Positions 1 through 48,904 of a stretch of DNA of 48,904 nucleotides are shown here, piece after piece. A program made the translations under genes and the position numbers. Each line of letters opens with the position of its first letter. The first letter of the stretch is position 1. This DNA comes from Neolewinella lacunae (GTDB taxonomy: Bacteria; Bacteroidota; Bacteroidia; Chitinophagales; Saprospiraceae): positions 1 through 48,904 of the forward strand of contig NZ_JACSIT010000048.1 in the NCBI RefSeq assembly GCF_014349155.1, read 5' to 3'. Below the pieces are notes generated by a model, which saw only the letters and a program-made list of their open reading frames with translations, ran no database searches and was not told where the DNA came from.

Positions 1-41
1 TACGGCCTCAGGAGCCGGGGACGCTGCGCGCCCTGCGGGCT

Positions 42-58
42 GTAAAGCTTCGCTTTAC
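42..58. repeat. Short hairpin GTAAAGC-TTC-GCTTTAC
   Basis: A perfect 7-bp stem with a 3-base loop lies in the otherwise featureless 200 bases before the xylulokinase gene. No gene end is visible to its left, so it could be a terminator stem or a small palindromic repeat. Nothing else was recognised in 1-202. Confidence 0.3.
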
Positions 59-202
59 TATTATCTAACCTAGACACAGGTTATTGAACACTCCCGGGGG
101 GAGGACAAAAAATCTGTACCCTAAAAAGTAGCGAAGCCATCGCGATCCTGCCTTCAACACCCTACCTTTAGCCCCCACCAAACCAGGCAAAAGCCCCCAC
201 CC

Positions 203-1687
203 ATGTACACTATTGGTTACGACATCGGCTCCTCCTCCGTAAAAGCAGCCCTCGTAGAAGCCGCCACCGGCAAGGTGCTGGCCCGCGTCAGCGCCCCCGC
301 CACCGAAATGGATATGGCCGCGCCCGCCCCCGGTTACGCCGAGCAAGACCCCAACGACTGGTACCGCTACGCCCGCGAAGCCACCCACGCCATTCTTGAA
401 AAGACCCAGGTCGCCGCCGACGCCATCAAAGCCATCGGCATCGGCTACCAGATGCACGGCCTGGTGTTGGTAGACGCCGATCACCAGGTCGTCCGGCCCA
501 GCATTATCTGGTGCGACGGCCGGGCCGTTGCCACGGGCGAAACCGCTTTCAATGCCATCGGAGCGGAAGCTTGCCTGGGCCACTGCCTCAACAGCCCCGG
601 CAATTTCACCGCCGCCAAGCTGAAGTGGGTCGCCGAAAACGAAGCGGATAACTACGCCCGCGCCCGCTACGCCATGCTGCCCGGCGATTACCTCGCCCTC
701 CGCCTCACGGGCGAAGCGACCACCACCGTCACCGGACTGAGCGAAGGCGTACTGTGGGACTTCCAGGAAAACGACCTCGCCCACCTCGTCATCGATGCCA
801 TGGGACTGGACGCCAACAAGATTCCCCGCCGCGTCCCGGCCGTCGGCTACCAAGGGCAACTGACGCCCGAGGCAGCCGCCGACTTCGGCCTCCACCCCGG
901 CACCGTCGTTGGATACCGCGCCGGAGACCAGCCCAACAACGCCATGAGCCTCAACGTCTTAGCCCCGGGCGAAGTAGCGGCCACCGGCGGCACCTCCGGG
1001 GTAGTCTACGGCGTCACCGATCGCCTGGCTTACGACCCCGGACAGCGGGTCAATTCCTTCGCCCACGTCAACCATTCCGGCGAAGTGCCGCGCATCGGCG
1101 TGCTGCTGTGCATCAACGGCGCGGGCATCCTCCACCGCTGGGTGCGCAACCTCGTGGGCGGCGCGGACCTCAGCTACGGGGCACTTGAGGAGCTGGCCAG
1201 CCAGGTTCCGGTGGGCTGCGACGGCCTGCACTGCCTACCTTTCGGCAATGGCCCGGAACGAATGCTCGGCAACCGAAATGTAGGTGCTCATCTGCTGGAT
1301 CTTGACTTCAACCGCCACGGCCGCGCCCACGTCGTTCGGGCTGGCCTCGAAGGCATCGCTTTCGCCTTCGTCTACGGCATGCGCATCATGCAGGAATTGG
1401 GGGTAGACCTGAGTACGATTCGGGTGGGCAACGACAACTTGTTCCAGAGCAAGGTCTTCAGCGAAACGATTGCTGGCCTGACCGGTGCGACCATTGAGGT
1501 GTACGACACCACCGGCGCGGTCGGTGCTGCGTTGGCCGCCGGCGTTTCCGTAGATCTGGCGGATGACCTGCCCAGCGCCCTCGGTCGGCAGCACCTGCTG
1601 GACCGCATTGTGCCCGGCGGCTACGCACAGGAACGCGCCGCAGCTTACGCCCGCTGGGAAACGAGCCTGCTGGAAAGACTTCGCTGA
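203..1687 (+). CDS. xylB: Xylulokinase, FGGY carbohydrate kinase
   Basis: This cytoplasmic enzyme phosphorylates D-xylulose to xylulose 5-phosphate with ATP, feeding the pentose phosphate pathway. The 494 residues match the usual family length. The N-terminus has the phosphate-binding DIGSSSVK motif at about residue 8, the substrate-loop segment YQMHGLV near residue 84, and IIWCDGRA. The C-terminal FGGY half has GGTSGVVYG, the helix GLEGIAFAF and GAVGAALAAG. The usual GGGAKS segment is replaced by VGNDNLFQSKVF, a form I associate with Bacteroidota xylulokinases. There is no Shine-Dalgarno sequence before the ATG, as expected in this phylum. No xylose isomerase or transporter gene is adjacent, so other FGGY substrates cannot be fully excluded. 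Confidence 0.88.
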   Translation: MYTIGYDIGSSSVKAALVEAATGKVLARVSAPATEMDMAAPAPGYAEQDPNDWYRYAREATHAILEKTQVAADAIKAIGIGYQMHGLVLVDADHQVVRPSIIWCDGRAVATGETAFNAIGAEACLGHCLNSPGNFTAAKLKWVAENEADNYARARYAMLPGDYLALRLTGEATTTVTGLSEGVLWDFQENDLAHLVIDAMGLDANKIPRRVPAVGYQGQLTPEAAADFGLHPGTVVGYRAGDQPNNAMSLNVLAPGEVAATGGTSGVVYGVTDRLAYDPGQRVNSFAHVNHSGEVPRIGVLLCINGAGILHRWVRNLVGGADLSYGALEELASQVPVGCDGLHCLPFGNGPERMLGNRNVGAHLLDLDFNRHGRAHVVRAGLEGIAFAFVYGMRIMQELGVDLSTIRVGNDNLFQSKVFSETIAGLTGATIEVYDTTGAVGAALAAGVSVDLADDLPSALGRQHLLDRIVPGGYAQERAAAYARWETSLLERLR

Positions 1688-1688
1688 C

Positions 1689-1826
1689 CTATTCCCGCTC
1701 GCGCATGGAGCGAAACACGAAGGTGAAGACGCCCGCTACCAGGAGCAGAATTGCCGCCAGTACCAACCAGGACGCCAGGCTGCCTTCGCCGGCCAGCAGG
1801 GAAGGGAATTTGAGCAGTATTCGCAT
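1689..1826 (-). CDS. Small single-span membrane protein (45 aa)
   Basis: This short frame encodes 45 residues starting MRILLKFPSLLAG, with one strongly hydrophobic segment at about residues 19-39 (LASWLVLAAILLLVAGVF) and a charged tail ending RSMRERE. Its stop lies one base from the xylulokinase stop, and the two genes converge. A TACCTTTG -7 box ends 4 bases before the ATG, and a lipoprotein gene on the same strand ends 20 bases upstream. I do not recognise the family. The promoter-like box, the clean membrane segment and the fit in the gap argue for a real gene, but function is unknown. Confidence 0.55.
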   Translation of the reverse strand: MRILLKFPSLLAGEGSLASWLVLAAILLLVAGVFTFVFRSMRERE

Positions 1827-1830
1827 GCCG

Positions 1831-1838
1831 CAAAGGTA
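1831..1838 (-). promoter_or_regulatory. -7 box TACCTTTG, possibly leaderless
   Basis: The sequence matches the Bacteroidota sigma-A -7 element TAnnTTTG. It ends 4 bases before the ATG of the small membrane protein, so the transcript would have almost no leader. No TTG at the expected -33 spacing was found. Confidence 0.5.
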
Positions 1839-1846
1839 CGCAGCAA

Positions 1847-2386
1847 TCAGCGCAGTTGACGCAGCAAGCGCTCGGAAAGCTCAGTGTTGTTGTTTTCTTT
1901 GGGGTCTTTGACCACCACTTTCCAAACGTCTTCGCCTTCCAGAAACATCGCCCCGCCCATGCTGCCCGCTTGCACGTAGGCACGGTCGCCGATGCCCTCA
2001 ATTTCCACCGGTGGGCTGTCGCTGCCCAGCGTTTTCAGCGTCTCCAGCATTTTCTCAAACTTCTCCGGTGTCAGCGCATTTTCCTGAAAAGTGAGGGTGA
2101 TGCGGTGGGCTTCGCCGTTGATGTTGGCCGTGGCCGTGCACCCAATCAAGCCAATAAAATTGCCCGTTTGATAGCTGAAATCGCTGGCGTTGGGGATGGC
2201 TTGGCGAACAAATTCTTCGGTCACTACCGTGCACAGGTCGGTCGGCTTTTCTTTAGCCGGTGCCTGAGTTTCGGGGGCTGGGGGAGCTTCGGCGGTCGGG
2301 GTGGCGGTGCCCGTTTCGCTCGTTTGGGCGCGGTCGCAGGTGCAAAGAAAGACGAATAAGAGCAAGGTAAAGATGAGGTAACGCAT
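1847..2386 (-). CDS. Putative lipoprotein of unknown function
   Basis: The 179-residue product begins MRYLIFTLLLFVFLCTC, a lipoprotein-type signal with cysteines at about residues 15 and 17. A Thr/Ala/Pro-rich linker (about 25-50) follows, then a compact domain with two conserved-looking cysteines (DLCTVVTEEF and LIGCTATA). This resembles small exported domains such as DUF3558-like proteins, but I cannot assign it. The frame is open further upstream to 2485. The internal ATG at 2386 was chosen because the signal peptide starts exactly there. The small membrane protein gene follows 20 bases downstream, so the two may be co-transcribed. Confidence 0.65.
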   Translation of the reverse strand: MRYLIFTLLLFVFLCTCDRAQTSETGTATPTAEAPPAPETQAPAKEKPTDLCTVVTEEFVRQAIPNASDFSYQTGNFIGLIGCTATANINGEAHRITLTFQENALTPEKFEKMLETLKTLGSDSPPVEIEGIGDRAYVQAGSMGGAMFLEGEDVWKVVVKDPKENNNTELSERLLRQLR

Positions 2387-2640
2387 TCCAGACAAGGGGT
2401 GAGTAATGAACAATTGGTTTTCGCAAGGCAAGTCCGCCGTTTCGATCCGCAAACCAAACCGGAACCTTGCCAACGAAGGCTTCATGACTCAGTCTTCCAT
2501 ACCGTTACACGGTGGCCCAAATTTTGGCGCAGGACCAGCGTAATTGCAGGGAATTGAACGCCCTTTCCCTGCGGTCGCAACCCAGAACGCCAGCCAACTG
2601 TATCATTGCGGTTAATTCCTCCACCCCAAAGCGCAATTCC

Positions 2641-3153
2641 ATGGCCTCCGCCCTGCAAAACCTCAGCACCTACGACGAATCCAACATCCCCGACGCGGCC
2701 GAACTCACGATTGGCATTGTGGTGGCGGATTGGAATAAGGACATCACCCACGCTCTGTACGAAGGGTGCCTGAGCACCTTGCTGCAACACGGTGCGCAGG
2801 AAGACAAAATTCACGTCGTGCAAGTCCCTGGCACTTTCGAGCTGCCCGCCGCTGCCCGCATCCTCTCCAGCCGGGAGAATACCGACGTGGTGATCTGCCT
2901 GGGTTGCGTCATCAAAGGCGAAACCCAACACGACGAATACATCAACAATGCCGTTGCCCAGGGCCTGGTCAACCTCAGCATCGCCACCGGGAAGCCTTAT
3001 ATTTTCGGGGTACTCACGCCCAACAACCACCAGCAAGCGCTCGATCGCGCCGGCGGCCAACACGGCAACAAAGGCGTAGAAGCCGCCGTGACGGGCATCC
3101 GCATGGGTGCCTTTTACCGGCAACGGCCCACCCGCCAGGGGATTCGTTTTTAA
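2641..3153 (+). CDS. ribH: 6,7-dimethyl-8-ribityllumazine synthase
   Basis: This enzyme condenses 5-amino-6-ribitylaminouracil with 3,4-dihydroxy-2-butanone 4-phosphate in the penultimate step of riboflavin synthesis. The 170 residues fit the family. Visible motifs are GTFELP (64-69), the catalytic-loop segment KGETQHDEYI with His97, FGVLTPNN (122-129) and DRAGGQHGNKG (135-145). The frame is open from 2512, but the ATG at 2641 gives the expected N-terminus. No FMN riboswitch signature is visible in the 250 bases upstream. The TAA stop overlaps the stop of the convergent barrel-protein gene by 4 bp. Confidence 0.95.
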   Translation: MASALQNLSTYDESNIPDAAELTIGIVVADWNKDITHALYEGCLSTLLQHGAQEDKIHVVQVPGTFELPAAARILSSRENTDVVICLGCVIKGETQHDEYINNAVAQGLVNLSIATGKPYIFGVLTPNNHQQALDRAGGQHGNKGVEAAVTGIRMGAFYRQRPTRQGIRF

Positions 3154-3977
3154 TCCTGGCGATAGCGCAGCCCTACGCCGGGGTAGATGCCCAGTAATTC
3201 GTGCCATACGGCCCCGGCGCTCAGCTCCAGGCCATCAATTACTTCGTAGCCGAGGCCGAACGACAATTCCGTGTTTTCCGTGGCAACGCCAAACCGGACG
3301 CTGAGTTCTTCGGCGGGCAGGTATTCCAGGCCTACGCGGGTCCGCAGCGGAAAGGTGCTGTCTTTGTGTACTTCGGCGTTGACGATGATTTTCTCCGAAG
3401 GTTGGTAGCTCAGGCCGATGGCGAGCAGTTGGGGCAGGTACTCATCGGGGAAACGCTCGGCGCGGAACGGCGAAAACACCCGCGCGCCGATGGAAAGCTC
3501 GGGGATGATGCGCAGCTGGAAGCCCAGTCCGAAAGTAGCGTCGAATGTACTGGCGTAGGCTTCGGTGTTGGTGGCGAAGCCTACGAAGTCGAGGCCCACG
3601 CGAAAATTTTCCGTCAGTTGCCGCCCGTAGGCCAGTCCAATCCGCGTCTCCTGGTAGGCATCGAAGCCGAAGCTGCCCAGTTGAAGGCCGAAGCCGCCCA
3701 GTCCGGTTCCGTAGCTCGCACCGACGTTGGCCATCGTCAGTTCACTCAGCCCGAAGCGCTGTTCGGCGGCGGCGCTGGCGGCGATGCTGCGGGGGCTGGC
3801 GGCCAGTCCGGCCGGGTTGGTCCACAGGCCATCAATGCCCTCCGCGCTGAGCCCCGTACCGCCCAGCAGGCGGGAGCGGATATCGAAGGCAGGGAAGAGT
3901 CCGTCCTGGCCAGCGAGGGAAAGGGAACAGAAAAGGCAAGCAAGGAGCGGGAATAAAAGGCTGCGCACGGGCTTCAT
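3150..3977 (-). CDS. Outer-membrane beta-barrel protein, PorV/PorQ-like
   Basis: The 275-residue product has a signal peptide (MKPVRSLLFPLLACLFCSLSLAG). The mature part begins with a PorV/FadL-type start: SRLLGGTGLSAEGIDGLWTNPAGLA at about 35-60, rich in Gly, Asn and Pro. It continues with alternating amphipathic strands to a C-terminal strand ending GVGLRYRQD. In Bacteroidota, PorV/PorQ-type barrels act with the type IX secretion system. This copy may instead be a generic barrel, as no T9SS component gene is adjacent. A second ATG at 3980 is possible. Stops of this gene and ribH share the bases TTAA. Confidence 0.7.
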   Translation of the reverse strand: MKPVRSLLFPLLACLFCSLSLAGQDGLFPAFDIRSRLLGGTGLSAEGIDGLWTNPAGLAASPRSIAASAAAEQRFGLSELTMANVGASYGTGLGGFGLQLGSFGFDAYQETRIGLAYGRQLTENFRVGLDFVGFATNTEAYASTFDATFGLGFQLRIIPELSIGARVFSPFRAERFPDEYLPQLLAIGLSYQPSEKIIVNAEVHKDSTFPLRTRVGLEYLPAEELSVRFGVATENTELSFGLGYEVIDGLELSAGAVWHELLGIYPGVGLRYRQD

Positions 3978-4078
3978 CATTGGGCGGGGTGAAGATAGGG
4001 GAAGAATCTTGCTGGGTGCTTTCCTGGCTGGGCAACTTTTCCGCAGGGGCAAATTTTGGCTCGCCGAGGAGTCTTGGC

Positions 4079-4127
4079 TGAGGCTGTCCCCACCCAAAAC
4101 GTAAACCTTCGGGTGGGGACAGCCTCA
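4079..4127. repeat. 17-bp perfect inverted repeat
   Basis: Arms 4079-4095 and 4111-4127 are exact reverse complements (tgaggctgtccccaccc), separated by a 15-base loop. No T-tract follows and neither neighbour ends here, so a terminator role is unlikely. The right arm and its flank (gggtggggacagcctcaaccgggg) resemble 19979-20002, and both lie upstream of an 18-bp repeat copy in the same orientation. Confidence 0.75.
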
Positions 4128-4195
4128 ACCGGGGTATATGTAAAGGGAGACGCCTCGGCTGGCCGCCCATACATTGCTCCTTCCTCCTTTCCCTT

Positions 4196-4213
4196 GCACC
4201 TGCGGCCGCGCCC
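4196..4213 (+). repeat. Dispersed 18-bp repeat, copy 1
   Basis: Exact gcacctgcggccgcgccc on the plus strand, preceded by ccctt as at 20107. It lies 146 bp before the ATG of the ABC ATPase gene and 68 bp after the hairpin at 4079-4127. Confidence 0.9.
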
Positions 4214-4359
4214 AAAGCGACCTGATCCCGAACGGAGGAAATGAGCCTGGTAGCGAATTGCGGAGGGATAAAACAACAAAAATCTTCGCGGCACCTTACC
4301 TTGTGCACCAGCCAATATTCTCCAGGAATGGCTGCCCCCAGACTGCCAATGACCAGCCC

Positions 4360-4986
4360 ATGCTCGAAACTACTGACCTGGCCTACCGCTATCCCGGCGG
4401 CGAAAGCCTGACATTTCCCAACCTGCGCTGTGCCCCCGGGGCCACCCACCTGCTGCTCGGAAAATCGGGCAGCGGCAAAACAACGCTGCTGCAGTTGCTG
4501 GCCGGACTGCGGTCGCCGAGCCACGGAAAAGTGGTGGTGAACGGTACGGAGTTGGGCAAACTCTCAACGGCGGCGCTCGACCAGTTTCGCGGACAAAACA
4601 TCGGGATGGTGTTCCAGACGGCGCACTTTGTCCGCTCCGTCAATGTGGAGGAAAACCTGGTTTTGGCGCAGCGCCTGGCGGGCAAAACCACCGACCGCCG
4701 CCGCATCCGTGAACTGCTCGATGTGCTGGGGCTGGGCGAAAAACTCCGGAGCCTGCCAGCGCGCCTGAGCGTGGGGCAGCAACAACGCGCGGCCATCGCC
4801 CGGGCAGTGATTAACCAACCGGCGCTGATGCTGGCCGACGAGCCTACTTCGGCCCTTGACGACGACAACGCCAGCCAAGTCCTCGGCCTCCTCCAGCAAC
4901 AGGCTGCGGCCGTTAACGCCACCCTGATCATCGTCACCCACGACAATCGCCTGACCGGCATCATCGACCAACGCACCCACCTATGA
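4360..4986 (+). CDS. ABC transporter ATP-binding protein, LolD/MacB type
   Basis: This 208-residue cytoplasmic ATPase would power the permease encoded next to it. Walker A is GKSGSGKTT (about 34-42) and the Q-loop is in MVFQ. The signature is LSVGQQQR in place of LSGGQ, Walker B is ALMLADEP and the switch histidine is in VTHD. The order and spacing match the LolD/MacB/FtsE group of mechanotransmission ATPases. The ATG at 4360 was preferred to the longer frame from 4174 because the family starts directly before MLETTDLAYRY. Its stop overlaps the permease start as ATGA, implying translational coupling. Confidence 0.88.
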   Translation: MLETTDLAYRYPGGESLTFPNLRCAPGATHLLLGKSGSGKTTLLQLLAGLRSPSHGKVVVNGTELGKLSTAALDQFRGQNIGMVFQTAHFVRSVNVEENLVLAQRLAGKTTDRRRIRELLDVLGLGEKLRSLPARLSVGQQQRAAIARAVINQPALMLADEPTSALDDDNASQVLGLLQQQAAAVNATLIIVTHDNRLTGIIDQRTHL

Positions 4987-6326
4987 ACCTTCTGGCACTG
5001 GCATGGAAAAACCTGGCTTACAAGCCCCTGACGGCCCTGCTCAGCGTCCTGCTCTTTGCCCTCAGTATTGGCCTCATCTCCCTGCTGCTCAACCTGCGGG
5101 AACAGGCCGACGAGCAGTTTGACAACAACCTGGCGGACATCGACCTGGTGGTGGGGGCCAAGGGAAGCCCCCTGGAATTGACCCTGAACAGCATGTACCA
5201 CGTGGGGTACGCCACCGGCAACGTCAGCCTGGGCCAGGTCAAAGCCTTTTTTAATCCCCAGCACCCCATCGTGGCTGACGCGATTCCGCTGTCTTTGGGC
5301 GACAACTACGGCGGCTACCGCATCGTTGGAACGATCCCGAAAATCCTGGACTGGTACGGCGCGCAAGTGGCCACGGGAGCCGCCTGGAAAGAAGATTTCT
5401 CCGTGACGATTGGCGCAGAGGTGGCCAGCAAATTACACCTGGACGTTGGCAGCACTTTCCGTTCCACCCACGGCATCCTCGACGAGGGCGAAGACAATAT
5501 TGAGCACGACGACGAATTTAAGGTAGTCGGTGTCCTGGCCCCCAGCGGCACCGTGCTCGATCAGCTGATCCTGACCACCAACCAAACCTACTGGCACACC
5601 CACGAAGACCACGGGCCGGAACCCACCACGCCAGCGCAGGACACCAGTGCACTAGCCGACCATGACCACGATCACGAGCATGACCACGATCACGAACATA
5701 ACCATGATCATGACCACGATCATGCTGGTCATGACCATAGCCAGATTGGCAGCTTACTGGAGGAGGGGGCCGAGAAGGAAATTACCAGCGTTTTGGTGCG
5801 CTATAAAAACGCCAGCAGTTTCCAGGCGCTGAGTTTTCCGCGGAACATCAATGAAAATACCGAGTTACTGGCGGCCAACCCGGCTTACGAAATCAGCGAG
5901 GTGCGGCGGCAGTTTGATTCGGGGCAACGCATTTTGGGCATTCTGGTGCTGGCCATCACCTTTGTTTCGGCACTGAGTATTTTTATCGCGCTGTTTTCGT
6001 CCCTGCGGGAGCGGAGGTATGAGTTGGCCCTGCTGCGGGTAATGGGGGCGAGCCGGCCAAAGCTCTTTGGCCTCATTATTTTGGAAGGGCTTACGGTGGC
6101 GGTGCTGGGCTACGTCCTGGGCCTCCTCCTTAGCCACGGGATTCTTTACCTGGTAGCTGCCAATATCGAGGATGATTTCCGTTACCAACTCGATCCACTG
6201 CGTTTTCTCGCAGCCGAAGGCTGGCTTCTGCTCGGGGCACTTGGGATTGGGTTCGTGGCGGCGGTATTGCCAGCCATCCAAGCGGCGCGGACGGATATTG
6301 GGGAGGTTCTGACATCAGATGTTTGA
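4983..6326 (+). CDS. FtsX-like ABC permease with histidine-rich loop
   Basis: The 447-residue protein has an N-terminal membrane segment (about 15-37) and a large periplasmic domain. A C-terminal FtsX module has three membrane segments (about 317-345, 365-390, 410-435), including RYELALLRVMGAS. Residues 227-252 form a run of alternating Asp/Glu and His with 13 histidines, a likely zinc- or other metal-binding loop. FtsX-type permeases of this subgroup occur beside zinc-regulated genes in Proteobacteria (Zrg-type loci), so a metal-linked role is plausible but inferred. The stop codon lies inside a cagatgt heptamer array. Confidence 0.82.
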   Translation: MNLLALAWKNLAYKPLTALLSVLLFALSIGLISLLLNLREQADEQFDNNLADIDLVVGAKGSPLELTLNSMYHVGYATGNVSLGQVKAFFNPQHPIVADAIPLSLGDNYGGYRIVGTIPKILDWYGAQVATGAAWKEDFSVTIGAEVASKLHLDVGSTFRSTHGILDEGEDNIEHDDEFKVVGVLAPSGTVLDQLILTTNQTYWHTHEDHGPEPTTPAQDTSALADHDHDHEHDHDHEHNHDHDHDHAGHDHSQIGSLLEEGAEKEITSVLVRYKNASSFQALSFPRNINENTELLAANPAYEISEVRRQFDSGQRILGILVLAITFVSALSIFIALFSSLRERRYELALLRVMGASRPKLFGLIILEGLTVAVLGYVLGLLLSHGILYLVAANIEDDFRYQLDPLRFLAAEGWLLLGALGIGFVAAVLPAIQAARTDIGEVLTSDV

Positions 6327-6350
6327 TGTCAGATGTCAGATGTCAGATGT
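6316..6350 (+). repeat. Heptamer tandem array (cagatgt) over a stop codon
   Basis: Five 7-bp units, four reading cagatgt and one ttgatgt, start inside the last codons of the permease gene and run past its TGA. Unit number changes would alter the protein tail. Confidence 0.7.
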
Positions 6351-6360
6351 GCGGCTGGTT

Positions 6361-6377
6361 CCGGACGTCTCGTCCGG
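6361..6377. repeat. Hairpin CCGGACG-TCT-CGTCCGG
   Basis: A perfect 7-bp stem with a 3-base loop just after the heptamer array. A degraded relative (ggatccgaacctctggtccgg) lies near 43164-43184, so it may be a small palindromic repeat. Confidence 0.5.
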
Positions 6378-6410
6378 CCATCCATCGGGTAGAAATCATC
6401 AAAGGGCAAT

Positions 6411-6471
6411 AAAAAAGCCTCCGATATGCTCTTGCGCTGACGAGGTCAGGCGCAGAAAGCACATCGGAGGC
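6411..6471 (-). terminator. Rho-independent terminator of the small gene at 6494
   Basis: Read on the minus strand, a long stem (GCCTCCGAT...ATCGGAGGC, extended by GCGC and CTGAC/GTCAG pairing inside) is followed by six T residues. It lies 22 bases after the stop of the 68-residue protein gene, exactly where an intrinsic terminator is expected. Confidence 0.8.
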
Positions 6472-6493
6472 TACAAGGTAAGAGAGAAGGCAA

Positions 6494-6700
6494 CTACGCC
6501 AGCAGTCCAGCGGCAACGCAGAGGATCACCAGGCCACCCGTGATGGCGGCGGCGATTTCGGCTTTGCGGGCGGGGGGAAGCAGGCTGCGGTTGGCGGCTT
6601 TGCGCAGTCCGGCCGTGCCTACGCTACCGGCGGAGAGACGGCGCTGGGCGGGGGTCAGGCGGTAGTTGTTGGGGGTATTGATTTCTTGAGATGCACGCAT
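6494..6700 (-). CDS. Small protein with C-terminal membrane segment (68 aa)
   Basis: The product has a basic, Ala/Arg-rich N-terminal half (residues 1-46) and one hydrophobic C-terminal helix (about 47-68, AEIAAAITGGLVILCVAAGLLA), giving a tail-anchored topology. I do not recognise the family. Reality is supported by a strong terminator 22 bp downstream and a promoter-like pair upstream (TTG at 6814-6816 and GACCTTTG at 6786-6793). The ATG at 6700 is the only good start. No neighbour suggests a role. Confidence 0.65.
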   Translation of the reverse strand: MRASQEINTPNNYRLTPAQRRLSAGSVGTAGLRKAANRSLLPPARKAEIAAAITGGLVILCVAAGLLA

Positions 6701-7057
6701 TGTTCACTGAGATTTGGGATGATGTAGGGTATCAGTTTTACGGATGGAAGCGGGGGCGTTTTTTGGGGGCCTCCGTTTCGCGCCGCAAAGGTCGGGGTAT
6801 TTTTCTTACGGCACAATAGGTGGCGGAATAATTGTTTGTTTAATGGCTCTGCGGATGGATGCTTAGGAATAAAATTCTGTTGTTACCCCAAAAAGGTGCG
6901 AAAGGCTGTTTGAGTGGCACTTTGCCTCTATTTCTTTTGCCAGTCTTTTTACGGGGGAAATAAGATTTTTCTGTAGGGCAATTTGGCGGGTGGGGGTTTA
7001 GGGGAAAAGTGGGCTAGACAGTGGAGAATGGTCGGAATCCGAGGCTTTTTTTAACCA
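6701..7057. other. Intergenic region, one promoter candidate only
   Basis: Apart from the promoter-like sequence at 6786-6816, I see no gene, repeat or RNA structure in these 357 bases. Confidence 0.4.
6786..6816 (-). promoter_or_regulatory. Candidate sigma-A promoter (TTG-N20-GACCTTTG)
   Basis: On the minus strand TTG (6816-6814) is followed after 20 bases by GACCTTTG (6793-6786), one base off the TAnnTTTG consensus. It would give the 68-residue protein gene a leader of about 80 bases. Confidence 0.4.
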
Positions 7058-7750
7058 TTAATCTTCTTCCAGCAGCGCGTGAATGTGGGCAAAAAAGGCA
7101 TTTTGGTCTTGGTAATCGGTGATGACGCGGCGGGCACCGTGGCGTTGGAGGGTGGCGTGGTCTCCGGCCAGGCGGACGCCGAGGAAGGGAATGTTCATGG
7201 CGCGGGTGGTGGTGAGGTCCCAAAGGGCATCGCCGACGTAGACGACGCGGTGGATGGGGTGTTCGGCCTGGGCCAGGGTGATGGCGCGTTGGAGAATGTC
7301 TTCGCGGCGGTGCATGTCGTTGGCGTAGGCGGCGTAGGGTGGGTTAGGGGGGATGCCTACGTGGGCGAGTTTGATGGCGGCGGGACGTTGCCAGCCACCG
7401 GTGGCGATGCCGATGGTGTAGTTCGGGTCTTCGGCCAAGCGGTGCCAGAGGGCCACGGCTCCGGGTACTTCCCTGCTTATTCCCGGGTCCTTGCCCCGCA
7501 CCTGCGTCAGCGCCCCCAAATAGTGCTCCTCAAAGCGCTCGCGTTCCCCGGTAGTGGGGTAGCGCCCGAAATGCGCGTGGAAGGCGGTGCGGAAGATGAC
7601 GTGGTCGGTCACCGCCGGAAAGCGCGACCAATCGATGGTGGGAAAAGGGCGGCCAAAAATGCTGCCGTAACTGGCCGCGAAACAGCGGCTATCCACCTTA
7701 TCTGAATAGAGCAGGGTGCCGTCGATGTCGAAAAGGATGAGGATTTTCAC
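7058..7750 (-). CDS. HAD-superfamily hydrolase, phosphoglycolate phosphatase-like
   Basis: The 230-residue cytoplasmic protein carries HAD motif I FDIDGTLL (7-14, nucleophile Asp8) and a helical cap. A motif II-like GIATGG and motif III/IV region VVYVGDALWDLTTTRAM follow, with GDxxxD positions correct. It is most like phosphoglycolate phosphatase-type haloacid dehalogenase phosphatases, but the substrate cannot be read from sequence. The start codon is GTG at 7750, which places the conserved KILILFDIDGT strand at the N-terminus. It stands alone on its strand. Confidence 0.8.
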   Translation of the reverse strand: MKILILFDIDGTLLYSDKVDSRCFAASYGSIFGRPFPTIDWSRFPAVTDHVIFRTAFHAHFGRYPTTGERERFEEHYLGALTQVRGKDPGISREVPGAVALWHRLAEDPNYTIGIATGGWQRPAAIKLAHVGIPPNPPYAAYANDMHRREDILQRAITLAQAEHPIHRVVYVGDALWDLTTTRAMNIPFLGVRLAGDHATLQRHGARRVITDYQDQNAFFAHIHALLEED

Positions 7751-7900
7751 GGGCGGGAGGAGAGCGTTTTGAGGCTCAGGCTAGGAACCCAGCGGATGGA
7801 GAATGGTTTTCCCTGGCCAGCCATTCTGCCGGATATTTTGGTTTGGGCGTTATTTGGTGCCCACCTTTCTTTTGTACCTTACCCGCAAAAGCATTGCCCG

Positions 7901-8233
7901 ATGGTTTCCCAAGACTCCCTAATCACCCTGCTCAGTATGCTGGTGGGACCGGCGATACTGGCCTTCGGGCTCATTGTCTGCGTCATTGCGCACCAGCGGC
8001 ATCGCTCTTCGGGCACCGTTTTGATGCTTATTGGCAGCACCATGGTGCTCCTCCAGAGCCTTTTTTGGGTCTACGCCAACTTTACGGGCCTTTTTTCTTA
8101 CAGCGGAGAATTTGATGCCAGGACTTTAGGTATTTTCGCCGGAATAATCAACACGGTTGGGCAAATTTGCTTTTTCGTGGGACTGCTTAAGTTGGTTAAT
8201 TACGTGCGGAGCAAGGACTCCCTAAGCTGGTAA
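7901..8233 (+). CDS. Three-span membrane protein of unknown function
   Basis: The 110-residue product has hydrophobic segments at about 10-32, 42-62 and 75-98, separated by a short basic loop (HQRHRSSG), and a charged end. The frame extends upstream to 7769, but the ATG at 7901 starts directly before the first helix and follows a TACCTT sequence by about 20 bases. I do not recognise a family. The DUF4184 gene begins 36 bases downstream on the same strand. Confidence 0.6.
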   Translation: MVSQDSLITLLSMLVGPAILAFGLIVCVIAHQRHRSSGTVLMLIGSTMVLLQSLFWVYANFTGLFSYSGEFDARTLGIFAGIINTVGQICFFVGLLKLVNYVRSKDSLSW

Positions 8234-8269
8234 GCCCTCCGCCTCGTTAAAAAGCCTAAAAAAGATCCC

Positions 8270-8997
8270 TTGCCATTTACCTTTGCCCACCCCGCCGTAG
8301 TTTTACCTTTCGCTTATTTGCCCAAGCGGTGGTGCTCCATGACTGGGCTCATCATCGGTAGCTTGACCCCTGATTTCGAGTATTTCATTAAAATGCGCAT
8401 CGAAAGTAATTTCAGCCATACGCTGGCGGGAATGTTTTGGTTTGATTTGCCAATGGGGATTTTACTGTCCTTTATTTTCCACCATTTTGTGCGTAACGCT
8501 TTGTTCGAGAATTTACCGATGATTTTGCGGGATCGGTTGGTAGCCTTTACATCATTTTCCTGGAATGCTTATTTTTTGCAGCATTGGTGGGTGGTGCTCG
8601 TTTCCATTTTGATCGGAGCTGCCTCGCATATTTTATGGGATGGTTTTACGCACCATAATGGTTTTTTTTGGAACGGATTCCTGCCCTTACCCGCTCGGTT
8701 GATATCCTGGGCACAATGCTTCCCAGCTTCAAAGTTTTACAACACGGAAGCACCTTACTAGGCGGGATGGTTATATTTTTCTCGCTGTACAGGCTGCCAC
8801 CGGAAAAGGTAGCGGCGCGGAACATTGAGTGGCGTTATTGGTTTATCGTGGGCGCTATCGTTTCGCTCATCGTAACCCTACGGCTTTGTACGGGTTTAGA
8901 CCCGCAGCATTACGGAAACCTGGTAGTGACGGCCATTTCTGCCACCCTAGTTGCCCTAACGCTGGCACCTTTGCTGGCGGGGCGGGCGAAAGGGTAG
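8270..8997 (+). pseudogene. DUF4184-family membrane protein, frameshifted at a T8 run
   Basis: The first frame begins with a TTG codon and the family-typical MPFTFAHPAVVLPFAY. It continues through TGLIIGSLTPDFEYF, SHTLAGMFWFDLP and ASHILWDGFTHHNGFF. At the eight-T run 8662-8669 the family pattern jumps to the next frame (ERIPALTRSVDILG...LQHGSTLLGG) and ends at 8997. One extra T, or a -1 slip, would restore a protein of about 242 residues, the normal length. The first frame otherwise ends at 8761. This may be a real mutation, transcriptional slippage on the homopolymer, or a sequencing error. The function of DUF4184 proteins is unknown. Confidence 0.75.
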
Positions 8998-9012
8998 AAA
9001 ACGATCCCGTCA

Positions 9013-9816
9013 TCACTTCACACAATCCAAAGTATACACCAGAGGAATTAAACCCGGCATTTGCCGTAAATGCCACTTCCCCGGCGCGGCCAGCACCATG
9101 TCGGCGAAGCAATTGTAGGGGGAATAATCGTACTCCACGAAACTACGCAGGGTGAGCCCGGCCCCGATCAGGGCATTGATGACGCTGCTGATGGTATGGT
9201 CCCAGTTGACTTCAGTACCGGTAACCTCCTCGCTGCCGTCGGTGTAACTGCCCTTGAGCGTCTCGACGATGGGTTGGGGGTTGAAATAGGGGTACTTGAT
9301 GCCCGTGCGGTCCTCATTCCAGAGGTAAGCCATGTTGTGAAACTCGGCAAAGACGAACTGTCCGCCGGGCTTTAGGTAGCGCGCCACGATACCGGCCCAC
9401 CGTGCCAGATCGGGCAGCCAGGTAATGGTGCCGTAGGAGGTAAAGACGATGTCAAAGGTCTTGTCCAGGTGTTCGGGCAGGCTGTAGAGGTCGCAGTTAA
9501 TGAACGTGGCCGCCAAATTGGCTTGTTTGGCGAGATCGCGGGCCGCAGCAATGGCGGCGCTGCTCAGGTCAACGCCGGTCACCGTAGCCCCCCGGCGGGC
9601 CAGGCTCAGGGTGTCCTGGCCAAAGTGACACTGGAGGTGGAGGATGTTGTAGCCGCGCAGGTCTGCGGGCAGCAGGGCCAGCTCGGGTGCCATCAGGCTT
9701 TCTTTGCCGGCCAGCCAGCCGGGGACGTCGTAGAAGCTGGACGCCAGGTGGGCGGGCGTGCGGCGGTTCCACTGTTCTGCGTTGAGTTGGAGGTAATCGA
9801 TCATGGCTTGGTACAT
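9013..9816 (-). CDS. Class I SAM-dependent methyltransferase
   Basis: The 267-residue protein has the Rossmann methyltransferase core. Motif I is ILHLQCHFGQDTLSLA (about 58-73), motif II is the acidic VTGVDLS (about 79-85), then INCDLYSLP and the motif IV-like FDIVFTSYGTITWL, with LKPGGQFVFAEFH as motif VI. The H in place of the usual G-x-G-x-G residues is common in this subfamily. The substrate is unknown. A second ATG at 9804 is equally plausible. It diverges from ftsK across about 165 bases. Confidence 0.8.
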   Translation of the reverse strand: MYQAMIDYLQLNAEQWNRRTPAHLASSFYDVPGWLAGKESLMAPELALLPADLRGYNILHLQCHFGQDTLSLARRGATVTGVDLSSAAIAAARDLAKQANLAATFINCDLYSLPEHLDKTFDIVFTSYGTITWLPDLARWAGIVARYLKPGGQFVFAEFHNMAYLWNEDRTGIKYPYFNPQPIVETLKGSYTDGSEEVTGTEVNWDHTISSVINALIGAGLTLRSFVEYDYSPYNCFADMVLAAPGKWHLRQMPGLIPLVYTLDCVK

Positions 9817-9979
9817 TTGGGTAAGACGATGGGTAGAAAGTTTTGCGGGTCCGGTAAAGTTGCGGCAGCCAGCGGATACGCCCCGCAGAAAAGGGCAGGG
9901 CCAGCAAAAAACTTCCTCGCCGGCACCAATTGGGCAGCAAGTGGGGCAAATTTTGTACTTTCGCGCTCAGACTTACTGT

Positions 9980-12484
9980 ATGGCCAAAGCGAAGAAAAAA
10001 AATCCCGGACAACTCGGCCTGCGGATGGGCTTGAAGGACGAACGCCTGCCGAAACTCTTCGGTGTGCTCCTGCTCATCTGTGCCGTCTACCTGGGCGTAG
10101 CCTTTCTTTCCTACCTTTTTACCTGGAAGGTAGACCAGGACCGTGTGCTCCGCTTCAGCTGGAAACTGCTGTTGGCCGATGGCCCGACGGTGGATAACTG
10201 GCTGGGCCGGCTCGGCGCCTTCCTCTCCAATTTCTACATCTACTACCTCTTCGGCCTACCCAGCTTTGGCCTCATTTACCTGCTGTGGATGCTGGGGCTT
10301 AACCGCCTGCGTCGGCAACCCCTGCGTTTGATGGGAACTTTGTTCGTCAAAGTCATGCTTGCCATTCTCGCCCTGGCCGTACTCCTGGAGTTTGCGGTGG
10401 GTGGCTGGATGCAGTTCCCCATTGGCGGCGGCATCGGTAAATACCTGGTCGATCACCTCACCGGCGTCCTTGGCAGCTTTGGCGTCATCCTGTTGCTGCT
10501 GGCCCTCGTCGGCCTTTACCTGGTCTTCGAGGCCCGGATCGACTTCAACGGCTCCCCCCGGCAGATCCGGACGGACATCGTCGATCACTTCTCGGAACGC
10601 ATCCGCTTCCGTGGCAAACCGAGCCCGGAACGCTTTGATGCACCCGGCACCGGCTCGGCCTTCTCCGCTCCTTCCAACCCTCCCCTGGCACCTGCGGCCG
10701 CGCCCCCGCCACCAAAATCCGCCCCCGGATCGCTTTCGCCGGGCGACGGAAGCATCTTTGAAGTGGACGGACCGGAGCTGGAGACCGACCGCGATTTCGA
10801 GCAGCCCCGCGGCAGCCAAATGAAGATGCCCCTCGATGCGGTAGGCGACCTGACGCTCGTCAGCCACGACCCCCTCTCGATCGGCAAAGACAATCTCATC
10901 ATTGCCGACGGCGACACCGGCATCGACACCAGCCTGGCCGTGACGGAGGAGAACCAGGATCACTCCGAACCCTACGACCCGACCCTCGACCTGCCCAGCT
11001 ACGAGTCTCCCCACCTGCAGCTGCTGCTCGACCGCGAAAGCGGCAAAGCGGAGGTGGACCGTGCCGAACTGGAAACGAATAAGGACCAGATCATCGAGAC
11101 GCTGCTCAACTACAAAATTGAGATTACCAAGATCCGCGCCACCATTGGCCCGACGGTAACGCTCTACGAGATCGTCCCTGCCCCCGGCGTCCGGATTTCC
11201 CGCATCAAGAACCTGGAAGACGACATCGCCCTTTCCCTGGCCGCGCTCGGCATCCGCATCATTGCGCCCATCCCCGGTCGCGGGACCATCGGCATCGAGG
11301 TACCCAACAAGAACCCTCAGATGGTGGGGATGCGGGAAGTCCTGGAAAGCGAAAAATTCCGCACCGCCAAGATGGATCTTCCTTTGGTACTGGGGAAAAC
11401 CATCAAAAACGAAGTGTTGGTGGCTGACCTGGCCAAAATGCCCCACTTGCTCGTGGCCGGTGCCACTGGCCAGGGTAAGTCCGTCGGTATCAACTCCATC
11501 ATCATGTCGCTGCTTTACAAGAAGCACCCCTCACAGGTGAAGCTCGTCATGATCGACCCCAAGAAGGTGGAACTCTTTCCCTACGCCAAGCTGGAAAGCC
11601 ATTTCCTGGCCTTTTTGCCCGGGCAGACGGAGCCCATCACTACGGAAACGACCAAGGTCATCCACATTCTCAACAGCCTCTGTATTGAGATGGACCAGCG
11701 CTACGACCTGCTCAAAAAAGCAGCGGCGCGCAACATCAAAGAGTACAACGAAAAGTTCGTGGCCCGCCGCCTGAACCCGGAGAAGGGGCACAAGTTTTTG
11801 CCTTTCATCGTGCTGATCATCGATGAGTTTGCTGACCTCATCATGACCGCTGGTAAGGAGGTAGAGATGCCCATCGCCCGCCTGGCCCAGCTCTCCCGTG
11901 CCGTCGGCATCCACCTCGTCATTGCCACGCAGCGGCCTTCGGTAAACATCATCACCGGCGTAATCAAGGCCAACTTCCCGGCCCGCATTGCCTACAAAGT
12001 GACGGCCAAAGTCGACTCCCGCACCATCCTCGACGCGGGCGGCGCCGATCAGCTCATCGGCCGCGGTGATATGCTGCTCTCCAACGGCGGCGACGTCGTT
12101 CGTCTCCAGGGTGCCTTCATCGATACCCCGGAAGTGGAGGAAGTCATTGATTTTATCGCCAACCAGCGCGGCTACGTTGAGCCCTATCTGCTGCCCGAAT
12201 ACAATACGGACGAGGAAATGGCTGGCTCCAGCGCCCTCACTTACGCCGACCTCGACGATATGCTGGAGGACGCCGCCAAGCTCATCATCCAGCAACAACA
12301 CGGCTCCACCAGCATGGTGCAGCGCCGCCTCAAACTGGGCTACAACCGCGCCGGCCGCATCATGGACCAACTCGAACAACTCGGCATCGTAGGCCCCGCC
12401 GTCGGCTCCAAACCCCGCGAAGTGCTCGTGTACGACGAACAGGAACTCATCCGCTTCATCGATGATTTGCGGAACCGAGGGTAG
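9980..12484 (+). CDS. ftsK: DNA translocase FtsK/SpoIIIE
   Basis: This septum-located DNA pump couples chromosome dimer resolution and segregation to division. The 834 residues show four or five N-terminal membrane segments (about 20-190) and a Pro/Ala-rich linker (about 220-255). Then come the alpha/beta motor with Walker A GATGQGKS (about 493-500) and Walker B VLIIDEFADLIM, and the gamma winged-helix domain (about 765-830, MVQRRLKLGYNRAGRIMDQL) that reads polar DNA sites. The ATG at 9980 precedes MAKAKKKNPG; the longer frame from 9803 lacks sense. A TACTTTCG sequence at 9956-9963 may be its -7 box. The linker contains an exact copy of the 18-bp repeat, read as APAAAP. Confidence 0.95.
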   Translation: MAKAKKKNPGQLGLRMGLKDERLPKLFGVLLLICAVYLGVAFLSYLFTWKVDQDRVLRFSWKLLLADGPTVDNWLGRLGAFLSNFYIYYLFGLPSFGLIYLLWMLGLNRLRRQPLRLMGTLFVKVMLAILALAVLLEFAVGGWMQFPIGGGIGKYLVDHLTGVLGSFGVILLLLALVGLYLVFEARIDFNGSPRQIRTDIVDHFSERIRFRGKPSPERFDAPGTGSAFSAPSNPPLAPAAAPPPPKSAPGSLSPGDGSIFEVDGPELETDRDFEQPRGSQMKMPLDAVGDLTLVSHDPLSIGKDNLIIADGDTGIDTSLAVTEENQDHSEPYDPTLDLPSYESPHLQLLLDRESGKAEVDRAELETNKDQIIETLLNYKIEITKIRATIGPTVTLYEIVPAPGVRISRIKNLEDDIALSLAALGIRIIAPIPGRGTIGIEVPNKNPQMVGMREVLESEKFRTAKMDLPLVLGKTIKNEVLVADLAKMPHLLVAGATGQGKSVGINSIIMSLLYKKHPSQVKLVMIDPKKVELFPYAKLESHFLAFLPGQTEPITTETTKVIHILNSLCIEMDQRYDLLKKAAARNIKEYNEKFVARRLNPEKGHKFLPFIVLIIDEFADLIMTAGKEVEMPIARLAQLSRAVGIHLVIATQRPSVNIITGVIKANFPARIAYKVTAKVDSRTILDAGGADQLIGRGDMLLSNGGDVVRLQGAFIDTPEVEEVIDFIANQRGYVEPYLLPEYNTDEEMAGSSALTYADLDDMLEDAAKLIIQQQHGSTSMVQRRLKLGYNRAGRIMDQLEQLGIVGPAVGSKPREVLVYDEQELIRFIDDLRNRG
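10688..10705 (+). repeat. Dispersed 18-bp repeat, copy 2 (inside ftsK)
   Basis: Exact gcacctgcggccgcgccc, in frame with ftsK as Ala-Pro-Ala-Ala-Ala-Pro in the variable linker between the membrane domain and the motor. Confidence 0.9.
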
Positions 12485-12487
12485 AAT

Positions 12488-12541
12488 AAAGGGGGAAAGG
12501 ATGAAAGGAATAAAGGGGGAAAGGAGGAAAGGAATAAAGGG
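12488..12541 (+). repeat. Octamer array (aaaggnnn) after ftsK
   Basis: Seven 8-bp units (aaaggggg, aaaggatg, aaaggaat, aaaggggg, aaaggagg, aaaggaat, aaaggggc) begin 3 bases after the ftsK stop and run into the next 18-bp repeat copy. Confidence 0.7.
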
Positions 12542-12557
12542 GCGCGGCCGCAGGTGC
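12540..12557 (-). repeat. Dispersed 18-bp repeat, copy 3
   Basis: Exact copy on the minus strand. It lies 43 bases from a hairpin repeat (12601-12665) in the same order and orientation as seen at 41455-41607. Confidence 0.9.
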
Positions 12558-12600
12558 AGGGAATGTCTAGGGTGCGATGACTGCCTGTGCTGCCCCCCCC

Positions 12601-12707
12601 GACCCCGATAGGGGTCCAACCTGAATAACCCCGGATGGAGGATGCGCAGCATCCGGAATCCGGGGTTCCCCCCCCAAAAATAATGGCCAGCATCCGTAAT
12701 CCGGGGT
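12601..12707 (-). repeat. REP-like palindromic element (one full, one partial copy)
   Basis: On the minus strand a full unit (12665-12601) reads from ccccggattccgg through ggatgctgcgcatcc to ccatccgggg, then gttattcagg and the hairpin gacccctatcggggtc. A partial unit sits at 12707-12689. The same pair occurs at 41401-41518; the terminal hairpin is kept (GACCCC/GGGGTC) while its loop differs, suggesting selection on structure. Confidence 0.8.
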
Positions 12708-12780
12708 CGCCCCGCCTCCACGCCGCCCCTCAAGCCCTATCTCGCCTATCCCTTGCGGTAGCCATTCACACATTCACTCC

Positions 12781-14784
12781 CTACCAACTAAAGCTGGCGT
12801 TCACAAACCAACTCCGCCCAAAATCGATCAGTTGCCCGCCACTACCGCCCGAGTGGGCTCCGCCTCCTTCGCCGCCGGTGACGGGGACGCGGTCGCGGTT
12901 CAGCAGGTTCTTTGCCCCCAGGCTTAGCCATACCCGCTCCTGAAGAAAGCCTTTGTTCAGGGTGAGGTGCAGCAGGTGATAATCACCGATGTAGCCCTGG
13001 CTGATGCTGCCGTCGGCGGCGACGAGGTAGCGATCCTGGCGACCCACGTAGCGGTGATCGATCCGGAAAGTGAAGTGCTGTTGGGGGAGGCGGAAGCTCA
13101 GTTCATTGCGGACTTCCCCCAGCGTGGTGAAGCGGGGCAGCTCCGTCTCCTCGTTTTCCGCCGGGTTCTGCAGCCGGGTCAGGGCAGCCCCCGTGGTGAA
13201 AGACCAGTTGGCGCTGGGCTGGTAGACGGCCTGGAGCGTCGCGCCCTGGGTGGCGTAGGTGGCCAGATTGACGTAAGAGAATTGTCCGTCGGCTACGTCG
13301 GCGAGCGTAATGCGGTTTTTGACCTGATTGAGAAAAAGTTCTCCATTCAGGCTAAGGACACCTGACTTACCACCGAGCCATTCTCCTTGCAGGCGGGCGT
13401 TGCGGCTCCGTTCCGCAGCCAAGGCGGGATTGCCAATGATGAAGTGATTAACGTCAATAAAGTTGAAAAACAACTCCTGAACGCTCGGTGCCCGGAAGCC
13501 CCAGGCGTAGCCCAGTCGCCAGCGCCACTGTTCGGTGGGCCGCCACAGCACGTGCAGGGCGGGCACCACGGGGTGGTCGTAGCGGCTATTGTGCCCGATT
13601 CGGGCGGTGCTTTCTACCGACCATTCGTTTGCCACCCGGTAGCGGAAGCCAAGCCAGCTGGCCAGGTTTTCCAACGTTGGCGTGCGCGACCCGGTGAGGG
13701 GATCAAGGATCCTGCCGCCAGAACCACTTTCCCGCAGGTACTCCAGCCCAAATTGCCCCGACCACCGGGGATGACCCACCGCAGCAACGCTCAGCCGTAA
13801 CAGCTGGGCCGTGTAACGGGTGGTGTCCTGGCCACCCACGACGAGGCGGGTGGTGTCGGGCTCCAGATCGCGCCGTTCCGTCGCCTTTAACCGGTCAAAG
13901 CGGTTCCAACCGGCGGTGAGGTCGGCTGAGATCGCCGGGGAAATCCAGTAGTTGGCGCACAGGCTGTGGTCCTGGCGGCTGGTCGTGAAAATCTGGTCCT
14001 GGACGTAAGGGCGAAACTGCGGCCGGCGTACGGGGCCGTACATCGTGAGCGTTTCGTCGAAACTGCGGTACCCGTAGTGAATTTGTAAACTATCACCCGG
14101 CCGGTAGCGGAGGTTGGCATCGTAGCCCAGCTGTTGTTTAGGGTTCCAGGGAATGGACCCCGTGCGGAGGCTATCCACACTCCCAAAGCGGGCGCGGTAG
14201 TGGTTGACGCCGCCATCCACCTGTAAATCCCCCAGCTGCCGGCCCGCCCGGAGGTACTGCCGGTCGAGGTCCACCCTCTCGTACTGTCCGCCCGCTTCCA
14301 GTTTCCAGGCTCCGGCCTGTTCCTTGGCCGTGATCAGGTTGATGACCCCGCCAGCGGCGTCGCTGCCGTAACGGGCCGACATCGCCCCGGCAATGACCTC
14401 CACCCGGGCAAAGCTGGCCAGGTCGAGCTGGTTCAGGTCGATGTTCCCACCCAGTCGCCCGATCACCGGCACGCCATCGATCATGATCTGCACGTTTTGC
14501 CCGCCCATTCCCTGAATCGTCAGGCCACTGCCGAGAATGGGGTCCGGACTAACCCCCAGGGTCATTTGACGTTGCAATAGTTCCGCCAGGTTATTCAAGC
14601 CCTGCGTTTGCCACTCCTCCCGGGTCAGTACCGTCACCTTGTGCAAGGCATTGCGGGCTTCGGTGGGGGCGTACTGCCCCGTCACCACCACATCGTCAAG
14701 GTCAATGGAAAACACAGTAGAGTCTCGCTGGGCCAGTAAGCCGAGCGTGCTGGCGCTGAGCAGCAGGGTGATCAGAAATCGCAT
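12781..14784 (-). CDS. hmuR: TonB-dependent haem/haemoprotein receptor
   Basis: This outer-membrane receptor would import haem with energy from TonB. The 667-residue protein has a signal peptide (MRFLITLLLSASTLGLLAQ), a plug domain (about 30-150) with VVVTGQYAPTEARN and VQIMIDGVPVIG, and ARVEVIAGAMSARYGSDAAGGVINLI closing the plug. The 22-strand-type barrel has SVQELFFNFID and ends in the terminal aromatic WFVNASFSW. There is no N-terminal carboxypeptidase-like domain, unlike SusC receptors. It is the last gene of the haem operon, 17 bases after hmuS. The haem assignment rests on this context. The ATG at 14784 starts the signal peptide. Confidence 0.85.
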   Translation of the reverse strand: MRFLITLLLSASTLGLLAQRDSTVFSIDLDDVVVTGQYAPTEARNALHKVTVLTREEWQTQGLNNLAELLQRQMTLGVSPDPILGSGLTIQGMGGQNVQIMIDGVPVIGRLGGNIDLNQLDLASFARVEVIAGAMSARYGSDAAGGVINLITAKEQAGAWKLEAGGQYERVDLDRQYLRAGRQLGDLQVDGGVNHYRARFGSVDSLRTGSIPWNPKQQLGYDANLRYRPGDSLQIHYGYRSFDETLTMYGPVRRPQFRPYVQDQIFTTSRQDHSLCANYWISPAISADLTAGWNRFDRLKATERRDLEPDTTRLVVGGQDTTRYTAQLLRLSVAAVGHPRWSGQFGLEYLRESGSGGRILDPLTGSRTPTLENLASWLGFRYRVANEWSVESTARIGHNSRYDHPVVPALHVLWRPTEQWRWRLGYAWGFRAPSVQELFFNFIDVNHFIIGNPALAAERSRNARLQGEWLGGKSGVLSLNGELFLNQVKNRITLADVADGQFSYVNLATYATQGATLQAVYQPSANWSFTTGAALTRLQNPAENEETELPRFTTLGEVRNELSFRLPQQHFTFRIDHRYVGRQDRYLVAADGSISQGYIGDYHLLHLTLNKGFLQERVWLSLGAKNLLNRDRVPVTGGEGGGAHSGGSGGQLIDFGRSWFVNASFSW

Positions 14785-14801
14785 CCTCGGTAGTTTATCG
14801 C

Positions 14802-15866
14802 TCAGTGTGCGCTGGCCGTTGCCGTCAGGTTTTCCAAAATTTCCGTCCACTCCGGCAATTCCGGCTGACCGGGCTTGCGTGCACCGAAGAAATAAGTGAT
14901 CATCTCGCCCCGGTCATCGAAGAGTTCCAGGCTGGTGACGATGCCGTCTTCGGTGGGTTTGCGCACTACGTAGGCCGTGGCAATTGCTTCCGTATCCAGG
15001 TGCAGGTTGAAAGCGGGATCAAGTACATTGAACCACTTGCCCATCCATTTAAGGTGCTTTACCGGTCCGCTGTGAATCTGGATGCAGCCGCTGCTGTGCA
15101 CGAAGCACATAATCGGTACCGCCCGTTCGGCTGCAGCTGTCAGAATCTGCTCCACGGCCAGTCGGTCAACCGGCGTGACCATCCCCGCTGGCGCCAGGCG
15201 CAGGGCCTGGGTACGGGTAAGCTGGTGCTTGCGCAGGAGACCAAAGAAGTGGTGGGTGTCTTTCAGGTTGCGCCATTCGTCCTGGAAAATGTCCAGTTCG
15301 ACCTCTTCGTCCGGGCGTTCTGCTTCCGGACTGGGGGCCTCGCGATTTTCCAGAATGATCGCTTCCTGGGGGCCAGTGTATTTTTCGATCAGGTAGGCCC
15401 AGCCCAGCATGTCGCTCTGCGGGGTGGTATAAATTTTGTGGACCGCCTCGCCCCTGGCGTTGAAAAATTGGAGACCGTGCAGGTCACCCCCCTTCTCGCG
15501 ACGCATGATGACCGCCAGGCCGTAGACCCATTCGTTCATGAACAGCCGCAGGTCGATATCAGGGTTTACCGCCACGCCCATGTTGTGGGGACCGTCGTAG
15601 AAGGTGATGTTGTCATAAACGCCTTTGCGTTCGTGGACGACGTGGTCGTTGCGCGTCAGGGCCATTACGTGGCCGAGGCGAAGAACGTCTTTGAGGAGTG
15701 CTTTGAAGTCGCCGCCGAGACGAATGACGTTCTCTCCCAGGCCGAGGCTGACGAGCTCGGCTTCGCTGATGCCCAGGCGCTCGGCCTGGTCGCGGGCGCG
15801 GAGTTGGGGTTCGGCAGTACGGAGCTGTTCGAGGCGCTCACGCAGGTGCAAAGTATGGTCTTTCAT
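14802..15866 (-). CDS. hmuS: Haemin-degrading/haem-trafficking factor HmuS/HemS
   Basis: This cytoplasmic protein binds incoming haem and is reported to degrade or deliver it. The 354 residues match the two-repeat HemS/ChuS fold. The N-terminal half has the helical start and HERKGVYDNITFYDG followed by the repeat-one strands. The C-terminal half repeats the pattern, with IMCFVHSSGCIQIHSGPVKH and WFNVLDPAFNLHL, typical of HemS proteins. It starts 29 bases inside the hmuV frame, so the two are translationally linked, and precedes the receptor gene by 17 bases. Confidence 0.9.
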   Translation of the reverse strand: MKDHTLHLRERLEQLRTAEPQLRARDQAERLGISEAELVSLGLGENVIRLGGDFKALLKDVLRLGHVMALTRNDHVVHERKGVYDNITFYDGPHNMGVAVNPDIDLRLFMNEWVYGLAVIMRREKGGDLHGLQFFNARGEAVHKIYTTPQSDMLGWAYLIEKYTGPQEAIILENREAPSPEAERPDEEVELDIFQDEWRNLKDTHHFFGLLRKHQLTRTQALRLAPAGMVTPVDRLAVEQILTAAAERAVPIMCFVHSSGCIQIHSGPVKHLKWMGKWFNVLDPAFNLHLDTEAIATAYVVRKPTEDGIVTSLELFDDRGEMITYFFGARKPGQPELPEWTEILENLTATASAH

Positions 15867-16656
15867 AAGGCAATGTTGTGATGAGGGGACCCGCGTAGTG
15901 GGGGTGCTCCTGAATGAGGCAGTCCACGTCGAAGGTATCCCGGATGGTGGTTCGGGTCAGGATGGCGTGGGTGGGCCCGGAGGCCAATACCCGCCCGTCG
16001 CGGAGGAAGATGATCTCGTCGGCAAAGCGTGCCGCAAGGTTTAAGTCGTGCAAAACGGCGAAAACCCCCAGCCCCCGTTTGCGCGCCAGGCTGGTGGCCA
16101 AGTCAATGAAGCGGAACTGCTGCCCGATATCGAGCGCAGCGGTGGGCTCATCCAGCAACAGGTAGCGGTTGCCGGAGGGAGCGGCAGGATCGGCGTCCAG
16201 TTGCAGCAGGCATTTGGCCAGTAACACCCGCTTTTGCTCGCCGCCGGAAAGGGTGGGGAAGGAGCGGTCGCGGAAAGGCTGCAAGTCCAGCAGCGTCAGG
16301 TAGTGATCGATCCGGGCGGTACGCTGCCTGGCCGTCCACTGCTGGTAACGGGCGTAGCAGCCCATCTCGATAACCTCGGCAACGGTGAGGGGAAAGCTGA
16401 GGTGAACGGACTGGGCCAACACCGCCCGCTTCGCCGCCAATTCTTCCGGGGGGAGCGCAGCCAGGCATTGCCCGTCCACTTCCACTGCACCTGCGTCCGC
16501 GCCCACCGAACCCGCCAGGCACTGCAAAAGCGTACTCTTGCCCGCACCGTTCTGGCCCATGACAACGGTTACCTGGCCCGGACGCACCGTACAGCTGACC
16601 TGGTCCAGGATCGCCCGGCCACCGAGGTGGAGGCTTAGTCCCTTGGCGCGCATCAT
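15838..16656 (-). CDS. hmuV: Haem ABC transporter ATPase HmuV
   Basis: The 272-residue ATPase of the haem importer carries Walker A GQNGAGKST (about 34-42), signature LSGGEQKR, Walker B YLLLDEPTAALD and switch VLHDLNLAARFADEI, as in FepC/HmuV proteins. The start is one of two adjacent ATGs (16656 or 16653), overlapping the hmuU stop. A loop after Walker A contains a one-mismatch copy of the 18-bp repeat (16487-16504), read as GADAGA where relatives have an ordinary turn. The gene overlaps hmuS by 29 bases. Confidence 0.92.
   Translation of the reverse strand: MMRAKGLSLHLGGRAILDQVSCTVRPGQVTVVMGQNGAGKSTLLQCLAGSVGADAGAVEVDGQCLAALPPEELAAKRAVLAQSVHLSFPLTVAEVIEMGCYARYQQWTARQRTARIDHYLTLLDLQPFRDRSFPTLSGGEQKRVLLAKCLLQLDADPAAPSGNRYLLLDEPTAALDIGQQFRFIDLATSLARKRGLGVFAVLHDLNLAARFADEIIFLRDGRVLASGPTHAILTRTTIRDTFDVDCLIQEHPHYAGPLITTLPYERPYFAPA
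16487..16504 (+). repeat. Dispersed 18-bp repeat, variant copy (17/18, inside hmuV)
   Basis: Reads gcacctgcgtccgcgccc, with one g-to-t change that destroys the NotI core. It adds codons GADAGA on the hmuV strand. Confidence 0.65.
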
Positions 16657-17675
16657 AGCAAAGCATTTTTGCCCCGCTCGCGCAGGAGGAGCCAGAGAAA
16701 AAACGGCGCTCCCACCAGGGCCGTGAGGATACCAATCGGCAATTCCGCCGGTGCCACGATGGTACGGGCCAAAGTATCCGCCACCAGGAGGAAGCTGCCG
16801 CCCAGCAAAGCCGAAAAGAGCAAGAGCCGGCGGTAGTCCGTCCCCTGCCAGATCCGCAGGAGGTGCGGTATGACCAGCCCCACGAAGCCGATGATGCCGG
16901 TCAGGGAAATACAGGTCCCCACCACCAGTGCCGTCCAGATGATCACGCGCCGCTTGACGCGCTGCACCCGAAAGCCCAGCTGGGCCGCTTCCCGCTCACC
17001 GAGCAGGAAGGCATTGAGGGCCAGCGCATCGCGGTGCAGAAAGTAGACGCCCGCCAAAATGATGGGGCCCGCGCCAAGCACTTGCCCCCAACGGGCACCG
17101 CCCAAACTTCCCAGGGTCCAAAAGGTGAGGTCGCGCAGTTGCTGTTCGCTTGATTGATAGATGAGCAAACCCGTGCCCGCGCTCGTCAGGGCCGCAATGG
17201 CGATGCCCGCCAGCAACATCGTGGCAACGTTTACACGGCCGCGCCCGCTGGCCAGGCGGTAAACCAAGCCCGTCGTAACGAGCGCCCCGCAGAAGGCCGC
17301 CACACTCACCGCCCCCTGTTGGAGCCAGGCCGGAGCCGCCGCCAGGAAGCGGAAGCTCAGCACCATCGCAGCGGCCGCAAACAGCATCGCGCCACTGGTG
17401 ACACCAATCAGGGTGGGCTCCGCCAGCGGGTTCCGGAAAAGCCCCTGGGTGGCCGCACCCGTCGTGGCTAAGGCCGCCCCCACCAGCAAGGCCAGCAAGA
17501 GCCGCGGAATGCGTACCTGCCACACCAGAAACTGCTGTAAATCGGTCGACTGCCCCGTGAGGGCCAACCACAACTCAGCGGGTGCCAGCTCATAGGCGCC
17601 CACGAAGACACCGCCCAGCAAGGTCAGGGACAACAGGGCGATCAGCGCGAAAAAAACGGCGGAGAAGGAACGCAT
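16653..17675 (-). CDS. hmuU: Haem ABC transporter permease HmuU, FecCD family
   Basis: The 340-residue inner-membrane permease has nine or ten hydrophobic segments and FecCD hallmarks: RIPRLLLALLVGAALATTGAATQGLFRNPLAEPTLIG (quoted here in part as RIPRLLLALL and NPLAEPTLIG), the helix GTCISLTGIIGFVGLVIPH and ELPIGILTALVGAPFFLWLL. It forms the channel for HmuT-delivered haem with HmuV as motor. It overlaps hmuV by 4 bases (ATGATGA) and follows hmuT by 11 bases. Confidence 0.92.
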   Translation of the reverse strand: MRSFSAVFFALIALLSLTLLGGVFVGAYELAPAELWLALTGQSTDLQQFLVWQVRIPRLLLALLVGAALATTGAATQGLFRNPLAEPTLIGVTSGAMLFAAAAMVLSFRFLAAAPAWLQQGAVSVAAFCGALVTTGLVYRLASGRGRVNVATMLLAGIAIAALTSAGTGLLIYQSSEQQLRDLTFWTLGSLGGARWGQVLGAGPIILAGVYFLHRDALALNAFLLGEREAAQLGFRVQRVKRRVIIWTALVVGTCISLTGIIGFVGLVIPHLLRIWQGTDYRRLLLFSALLGGSFLLVADTLARTIVAPAELPIGILTALVGAPFFLWLLLRERGKNALL

Positions 17676-17686
17676 GGCGATTCGGA

Positions 17687-18571
17687 TTACTGAGGATCAG
17701 GAAGATGCAATTGCCCGGCCAGCTCGGCCGCCGCCTGGGCAGCGCGCGGACCAAAGCCGAGCAGGTACTGCCCGTCCATCGCCACGATCCGCTTGCGCTG
17801 AAAGGCCGGCGTCTGGGCAATGCCGGGGATGTTGGCCAGGCCAGCCGGACCATCCAAACTGGCCAGCCCACTGCTGAACATCAGAATGACGTCGGGCGCC
17901 GCCTCCACAAATGCCTCCGGTGTGAGGGGTTTGAAGTCGGCAAACGACTGGATGGCGTTGGTTCCGCCAGCCAGTTGGATGATGGCTTCCGCCTCCGTGC
18001 CCGTGCCGGCTACCAGTACCTGGCCTGCGCCGCGGGCGTAGAGGAACAGGACGCGGGGTCGGGTGTTGGCCCCTTGCAGGGCAGCGGCCAGGGCCAGGCT
18101 ATCGCGCTGAAGATTGGCTTTGACGGTTGCGATGCTGGCCTCGGGGAGGTCCAGGTGCCCGGCCAGGGTGGCCGTGGCCTGCACGGCGTTATCGAGCGTG
18201 GGGCGCAGGGGGACGTACACTACCCGGACACCTGCGTCGGCCAGCGTTTTCAGGGCGGGGTTGTTGGTTACTGCGGCATCTACGAAGATCAGGTCCGGTT
18301 GTAAACCAAGCAGGGCTTCTACGTTGAGCTTGCTGACGTGGCCCAGTTTCGGCAACTCGGCGGTGGCGGCGGGGTAGGTGCTCGTCACGTCAACGCCCAC
18401 CAGAGCATCCCCCTGGCCGAGGGCAAAGAGCAACTCGGTCAGCGTACCGCTCAGGCTCACGATGCGCGGGCTGGTTTTAGTGGCAGTATCTGCTTCCGTA
18501 ACCGGTTCTGCCGCAGGGCTGCAGGCGACGAACAGGAAGGAAAAAAGGAAAAGCAGGGGCAAATTGCGCAT
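17687..18571 (-). CDS. hmuT: Haem-binding periplasmic lipoprotein HmuT
   Basis: The 294-residue substrate-binding protein has a lipoprotein signal (LLFLFSFLFVACS, lipid Cys near residue 17). It also has a class III binding-protein fold: RIVSLSGTLTELLFALG (about 36-52), VGVDVTSTYP, LPKLGHV, NVEALLGLQPDLIF and a helical backbone before VLFLYARGAGQVLVAG. The segment VSLSGTLTE and the neighbours support haem rather than cobalamin or siderophore as ligand. It lies 5 bases after the HmuY-like gene and 11 before hmuU. Confidence 0.88.
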   Translation of the reverse strand: MRNLPLLFLFSFLFVACSPAAEPVTEADTATKTSPRIVSLSGTLTELLFALGQGDALVGVDVTSTYPAATAELPKLGHVSKLNVEALLGLQPDLIFVDAAVTNNPALKTLADAGVRVVYVPLRPTLDNAVQATATLAGHLDLPEASIATVKANLQRDSLALAAALQGANTRPRVLFLYARGAGQVLVAGTGTEAEAIIQLAGGTNAIQSFADFKPLTPEAFVEAAPDVILMFSSGLASLDGPAGLANIPGIAQTPAFQRKRIVAMDGQYLLGFGPRAAQAAAELAGQLHLPDPQ

Positions 18572-18576
18572 GGGAT

Positions 18577-19845
18577 TTATTGTTTTACCAGGTGATGCAC
18601 GACTACGCCGAGGCTGCCCCGCAGGCGCAGGAAGTAGTTCCCGGCGGGCAGCTCCCGGACGGAGATTTCGAGCTGGTTCAGGCCAGGGTGGAGGGCGCGG
18701 ACGCGGGATGCAAGGAGGGTCTGGCCCGCCACGCTGATCACTTCCAGGCTTAGGTCTTCGGCGGCCGTGCGGGCGTCGATTTCCAGGAAGACCCGGTCGG
18801 GAGCAGGGTTGGGGTACAGGCGACTACTCGCTACGGTACGGGGCAACTCGGCTACCGCAACGCTGCCTGCCACTTCCACACTCAGCGTAGAAATACCCGT
18901 GCCCGAACCCTCGAAGTCAAGGAACTGGACGCGGAAAATGGTCTCGGCGTTGCGCACGAAGTAGACCAGGTCTTCGGGGATGGACCATTGGAAAGTCGTC
19001 AGGTTGAACTCCTTCCAGTCGTAACCAATCGTCGTAAGGGTGTCGTTGTAGGCGCTTGCGGCGGGCGCTGCTACCGTTGGGGGGTCGACGCCGCTTAATT
19101 TGGCGACGCTGACGTTCTGATTTTGTAAGACGCCGGTGACGGTGTAGTCCAGGATGTTTTCTCCGTCCGGGAGCGGGGTGACGTAGCGGGTAAAGAGCAG
19201 ATCCCAACGCTCGGGCTCCAGGTCTACGACACCGTCGGCGAAGGAAAAGTAAGCCAGGGTCTTGCCAATGAACAAGGTCTTATCAACCGTCACCGTATCC
19301 ACGCTGCTGCCATCGAGCGGCCCGTGCAGGAAGGTGTATTTGCCGCCCGCCAACGACGAAATGAAAAGCTTGCGGTATTCCCCGGCCCGGGTTTTGACGA
19401 AAAAGACCCGGCTACCCACCACCGTTTGGGTGGCCGGACTGTAATTGCCCCAACCCACGTCGAAGGGACTACCGGGTGTGGCCAGCGCATTGAAAGCACC
19501 ATCGTCCCAGCTGCTTTTACCATTGTAGAGCCGGCGGGTGATGTCGGCAGTGTCCGCCGGTGCGAAATGGGTGGCCGTACTGCCGTAAAGTTCCACTTCC
19601 GGGGCCGGCGAAGCCTGCGCCGCCGCTACGCCTTCGTTAATCAGGATGCCCGAAGAACGGCCGCCGACGTTGAAGGCAATGTCCCATGCATCGTGCGGTA
19701 TGGCGGTATTGCTGCCCGTGGTGAGGTCGAGGTAAACCGCCTGGCCGTAGCCTGCTCCCTGAGAAACTTCCAGGAATTGTCCCGTTAAAGCGCTAAAAGC
19801 GGTGATGAACAGTAGGAAAGTCAGGGTGGATTTCATTGTTTGCAT
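18577..19845 (-). CDS. hmuY: HmuY-like haem-binding surface protein with T9SS domain
   Basis: The 422-residue product starts with a signal peptide (MKSTLTFLLFITAFSALTG; a second ATG at 19836 begins it exactly). Two HmuY-type features are visible: DAWDIAFNVGGRSSGI near 53-68 and RWDLLFTRYVT near 225-235, followed by YDWKEFNLTTFQW. HmuY proteins bind haem at the surface and pass it to the receptor. Classical HmuY is a lipoprotein; this one has no lipobox but ends in a type A T9SS sorting domain (SRLYPNPAPDRVFLEI and a C-terminal AGNYFLRLRG strand). It is the first gene of the operon and follows possible iron-regulator boxes. Confidence 0.82.
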   Translation of the reverse strand: MQTMKSTLTFLLFITAFSALTGQFLEVSQGAGYGQAVYLDLTTGSNTAIPHDAWDIAFNVGGRSSGILINEGVAAAQASPAPEVELYGSTATHFAPADTADITRRLYNGKSSWDDGAFNALATPGSPFDVGWGNYSPATQTVVGSRVFFVKTRAGEYRKLFISSLAGGKYTFLHGPLDGSSVDTVTVDKTLFIGKTLAYFSFADGVVDLEPERWDLLFTRYVTPLPDGENILDYTVTGVLQNQNVSVAKLSGVDPPTVAAPAASAYNDTLTTIGYDWKEFNLTTFQWSIPEDLVYFVRNAETIFRVQFLDFEGSGTGISTLSVEVAGSVAVAELPRTVASSRLYPNPAPDRVFLEIDARTAAEDLSLEVISVAGQTLLASRVRALHPGLNQLEISVRELPAGNYFLRLRGSLGVVVHHLVKQ

Positions 19846-19848
19846 TTG

Positions 19849-19865
19849 GTCTAAATAAGATTAGT
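19849..19865. promoter_or_regulatory. Possible iron-regulator half-site, promoter-proximal
   Basis: ggtctaaataagattag lies directly before the haem operon's first gene and repeats the tctaaata core of the site at 19923-19934. The regulator is not identifiable from sequence. Confidence 0.3.
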
Positions 19866-19922
19866 GCAAACATAAGGTATCCTTCCACGCCTGTGCAACG
19901 GAAAGGGGCAATCTTTTTTGTA

Positions 19923-19934
19923 ATTAGTCTAAAT
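19923..19934. promoter_or_regulatory. Palindromic operator candidate ATTAGTCTAAAT
   Basis: The core TTAGTCTAA is a palindrome around one base, resembling DtxR- or Fur-type sites. It lies about 80 bases before the haem operon start, and a second copy of its right half lies at 19851. Iron control is expected for haem uptake but not shown here. Confidence 0.4.
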
Positions 19935-19978
19935 AGTTGTCGGCAGGGGATCATCCGGGGGGCGGCTGAACACTTCTA

Positions 19979-20060
19979 GGGTGGGGAAACCCTCAAGCGG
20001 GGATGTTTCGGTGGGAGGCAGCCCGGACCAGGCCGAGACATGCTCAGCCGGGGATGTGCC
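19979..20060 (+). repeat. Inverted and direct repeat related to 4111-4134
   Basis: The start gggtggggaaaccctcaagcgggg resembles the flank of the 4079 hairpin. Inside, ATGTTTCGG pairs with CCGAGACAT with one wobble. As at 4079, an 18-bp repeat copy follows in the same orientation (20107). Confidence 0.5.
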
Positions 20061-20106
20061 AGACGTTGCACATCTGACATCCCACATCGCACATCAAACG
20101 TCCCTT

Positions 20107-20124
20107 GCACCTGCGGCCGCGCCC
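20107..20124 (+). repeat. Dispersed 18-bp repeat, copy 4
   Basis: Exact copy preceded by ccctt, 20 bases beyond the stop of the AI-2E transporter gene. Confidence 0.9.
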
Positions 20125-20143
20125 GCCTACAACTGTGTCAATG

Positions 20144-21220
20144 CTAGTCGATCTTGCCCCCGTAGTCGCGTCCCATCATTTCCCAGACGGTGATGAAGAG
20201 TGCGGCGATGGTGGGGCCGATGACGAAGCCACTCAGGCCAAAGTAGGTGATGCCGCCGAGGGTGGAGATGAGCACCAGGAAGTCGGGCATCTGCGTGTCG
20301 CGGCCCACCAGCAAGGGGCGGAGCAGGTTATCGGCCAGGCCGATTATGAGGGATCCGACGATGAGCAGCGCGATGCCTTTGCCTACTTCCCCTTGCGCAA
20401 AGAGGATGATGCAGGTCGGTACCCAAACAATGCCGCTTCCCCCCACCGGCAGCAGGGCCAGCAGCGTCATGGCCACCCCCCAAAGCAAGGCCGCCGGAAT
20501 GCCGAGAATGGCGAAGGTGAGGCCACCAATGGTTCCCTGGACCAGGGCCACCACCAGCGTGCCCTTGAGCGTGGCCCGGCTGACGGTGGCAAAGCGGGTA
20601 AAGAGGGTGCGTTCGCGGACATTGCCCATCGGGATGGTGTTGGTGATCTTCCGCATGATCGTTTTGCCATCCTTCAGGAAAAAGAACAGCAGGTAGAGCA
20701 TCAGCGTGAATTGCACGAAAGTGTTGAGGACACTGCCGCTGAACGTCAGTACGCGGGTTGCTACGAATTGGCTGGCTTCCACCGCAAATCCACTCACGCG
20801 CTCCCGCAGGTCGTCCATGCTGACCCCCACCTTGTCCAGGGATTCCGTCAGGCGCGGAAGATTTTCATCTGCGTAGCTGACCACCGCCGATGGATCGATT
20901 TCTCCCGACTGCACCTTTTCAAATACCCCGATGCCCTGTTGCACCAACGCAATGCCGATCAGCGCAAAAGGAACGATAACGAACAGAAACAACAGCAGCG
21001 AAGTAAGGGCCGCAGCCAAACCCGGGCGACGCCCCTTAAACCGCATCGCTATCCAGCGGTACACGCCGTAAAAGATGATCGTCAGTACCACCGCCCACAA
21101 CACGGTCAGCAGAAACGGACCAATCATCCCCAAAAACAGCAGGGTAGTGCCCGCCACCAGGATGAAAAAAAGATTGCTCTGAATGCGCATCAGATCAGTG
21201 CGGTTGGTGTCAGTTGGCAT
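20144..21220 (-). CDS. AI-2E family transporter
   Basis: The 358-residue inner-membrane protein shows the family pattern. Two N-terminal helix pairs (about 15-50, 60-90) are followed by an amphipathic region and RVLTFSGSVLNTFVQFTLMLYLLFFFLKDG. The C-terminal helices include IGGLTFAILGIPAALLWGVAM, LLPVGGSGIVWVP and LADNLLRPLLVG, ending with GLSGFVIGPTIAALF. Members include TqsA/YdiK-type exporters and some Na+/H+ antiporters, so the name does not prove signal transport. The ATG at 21220 lies 4 bases after a TACCTTTT box, suggesting a leaderless message. The upstream frame is repeat DNA. Confidence 0.85.
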   Translation of the reverse strand: MPTDTNRTDLMRIQSNLFFILVAGTTLLFLGMIGPFLLTVLWAVVLTIIFYGVYRWIAMRFKGRRPGLAAALTSLLLFLFVIVPFALIGIALVQQGIGVFEKVQSGEIDPSAVVSYADENLPRLTESLDKVGVSMDDLRERVSGFAVEASQFVATRVLTFSGSVLNTFVQFTLMLYLLFFFLKDGKTIMRKITNTIPMGNVRERTLFTRFATVSRATLKGTLVVALVQGTIGGLTFAILGIPAALLWGVAMTLLALLPVGGSGIVWVPTCIILFAQGEVGKGIALLIVGSLIIGLADNLLRPLLVGRDTQMPDFLVLISTLGGITYFGLSGFVIGPTIAALFITVWEMMGRDYGGKID

Positions 21221-21224
21221 TGCT

Positions 21225-21232
21225 AAAAGGTA
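21225..21232 (-). promoter_or_regulatory. -7 box TACCTTTT, possibly leaderless
   Basis: It ends 4 bases before the transporter ATG, the same spacing as the box at 1831-1838. No TTG at -33 was found. Confidence 0.4.
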
Positions 21233-21265
21233 CGGCCGTGGGAAGCCCGCGGGAGGTTTGTTTTG

Positions 21266-21361
21266 TAGTCTGGTGGTTTGGTGGTTCGGTAGTTCGGTAG
21301 TTCCGTAGTTCGGTAGTTCGGTAGTTCTGTAGTTTGGTAGTTCTGTCGTCTGGTAGCTGAG
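21266..21361 (+). repeat. Octamer array (tagttcgg), 12 units
   Basis: Twelve 8-bp units fill the space upstream of the AI-2E gene; most read tagttcgg with changes at two or three positions. The first and last units are the most diverged. Confidence 0.75.
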
Positions 21362-21381
21362 GTGCACTATTTTCTACTACT

Positions 21382-21416
21382 GAACTATGAACTATGAACC
21401 ATGAACTATGAACTAA
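21382..21416 (+). repeat. Heptamer array (gaactat), 5 units, over a stop codon
   Basis: Five 7-bp units, four of them gaactat or gaacta. The last unit contains the TAG stop (21413-21415) of the HEPN-protein gene on the minus strand. Confidence 0.75.
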
Positions 21417-22795
21417 ACACCCGGCAACCGAATAGCCTTAATCGGGTGGCCATCGGCGCTCTCTTTTTCGTAGAGGATGATGGTTTGCTGTTCGATCAGG
21501 ATGTTGATCAATGAGTAGGTGGTGCCGATGGCGTAGCCTTTGTTGGCCAGAAACTGGGTCACAAACCACTTTAGCCCGACGTAATCGGTGTAGTTCAGGC
21601 TCAGCGCTTCCTCCAGCTCGGCAATGATCTCTTCTTCGGTAATGACGATGTAGCCCGGTGCGGCGGTCTTGCGGTAGGTTTTTACCTTGTGCTCCAGCTT
21701 GATTTTGCCCAGGATCTTCGGGCCCGCCAGTTTTACCCGGTTGTCAAAATCAGAGGTACTCGGCTCCGGCTCGGGCGTGATTTCCGAAGGGGCACGGTTG
21801 CCAGACATCACATCCTGCTGCGCCTGTTGCTCGGCTGCTTCCACCTCCTCTTCCCGGACGACCTCGGCGGCCGCCTGGTGAATGGCTTGCTTTTCCTTCA
21901 AACTCAGCACGATCTCGTCAATGTGTTTCTCCGCTTCGGTAATGATCCGGATCAACTCTGCCGAAAGCTCCTTGCCCCGCACCAGCTCCGAATGGAAAAA
22001 AGTAGCCTGGTGCGCGACCTTGTTCCGGATGCGCGACATGTCTTTCCAAAGTTTTTCGAAGTTTTTATCGCGGAAAAAGGTCTTAAAATACTTCGTGTAG
22101 TTGCCCTGAAGGTTGCCCTTCAACTCATCGAGCGCTTCAATCGTGTTGATGTGTTCCAACAGTTCCAGCACTTTTTCCGGCTCGTTGAAGCCCGTCGATT
22201 GCTTGTAAATGAGCAGCCCCAGATCGTCAAAATCCGCAAATTCGATGTCGCTGTTGATGAAGTGGCTGAACTGGTTAGAGCGGTTGCGCTGCCGGGTTTT
22301 TACCTTCTCGATCATCTTCGGCGTGGCCGTTACGTCCCACCAGTTCATGCCCACGCGCTGGAAGAAGAACTTGATCAGGTAACGCCGCAGCAGGTTTTCC
22401 ACGGCGTTGATCTTGGGGTACAACTGGTTGGCGATCTCCGAGGAGATGTCGTCTTTCAAAATCCGGATGTGGGCAAACTTCAGGTTGTCCCGCAAATGCC
22501 GCAGCACCCGTTGCCGGAACGGCTCCACGACCTCGAAATACTTACACTCAATGCGCAGCACAAAAGCCGCTTCTACCAGGTCGGTGAGAATTTTACTGGT
22601 GTCCACGGGGAGAACGGTGACGACCATTCCTTCCTCTCCTTTGATGTAATGCTGCCCATTAAGGTCTTGGGTAATGAGCGGAGATTTGCCGTTCCATACC
22701 TCTTTACTGTAGCTGAGGGCGTGAATAAAGGCTTCTTGATTGACAATGTCCGCCGGGTCGATGCACAGCAGTTCAAAGGTGAAATCTCCAGACAT
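21413..22795 (-). CDS. HEPN-domain protein, Apea-like
   Basis: The 460-residue protein is soluble. A helical region with NAVENLLRRYLIKFFF (131-146) precedes FRDKNFEKLWKDMSRIRNKVAH, where R257-N-x3-H262 fits the R-x4-6-H motif of HEPN domains, many of which are RNases in toxin-antitoxin and defence systems. An acidic Glu/Gln-rich linker (about 310-350) joins a C-terminal helical part (about 380-460) that may be a winged helix (LKWFVTQFLANKGYAIGTTY). The first 130 residues are unrecognised. No antitoxin or nuclease partner is adjacent, so a defence role is only a possibility. Its stop sits in a heptamer array. Confidence 0.7.
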   Translation of the reverse strand: MSGDFTFELLCIDPADIVNQEAFIHALSYSKEVWNGKSPLITQDLNGQHYIKGEEGMVVTVLPVDTSKILTDLVEAAFVLRIECKYFEVVEPFRQRVLRHLRDNLKFAHIRILKDDISSEIANQLYPKINAVENLLRRYLIKFFFQRVGMNWWDVTATPKMIEKVKTRQRNRSNQFSHFINSDIEFADFDDLGLLIYKQSTGFNEPEKVLELLEHINTIEALDELKGNLQGNYTKYFKTFFRDKNFEKLWKDMSRIRNKVAHQATFFHSELVRGKELSAELIRIITEAEKHIDEIVLSLKEKQAIHQAAAEVVREEEVEAAEQQAQQDVMSGNRAPSEITPEPEPSTSDFDNRVKLAGPKILGKIKLEHKVKTYRKTAAPGYIVITEEEIIAELEEALSLNYTDYVGLKWFVTQFLANKGYAIGTTYSLINILIEQQTIILYEKESADGHPIKAIRLPGV

Positions 22796-22892
22796 AATTT
22801 TAGTATATTGACCATTTTCACATGGGTTGAATGAGGTGGCAATATACCAATTTTACGGCAGTCGCTCCCGCGGGTGCTTCCGATCGGCCGGT

Positions 22893-22956
22893 AAAAAGCA
22901 CCGTGCTTACTCCCGGATTGGCGCAGGGAGATCCCCCTCAATCGCAGCGTGCTTTT
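22893..22956 (-). terminator. Terminator-like hairpin after the sugar dehydrogenase gene
   Basis: On the minus strand AAAAGCAC (22956-22949) pairs with GTGCTTTT (22901-22894) around a loop holding an inner GGGGA/TCCC stem, and five T residues close the structure. The long loop makes it a moderate candidate. Confidence 0.4.
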
Positions 22957-22958
22957 CT

Positions 22959-22976
22959 GGGCGCGGCCGCAGGTGC
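22959..22976 (-). repeat. Dispersed 18-bp repeat, copy 5
   Basis: Exact copy on the minus strand, between the stop of the sugar dehydrogenase gene and the terminator-like hairpin. Confidence 0.9.
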
Positions 22977-23007
22977 CGGGCACGATCTTGAAAGAGCAGG
23001 GGAAGGT

Positions 23008-24768
23008 TTAGCGCAGCACCAGACTCCGCTCGAAGCGGCGGTCGTCGTACTCGATCAGGGCCCGGTACAAACCGCTGGGTAAGGTCGGCAGGGTATGAAC
23101 AAACTCCTGCGGTCCTGCCTCGGAGGTGCGGACGTCTTCGTACACCAGGCGGCCATCGCTGGCAAAGATCCGCAGTAAGGTTTGTCCTGGCCGCTGGAGG
23201 CCCGGTATGGTGAGGCGGAAACTGCCGCTGGTCGGGTTTGGCGTCAGCTGCGGCCCTTCATCGGGGCTGCCCGGCAGATACACGGAGCGGATGGGGTATT
23301 CCTGTTCACTGCCGTCCAGATCCCTTTGCCGCAGGCGGTAGAAATAGGTCCCCGCGCTTACGTCGCTGTCCAGGTAACTGTACTGCTGCGGCGTCCGGCT
23401 GTTGCCCGCCGCTGCCAGGTTGCTGATGGTGACAAAGCTGCTGCCGTCCTGGCTGCGGTCGAGGAAGAAGAGGGCGGAGTTTTCCTCCGAGGTAGTCGTC
23501 CAGGCCAGGCGTACACTTTTGTCTTCCGGGCTGGCCGTCCAGCTGTCCAGTGCAATGGGCAGTGCCCGCACGGTGGTCAGTTCGTAGAAGTCGCCGTCCA
23601 GGGTGACGACGTAAACATTGCCATTGTCGTCTTCGCCAAAAGAAGAAATGCCCCGGGCGTCGCTGGCCAGGCTGGGCGTCTGCCGCAGCAGGCTCCGGTT
23701 GCCACTGCCGTCGGGGGGCGTAACGATGAAGTAGCGCTCCGAAACGTAGTCGGCAGCAACGTAGTGCCCCAGCAAGTCGTCGGCGTGTTGCCCCCGGTAC
23801 ACAAAGCCTCCGGTAATGGACTGCCCACCCGTGCTGCCGTGGTCATAGTCGAAAAGTGGATCAGTGTAGGTGATCATCGGATCACATTCACTGGAAGGGC
23901 TATCGGGTGGACCATTGTAAATCACCTTACCCTCGCGACAATCCCAGCCGTAGTTTTCTCCGCCGCCGCTTTCCGCATCCTGGAAGTTGATTTCTTCCCG
24001 CTGGCCCTGGCCAACGTCGGCAATCCATAAATCTCCCAGGTCACGGTCAAAGGAGATCCTCCAGGGATTGCGCAGGCCCGTCGCCCAGATTTCGGGTCGG
24101 TAGGCAGGGTTACCCACGAAAGGGTTCGTTGGCGGTACGCTGTAGTTCGGTCCGCCCACCACCGGATTGTCTACGTCAATACGCAACATTTTGCCGAGGA
24201 GGGCAAGCTTGTTTTGTGCCGCATCATTAGGGTCTCCACCGCTGCCCCCGTCGCCCGTGGGGATGTAGAGGTAGCCATCCGGCCCGAAAGCCAGGTCGCC
24301 CGCGTTGTGGTTCGCAAAGGGCTGGGCAATGGTCAGGAATATGGTTTCGGTCGCTGCCGATACCGTAGTTGCATCCGGAGGAACGGCCTGGAACCGCGAG
24401 ATGACGGTTGCGCCATTCGGAATCCCCGCTACCGTTCCATTACCCGTGTAGTTGACGTAAAAGTATCCGTTCGTTGCGAAATCCGGGTGAAAGGCCAGGC
24501 CCAGCAGGCCCCGCTCTCCGCCCGAACGAACGCGCGCGCTGATGTCGAGGTAGTTGGCAGACTGCACCATCCCGCTGGTCTGATCGAACACCTTGATGCG
24601 CCCGGCCCGTTCCACTATAAATAGGCGGTCGCTGTTGTCACCCGCCGCCGTGACGTCTACCGGACTGCTAAAATTGACCCCTTGGTCAACGAACCGTAGC
24701 ACCGGCTGCCCAAAAGTAAGGGCGGGGACGCCGAACAGCAGGAATAGAAGAGTATAGCAATGTTTCAT
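23008..24768 (-). CDS. Secreted PQQ-type sugar dehydrogenase with T9SS domain
   Basis: The 586-residue protein has a signal peptide (MKHCYTLLFLLFGVPALTFG) and a six-bladed glucose/sorbosone dehydrogenase propeller (about 30-400). It shows SSPVDVTAAGDNSDRLFIVE, RGLLGLAFHPDFATNGYFYV, HNAGDLAFGPDGYLYIPTGDGG (His of the active site), ATGLRNPWRISFD and ENYGWDCREG. Such enzymes oxidise aldoses using PQQ. A domain of about 80 residues and a type A T9SS sorting domain (LTPNPTSGSFRLTI to the end) follow, so the protein is predicted to be exported to the surface. The ATG at 24768 begins the signal peptide. It is flanked by unrelated genes. Confidence 0.85.
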   Translation of the reverse strand: MKHCYTLLFLLFGVPALTFGQPVLRFVDQGVNFSSPVDVTAAGDNSDRLFIVERAGRIKVFDQTSGMVQSANYLDISARVRSGGERGLLGLAFHPDFATNGYFYVNYTGNGTVAGIPNGATVISRFQAVPPDATTVSAATETIFLTIAQPFANHNAGDLAFGPDGYLYIPTGDGGSGGDPNDAAQNKLALLGKMLRIDVDNPVVGGPNYSVPPTNPFVGNPAYRPEIWATGLRNPWRISFDRDLGDLWIADVGQGQREEINFQDAESGGGENYGWDCREGKVIYNGPPDSPSSECDPMITYTDPLFDYDHGSTGGQSITGGFVYRGQHADDLLGHYVAADYVSERYFIVTPPDGSGNRSLLRQTPSLASDARGISSFGEDDNGNVYVVTLDGDFYELTTVRALPIALDSWTASPEDKSVRLAWTTTSEENSALFFLDRSQDGSSFVTISNLAAAGNSRTPQQYSYLDSDVSAGTYFYRLRQRDLDGSEQEYPIRSVYLPGSPDEGPQLTPNPTSGSFRLTIPGLQRPGQTLLRIFASDGRLVYEDVRTSEAGPQEFVHTLPTLPSGLYRALIEYDDRRFERSLVLR

Positions 24769-24913
24769 AATCGAATGATTTTGGGGGGCTCGGTTCAGAT
24801 CAAGGAGAAAGTTATCGGGTGGCCAGGCCATTGTGTCTAGTGCTCCTGCGCCTAATGGGGTAACGCAATTGGCTGCTAAAGTTCCCTTGGCCGGGATAAA
24901 TTTCCTTGTCGCC

Positions 24914-27181
24914 TCATTCCCATTCCCCGTAAAAGTCTGCCAACAGCCGGCCCGCAGGCTTTCCGCCGGGGACGAAGCCGGTGTCGCTTTCTCCGTGGCC
25001 TTCGTTGTGGCCCAGGTAGCTTGGCCATTTCCAGATGAACATCCCCCGCAGTTCCGGCGTCTCGTTTGCGGCGGTGAGGAGGGCCCGGTAGCAACGCTCC
25101 TGGGCCTGGTAATCCGTCGGCCGGTCGTCCGCCGCAGCGTGGGGATTTTGCCAGGCCCGCGCCACCGAGCGGAAGCCTACCTCGGTCAGCCACAGGGGCT
25201 TGTCGGTGGACCGACTGACGGCCGCCGCCATCTGCATCCAGGTACGCGCGCCCTGCAACAGTTCGGCGTCGCTGGGGGCTTCGCTTTCTGATAGGGGATA
25301 GTAGGAGTTCAGGCCGATGGCGTCGAGGTCTTCCCAAAAGGTGAAGCCCTCAAATTCCTCTCCCCAGTTGGCAGCGTAGGTGAGTTGCCCGCCGTACACT
25401 TTTCGTACGTCCGCAATGATCTTGCGCCACTGTTCCGGGTGCTTTAGGGTGGTTTTGACCAACTCCGTCCCCAGGCAAAGCGCCGTGACGCCTTCCCGCT
25501 GGGCCATAAGGGCGTGGTGGAGTATCCAGTAGCGGTAGTTACTGAACCATGCCTCCCATTCTGCCGCACTGCTCAGCTCGACCGAGCCGGGCCAGTTGCC
25601 CCCGCCTACCCAGATCTGGGGCTTCAGCAAGGTAAACATATCGCGTGCGTGGGCTTCCCGCAGGGCCATGGCCGTACCAGCGTCGTTTTCGCTCCCCGCA
25701 CCTTTAGGCAGGTGGAAAGCCGCTGCCTTCGCAGGGTCCCGCTGAAAGGTGTAGGGCACGACCGCAACGGCGTTGGCTCCCAGCTTACGCAAGCTATCCA
25801 GCGAAGGCTTCGTCTTGCTGCCACCGTAACCGTGGTGGCCGTTGTAGCCCTCGTGGGCAAAGGTCATTCCCGCCAGCCGCGGTTGCGGCGCACTGAAAGG
25901 CACCACCGGCGGCACCGCAATGCTTGCAGCGGGGGCCAACGGCAGCGCGTCCCCCGCGCCAGTCCGGAGTTTGGCCAGGACTTCTTTGGTTTTGCCTGGA
26001 CTGCCCAGCACCCGCCGCCAGGCCCGGTAGCGTGCCTGCGCATCCGTAATGATGGGGCTCATCACGTCAATATCTTCCACCACCGCCAACTGCAGGGAAC
26101 CCACCCTTGCCGCTTCTTCCCACACTTCCGCGTGGAGAAAATTGTCGCGCAGGAAGTACTGCAAGGCGGCCACGTAATCCGTCTGCGCCGCCGGGTTCAA
26201 GGCCTTACGTTCCCCCTCAGCCATGAATGGCCGCCAGGCGTTCACGCCCGAGGTGAGGGCCATCTCACACAAAAAACTTGGCACGAGGTGGAGAATATGC
26301 CGCTCCGCATCGTACTGCACCGGGTCCATGTTGCCGAGGCGGAAACCAATGCGCTCCACACTGGGGTACAGGCGCACTTCGGGATAAACCGAGGCTTCGC
26401 CGCCGAGCAGCGAGTCAACGCCCGCCTTGATCCTGGTCATGGCCCGGGCCACCCGGGTTTCGTCTTGTCCGTTGGCCGCGCCGTCGTAGGCGAAAATGCG
26501 CAGGCCGTCGGCATCGTACACGGGCTCGGTGGGCGATTGGAGGTGCAACTCGGCACTGCGGTCAAAGGCCCACGTGGTGTCTACGTAGCTGCCCAGCACT
26601 TGATCGCCATTGGCGCGGTGGATTTCGTAAGACCAGCCACCCCGCAAAATTCGTCCCCAGTTTTCCATGTATTCCGCCCGGATCACCCCTTGCAGGCGTT
26701 CGAGGTCTTGGGCGACGAAAAAGCTGGCCACGGTTTTGCCCCCCGACCACGGGTTGCGGTAGAGCGGCAGCAACAGCACATCGCCCTCCGCCAAAGCCTT
26801 GTTTCCGTCAAACTGCCAATCCGGGTCTACCTGCAGCGGCAGTCCTTCGCCGCCAGCGGGAATACGACTGCCGAAGAAGGCCAAAGGACCCGTTCCCAGC
26901 GTATCCTGGCTCAGCGTCGCACAATCAACTACCTCGATCCGCCGGCCAAAAGGCTGCGAAGCGGCAATCTCCTCTAGTAAACCCCGCAGTTCCGTAGGGT
27001 CCTGGTCATCGCGTACGCAGTAGACGAAGCGCCAGACCGAAGCCCGCATCGCCTGCCGTTGGACCTGCGACCGGGGCAGCTCATCGCCCACGTCTTTTTC
27101 CTGGCGGGCCATGCTGCACGCCAGGCACAACACCGTAAATAGAGGAAGCAAAAAGAAGGCGTAAGCAATGTGTCGTTTCAT
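24914..27181 (-). CDS. Lipoprotein with C-terminal GH113-like glycosidase domain
   Basis: The 755-residue product has a lipoprotein signal (LLPLFTVLCLACS, Cys near 19). Residues about 40-430 are unrecognised. The C-terminal 320 residues form a TIM-barrel hydrolase like glycoside hydrolase family 113: FAHEGYNGHHGYGG, LGANAVAVVPYTFQ, the acid/base-type LCLGTEL (Glu near 569), GLNSYYPLS, the nucleophile-type LWLTEVGFRS (Glu near 666) and FIWKWPSYLG. GH113 includes beta-mannanases, but substrate cannot be assigned. The start at 27181 is the first residue of the signal. No polysaccharide-utilisation genes are adjacent. Confidence 0.75.
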   Translation of the reverse strand: MKRHIAYAFFLLPLFTVLCLACSMARQEKDVGDELPRSQVQRQAMRASVWRFVYCVRDDQDPTELRGLLEEIAASQPFGRRIEVVDCATLSQDTLGTGPLAFFGSRIPAGGEGLPLQVDPDWQFDGNKALAEGDVLLLPLYRNPWSGGKTVASFFVAQDLERLQGVIRAEYMENWGRILRGGWSYEIHRANGDQVLGSYVDTTWAFDRSAELHLQSPTEPVYDADGLRIFAYDGAANGQDETRVARAMTRIKAGVDSLLGGEASVYPEVRLYPSVERIGFRLGNMDPVQYDAERHILHLVPSFLCEMALTSGVNAWRPFMAEGERKALNPAAQTDYVAALQYFLRDNFLHAEVWEEAARVGSLQLAVVEDIDVMSPIITDAQARYRAWRRVLGSPGKTKEVLAKLRTGAGDALPLAPAASIAVPPVVPFSAPQPRLAGMTFAHEGYNGHHGYGGSKTKPSLDSLRKLGANAVAVVPYTFQRDPAKAAAFHLPKGAGSENDAGTAMALREAHARDMFTLLKPQIWVGGGNWPGSVELSSAAEWEAWFSNYRYWILHHALMAQREGVTALCLGTELVKTTLKHPEQWRKIIADVRKVYGGQLTYAANWGEEFEGFTFWEDLDAIGLNSYYPLSESEAPSDAELLQGARTWMQMAAAVSRSTDKPLWLTEVGFRSVARAWQNPHAAADDRPTDYQAQERCYRALLTAANETPELRGMFIWKWPSYLGHNEGHGESDTGFVPGGKPAGRLLADFYGEWE

Positions 27182-27309
27182 TTGGATTGTATTGTGCTGG
27201 GGTGAGTAAGCCCTCCCCGCGCATTCGGATGGAAAGATCGGCAAATTCAGACAATGCCCTGTGCGCGTGCCGACAATTCCGTGTGTATACAACTACCTTA
27301 GCCACACTT

Positions 27310-30300
27310 TTAGCGCAAAACCATCACTTCGCCTGCTTCTTTTACCACTTCGCCGGTGAAAAGGCGGACTTCCACCACGTAGACGTAGACCCCCAGGTTG
27401 GGGTCCCGGCCGGGTAAGGTACCGTCCCAGGCCGCCAGGGCATCCTCCGGATCCCGGTCTTCGGCCAGGAAGACGCGGCCTCCCCAGCGGTCGTACACCG
27501 CTAGTGTAAGGATGCGCTCTACCGCCGGACCCGGGAAAATCCGGAAGAAGTCGTTGACCCCGTCGCCGTTCGGACTAAAAGCATTGGGAACGTAAAAGAG
27601 GTTGTCGCGCAAGACCCGGATCGTGGTTTCATCCGTCGCTACGCAGGCCCGGTCGTCGCTCATCGTCACGTTGACCACGACCGTGGAGACCGGCCGCAGG
27701 GTGAGGCTCGGGCAGGCCCGGCAGCTGTCGCCAAGGCTGCTACCCCAGGTCAAACTGACGCCCGCCGGCAGGTTGCTGATCGGCACAACGTTGACCGAAT
27801 CGCCGAAGCGGATGCTTTGGTCTGCGGGCAAATTGATGAACAAAGGCGCTGCTACCCCCACGCTGAAGGCCAGTTGTTGGGTACAGCCCTGGGCGTCGGT
27901 GGCCCAAAGTTCGTAGTTGCCGGGGGCCAGACCCGTGCGGAGGCTGTCCTCGAAAACCGTAGTTCCTCCGTCGAGGCTGTAGCTGTTGCCCAACGTGCCA
28001 CCGCTGATGCGTAGAATGCCGTCGTTTTCACCGGGGCAAGTCTCCGCTTCCGCCGCAATGCTGATGGGGCGGAAGGTGGCGGAGCTGATCGTCAGGGTCT
28101 CGGTGGCGGAACAGCCGTCGTCGGTGGTGACGGTGACGCTGTAGTCGCCGGCGGGCAGTCCAACGATGCTGCTCGTCAAATCCCCGGTGTTCCAGCGCAC
28201 GACGAACGGACGTCCATTGCTGTTGACCAGGACTTCCCCGGCACCTGCGGCCGCGCCCCCACAATCGGGGTTCAGTTCGCGGGTGCTGATCGTCAGGTTC
28301 GCCACTTCGAGCAAAACGCGGTGGGTGCTGTCGCAGCCATTGGCGGCCGTTTGCCGGTCTTCGTAAAGACCCGCCGTCCGCCGAAACTGGCCGAACAAGA
28401 AGACGGAATCGCCCTGGCAAATGCGCAGCGTATCCGACCGCAGCGGCGTCTCCAAAATCTCCAGGCGGATGACCACTGTGCTGTCGCAGCCATTGGCCGC
28501 GGTAAAGGTCTGACTGTACTCACCCGCTTGGGTCGTGGGGCTGCCAAAAATGTCCACTGCCGTACCCGCGCAGGCTTGTACGGTATCCCGTAGCAGCGTT
28601 TCGGGCAGCTCAAAAACGTCTAAAGTGTCGGTTCTTTCACAGCCGTTAACGGTCTGAACAGCAAGGTATTGACCGGCGCTGAATAAAGTGTTTTCGCCAA
28701 AGATTACACTGTCTCCCGGACAAAGAAAGGCACTGTCGCGCAGGCCCGTGAGCGGGAAGATACGCACACGGATGCTGTCGGAGCTGATGCAGCCCGGACC
28801 GAGGTCGGCCGAGACCAGCAAAAGGGTATCCGCCGTGGGCGCGAAGCGGATTTCGGGGCAGTTCGTGCAGTCGATGAAACTGCTTTGCGACCACTGGTAA
28901 TTGCTGAATCCACTGAGTTGAAAGCGGAGGGTATCGCCCGGGCAAATGGTGGTGTCGCGGCCGAGATCGATCTCCGTTACGGGGTTGATGGATACCCGCA
29001 CGGTATCGCGTTGCACGCCGCCGCAGGAGTCGGTCGCCACCACCCAGTAGACACCCGCGTCGTAGGCGGTAAAACGCTTTTCAGTACTGCCATCCACCCA
29101 CTCGTAGCTGGCAAATCCGTCCTGGGCCAGCAGCGGAATTACGGCGTTGCTGCACAGCACCGTATCGGGGCCGAGCTGGAGATTGGGGCGCGGCCGCAGG
29201 TGCAAAGTGAGGGTATCCGAAGCAATGTTCCCACACGAGTCGGTCACCTCCACCCAGTAATCTCCAGGCTGATCGATGGCGATGCTGTCCGTCGTTGCGC
29301 CGGTCGACCACAGGTAGGTCACTCCGCTGCGGTTGGTCTGGGCACCCAACAATTCCCCCGGGCAGAGGCGGGCGTCCGGCCCCAGGTCTACCGTCAGGGA
29401 ATCAAGGCAACAGCAGTCGGTGACCAGGTCGGGGTCTTCACAGTCCACAAAACCGTCGTCGTCGTCATCGATGCCGTTGTCGCAGATTTCTGGTACAGGA
29501 CAATCCGGTTGGCAAGAGGCAGCGGGATCAAGGAAGAGGGGGAAGTCCCCAAAGGTGGCCGTGTTGCTGAAGAATGCAACACCCAAATCGAGGTCGTTCT
29601 GAATAAGTTCCTCTCTACTTCGTGAACCGCTCAGAACTGGAAATATGGTTAAAGTCTCCTGATCAACGGGCTGACAAAATTCTGCTCCCAGCTGGGTAAT
29701 GGCGTGCCCCACCAGCACCGGCCCTCCGGTAAGCGTGTTGCGCCCTGCGATCAAGACGTGACTTTCGTCGGTCGCCATGCTGCTTTTAGCGGTTTCCGTG
29801 GCAGGTCCCCAGTTCTTGTATTCTAGCCCACGTTCAGATATGTTCGTAAAAAGCACATGGGATCGCGTTAATTCGTTGTAGGCTAAGTTGATGGGGCCAG
29901 AGTTTGGTGGATACGCAAAGTCGTGCAGGCGGTAATTAAACGCATTTCCAAAAAACGTTATAGTCAATCTTCTTGTATAATCTTCCGTAATGTCAACAAG
30001 AAAATTCTGGCCCGCAATTTGAGCAAAAGGTGTTTGCTGCGCTGGATTAGCACCTACAACAAGCACAATGGCATTGGCAGGTCCAATACGATAATTTTCT
30101 TCAAGGTGAAGAAATGCCCCTCTATCTTGGGGGATGGTATCATCGCTTAAGGTAAAATCCCACAGCGCCCTACTCCAGCCCACCGAATTATCCGGCCGGA
30201 TAAGCGTCAGCACCGCCCGTGATTGCTGTGGCTCACGGAGGGTGGTGACGGTATACACATTCCCGTTGCGTGGATCTACCACGGCGTCTGCTATGCCCGT

Positions 30301-33300
30301 TTCCTCGGATGCGGACAGGGTCAGGAAATTGGTTGCCTTGGGCAAGCCGGTGGTCCGGGCCAGCGGGAAGAGGGCACCGGCGGCGGGTCGGTCTGGGCCT
30401 TCGTTGGTCTTTCCCAGTACCAGGAAGTCACCTCCGGGGGAACGTTCCAGGATGGTGGTGGGGTGAAAAACGGGGTTGCTCGTGTAGTTTCGTGCCCACT
30501 GCACTTCGCCCGTCCTTGCGTTAATTCGGAAGGCGAGGCCGCCAAATTCGCTGTCGGCAGTCCCGATGATCATCCCGTTGCTGTCCATTTTCAGGTCGGT
30601 CACCACCCCGTCGGCGGCGTCCTGGTCAAAGCGGTGTTTCCAGTTGATCGTCCCGTCGCGGTTGATGGAAAGCACGATGGCATTTCCGTTGCTGCTGCCT
30701 CCCACAAAGTACTGCCCCAGGGCGGGAACCACCGCTGAAAAGGCCGTCATATCCACTGCGTCGGCTTCCGTGTATTGCAGGAAGAAGGGGGCTCCGCACG
30801 GTACGGTGTCGGGTGGTGGGATTGGGCAGGTATCCCGGCAGCTTTCGGGATTCAGCGCTAAAAAGGCGGGCTCAAAGAAAAAGGCTTCGCGCTCCATCTG
30901 GAAGGACTGCGTGCCCAGCTGCTGGTCCAGGCTGCGGCCTTGCAACTGACTTTCTTCCAGTTCCAGGGGCCCGCCCTGCGGACATTCTCCCGGCGGATTC
31001 CCGGCAGGCCCCAGCCGCAGGAGGGCGGGGACGCTGAAGCCGGGTTCCAGGCTGGTGGGCAGTAAAATGCGGTCTAGATCCACCCGGAGCCGGTCAGCGG
31101 GGAAGCGGGTCTGGCCCAGCTGGTTGTCGTAGGCCTGGGCCCAGAGACCGTTACCGTCGCGGTCGGTTTGGATCAGGCACTGCCGCACGGTACTGGTGTT
31201 GTTGCCCAGCAGCAGGTAGCCGTTAGGGTGTACCCGCACCCGCTCGGGTGAAAACGCGGCGCTGGGCGTGAGTTGGCGGATCCAGGTGGTGTTGCCGAGG
31301 AGGTCCGTTTTCCAGAGGCGGAAGGCTTTGCCGGTTGCTGGGTTGGCCGCCGCGTTGGTTGCCAGCACCACCAGGTCGCCGCCGTCTAAGTCGATGCTGA
31401 GCCCTTCGGTAGTGCCGCCGTTGAAGTCGTTAAGCCGCTTGGCCCACTGTACGGTACCCGCAGCATTGAGCGCTACGAGCAGCGGCGAAGACCCCCCGGC
31501 TGCCCCGCTGCTGCTGCCGACGGCGTAAAACAAGGCGCTGGTGGGGTCATACACGGCGTCCACCAAGCGGCTTTGGCTGCCGTCGTTGTAGCGCACGTTA
31601 ATGGCCCCCAGAGCCCCGTCGGCGGTAGCCAACTGGAAAAAGCTTGCACTCGGCTGTCCGGCGGTGATGCTGGCCTGGTCCGTAGCACCCAGCAGAGTGT
31701 AGGGCGCGGAAGGCCCCGTATGAAATATGCTGGTAAACCGGGGCCCCACTGCCTGACTGCCCAGGTTTCCACCGTAGGCATTGGCCCAAATGACGCTGCC
31801 ATCTGCGGGGTCCAGCTGAAAGGCGAAGGCCCGGGGTGATTCGTCGCCACCCGTGAAGCCAATGCCCGCCAGCAGCCCGTTCTGGTCGATGATCATGGAA
31901 GTAACGGTGCCATCAAAGCCTGGCGGGTATAACTGGGTCTGCCAGGCACTCGTCCCATCTCCGTTGATGAGCATCACCAGGGGCTGGCCGTACAAGTCGC
32001 CGGCAGCAAAAAATCCGCCAGTTGCAGGAACCACGCAATTCAGGTGCCCTTCCGCTTGTCCCCCCGGCTGCTCGTAGGCGTAGGCAAAGGCCTCGCCACA
32101 ATCGTCGGCACCGCCACCGTCGCAACCCGGGCCCGTGCACGGTGGCTCCCGCACGAAGACGGATCGGCAGTAGTTGTCCCCACACAAGCCGTTGCTCGTT
32201 TCCAAACACACGCGGCGTAGTCCGGTAGCGGTAAAAGTGAAGGGATAATCTTCGGCGGTACTGACCTGTGTTCCATCCACCGTCCAGCGGAAGGTGCTCG
32301 CGTTGGTACTGGTGTTGCGTAAGGTATCGCCTACGTTGACGTACACGAGCGCCGGGACGTCAAAGCTGGCCGTGACGGGACAAACCACCCGAACCGTCTG
32401 CGTAATGGTGGCCGATTGGCAGAGGTTATCGTCGCTTTCCACCACGAGGGTGATGCGGTAGGTGCCGTTGGAATTGAAGGTGAAACTGGCGTTGAAGGTG
32501 GTACTGAAGATGGTGTTGCCATTGGTCCAGGTATAGCGGTCTCCGTTGGAACTGAGGTTGGTGAAGTTGATGGTGGTGCCAACGTCGACCGTCACGTCTC
32601 CGCCGCTGAAGTTAGCCGTTACGACGGCGGGACAAGGATCCTGGCAACCCCGGCTCTCCAGCAGGCTGCGGCGGATGCCGTCAATAAAAAAGTGCATCCG
32701 GTCGCGCTGCCCGGCCGTGAAGGCGGAATAGCAGCGGAAGTGACCATAGTCCATATAGTTGATGAACATGTCGTTTTGGTCGGTCGCGAAGCCGGAGTTG
32801 ACGTCGGTCGTACAAGAGTTGGCCGTGCCGGTGCAGGGGACGGCGGCCTTGGACTGGTCGGGCGGCGTATCACAAACTGCGTCGCCGTCGCGCGTGCAGT
32901 CGTCGTTGGTACAGCCACCATCGAAGGTGTGGCGCAGGCCCAGGTAATGGCCCAGTTCGTGGATCAGCACCCCGGCAGCCGCCTCATCCCCCGCCAGCCA
33001 CCGGGCTTCCATGACGATGCCATCGATGCCACTGCCGTGCGCACTGGGGTAGTAGGCGTAGCCCGCCACTCCGCAGCCCAGGCCCAAGCCGCAGATTTCC
33101 TTGACGACCCAGACGTTGATGTACTCCCGCGTATTCCAGCGGCTGAGGTCCTTTAGGTCCCGATCGTCGTTGGAGTCGAGGTTGGTCAGGGGAGATACTA
33201 TCCGGTTGATGCCGTTGGTGGGGTTGTTGTCGGGGTCGCGGCGGGCGAGGCAGAACTGGATTTGGGTGTTGACGCCCGTCCCTTGGTCATAATAGCCGAC

Positions 33301-33636
33301 GTTGGCAAAAGCCTCGTTCGCGTAGGCCAGGCCCCGCTCTACGGCGGCGTTGCTGATGTTCTCCGCGCCGTTTTCGTGGACGATGTGAAAAACAATGGGC
33401 AGCGTAAAGGGTGGGGGATTGGACTTCCCGGCCGCCCGGCCTTTCTGTGCGTAGGCCGACCAGGCTTGCTCCAGCTTTTTTTCCAGTTGCAGGTAAGCGG
33501 GGTAAACCAGGTGCAGGGCCTCGGTTTTTTCGGTGGCCCCGCAATTGAGTACCGGATCCGTGGAAATTGCTTGGGCAAATAACGCATTAGCGTGGAGGAG
33601 CAAGGCCAAAGTGGCCAGGCGGAGAAAAGTGTGCAT
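27310..33636 (-). CDS. Giant secreted M43-type metalloprotease with gliding-type C-terminus
   Basis: The 2108-residue protein begins with a signal peptide (MHTFLRLATLALLLHANALFAQ). A pappalysin/cytophagalysin (M43) domain (about 60-330) has the zinc motif HELGHYLGLRH near 226-236 and the Met-turn NYMDYGH near 291. Two PKD-like domains (about 345-500) and two long propeller-like repeats (about 510-900 and 950-1370, with pairs such as LINGDGTSAWQ and SINRDGTINWK) follow. Next come a calcium-type acidic segment ICDNGIDDDDDGFVDCEDPD near 1385, many Ig-like units, and a T9SS type B C-terminus (FYVPNAFSPNGDGVNDFF). It should be secreted and act on proteins or adhesion. Two 18-bp repeat copies lie in its linkers. 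No frame break was seen. Confidence 0.88.
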   Translation of the reverse strand: MHTFLRLATLALLLHANALFAQAISTDPVLNCGATEKTEALHLVYPAYLQLEKKLEQAWSAYAQKGRAAGKSNPPPFTLPIVFHIVHENGAENISNAAVERGLAYANEAFANVGYYDQGTGVNTQIQFCLARRDPDNNPTNGINRIVSPLTNLDSNDDRDLKDLSRWNTREYINVWVVKEICGLGLGCGVAGYAYYPSAHGSGIDGIVMEARWLAGDEAAAGVLIHELGHYLGLRHTFDGGCTNDDCTRDGDAVCDTPPDQSKAAVPCTGTANSCTTDVNSGFATDQNDMFINYMDYGHFRCYSAFTAGQRDRMHFFIDGIRRSLLESRGCQDPCPAVVTANFSGGDVTVDVGTTINFTNLSSNGDRYTWTNGNTIFSTTFNASFTFNSNGTYRITLVVESDDNLCQSATITQTVRVVCPVTASFDVPALVYVNVGDTLRNTSTNASTFRWTVDGTQVSTAEDYPFTFTATGLRRVCLETSNGLCGDNYCRSVFVREPPCTGPGCDGGGADDCGEAFAYAYEQPGGQAEGHLNCVVPATGGFFAAGDLYGQPLVMLINGDGTSAWQTQLYPPGFDGTVTSMIIDQNGLLAGIGFTGGDESPRAFAFQLDPADGSVIWANAYGGNLGSQAVGPRFTSIFHTGPSAPYTLLGATDQASITAGQPSASFFQLATADGALGAINVRYNDGSQSRLVDAVYDPTSALFYAVGSSSGAAGGSSPLLVALNAAGTVQWAKRLNDFNGGTTEGLSIDLDGGDLVVLATNAAANPATGKAFRLWKTDLLGNTTWIRQLTPSAAFSPERVRVHPNGYLLLGNNTSTVRQCLIQTDRDGNGLWAQAYDNQLGQTRFPADRLRVDLDRILLPTSLEPGFSVPALLRLGPAGNPPGECPQGGPLELEESQLQGRSLDQQLGTQSFQMEREAFFFEPAFLALNPESCRDTCPIPPPDTVPCGAPFFLQYTEADAVDMTAFSAVVPALGQYFVGGSSNGNAIVLSINRDGTINWKHRFDQDAADGVVTDLKMDSNGMIIGTADSEFGGLAFRINARTGEVQWARNYTSNPVFHPTTILERSPGGDFLVLGKTNEGPDRPAAGALFPLARTTGLPKATNFLTLSASEETGIADAVVDPRNGNVYTVTTLREPQQSRAVLTLIRPDNSVGWSRALWDFTLSDDTIPQDRGAFLHLEENYRIGPANAIVLVVGANPAQQTPFAQIAGQNFLVDITEDYTRRLTITFFGNAFNYRLHDFAYPPNSGPINLAYNELTRSHVLFTNISERGLEYKNWGPATETAKSSMATDESHVLIAGRNTLTGGPVLVGHAITQLGAEFCQPVDQETLTIFPVLSGSRSREELIQNDLDLGVAFFSNTATFGDFPLFLDPAASCQPDCPVPEICDNGIDDDDDGFVDCEDPDLVTDCCCLDSLTVDLGPDARLCPGELLGAQTNRSGVTYLWSTGATTDSIAIDQPGDYWVEVTDSCGNIASDTLTLHLRPRPNLQLGPDTVLCSNAVIPLLAQDGFASYEWVDGSTEKRFTAYDAGVYWVVATDSCGGVQRDTVRVSINPVTEIDLGRDTTICPGDTLRFQLSGFSNYQWSQSSFIDCTNCPEIRFAPTADTLLLVSADLGPGCISSDSIRVRIFPLTGLRDSAFLCPGDSVIFGENTLFSAGQYLAVQTVNGCERTDTLDVFELPETLLRDTVQACAGTAVDIFGSPTTQAGEYSQTFTAANGCDSTVVIRLEILETPLRSDTLRICQGDSVFLFGQFRRTAGLYEDRQTAANGCDSTHRVLLEVANLTISTRELNPDCGGAAAGAGEVLVNSNGRPFVVRWNTGDLTSSIVGLPAGDYSVTVTTDDGCSATETLTISSATFRPISIAAEAETCPGENDGILRISGGTLGNSYSLDGGTTVFEDSLRTGLAPGNYELWATDAQGCTQQLAFSVGVAAPLFINLPADQSIRFGDSVNVVPISNLPAGVSLTWGSSLGDSCRACPSLTLRPVSTVVVNVTMSDDRACVATDETTIRVLRDNLFYVPNAFSPNGDGVNDFFRIFPGPAVERILTLAVYDRWGGRVFLAEDRDPEDALAAWDGTLPGRDPNLGVYVYVVEVRLFTGEVVKEAGEVMVLR
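28241..28258 (+). repeat. Dispersed 18-bp repeat, copy 6 (inside giant protease)
   Basis: Exact copy, read on the gene strand as GAAAGA in a segment CGGAAAGAGEV between domains. Confidence 0.9.
29186..29203 (-). repeat. Dispersed 18-bp repeat, copy 7 (inside giant protease)
   Basis: Exact copy in the opposite orientation to copy 6 in the same gene, read as HLRPRP at the junction of two Ig-like units (DTLTLHLRPRPNLQLG). Confidence 0.9.
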
Positions 33637-33728
33637 GGGAGAAACAGTTCTTGGGTGGGGCCAAGATACGGGGGCGTGGGGGTTTTGGCGCTGCGCTTTT
33701 TTTTGAGCTTCGCTCTATTTTTTTTTAC

Positions 33729-33771
33729 CACTAAGGACACTAAGGACACTAAGGGCACTAAGTCCACTAAG
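33729..33771 (+). repeat. Nonamer array (cactaagga)
   Basis: Four 9-bp units plus a partial fifth; the first two are identical and the others differ at their last two bases. Confidence 0.75.
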
Positions 33772-33823
33772 TTTTTTAGGTTGCATCTGGTTGAGGCGTT
33801 GTCCGCCGAAGTGAGGTGGGTTT

Positions 33824-33841
33824 ACAGTCGACGTGAAACGT
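33824..33841 (-). repeat. Fragment of the 43-46 kb composite repeat
   Basis: On the minus strand it reads acgtttcacgtcgactgt, identical to 43277-43294 and 45727-45744, nearly 10 kb away and in the opposite orientation. Confidence 0.75.
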
Positions 33842-33848
33842 ATTCACC

Positions 33849-34084
33849 TCACTGAGTTACCCTATGCGACTTGTGCTCTCCTTAGTACCTCTTCGTGCAC
33901 TTAGTGGTTCAAAACCAGAACCGTAAGGTTCCCTCGCCTTGAGTTACCCGACGTAAAGTGTGCCCTCCTTAGTACCTCTTCGTGCACTTAGTGGTTCAAA
34001 ACCAGAACCGTCAGGTTTCCTCCAAAACCGTGTGGTAGAAAACCAGAACCGTCAGGTTCCCTCCAAAACCGCAAGGTTCCAAAA
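33849..34084. repeat. 87-bp tandem duplication with degenerate tail
   Basis: Two identical 47-bp blocks (33878-33924 and 33965-34011) are 87 bases apart, and gagttaccc precedes both. The tail repeats aaaccagaaccgtcaggtt and aaaaccgcaaggttc up to the lpdA stop. Confidence 0.7.
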
Positions 34085-35482
34085 CTACAAGTGAATCACC
34101 TCCCCGTAGGCCGCTGCCGCCGCCTCCATCACCGCCTCACTCATGGTGGGGTGGGGGTGGACGGTCTTGATCAGTTCATGGCCGGTGGTTTCGAGCTTGC
34201 GGATGGCGACAATTTCGGCAATCATTTCCGTGACGTTGGCACCGATCATGTGGGCACCGAGGAGTTCACCGTACTTGGCGTCGAAGATGAGCTTGACGAA
34301 GCCTTCCTTCACCCCCGCTGCACTGGCTTTGCCGGACGCGCTGAAGGGGAATTTGCCGATTTTCAGTTCGTAGCCCGCTGCTTTTGCCGCCTCTTCGGTG
34401 TAGCCGACGCTGGCCACCTCGGGCACACAGTAGGTACAGCCGGGAATGTTGTTGTAGTCGATCGGCTCGGGGTGGTGGCCGGCGATGGCCTCCACGCAGG
34501 TGATGCCCTCGGCGCTGGCTACGTGGGCGAGGGCCTGGCCTTTGGTCACGTCGCCAATGGCGTAGATGCCGGGCACGTTGGTACGGTACATCTCGTCGGT
34601 CTCGATCAAGCCGCGGTCGGTCTTGATGCCAAGGTCCTCCAGACCAATATTTTCGGTATTCGGGGCCACGCCGGCTGCGGAGAGGACGACGTCGCACTCA
34701 ATGACTTCCTCTTTGCCCGTTTTGCGGTCTTTGGTGGTCACCTTGAGGGTCTTGCCGCTGGTATCGACACTTTCTACGCTGGTGTTGGCCAGCACGTTGA
34801 TGCCCTTTTTCTTGTAGATCTTGGTGAGTTCTTTACTCACTTCTGCGTCTTCCCGGGGGACGAGGCCGCCGGGCAGGAATTCCACGACGGTCACTTCCGT
34901 GCCGATGCTGTGGTAGAAGTAGGCAAATTCAACGCCGATGGCACCGGCTCCGACCACGACCATGCGCTTGGGTTGCTTGGGCAGGGTCATGGCTTCGCGG
35001 TAGCCAATGACTTTTTCACCGTCGATGGGCAGATTCGGCAGGGCGCGGGCGCGGGCACCGGTGGCAATGATGATGTGCTCGGCGTCGTAGACGGTGGCCT
35101 TGCCACTGCTGGCGGTAACCTCCACTTTCTTGCCGCGGATCAGCTTGCCGCTGCCTTCCAGGACCTCAATTTTGTTCTTCCGCATGAGAAAGCTGACGCC
35201 TTTGCTCATGCCGTCGGCGACGCCCCGGCTGCGGGAAATCATCCCCGGAAAGTCCGCTTTGGGCTGCCCCACCTTGATGCCGTAATCCTCGGCGTGCTGG
35301 ATGTATTCAAACACCTGAGCGCTTTTCAGGAGGGCCTTGGTAGGGATACAACCCCAGTTGAGGCAAATACCCCCCAGGTTTTCACGTTCCACGATGGCCA
35401 CTTTCATGCCCAACTGGGATGCGCGGATTGCTGCTACGTAACCCCCGGGGCCACTACCGATAACGATAAGATCGTACGCCAT
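34085..35482 (-). CDS. lpdA: Dihydrolipoyl dehydrogenase (E3)
   Basis: This FAD enzyme reoxidises dihydrolipoamide in 2-oxoacid dehydrogenase complexes and the glycine cleavage system, passing electrons to NAD+. The 465 residues match. FAD-binding GSGPGGYVAAI (9-19), the redox disulfide in GGICLNWGCIPTK (Cys40 and Cys45), NAD-binding GAGAIGVEFAYF, the second FAD segment GIYAIGDVT and the catalytic His in VHPHPTMSEA are all visible. A TACCTTTG box lies 38 bases before the ATG. No dehydrogenase E1 or E2 genes are adjacent. Confidence 0.95.
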   Translation of the reverse strand: MAYDLIVIGSGPGGYVAAIRASQLGMKVAIVERENLGGICLNWGCIPTKALLKSAQVFEYIQHAEDYGIKVGQPKADFPGMISRSRGVADGMSKGVSFLMRKNKIEVLEGSGKLIRGKKVEVTASSGKATVYDAEHIIIATGARARALPNLPIDGEKVIGYREAMTLPKQPKRMVVVGAGAIGVEFAYFYHSIGTEVTVVEFLPGGLVPREDAEVSKELTKIYKKKGINVLANTSVESVDTSGKTLKVTTKDRKTGKEEVIECDVVLSAAGVAPNTENIGLEDLGIKTDRGLIETDEMYRTNVPGIYAIGDVTKGQALAHVASAEGITCVEAIAGHHPEPIDYNNIPGCTYCVPEVASVGYTEEAAKAAGYELKIGKFPFSASGKASAAGVKEGFVKLIFDAKYGELLGAHMIGANVTEMIAEIVAIRKLETTGHELIKTVHPHPTMSEAVMEAAAAAYGEVIHL

Positions 35483-35520
35483 TTTATGCTCTGTTTTATT
35501 GTTCAGGTGGAAAACCGCCG

Positions 35521-35528
35521 CAAAGGTA
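35521..35528 (-). promoter_or_regulatory. -7 box TACCTTTG for lpdA
   Basis: Matches TAnnTTTG exactly on the minus strand, 38 bases before the lpdA start. No TTG at the expected -33 position is present. Confidence 0.5.
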
Positions 35529-35566
35529 AAAAGGATTCGCGGTTTAAAGAGCCGGAGGTCAATTTC

Positions 35567-38500
35567 TCAATTTCTCGCCCCTTTCACCTGCTCATACTGC
35601 CTACGGACTTCGGGGAAGTCGACCATCTTATCCATGTAGTCCCGGATGGGTTTCGCCAGCAGGCGGCCCAGGGGCGGCATGACGGTAAAAACGGAGTCCC
35701 GGCGCAAGTGCGCATTGATCAGGTGGTTGAGACTGTCCGTTTGCTGGGGCAGGTTCGGGACCTTAAGTTCTCCACCGAGGAGGGAGAAAACATCGTCGCC
35801 CTGCAAGCGGAAGGGCAGGTTAATGGTCACGTATTCATCCAGGATGCCCAGCTTTTGCGCCAGACTGTCACGCAGGTAATCGTCCCAGGCGATGGGGACG
35901 CCAGAGATGCCCGTGTTAAGGGCTACCCCCGTGTTGGCACTGAACTCCGACTTATAAGGGTAGCGGTTCATGCTATCCAACTGATCGAGAAAGGCATCGC
36001 GCACGTAGCGCGAAGCAGCGTTGCGAATGCTCAGTAAAACGATCTTCCGGGCGAAGAAACGGCGGTAGAGGGAATCCGCTGTCGTGTCGTTAAACTCCCG
36101 GGCTTTGAGCGTCCGCAGCAGGCTGTAGGCACTGTTGATGCCGGAGTTATCGGCGTTACCCGCGTCCAGAAAATGGCCTTTGCCGGTGATGCGGGCGGCC
36201 GGACTGGCAATGGGGAAACGGTTGGACAAGAAGGTGGCGTCGGGGTAGGAAATGAAATCCCGGTCGGCATTGCGCGTCAGGTCAATGGTTTCTACCAGCG
36301 GGTTTTCGGCGAGGGGCGTGACGGTGCCCAGCAGGCCGTCTTCCGCCCGGGCGGTATTGATGATGAGCAGGGGAAGGTCAGGCTTCTGGGTCCAGGGCCA
36401 GTAAAAGGGCTGCTGGCGGATGCGCGCGTATTCGTAGCCGCCGCCCTTTTCACCCACGATGCGGAAGTAGGCGTTGGCCATCGCGTCCATGCGGTCGTCG
36501 TAATGGTGGGCTTCCAGGCCGGGCAGGTCGGGCCAGTAGTTGACGGGGAAGCGGCAGAGCAGGCCGGTGAAGTCGCCACTCAGGTAGTTCCCCTGGCCGA
36601 TGCGTTCGATGTATTCCCGGATGTCTTCCACCGGCAGGTTCTGGGCCTTGAGGTAGTTGTACATCGAAAGGCCGATGGTTCCGCCGCTGGCTCCGCTGAG
36701 GGCAAAGACGTGGCCGTCGTAGAGCCCCATTTCATCGAGTTCCAGCAAGTTGAGCATCGTCCAGTAGCAGGCCTTAAGCCCACCGCCGTCGGCGGTGATG
36801 AAAATGATGGGCCCTTGCTCCGCAGTGTCGGCGAGGAAATTGCGGGTGTAATCTTCCAAAGTGGGTGGACCCAGTTGGGCGGCCTCCAGGGCTGCGCCGG
36901 ATTGGTAGCGGATCTCGTGGTAGCTGTTGCCCAGGTAGGCCGTGGCCAGCAGCACTCCGATGATGACCCAACCCCAGACGAGGTTGGCCTGGCTAAGGCC
37001 GGGGTCGGCTGGGGTGGGCTTGCCCTGGGCGCGAAGGGACACTTGCCGGTAGTGCTGCCGCAAATTGTAAAGCATCACCAGCCGGTCGGCCAGGATGAAA
37101 AAGGCCAGTAATCCATTGATCAGCAGCAGGTAAATATTCAGGGGGTTAATTGCCCCAACCAGGCTTGAAGCTATCGCCCGCTCCTGCGTCAGCGCCCAAA
37201 TAAAAAAGCAAAATGCAATTAGAAATACTGCCGTCATTAAGGTCAGCATCGACTGGATGGTCAGGTGGTCCAGCCGGTCCATAAAGCCATCGCTGGGGAA
37301 GCGTTTTTTGCCATCCTGCCGATTGAAAGTATATCCCTGGTAAAATGGCCGGTAAATACCCAGCCACGCAAAAGATATCACCGAACAAGCCAGAAACCCG
37401 AGAAACCAGGCGAAACTCCGGTACCAGGGCGTCGCTTCGGAAACCAGCAAAGTAAGCCGCAAAAAAGCCAGTAGCGCCACCAATAAAATGCCAAAACCGA
37501 ACCAGAAAGAAAAGCGATCTTTTACGAAATAAACCGCCTCGGATTCCCGACGATAAATTTCTCCCTGCGCATTTCTTTTGTCCACCGCCCGCTCGCGCAA
37601 CCGCGCCCAGATGCCCAGTTTTGCATCTTCGGCGACGACCACAAACGGGCGCATCACCCGGTTTTCCGGTCGCTGGGCCAGGGTCGTGATGCGGAGGGAA
37701 TAAATGATGTACGCGAAGGCAAGCAGCCCTACGAAGGGTGCCAGGTAATCGCCCCAACTGCTGGGTTGCGGCTGGTTATCGAAATAAATATGGCTGGCGA
37801 TGCTGACCAGCGTGAGGATATACAGCAGGGCCAGGACGGCCCGGACCCGGTGAAAAGCCGCCGGGGGATAAGAAATCATGCCGGTTGCCCGCGGCATGAA
37901 GTCGGCGGGCGGTTCCCCGGGCAGCAGGCGATCGAGCTGCGGAAAGAGCCGCTTGTGGAGAAATGCCCAGGCCAGCAGCCGGGGCGCCCGGCGGTAGCGC
38001 TTGTCGCGGTCGTAAATCCGGTCAATCAGGTCCCAGGTCTTAAAACGGTTGGAAAATTGCTGGTCGGTAAACATCAGGTAATTCGGCGCAAACCAGATTA
38101 TGACGATGGACACCGGGAAAAGGAAAAGGGAAAAAAGGAGGAAATTGGCCCGCGAGTTCATCAGGTCAATGAACAGCCCGTCGAACTGGTCCATTTTCGT
38201 GAAAACAAAAAGAACGATGGCCAAAGACAAAATAGCCGGGTAAAAATATTTCCAGTAGCGCCGGGTAAAATCCCAGATGGGCCCACCAAAATCCTGCAAA
38301 AACCGCTGAATTACCAGGCCCATGCCGATAAAAACGCCCGCCAGCCGGCTGGTAATGGCTAGAAAATAAATGACGCGGAAAAGGCTTCCTTCGAGCGGTT
38401 TTTCGGGGTATTCGAGCCGTTGGGCGTAGTAGTAAAATAAGGCAACGTTGCTCAGCAGCATGACTACGTAAATGCCCGTAATGATGCGCACGTAGCCCTC

Positions 38501-38950
38501 AGAACCGGGAGCGACGCGAAAGCTGAAGTAGCGCGTATCCACCCAGGTGGGATCATCTGGCGAAGGTTGGATGTAGCTGCCGTGACAAAGCCGGAAAGTA
38601 TACCACAGGAAAATGGTCAGCACGATTACGAATGCCAGACTGAGGTAAAAACTGATGCCGCCGAGTTCGACAATCCGTGGAATGGCCCAGGCGGAGAGCT
38701 CATCCAGCAGATCGAGGTAAGAAGTAATTAAGGGGGAAACGGCGGGAGGGTTGCTCACGAAAAACAGCAGCAGGGTGGCCGCCAGCAGCACGCCATAAAT
38801 CCAGCCTCGGCGGCCTTCGCCGGGAGACATCCACCACCTGACGAGTTCGCGCGTCGGCGGCGGCGCGGCCGTCTTCCGCGCGGAAGTTTCTGCCAATTCA
38901 GGCTGGACGGGATAGCTTTGGTACGTTTGGATGGGTGTGTTTTTCTGCAT
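35567..38950 (-). CDS. Polytopic membrane protein with C-terminal patatin-like phospholipase
   Basis: The 1127-residue protein has roughly a dozen hydrophobic helices in residues 60-700, including two copies of a similar helix-pair pattern. A patatin domain follows: oxyanion loop ITADGGGLKA near 720, nucleophile elbow LSGASGGTIG near 752 (G-x-S-x-G) and the dyad Asp in FLDAGNADNSG near 927. Patatins hydrolyse acyl esters of phospholipids. The enzyme would act at the inner membrane, but the roles of the membrane half and the substrate are unknown. The ATG at 38950 was preferred because the longer frame to 39070 reads through the 18-bp repeat. It ends 85 bases before lpdA. Confidence 0.78.
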   Translation of the reverse strand: MQKNTPIQTYQSYPVQPELAETSARKTAAPPPTRELVRWWMSPGEGRRGWIYGVLLAATLLLFFVSNPPAVSPLITSYLDLLDELSAWAIPRIVELGGISFYLSLAFVIVLTIFLWYTFRLCHGSYIQPSPDDPTWVDTRYFSFRVAPGSEGYVRIITGIYVVMLLSNVALFYYYAQRLEYPEKPLEGSLFRVIYFLAITSRLAGVFIGMGLVIQRFLQDFGGPIWDFTRRYWKYFYPAILSLAIVLFVFTKMDQFDGLFIDLMNSRANFLLFSLFLFPVSIVIIWFAPNYLMFTDQQFSNRFKTWDLIDRIYDRDKRYRRAPRLLAWAFLHKRLFPQLDRLLPGEPPADFMPRATGMISYPPAAFHRVRAVLALLYILTLVSIASHIYFDNQPQPSSWGDYLAPFVGLLAFAYIIYSLRITTLAQRPENRVMRPFVVVAEDAKLGIWARLRERAVDKRNAQGEIYRRESEAVYFVKDRFSFWFGFGILLVALLAFLRLTLLVSEATPWYRSFAWFLGFLACSVISFAWLGIYRPFYQGYTFNRQDGKKRFPSDGFMDRLDHLTIQSMLTLMTAVFLIAFCFFIWALTQERAIASSLVGAINPLNIYLLLINGLLAFFILADRLVMLYNLRQHYRQVSLRAQGKPTPADPGLSQANLVWGWVIIGVLLATAYLGNSYHEIRYQSGAALEAAQLGPPTLEDYTRNFLADTAEQGPIIFITADGGGLKACYWTMLNLLELDEMGLYDGHVFALSGASGGTIGLSMYNYLKAQNLPVEDIREYIERIGQGNYLSGDFTGLLCRFPVNYWPDLPGLEAHHYDDRMDAMANAYFRIVGEKGGGYEYARIRQQPFYWPWTQKPDLPLLIINTARAEDGLLGTVTPLAENPLVETIDLTRNADRDFISYPDATFLSNRFPIASPAARITGKGHFLDAGNADNSGINSAYSLLRTLKAREFNDTTADSLYRRFFARKIVLLSIRNAASRYVRDAFLDQLDSMNRYPYKSEFSANTGVALNTGISGVPIAWDDYLRDSLAQKLGILDEYVTINLPFRLQGDDVFSLLGGELKVPNLPQQTDSLNHLINAHLRRDSVFTVMPPLGRLLAKPIRDYMDKMVDFPEVRRQYEQVKGARN

Positions 38951-39023
38951 CGGGTGGGTGTGCTGTTCGCGTAAATCAGGTGGCAAGATACTTTTTTTCG
39001 GTGGTGTTTTGGGCCTTGGTGTT

Positions 39024-39041
39024 GGGCGCGGCCGCAGGTGC
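39024..39041 (-). repeat. Dispersed 18-bp repeat, copy 8
   Basis: Exact copy on the minus strand in the divergent promoter region between the patatin and pyrophosphatase genes, 74 bases from the patatin start. Confidence 0.9.
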
Positions 39042-39074
39042 CATGACGGGTGAAGGAGAAAGGAGGTCAAGGCC

Positions 39075-39082
39075 TATCTTTG
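39075..39082 (+). promoter_or_regulatory. -7 box TATCTTTG for the pyrophosphatase gene
   Basis: Exact TAnnTTTG match, 30 bases before the ATG. Confidence 0.5.
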
Positions 39083-39112
39083 TGTCCCCTTCCTATCTCA
39101 TCCTTCCTCCCT

Positions 39113-39778
39113 ATGCGATTCGTCCCTCCCGTTTTCTTTTTGCTCCTGTTGCAAGGCCTGCTGCTGGCTTGTAACGATGCTCCCCCCGTTGTCCATACCA
39201 AGCTGGAGAAGCCCCGCGCTCCCTACCGCGTTTCGGCCATGGACGGCGACGCCCTCAACGTCATCATCGAAATCCCGGCCGGCACCAACCACAAGATTGA
39301 ATACGACAGCGAAACGGGCTTTTCCAACGATACCCTGGAAGGGGGAATCACGCGGGTCATCAACTTTTTGCCTTATCCGGGGAACTACGGCTTCGTACCT
39401 TCTACCTTGATGGACCGGGCCCAGGGCGGCGACGGGGACCCGCTCGACGTACTGGTCATCTGCGAAAGCCTCGCCACCGGCAGCAGAATTGCCGTCAAAC
39501 CCATCGCCACCCTCCTGTTGCTGGATCGCGGGGAGATCGATACCAAAATCATTGCCGTACCCGCCGACACGAACCTGCGGGTGTTCAAGGTCGATAACTT
39601 TCTCGACTTTGCCCTGGAAAACGACGCCGCCAAATCCATCATCGAATCCTGGTTCCTCAACTATAAAGGACCGCGCGTCACCGAGCTGCTCCGCTGGGAA
39701 GACGAGATGTACGCCTGGCGGGAAGTCAGGAAGTGGACGCTGCCCGATCCCGACGCCGAACAAAGTGTCCCCCAATAG
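39113..39778 (+). CDS. ppa: Inorganic pyrophosphatase, family I, with lipoprotein signal
   Basis: The 221-residue product has the family I core: NVIIEIPAGTNHKIEYD (about 43-59), NFLPYPGNYGFVPSTL, the metal-binding signature GDGDPLDVLV near 106-115, IAVKPIATLLLLDRGEIDTKIIAV and a C-terminal helix with FLNYKG. It hydrolyses pyrophosphate to phosphate. The usual enzyme is cytoplasmic, but this one begins MRFVPPVFFLLLLQGLLLACND, a convincing lipoprotein signal with Cys near 20, so it is predicted to be exported. The ATG at 39113 fits a -7 box at 39075. Confidence 0.9.
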   Translation: MRFVPPVFFLLLLQGLLLACNDAPPVVHTKLEKPRAPYRVSAMDGDALNVIIEIPAGTNHKIEYDSETGFSNDTLEGGITRVINFLPYPGNYGFVPSTLMDRAQGGDGDPLDVLVICESLATGSRIAVKPIATLLLLDRGEIDTKIIAVPADTNLRVFKVDNFLDFALENDAAKSIIESWFLNYKGPRVTELLRWEDEMYAWREVRKWTLPDPDAEQSVPQ

Positions 39779-39780
39779 GT

Positions 39781-39806
39781 AGAAAAGTTTCAAATTTTAC
39801 TTTTCT
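39781..39806. repeat. AT-rich inverted repeat AGAAAAGT...ACTTTTCT
   Basis: Perfect 8-bp arms around a 10-base loop start 3 bases after the pyrophosphatase stop. It could be a weak terminator, though it has little GC. Confidence 0.4.
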
Positions 39807-39873
39807 GCATACCTTTTCCTAAACCAATTGCGTTAAGTAGGGGCTAAAAACCACCGTTTGCTAAACGGATTTC

Positions 39874-39934
39874 GCAAAAAGTTGTTAAAACTTCAGCACT
39901 TTAGGCAAAAAGTTGATGCTAAATGGAACTTTAA
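39874..39934 (+). repeat. 31-bp direct repeat upstream of the RlpA gene
   Basis: gcaaaaagttg occurs at 39874-39884 and 39905-39915, each followed by aacttcagcacttta-like sequence. It may be a regulatory leader, but no known element was recognised. Confidence 0.4.
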
Positions 39935-40021
39935 GCAGTTTTGGCCTTTAATTTGTGCTGAGAATATGGTCAGAAAGCCCGGTCTTCCCCCCGGGATCCA
40001 ATTATAATCCCTTCTATACGC

Positions 40022-41314
40022 ATGAAATACGTTCTCTCCTTGATCGCCTTTGGCGTCCTTTCCACCGCGAGCGCCCAGAATTTCGAGTGGAATACCAAGT
40101 CTGCCGCTGCGCATCCTAACGAGGTGCAGCCAGGTAGCGTTGTACCCAATTCCTACGATCAGGCGTACAACCAACGGCAAATGGGGCTGGCGGGGATGTA
40201 CAATCCCGGTGCCCACGGCAGTCGCACGGCCTACGGGGAAACGTACAGCAACCGCGAACTGACCGCCAGCCACGGCTTGCTGCCGCTGGGTACGATGATC
40301 CGGGTAACCAACCTGGAGAACAACCAGGCCGTAACCGTACGCGTGAACGACCGGGGCCAGGAATGTGCCGACTGTCTGGTGATGCTCTCCCAGGCCGCCG
40401 CTACGCAGTTGGGCATCAACTACCGGGCGCGCGTCAGTGTGGAGCGCATCGGCTTTAGTAACTGGAATCCCGCTCCGGCGGCGGCCGTAGTTCCGGGGCC
40501 GGCAGACTACAACCACCCGCAGACCTACGCCTACACGCCCGCGCAGGGTGGGGTAGTGCGGCCGGTAACGGTTGATGGCCAAACCTACGGCTGGGATGCC
40601 CGCGGTGGCGACATCATCGTGACGCCCCCGACTTACGGCTCGGTACCCTCAACGCCCACAAACTACGCCACCCTGAATGCGCCAGCCAATACGCGCAACT
40701 CAGTGATGTCCCGCGAAGTGACTCCTTCCGGTCGTTCGGGTGAACCCCTGACCTACAGCCGCTACCCCGGCACGGTTACGCCGCAGGCCACCAACGTCGC
40801 TCCGCCGGTCTACCAGCCGGTAAGCCAGCCCCAGGCCTACGGTACTTACCCCTCTATGTCCACGGAAGGGCAGCAACCCGCTTACCAGCCGGTTCCCCGC
40901 AGCACGTCTCCTGGTCAGGTCGCTCCGCCCGCCCCGACGGTACAGCGCTACCAGTCGCCTCAAGTGGTGGCTACGCCGCAGAGCTACGGTACGCCCGCGC
41001 CCGCGACCTACCAGATGGCGAAGTCGGTGGAGCCCGTAGCTTACGCTGCGCCCACTGTCCAGGCCGCTTCACCCGTTGCTGGCTACGTAGTGCAGATCGG
41101 CGCTTACAACAACGAACTTTACGCGAAGAACCGCGTAACCCAGTTGGCCGCCGCTGGCCTCAACAACGTCTTTTACCTGTCCTCGAACAAGGCTGACGGA
41201 CAGGTCATCAACCGCGTGTACGTGGGCACTTTCTCCTCCATGGCGGAAGCCCAAACGGCAGCCAACGACATCCGCAATACCCACCAGATTGCGGGCATCG
41301 TGACGCGGATGTAA
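40022..41314 (+). CDS. rlpA: RlpA-like lytic transglycosylase with SPOR domain
   Basis: The 430-residue exported protein (signal MKYVLSLIAFGVLSTASAQ) has an RlpA double-psi beta-barrel (about 53-140) with GMYNPGAHGSRTAYGETYSN, His84 in ASHGLLPLG and Asp110 in VRVNDRG, the residues RlpA uses to cleave denuded peptidoglycan. A long low-complexity Pro/Tyr/Gln linker (about 150-345) leads to a C-terminal SPOR domain (about 350-430, YVVQIGAYNNELYAKNRV) that targets septal glycan. It probably works in daughter-cell separation. The linker length is greater than in Escherichia coli RlpA. No other division gene is adjacent. Confidence 0.88.
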   Translation: MKYVLSLIAFGVLSTASAQNFEWNTKSAAAHPNEVQPGSVVPNSYDQAYNQRQMGLAGMYNPGAHGSRTAYGETYSNRELTASHGLLPLGTMIRVTNLENNQAVTVRVNDRGQECADCLVMLSQAAATQLGINYRARVSVERIGFSNWNPAPAAAVVPGPADYNHPQTYAYTPAQGGVVRPVTVDGQTYGWDARGGDIIVTPPTYGSVPSTPTNYATLNAPANTRNSVMSREVTPSGRSGEPLTYSRYPGTVTPQATNVAPPVYQPVSQPQAYGTYPSMSTEGQQPAYQPVPRSTSPGQVAPPAPTVQRYQSPQVVATPQSYGTPAPATYQMAKSVEPVAYAAPTVQAASPVAGYVVQIGAYNNELYAKNRVTQLAAAGLNNVFYLSSNKADGQVINRVYVGTFSSMAEAQTAANDIRNTHQIAGIVTRM

Positions 41315-41400
41315 GCAGCAAAAGATTGAATGAAAAAGCGGACCTCGCCTGGGTGGTGGGGTCCGCTTTTTGTTTTTTGGGTGGAGGAGGTCTATCCACC

Positions 41401-41518
41401 ACCCCGGGATTTCGGATGCTTTGCATTTTTTGGTGGAGTAGGTTCCTCCTCCACCCCCGGATTTCGGATGCTACGCATCCTGCATCCGGGGTTATTAAGG
41501 TTCGACCCCTACGGGGTC
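41401..41518 (+). repeat. REP-like palindromic element (one partial, one full copy)
   Basis: A partial unit (41401-41425) and a full unit (41455-41518) match the pair at 12601-12707 in the same order. The full unit ends in the hairpin gacccctacggggtc; the other locus has a one-base longer loop with the same stem. Confidence 0.8.
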
Positions 41519-41589
41519 TGGCGGGCTGGTGATGGGTCTTGGTAGGGCTTGGCGTTTTTGTCCAATCTTTGCTACTTCGCACTTCCCCG

Positions 41590-41607
41590 GCACCTGCGGC
41601 CGCGCCC
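41590..41607 (+). repeat. Dispersed 18-bp repeat, copy 9
   Basis: Exact copy 71 bases after the REP-like unit and one base from the stop of the DUF58 gene. Confidence 0.9.
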
Positions 41608-41608
41608 A

Positions 41609-42535
41609 TTAGCCCATGCGATTGCGCTTAACGAGGTAATTTTGGAGGACGGTGCGGAAGCCGTCGTTGATGTCGGCCTCAACGTAATCGATTTTGTACT
41701 GGAGGCATTTGAGGCGCAGGCGTTCCTTGTAGGCGCGGACCTGCTCGACGTAGTACTGTTTGACCTGGTTGGGCTGGAGTTTGACGCGTTCGCCGGATTC
41801 CATATCGATGAACTCGTAGGGGCGATTATCGAAGGCGAAGTCGATTTCCTTGGCCTTATCGACGGTGTGGAAGAGGATGACTTCGTGCTTGGCGTGGCGC
41901 AGGTGCTGGAGGGCGGCGAAGAGGTCGTCTTCCCGCTCGGTGTCGTCGAACATATCACTGAAGAGCATCACCAGGGAGCGGCGGTGGATGCTGTCGGCGA
42001 TCTGGTGCAGGGACGCTGCGGCGCTGGTTTTGCGGTCGCGCGTGGGGTTCTCGATCAGGTTCTGGAGGTAAGTCAGCAACAGGCGGTAGTGGGTCGTGCT
42101 CGACTTGGGGCGCGTGTGCAGGCCGACGGACTCATCGAAAAAGCTGAGGCCGAACGCGTCGCGCTGCCGCATGAGGAGGTTCATCAGGCTGGCGGCAGCG
42201 AGGGCCGAGAAGCGGATTTTGTTGACGTGTTCCTCGGAGGTTTTGGTGACTTCGGGAAAGTACATCGAGGAGCTCGTGTCGATGACGATCTGGCAGCGGA
42301 GGTTGGTTTCTTCCTCGTAGCGCTTGGTGTACATCTTATCGGTGCGGGCGAAAACCTTCCAGTCGATGTTGCGGGTGGGTTCGCCCTGGTTGTAGATACG
42401 GTGCTCGGCAAACTCTACGCTGAAGCCGTGGAAGGGGCTTTTGTGGAGGCCGATGATGAAGCCTTCGACCACCTGGCGGGCGAGCAATTCAAAGTTTCCG
42501 AGATTCCTTACCTGTTCGTTGTCAATTAACTGCAT
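41609..42535 (-). CDS. DUF58 domain protein (vWA-like fold)
   Basis: The 308-residue cytoplasmic protein shows DUF58 features. The N-terminal GEPTRNIDWKVFARTDKMYTKRYEEE (about 52-77, with the family's D-W-x-x-x-A-R) is followed by a von Willebrand A-like metal site IDTSSSMYF near 86-94. The second half carries LVMLFSDMFDD and VILFHTVDKAKEIDF. Such proteins accompany MoxR ATPases and other vWA proteins in stress or maturation systems, but no MoxR gene is in the window. The ATG at 42535 was chosen since the upstream frame lacks homology. It diverges from the Spo0M-like gene across 100 bases. Confidence 0.85.
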   Translation of the reverse strand: MQLIDNEQVRNLGNFELLARQVVEGFIIGLHKSPFHGFSVEFAEHRIYNQGEPTRNIDWKVFARTDKMYTKRYEEETNLRCQIVIDTSSSMYFPEVTKTSEEHVNKIRFSALAAASLMNLLMRQRDAFGLSFFDESVGLHTRPKSSTTHYRLLLTYLQNLIENPTRDRKTSAAASLHQIADSIHRRSLVMLFSDMFDDTEREDDLFAALQHLRHAKHEVILFHTVDKAKEIDFAFDNRPYEFIDMESGERVKLQPNQVKQYYVEQVRAYKERLRLKCLQYKIDYVEADINDGFRTVLQNYLVKRNRMG

Positions 42536-42608
42536 CTGTATTTTTTGGGGTAGCCACCGTCCAACCATCGGTGGCGGCGGTGCGTTCGTCGAGTATAACG
42601 GATGCTAA

Positions 42609-42623
42609 AGTACGCATCGTACT
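42609..42623. promoter_or_regulatory. Inverted repeat AGTACG-CAT-CGTACT
   Basis: A perfect 6-bp inverted repeat with a 3-base spacer lies in the divergent promoter region, 13 bases before the Spo0M-like ATG. It could be an operator; no regulator is suggested. Confidence 0.35.
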
Positions 42624-42635
42624 AACTTCACCCCT

Positions 42636-43097
42636 ATGTTAGGAAAAGTAAAACAGTGGCTGGGCATTGAGGGCGTCAAACTTGAACTGGTTTTGCCGCC
42701 GGATTTCGATCTCCGACAGGGTTCGCTGGCGGGCATGGTGCGCTTCCGCAGTAAAAACACCCAGACCGTTACGGCCATCAAACTGGCCATCATCGAAAAA
42801 TATTCCCGGGGCCGCGACGCCGAAGCGCTGGTGGACGAGTACGAGCTGGGCACGCAGGTGATCCGGCAAACGATCGAGGTGCCCGCAGACGGAGAGCCCA
42901 TCGAGGTGCCCTTCCTGGTGCAGTTTGCTCCGATGACTTCGGCGATCGAAGATTTTGGCAACCGGAACGTATTATTTAAAGGTCTGGCCTGGGTGGCGAA
43001 GAAGACGCGGAATGCGGTTTCGGAGTACCGGATTGAGGCGGAGGCGCAGGTGAAAGGGGTGGGGCTGAATCCTTTTGATAAGAAGATTTTGGGGTAA
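42636..43097 (+). CDS. Spo0M-like (arrestin-fold) protein
   Basis: The 153-residue soluble protein begins MLGKVKQWLGIEGVKLELVLP. It continues with an arrestin-like beta-sandwich typical of SpoOM-family proteins: GSLAGMVRFRSKNTQTV, VDEYELGTQVI, PIEVPFLVQFAP and YRIEAEAQVKGVGLNPFDKKIL. Bacillus Spo0M affects sporulation, but Bacteroidota do not sporulate, so the role here is unknown. The length is about half that of classical Spo0M, leaving one sandwich. It diverges from the DUF58 gene. Confidence 0.65.
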   Translation: MLGKVKQWLGIEGVKLELVLPPDFDLRQGSLAGMVRFRSKNTQTVTAIKLAIIEKYSRGRDAEALVDEYELGTQVIRQTIEVPADGEPIEVPFLVQFAPMTSAIEDFGNRNVLFKGLAWVAKKTRNAVSEYRIEAEAQVKGVGLNPFDKKILG

Positions 43098-43610
43098 GGG
43101 GTTTAGCCCAGGGAGTTTTTTTGCCCATGGAGTTGCATGGAGTTAGGCATGGAGTTTTGGGTCGGATCCGAACCTCTGGTCCGGTAGGCGGTCTTTTTTA
43201 GCCCATAGAGTTGCATGGAGTTTTGCTTCGCAGTATTTCATGCTGGCATGGAGTTGCATGGAGTTTTGCGGTGGAGACGTTTCACGTCGACTGTCCACCT
43301 CTCCAGGGTAGCTTACTTTGAATATGGGTAGCCACTTTCTGCCACGTAGAACGTCTTAACCTCTGGATTTGAGCTGGCTGCGATGTAGAGCGTCTTGACC
43401 TCAGGGTTTGACAATGCTGCGACGTAGAACGTCTTGGCCTCACGGTTTGATAATGCTGCGACGTAGAACGTCTTGGCCTCACGGTTTGATAATGCTGCGA
43501 CGTAGAACGTCATGACCTCAGGGCTTGACAATGCTGCGACGTAGAACGTCTTGGCCTCACGGCTTGACAATGCTGCGACGTAGAACGTCTTGACCTCAGG
43601 GCTCAACCAA
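43098..43610 (+). repeat. Composite repeat, copy A, with seven 39-bp units
   Basis: Three parts follow each other. First come copies of cccatggagttgcatggag (43110-43270), with a ggatccgaacc...ggtccgg hairpin relic inside. Second is the core gagacgtttcacgtcgactgt (43274-43294) and about 40 bases of conserved flank. Third is an array of seven 39-bp units (43338-43610) built on gctgcgacgtagaacgtctt. The array is open on the minus strand only because 39 is a multiple of three. Copies B and C share all three parts. Confidence 0.85.
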
Positions 43611-43696
43611 GGCGTTAAGGAAAATTTAAACCCACAATAATTTGCGTGAAACGGGAAAAAAAACCGATTTTAGGGGGCCAAATAAAACCTTGAACC

Positions 43697-44449
43697 ATGA
43701 AGTACTTCTACCTGTGCATTGCCCTTGCCCTGACCGTTTCTTCCTGTACGCCCTTGCGGGTGGTCCGGTTGGAACCCGAAGAAACGCCCAGTGCTTATTC
43801 CTACGGGGACAAAATTTTGCAACGCTACGCGGGCGACGTGGGGGTGGCCGTGAGCTACTACGACGCAACGCCGCAGTTCCTGGTTTTTAACCTGACGGTG
43901 GAGAATACGGGAGATGAAGCTTTTGATTTTAGTCCGGAGGGCTGTTTGCTGGTGCCCGATGTGGGGCCAGTTTCCCGCGCCATCAACCCTGAGGAACAAT
44001 TACTGTCCATGGACATAGATAATATGGAAAGGCTTCGCAACGGCCGGGCGTGGGCGTGGATTGGGGCAGCCGTTGTGGTGGCTGGTACGGTGGCGGCCGT
44101 AACGGTTGACGCGCCCGCTTTGGACAATGGAGTGGCGTCGGTAGGGAGCTCTTTCGCACAGGACCTGGCCATCAATACCGCGAGTGCTTTGGCCTTTGGG
44201 ATTGCGGAGGGGACGGATGTGCGGGATTACCGCATGCATTATTTGCCGGCGGCGGGAGAGATACCGGTCCCGGAAAACCGCTATTTCTGGCTGGACCACT
44301 CCTTGCGGATCACGACGATTGAGCCGGGGCAGAAGGCTTTTGGTAAGATTGTGTTTCCACGCAACGATGAGGCGAGTAAGTTTTTGTTGCGGGTGGAAGC
44401 GAAAGGGGAGGAGTTTGAGTTTCCTTTTAGCCAGCGGGTGTTTCGGTAG
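43697..44449 (+). CDS. Putative lipoprotein of unknown function
   Basis: The 250-residue product has a lipoprotein signal (LCIALALTVSSC, Cys at 17). A beta-rich N-terminal domain (about 25-110, VAVSYYDATPQFLVFNLTVENTG) is followed by one hydrophobic Ala/Val/Gly segment (about 117-136) and a second beta domain with FWLDHSLRITTIEPGQKAFGKIVF. This is reminiscent of exported Ig-like assembly or envelope proteins, but I do not recognise the family. It lies between composite repeat copies A and B, and its codon use looks native, unlike the beta-lactamase that follows. Confidence 0.65.
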   Translation: MKYFYLCIALALTVSSCTPLRVVRLEPEETPSAYSYGDKILQRYAGDVGVAVSYYDATPQFLVFNLTVENTGDEAFDFSPEGCLLVPDVGPVSRAINPEEQLLSMDIDNMERLRNGRAWAWIGAAVVVAGTVAAVTVDAPALDNGVASVGSSFAQDLAINTASALAFGIAEGTDVRDYRMHYLPAAGEIPVPENRYFWLDHSLRITTIEPGQKAFGKIVFPRNDEASKFLLRVEAKGEEFEFPFSQRVFR

Positions 44450-44451
44450 GG

Positions 44452-44640
44452 TTTAGCCCATGGAGTTGCATGGAGTTGGGCATGGAGTTGCTTGGAGTAG
44501 ACGTTTTACGTCGAGTGTTCGCCTCTGGGGGGAAGCTTGCTTGGAATAAGATTAGACGCTTTCTTCGGCGAAAGGCGCCTTGGTCTCTAGGCTTGACCTT
44601 GCTGCGGGGGAGAGCGCCTTGGCCTCACGTTTTTTTGTGC
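44452..44640 (+). repeat. Composite repeat, copy B
   Basis: The catggagttgcatggagtt part (44458-44495), the diverged core tagacgttttacgtcgagtgt (44498-44518) and two diverged 39-bp-type units (to 44640) align with copies A and C. It ends about 80 bases before the beta-lactamase gene. Confidence 0.75.
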
Positions 44641-44719
44641 TCCCCTTTGCACATTCCCCGGCTATTAAATACCTTGACCACCGATGAGGCCGTTTACCCA
44701 GCTAAAGGAAAGGATCTAA

Positions 44720-45520
44720 ATGAAACAAATATTAATCATTGCTTTTTCAATGTGGGCTTGCACAGCGTTTGGACAAGCAAGATATCAGGAATATTATGAT
44801 AGTTTGTTTTTAAAAGGAAGTACAACCATTTATGACTACAAAAACAAAAAATGGATTTTCACAGACGAACAGGATGCTGCGTTAGGCACATTGCCAGCAT
44901 CAACTTTTAAAATCCCAAATTCACTTTTAGCACTTGAATACAAAGCTGTCAAAGACGAAAATGAAGTGTTTACATGGGATGGTGTCTCTAAAATGCACTT
45001 AGGGACAGTCGTAAATGCCTGGAATAAGGATACTGACTTGAAAACGGCTTTTAAAAATTCCACCGTTTGGTTTTATGTGGAAATTGCCAGAAGGATTGGT
45101 AGAAATAGGTATAAAAAAATATTGAAAAAATGTAATTATGGAGATGGCAACTTACAAGAAAACGGAATTGACTTTTGGAACTATGGAGCGTTAGAAGTTT
45201 CACCAAAAAATCAAATAGAATTTCTAATCAAACTGTATGAAGCCAAATTGCCATTCTCAAAACCAACTATTGATAAAGTGAAGGAGATAATGATTTCAGA
45301 AAGAACAGAAACACATACTTACAGGGATAAGACAGGTTGGACAAGAAAGAATCAACAAGATATCGGTTGGTGGGTAGGTTACGTAGAGACTGATGCGAAT
45401 GTATACTTTTTTGCCACCCGATTGATAAAAGATCAGAATGATAACAATCCGAATTTTATAAAAGGTAGGAAAGAATTAACAAAATTAATTCTACATGACC
45501 TTGAAGGAGGAGTAAAATAA
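44720..45520 (+). CDS. Class D (OXA-type) beta-lactamase
   Basis: The 266-residue periplasmic enzyme has a signal peptide (MKQILIIAFSMWACTAFGQ). Class D motifs are complete: Ser61-T-F-K64 within LPASTFKIPNSLLALE, S-x-V as Ser114-T-V116 in NSTVWFYVE, the helix-capping Trp153 in FWNYGALEVS, and K204-T-G206 in DKTGWT. The usual Y-G-N is Y-G-D here (140-142). Class D enzymes open beta-lactam rings through an acyl-serine intermediate. The gene is strikingly AT-rich beside its GC-rich neighbours and sits between composite repeat copies B and C, which suggests transfer. A TACCTTGA sequence (44670-44677) may be its -7 box. Activity cannot be judged from sequence. Confidence 0.88.
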   Translation: MKQILIIAFSMWACTAFGQARYQEYYDSLFLKGSTTIYDYKNKKWIFTDEQDAALGTLPASTFKIPNSLLALEYKAVKDENEVFTWDGVSKMHLGTVVNAWNKDTDLKTAFKNSTVWFYVEIARRIGRNRYKKILKKCNYGDGNLQENGIDFWNYGALEVSPKNQIEFLIKLYEAKLPFSKPTIDKVKEIMISERTETHTYRDKTGWTRKNQQDIGWWVGYVETDANVYFFATRLIKDQNDNNPNFIKGRKELTKLILHDLEGGVK

Positions 45521-45588
45521 CGAATAGCCAATAATGGGTATGCGATAATGGCTCGATTTTTCGCCATTGTGCATACACTCGACGTTGC
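45518..45588. other. attC-like long hairpin after the beta-lactamase stop
   Basis: Nested inverted repeats start at the TAA. GTATGC (45538-45543) pairs with GCATAC (45571-45576), and AATGGC (45547-45552) with GCCATT (45563-45568) around a 10-base loop. AACG and CGTT form the outer pair (45519-45522, 45583-45586). Length and unpaired bases recall integron attC sites, but the R-prime box does not fit GTTRRRY, so a terminator is the simpler reading. Confidence 0.35.
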
Positions 45589-45874
45589 TTTCTCTGAGAA
45601 ATAGATAAATAAAACATCGCAGCCTAGAACGAAAATGGAAGAAATAAAAATTGGAAATCACCTCCAAGTTGATTCGAGCGGTGTTCTTTTAGCCCGTATA
45701 TTAGCATGGAGTTTATTGAGGTCGAGACGTTTCACGTCGACTGTAATTCTCTGTTGGGATGCTTCCTTATAAAGTGGTTAGATGCTTTCTGCGACGTGAA
45801 CTGCCATGACCTCACGCACCTACATTACTGCGGCGTAAAACGCCTTGACCTCACAAACAACCTTACATATCCAA
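45521..45874. other. Intergenic region with hairpin and composite repeat
   Basis: Besides the hairpin (45518-45588) and composite repeat copy C (45688-45857), no gene is recognised in these 354 bases. Confidence 0.5.
45688..45857 (+). repeat. Composite repeat, copy C
   Basis: A shortened catggag part (from 45706), the exact core gagacgtttcacgtcgactgt (45724-45744) and two 39-bp-type units with tgcgacgtgaactgc and tgcggcgtaaaacgcc. It ends 18 bases before the Arr gene. Confidence 0.8.
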
Positions 45875-46321
45875 ATGGAACAAGACCACGACAAACGTCC
45901 AGCGGCCAATAAACGCCCGAGCCCTTTTGCGCAAACCTATTTCCACGGCACGCGCGCGGATTTGCGGGTTGGGGAACTCATTCGGCCGGGCTACCACTCG
46001 AATTACGGACAGCGGAAGCAGGCCAAATACGTTTTTCTCTCCGCCACTTTGGATGCGGCCATCTGGGGTGCGGAGCTCGCTTACGGGGAAGGTCGGCAGC
46101 GGATATACCTGGTAGAACCCACTGGCACCCTGGAAGACGATCCTGACCTGACGGACAAAAAGTTTCCGGGGAATCCGTCGCAATCCTACCGGTCTACCGA
46201 TCCTTTTCGGGTCGTTGGGGAGGTAATGGCGTGGCAGGGGCACCCGGAAGAGCAGGTGGCGGGGATGAAAGTTCACCTTGCACAGCTGAAGGCGGAGGGG
46301 ATTGATTCGTTGAATGGATGA
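45875..46321 (+). CDS. arr: Rifampin ADP-ribosyltransferase (Arr)
   Basis: The 148-residue cytoplasmic enzyme matches Arr along its length. It transfers ADP-ribose from NAD+ to a hydroxyl of rifampin. The motifs TYFHGTRADLRVGELI (about 22-37, His of the NAD site), YVFLSATLDAAIWGAELA, IYLVEPTGTLEDDPDLTDKKF, NPSQSYRS and VVGEVMAWQGHP are all family hallmarks. The ATG at 45875 gives the normal length. The frame before it is repeat DNA. Its base composition is GC-rich like the chromosome, unlike the beta-lactamase upstream, so the two may have different origins. Arr homologues are common in environmental bacteria without clinical resistance. Confidence 0.9.
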   Translation: MEQDHDKRPAANKRPSPFAQTYFHGTRADLRVGELIRPGYHSNYGQRKQAKYVFLSATLDAAIWGAELAYGEGRQRIYLVEPTGTLEDDPDLTDKKFPGNPSQSYRSTDPFRVVGEVMAWQGHPEEQVAGMKVHLAQLKAEGIDSLNG

Positions 46322-46512
46322 GGGGGGGGCATATTTTTTTGGTGCATGCTTGGATATTTGGGGGGGGAGTAAATACCTTGGCTGGTGGTGGGGGGACTTG
46401 CCGATTGCCGGAAGGGATTTAAACTTTGCCCGAAACTTGTTTTGACAGATTGGGGGCAGCGAAAAGCAACCCTCCATACCCTGTACCAATGTTTTTCTAC
46501 CCACTTACTTGA

Positions 46513-46526
46513 ACGTGGTACCACGT
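46513..46526. promoter_or_regulatory. 14-bp perfect palindrome ACGTGGTACCACGT
   Basis: It lies 8 bases before the possible TTG start of the next ORF and marks the change from GC-rich to AT-rich sequence. It may be an operator or an insertion scar. Confidence 0.35.
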
Positions 46527-46533
46527 ATGTTAT

Positions 46534-46941
46534 TTGATTACAGTTGTGCATGCTGAGTACTTGAATAGGATTCTTGCGGCGGCCGGAAATATATCCGAAG
46601 TTGAATCAGTAAGACAAGAGTGGAGCAGTGTAAAGGCAAATTTGAGTAATAATCTTGCTTCTGCTATTGTTGATGGAACTATTGAATTAGCTATTAGTTC
46701 AACCACATATTGGAATGAGAAAAACGGGTTTGATTCTACTGCTAAAATTTCTCCACAAGCGGCAGCGGATGTAGGTGGATTTGTAATTGGAGCTGGTATT
46801 GCAGCAGTAAATGCGCATAATAACGGCGGAATACAAGGTGAAGATGTGAACGGCATCATTATGGGTGGACTAGGCGGTGCTCTTGCAGGATCGTTGGGTG
46901 CAGCTGGAAAAGTTGGTCGTTGGTTATCATCTTTGTTTTAG
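46534..46941 (+). CDS. Glycine-rich ORF, probably a 5'-truncated gene
   Basis: The frame has no ATG at its start and would need TTG (46534) or GTG. The 135 residues have a helical N-terminal half (YLNRILAAAGNISEVESV) and a Gly/Ala-rich C-terminal half (about 80-130, VGGFVIGAGIAAVNAHNNGG and GGLGGALAGSLGAAG) that resembles membrane-inserting or bacteriocin-like tails. I do not recognise it. The lack of a start, no signal peptide and the palindrome just upstream suggest a C-terminal fragment of a larger secreted protein. It is AT-rich. Confidence 0.45.
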   Translation: MITVVHAEYLNRILAAAGNISEVESVRQEWSSVKANLSNNLASAIVDGTIELAISSTTYWNEKNGFDSTAKISPQAAADVGGFVIGAGIAAVNAHNNGGIQGEDVNGIIMGGLGGALAGSLGAAGKVGRWLSSLF

Positions 46942-47128
46942 AACTTAAGGAAATTAAGTTGACTAGAAAATTTTATTTTACTAGAATATGTTTAATAAAA
47001 TTACTAGATCTCACTAGGCTATTTACTTTACTCTTAAAGCCAACTGGTCTAGTTGTTAAAAAGCATGTCTTCCACTTAACCATCGAAAAGTGTTGCTTTG
47101 TTTTGATAGACTTAATTATTTATCTACT

Positions 47129-47335
47129 ATGGAAAACAAACAAAACTTAAGTAATTTGTGCCTGAGCATCTTTTTGATGTCTACTTTTTTCTTTGCTCTA
47201 CGATATATTATTATCGTTAAAAGCTATAGTTTAGAATCATTTTCAATCGAAGTTATTGTTTTCTCAATAATAAATAGTGCCTTATTAACATTACTTCTCT
47301 GGAAATTATTTCCAGAACGATACAATATAAAATAA
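47129..47335 (+). CDS. Small two-span membrane protein (68 aa)
   Basis: The product starts MENKQNLSNLC and has hydrophobic helices at about 10-32 and 40-58, separated by a short polar loop and followed by a basic end (FPERYNIK). The ATG at 47129 was chosen over the longer frame from 47090. It is AT-rich and lies in the accessory region. Family and function are unknown. A real gene is plausible but not proven. Confidence 0.45.
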   Translation: MENKQNLSNLCLSIFLMSTFFFALRYIIIVKSYSLESFSIEVIVFSIINSALLTLLLWKLFPERYNIK

Positions 47336-47902
47336 AGTTTTAAAAATCTACTAGTCGTAATTAATAAAAAATCAAGAATATTTTAACAACCTAGGAAATG
47401 TGATTTTTCATAATTCTGAAATTTCATTGTCATTAATGGCGTGAGTTTTTTCTTGGTGAACTTGATAGCCTGTGCGTTCCAGCACATCTGTTACGGCTTT
47501 GAAGAATTCATCAATCTTTTGCGGCAGGAGAAGTGACTCTCAGGTAATCACTTCACATAATTAACAAGATGCTGAGCATCAATCTTTCCTTCCCCGAAGC
47601 TGGTCAGCGCTCTGCCCGTAACAGGGGCGTAGGAACCGTAAGCGTTTAGTTATTGACGCTAGGTTGGTCACTGAATTGACATACAGTCAGCGGACAGTGC
47701 AGCATCTTCTCGGCGAGAACCGCAATGTACCACCCAAAGTATCAACAGTGTCGTGCGGGCACCGGTGCAAGTGTGGGCGTTTTTATTTACCTTTATGGTC
47801 TAGATAAAAGTATGGGACAAGCTTTGTGACATTTGACAGCTTCTTAGGAAATTCATTTTTAAAAGAGTATAGTTCACATATGATTTTTATTTTAACAAAA
47901 TT
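47336..47902. other. Intergenic region with a decayed gene
   Basis: These 567 bases contain the minus-strand relic at 47408-47655 and AT-rich flanks. No intact gene or repeat from the families above was found. Confidence 0.5.
47408..47655 (-). pseudogene. Gene relic of unknown family
   Basis: Two protein-like segments lie in different minus-strand frames. Upstream is NAYGSYAPVTGRALTSFG then EGKIDAQHLVNYVK and a stop (about 47655-47550); downstream is LPQKIDEFFKAVTDVLERTG then YQVHQEKTHAINDNEISEL and a stop at 47408. A frameshift and internal stops separate them, so this is a decayed gene end. The family is not recognised. Confidence 0.45.
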
Positions 47903-48511
47903 ATGATGAGGAGATTTATCCCGCCCTATGTTAAAGTAAGGCTGAACTTATTAAAGAGCAAAGTGCATGACGTCTTAAAAGGGCATTACTTCTATTATGC
48001 AAAAGCAAGGAAATATAACCATGATTTAATAAATGTCTTGTCATTGGAGCAGGAATTAAAGCCAAACGAGGCAAAAATAACGAATTTATTGGTAGCGATA
48101 AAGAGAATAGAATCTATTCAGATAAATCCAAATGAGATATTTTCTTTTTGGCACGTTGTAGGAGAGCCATCGCAGAAGAAGGGGTTTGTAAAGAGCCGTT
48201 CTTTGATTAGGGGAAAAGTGGAGGATTCTGTAGGAGGCGGTCTTTGTCAGTTGTCCGGGCTAATTTATTATTTGAGCTTGTATGCATCTCTTGAGATTAT
48301 TGAAAGGCATAGCTACTCAATAGATATTTATACGGATGAAACCCGGTTTGCGCCCTTGGGGTCTGATGCTACTGTTGCTTTTGGTTATAAAGATTTAAAG
48401 ATTAGAAACAACTTGAATGGCCCAATTAGGTTCAAGTTTGAGCTACTTGAGAACGAAATAATAGTGAGTTTGATGCACGCAAGTGTTATACAATGGTCCG
48501 CTACGGTTTGA
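47903..48511 (+). CDS. VanW family protein
   Basis: The 202-residue protein shows the VanW core: INPNEIFSFWHVVGEPSQKKGF (about 74-95), SVGGGLCQLSGLIYYLSLYA (about 109-128), ERHSYSIDIY, and APLGSDATVAFGYKDLKIRNN (about 150-170). VanW-type proteins occur in some vancomycin-resistance clusters and widely elsewhere; their activity is unknown. The basic N-terminus has no signal peptide. Two ATGs (47903, 47906) are possible. The gene is AT-rich and lies between the relic and an IS element, so it is probably acquired. No van ligase or regulator genes are nearby. Confidence 0.8.
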   Translation: MMRRFIPPYVKVRLNLLKSKVHDVLKGHYFYYAKARKYNHDLINVLSLEQELKPNEAKITNLLVAIKRIESIQINPNEIFSFWHVVGEPSQKKGFVKSRSLIRGKVEDSVGGGLCQLSGLIYYLSLYASLEIIERHSYSIDIYTDETRFAPLGSDATVAFGYKDLKIRNNLNGPIRFKFELLENEIIVSLMHASVIQWSATV

Positions 48512-48583
48512 GGCAACACTTTAGCAAAGTATGCATATAAAGAGGGCAAGCCCTATCTTGTTGGTTCCTTACACCGTACAGAT

Positions 48584-48904
48584 ATGACTTGCCCAACGAA
48601 GATCGAAATCCTCGTCGCCTCAATTTTGCAAAAACTTCCTGGTATTTCCGCATGGCGCTACCGCTTTTTGCTCCATCTTTTCGTTTTGTGGCCCTCAATG
48701 ATTGGCCGACGGAACTTTGTCAACCTAGGTCGTCAAGGCGAATATTCTGAGTTCACTTACCGTAAGCACTTTGGTAAACGCATGGATTGGCTGGGCTTCA
48801 ACAGAGAGTTGAGCGAGCCGTTTTTAGGCCCCAACCGTATCATTGCTCTCGACCCCTCATACCTGAGTAAGAGTGGCAAGCATACTGCTGGAGTCGGTTA
48901 TTTT
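48584..48904 (+). mobile_element. IS4-like DDE transposase, 5' part, cut by the window edge
   Basis: The open frame of 107 codons runs off the end. It starts MTCPTKIEILVASILQKLPG, has ISAWRYRFLLHLFVLWPSMI and YSEFTYRKHFGKRMDWLGF, and reaches the first catalytic Asp in IIALDPSYLSKSGKHTAGVGYF. This pattern is typical of IS4-group transposases seen in Bacteroidota. The left inverted repeat should lie between 48512 and 48583 but could not be defined without the right end. Confidence 0.75.

Follow-up and report, generated by a model that had tools for sequence, protein, structure and literature searches.

The 18-mer core of a dispersed, non-palindromic element in the Neolewinella genome is, on the balance of probability from sequence comparisons, a putative DNA uptake sequence that would tag DNA of the genus itself to be imported and recombined. 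Reading of the tag is probably directional and independent of type IV pili, as judged from the placement of its copies and from gene content. It is likely the first putative uptake sequence in the Bacteroidota known to us; in open-licence articles, we found nothing on uptake sequences in Saprospira or the Bacteroidota, nor on competence or natural transformation in Neolewinella or Lewinella.

Structure and abundance of the element

The window (the whole 48,904-nt stretch of DNA that was analysed) contains 13 matches to the 18-mer at ≤3 mismatches, whereas 100 dinucleotide shuffles contain a mean of 0.28 and at most 2, in agreement with the view of an earlier note that chance would give essentially none. 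The nine exact copies listed in that note all lie at the positions and on the strands given there, and a tenth copy, at 16487(+), does carry a single mismatch. The site at 7498, described as a 15/18 match, in fact matches at 16 of 18 positions (2 mismatches), and the note did not list two further sites, one at 2326(−) that differs at a single position and one at 37180(+) that differs at three. Searching with the refined core, GCACCTGCGnnnGCGCCC, at ≤1 mismatch gives 14 sites in the window, including 15832(−). The sites are listed below with gene calls from a home-made hexamer gene finder, which make genic versus intergenic counts approximate.

2326–2343, minus strand: full match to the refined core, one mismatch to the 18-mer; in gene 1847–2386(−), where its reading, CTCDRAQ, closes a predicted signal peptide
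4196–4213, plus strand: exact; in the intergenic space that separates diverging genes, upstream of the ABC-transporter ATPase gene 4360–4986(+)
7498–7515, plus strand: both of its 2 mismatches to the 18-mer fall in the variable centre; in the HAD-hydrolase gene 7058–7750(−)
10688–10705, plus strand: exact; in the linker of ftsK 9980–12484(+), read as APAAAP
12540–12557, minus strand: exact; intergenic between converging genes, after ftsK
15832–15849, minus strand: 1 mismatch in the refined core; at the start of the HemS-like gene 14802–15866(−)
16487–16504, plus strand: matches the refined core exactly and the 18-mer with 1 mismatch; in the HmuV-like ATPase gene 15838–16653(−), read as GADAGA
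20107–20124, plus strand: exact; intergenic, with the stop of the AI-2E transporter gene 20144–21220(−) 19 bp away
22959–22976, minus strand: exact; intergenic between two minus-strand genes
28241–28258, plus strand: exact; in the 2108-aa gene 27310–33636(−)
29186–29203, minus strand: exact; in the same 2108-aa gene 27310–33636(−)
37180–37197, plus strand: differs from the 18-mer at 3 positions and from the refined core at 1; in gene 35567–38830(−)
39024–39041, minus strand: exact; intergenic between diverging genes
41590–41607, plus strand: exact; intergenic, with the stop of the DUF58 gene 41609–42535(−) 1 bp away

The genome-wide count proposed in the earlier note yields 1,260 matches at ≤2 mismatches, 624 on the plus strand and 636 on the minus strand, compared with 4 for the reversed 18-mer in the same genome. 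The perfect form is commoner than its one-off variants, with 60, 33, 18 and 15 sites at 0, 1, 2 and 3 mismatches, respectively, in 448,904 bases. The window's genome is referred to below as G000. Sites occur at a density of one per 3.6–4.6 kb.

The element is composed of the core GCACCTGCGnnnGCGCCC and a pyrimidine-rich 5′ flank of ∼27 bp. Logos built from 155 sites, less 2 near stretch ends, contain 15 nearly fixed core positions and a long flank on one side only; conservation of this flank, already noticed in part, extends to about −27. The centre triplet is variable (GCGGCCGC is present in 141 of 239 exact-core sites), which speaks against the NotI palindrome as the functional core. A C-rich hairpin is joined to 25 of 153 sites. 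In a viral collection, considered with a phage origin in mind, 22 stretches have an exact match.

Distribution and dialects

The motif is present in high copy in 17 of 20 genus-mates, with 109–1,362 matches each and in some cases in a dialect of the species' own, whereas 39 genomes from other genera contain ≤3 matches each. The motif occurs in many species, is spelled differently among them and lies within genes, which excludes the assembly or adapter artefact for which the earlier note had allowed. Two of the three motif-poor genus-mates (G001, G006 and G010) are nested among motif-bearing species, and site decay is seen in the motif-poor sisters G001 and G006.

Species dialects were seen in a sample of 11 genomes. 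One dialect is common to the sister genomes G004 and G017, where it occurs in exact form 154 and 111 times, respectively, compared with 0–5 times in the other 19 genomes. Another is found 454 times in G013, 43 times in G000 and ≤16 times elsewhere; the reversed control gives 0 in both cases. A site is present in the ftsK linker in 17 of 20 genomes. In G008, G017 and G004, homologous codons of comEC contain a site, written each time in that genome's own version of the motif.

Origin and genic placement of sites

Solved homologues align gap-free across three genic sites, and orthologues lacking the site align gap-free wherever genic sites in conserved regions were tested. Judged from such alignments, the origin of these sites is by substitution, not insertion. 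One site, in the 1058-aa gene of G017 and G004, falls within a variable-length loop and may have arisen there by insertion; that case apart, the alignments indicate that copies form in place by substitution and settle at permissive positions. Three of 155 sites in G000 were aligned through the site to stretches from other genomes, giving 16 alignments, 14 of which are of ftsK.

Approximately 34% of the sites in G000 (108 of 314) are genic, close to the 34–42% given for the Neisseria DUS (PMC2397512), and the majority of sites are genic in five of six other species. The genic sites of G000 are divided between sense (55) and antisense (53) orientations relative to the gene, and a role as transcription terminator is not favoured by this near-equality.

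Spacing and strand dependence

Sites in G000 are more evenly spaced than expected by chance (CV 0.80 versus 0.99 for random placement, 0/2000). Spacing in G020 is clustered (CV 1.55), and evenness is not significant in G005, G013 and G004 taken singly. Same-strand sites avoid one another up to ∼4 kb, with depletion persisting at 2–3 kb (0.47) and 3–4 kb (0.72), and opposite-strand sites are placed nearly independently, such that the sites of each strand form an evenly spaced set of their own. This strand-specific exclusion is absent in 49 control k-mers, chosen with all motif neighbourhoods left out; among 16 k-mers chosen with no such exclusion of the motif, one was at or below the motif. At the shortest distances, the <300 bp bin is undepleted in six pooled species (6 versus 7.5), and inverted −/+ pairs closer than 300 bp are in excess in G000 (26 versus 6.5).

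The strands are balanced, with 154 of 314 sites on the plus strand and near-equal counts per contig, which speaks against a replication-polar signal both genome-wide and within contigs. The earlier note had taken mixed orientation as an argument against a strand-polar Chi- or KOPS-like role; the argument stands for a replication-polar signal such as KOPS but does not extend to a directional role, because the sites of each strand are evenly spaced. The strand rule was not predicted, since orientation is reported to be irrelevant for known uptake sequences (PMC1939737).

Transformation genes

ComEC is encoded in 21 of 21 genomes, and DprA and the helix-hairpin-helix family HHH_3 in 20 of 21, the exception being G009, which is 55% complete. 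The PilB/PilT ATPase family (PF00437) has no convincing match: 11 of the 21 genomes have a partial, borderline match that passes the cut-off, covering 82–84 of 370 positions at 24.9–25.5 bits. The search for a receptor in the 21 genomes gave no separation of motif-bearing from motif-poor species, as ComEC, DprA and HHH_3 were found in the latter too. DUF5689, the one Riemerella transformation family tested as receptor, is present solely in the motif-poor G010. Around comEC, compared in seven genomes with synteny kept in five, there is no gene limited to motif-bearing species.

Alternative explanations

The strand rule alone could be a by-product of recombination between close direct repeats, which would delete the DNA between them and leave inverted repeats intact. 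We consider this unlikely. It predicts, as observed, that same-strand neighbours are lost and opposite-strand neighbours are neutral, but identity between copies is mostly limited to ∼18 bp, and deletion between such short repeats at 2–4 kb should be very rare, yet depletion is evident at 2–3 kb (0.47) and 3–4 kb (0.72); it also accounts for the spacing and not for the sites. Even, strand-specific spacing with a reach of ∼4 kb and an asymmetric element with a one-sided flank would suit intracellular binding by a chromosome-organising or DNA-translocating protein, with the element serving as a directional loading or stop site for each strand every few kb. The strand balance within contigs means that such a site would not be replication-polar. 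The motif is poorly represented in 3 of 20 genus-mates, two of them nested in motif-bearing species, and its dialects change rapidly within the genus, where a housekeeping architectural site might be expected to be more stable; we regard this explanation as unlikely.

Directional action over a few kb and self-marking with dialects are also compatible with another route of transfer, by gene-transfer-agent-like packaging or by chromosomal mobilisation from many start sites, but we know of no such system with hundreds of dispersed 18-bp sites, and the proposal seems improbable. A Chi-like role, in which the site would redirect an exonuclease-helicase acting on broken ends, appears quite improbable: evenly placed, strand-specific sites on the two strands would be suited to an enzyme that can enter from either side, but known Chi sites are 5–9 nt in length, compared with 15 nearly fixed core positions and a long flank here. 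Transposase-driven spread of a REP/REPIN- or MITE-like repeat would be in keeping with the excess of close inverted pairs, the hairpin joined to some sites, and the presence of Y1_Tnp genes in 20 of 21 genomes. Codons are replaced without gaps, however, most sites are genic in five of six other species, and Y1_Tnp is also found in G001, G006 and G010, although these are motif-poor. The sites nearest to the two Y1_Tnp (RAYT-like) genes of G000 are 2.4–4.4 kb away. The minimal mobile repeat suggested in the earlier note is not supported, given the gap-free alignments at the genic sites tested in conserved regions and the lack of any site within 2.4 kb of these two genes, and we judge the mobile-repeat origin to be highly improbable.

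A proposed model for directional uptake

For the uptake sequence that we favour, an outer-membrane receptor would read the core and 5′ flank; the protein-binding role proposed in the earlier note would be part of this reading. Import would run one way from the site over a few kb, and a second same-strand site within import reach would be redundant and lost. The DNA would pass via ComEC and be recombined with DprA and RecA. As the search gave no convincing type IV pilus ATPase, neither receptor nor motor would be like those of Neisseria and Haemophilus; a TonB-linked route, as suggested for Riemerella, may be used instead. Molecular drive would keep the copies, as site-bearing fragments would enter preferentially and convert the chromosome, and joint drift of receptor and motif would give rise to dialects. 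The full scheme, a sequence-gated, pilus-independent uptake in which an asymmetric tag is read one way, ∼4 kb is imported per site, the strands are tiled separately and dialects separate species, is a possibility that we put forward tentatively.

If true, self-DNA recognition would have been invented independently in another phylum, and a Bacteroidota case apparently without type IV pili would indicate that such recognition evolves repeatedly with different machines. Strand-specific exclusion would then provide a genome-only readout of import direction and reach that could be searched for in the classical systems. The motif-poor sisters G001 and G006 offer a natural experiment on motif loss.

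Comparison with known systems

The HIP1 sequence of cyanobacteria is a very abundant palindromic octamer found within and between genes. The Neolewinella element is similarly abundant, genic and intergenic, but it is long and asymmetric, has strand-specific spacing, and does not have a palindromic octamer core. Chi and KOPS are dispersed short sites that act strand-specifically, with KOPS polar along the replichore; the likeness lies in strand-specific action, but both are shorter, and the near-equal strand counts per contig speak against a KOPS-type replichore bias in Neolewinella. REP/REPIN sequences with their RAYTs are likewise short repeats scattered over the genome, with inverted pairs in intergenic DNA, whereas the Neolewinella element is not palindromic, is formed by substitution, lies within genes for one-third to most of its copies, and has no transposase gene nearby in G000.

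Uptake sequences have been described from Neisseriaceae and Pasteurellaceae, two unrelated families. The Pasteurellaceae USS resembles the present element in its core with a conserved one-sided extension, its genic sites and its even spacing, which is attributed to Karlin et al. in PMC1939737 and PMC2238722. Its sequence is unrelated and its density is approximately one per 1 kb (PMC7811141), making the Neolewinella sites, at one per 3.6–4.6 kb, sparser; Neolewinella also has the strand rule, and the PF00437 search gave no convincing sign of a type IV pilus. The Neisseriaceae DUS is a 10–12-mer, compared with 15 core positions and a long one-sided flank in Neolewinella, which belongs to another phylum, lacks a convincing type IV pilus ATPase and has strand-specific neighbour exclusion. 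Both elements occur in hundreds to thousands of copies on both strands, with about one-third of copies genic (in G000), inverted pairs between genes, and dialects that differ by species, as described for Neisseriaceae in PMC3630211.

Abundance and maintenance of the site

The earlier note had counted nine exact copies of the 18-mer in the window, and all nine lie where it placed them; at up to three mismatches the window contains 13 matches, compared with 0.28 expected. The whole genome (G000) holds 1,260 matches at ≤2 mismatches, divided almost equally between the strands (624 and 636), whereas the reversed motif, used as control, gives four. Within the first 448,904 bases, matches at 0, 1, 2 and 3 mismatches number 60, 33, 18 and 15 (control 0, 0, 0 and 2), and this dominance of the perfect form is the pattern of a maintained sequence. 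Over the 1,140,112 bases finally sampled, a refined core with a variable centre, GCACCTGCGnnnGCGCCC, has 314 sites at ≤2 mismatches (239, 42 and 33 at 0, 1 and 2), and its control has 17 matches, every one at two mismatches.

Anatomy of the site

Fifteen core positions are nearly fixed among sites selected at ≤1 mismatch. The centre triplet of the 239 exact cores is GCC in 141, TCC in 31, ACC in 11 and CCC in 10, with others besides, so the NotI palindrome is frequent in the core yet dispensable. Flank conservation is one-sided, extending to about −27 on the 5′ side with little on the 3′ side; the 5′ flank is C/T-rich, avoids A from approximately −21 to −14, and has C at −9, −8 and −4.

Immediately 5′ of the core, 25 of 153 G000 sites carry a hairpin of the CCCCCCTTCGGGGGG type and then a G-run that abuts the core (e.g. 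sampled stretches L023, 17438(+), and L018, 17394(−)). Hairpin, G-run and core form a composite element; none of the 25 lies in a gene. Sixteen of these 25 have a GCTCC box at −42 or −41, and among the 128 hairpin-less sites GCNCC is seen 30 times between −20 and −18. The box is weak in other species.

Distribution, dialects and probable loss

Among at least 80 loci listed with the exact 18-mer in named genomes, 55 are named Neolewinella or Lewinella, 15 come from records of other Bacteroidia or Saprospiraceae, and 10 belong to unrelated bacteria. Seventeen of 20 genus-mates carry 109 to 1,362 matches, and the motif-poor G006, G010 and G001 carry 31, 7 and 2; each of 39 genomes from other genera has three or fewer. 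When 11 genomes were sampled with their own consensus, eight showed related spellings at site densities between 8.9 and 30.8 per 100 kb, and G001, G006 and G010 gave 0, 0 and 1 hits. These spellings behave as species dialects: GCTCCYGCGNCCCCGCCC occurs exactly 154 times in G004, 111 in G017 and 0–5 in the remaining 19 genomes, and GCACCYGCGGCAGCGCCC 454 times in G013, 43 in G000 and at most 16 in the remaining 19 (reversed controls 0). A relaxed core at ≤2 mismatches gives 103 matches in G006 (13 of them exact) versus 73 for the control, 41 versus 50 in G001, 19 versus 15 in G010 and 69 versus 35 in G021, which belongs to another genus.

In the FtsK tree, G004 and G017 are sisters (support 96/94), as are the motif-poor G001 and G006 (96/99). 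The deeper forks are without resolution and G010 is a long branch. The G001/G006 pair is placed on the side of the motif-bearing species, which points to loss of the motif in that line. Most of the few copies in G010 with 0–1 mismatch lie in tight groups (contig C60, 33367–40843, L279; contig C71, 87683–88949, L280) with flanks resembling those of G000; these groups may have been acquired from a relative that bears the motif.

Sites within genes

Intergenic sites account for 206 of 314 in G000, where approximately 17% of the sequence is intergenic. Genic sites number 29 of 37 in G004, 25 of 36 in G008, 31 of 47 in G013, 28 of 34 in G017, 15 of 20 in G020 and 12 of 39 in G005. Three genic sites in conserved folds align through the site to their best solved homologues:

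HmuV, window 16487: 4g1u, no gap
Aminotransferase, L022 5409: 6l1l, no gap
OmpA domain, L013 15428: 9v99, no gap

In 5b57, the second HmuV match, eight additional residues lie close to the site, making the query the shorter sequence at that point.

The comEC comparison covers G008, G017, G004 and G006, the G001 gene call being too short. The site lies at homologous codons in G008 (GCACCGGCGGCCGCGCCC), G017 (GCACCTGCGTCCCCGCCC) and G004 (GCTCCTGCGGCCCCGCCC), and G006 has a version with one base more. In the same region, the site in a 426-aa gene of G008 aligns gap-free to four site-less orthologues. The gene that follows has a signal-peptide site in G008 and G017 (one mismatch to the pattern used), which is weaker in G004 and eroded in G001 and G006 with no gap across it. 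One site, carried by G017 and G004 in a 1058-aa gene, falls within a loop of variable length and may have arisen either by insertion or by substitution. In the ftsK linker, 17 of the 20 genes compared have a site, 16 at ≤2 mismatches of the core (including that of G013, on the opposite strand) and that of G004 in the exact dialect; G001, G006 and G010 have none. Twelve of the 16 sense sites in phase 1 lie ≤120 nt from the start, and in ten of the twelve the site encodes (C/G)TCxxAQ, judged by eye to be where a predicted signal peptide ends.

Spacing and strand

Neighbouring G000 sites at least 300 bp apart are in opposite orientation in 186 cases and in the same orientation in 84 (p = 5e-10), with median gaps of 2.9 and 4.6 kb, respectively. 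Same-strand pairs number 0, 4, 10, 19 and 29 in bins of 0–0.3, 0.3–1, 1–2, 2–3 and 3–4 kb, versus 12.4, 28.8, 40.9, 40.6 and 40.3 expected, and are as expected beyond 4 kb. Opposite-strand pairs are near expectation except for −/+ pairs below 300 bp (26 versus 6.5). The coefficient of variation of same-strand intervals is 0.54, compared with 0.84 when strands are shuffled (0 of 3000 shuffles as low); together with the same-strand exclusion, this indicates that each strand carries its own regular series. None of 49 control k-mers showed the exclusion. The nearest same-strand sites in the window are 3.2 kb apart and the nearest opposite-strand sites 0.66 kb. The longest site-free gap seen in G000 (contig C22, 125951–145997) spans 20 kb of lower G+C (0.527) with a 2236-aa gene, and other long gaps also coincide with giant genes or low-G+C DNA.

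Six other species, pooled, have 4, 4, 13 and 18 same-strand pairs in the four bins from 0.3 to 4 kb (expected 17.4, 24.4, 23.9 and 23.4) and 6 below 0.3 kb (expected 7.5). Their opposite-strand pairs deviate somewhat at 0.3–1 kb (+/− 4, −/+ 19, expected 9.4 each). Opposite exceeds same orientation in each species singly, but falls below p = 0.05 just in the cases of G013 and G017; the overall spacing of G020 is clustered.

Deletion between close direct repeats would also remove same-strand neighbours, but the effect still extends to 3–4 kb although the shared stretch is only ~18 bp. We therefore favour a site that acts in a single direction over a few kb, and consider deletion the less favoured source of the spacing.

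Other repeats

The window contains seven 39-bp tandem units at 43300–43650, with related modules ~1.2 kb apart at 43118–45859, where there are few confident genes. Arrays of 8-bp units (GTTCGGTA-like and GAAAGGAATAAAGGGG-like) lie at 21260–21355 and 12479–12538, respectively, and the most over-represented 9-mers of G020 include similar ones. Just upstream of gene 34085–35482(−) is an 87-bp direct repeat, of which a third copy is partial (33853–34071), and 18-bp repeats at 5657–5722 encode an Asp/His-rich stretch within the FtsX/MacB-like gene 4983–6326(+). In the G004 sample (L149, L176–L180), the 9-mers CTTGAGCCG and CGACGGCTT, which bear no relation to the motif, are strongly over-represented.

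A candidate uptake sequence

The motif is a real, genus-wide and actively maintained self-DNA tag. High copy number with balanced strands, species dialects, origin by substitution, decay once the motif is lost, tolerance within genes and even spacing together form the signature of an uptake sequence (cf. PMC3630211, PMC2397512, PMC1939737, PMC7811141, PMC2238722 and PMC2346458). ComEC is present in all 21 genomes of the genus, and DprA and HHH_3 each in 20. Matches to the PilB/PilT family (PF00437) are no more than partial and borderline: 20 of the 21 genomes have one at E ≤0.001, and 11 reach the cut-off.

Riemerella, of the same phylum, transforms via ComEC, DprA, ComF, RecA, a helix-hairpin-helix protein and further proteins of unknown function whose predicted location is the outer membrane or the surface, and is inhibited in this by mutation of tonBA or tonBB (PMC8459023, PMC8383284); the term 'uptake sequence' is absent from the text of both papers. 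This route, with the partial PF00437 matches, makes a pilus-independent uptake route with a putative receptor plausible in Neolewinella. DUF5689, the receptor-like family tested, was found only in motif-poor G010 among the genomes searched. There, a 708-aa frame (contig C115, 8691–10592; L268–L270) contains three copies of this domain, whose family includes a Riemerella transformation protein.

The tag is most likely an uptake sequence of a pilus-independent, possibly directional variety, a mechanism inferred from genomes alone. Known uptake sequences are reported to work in either orientation (PMC1939737), whereas spacing of the Neolewinella site is strand-specific; such a strand rule would set the Neolewinella system apart.
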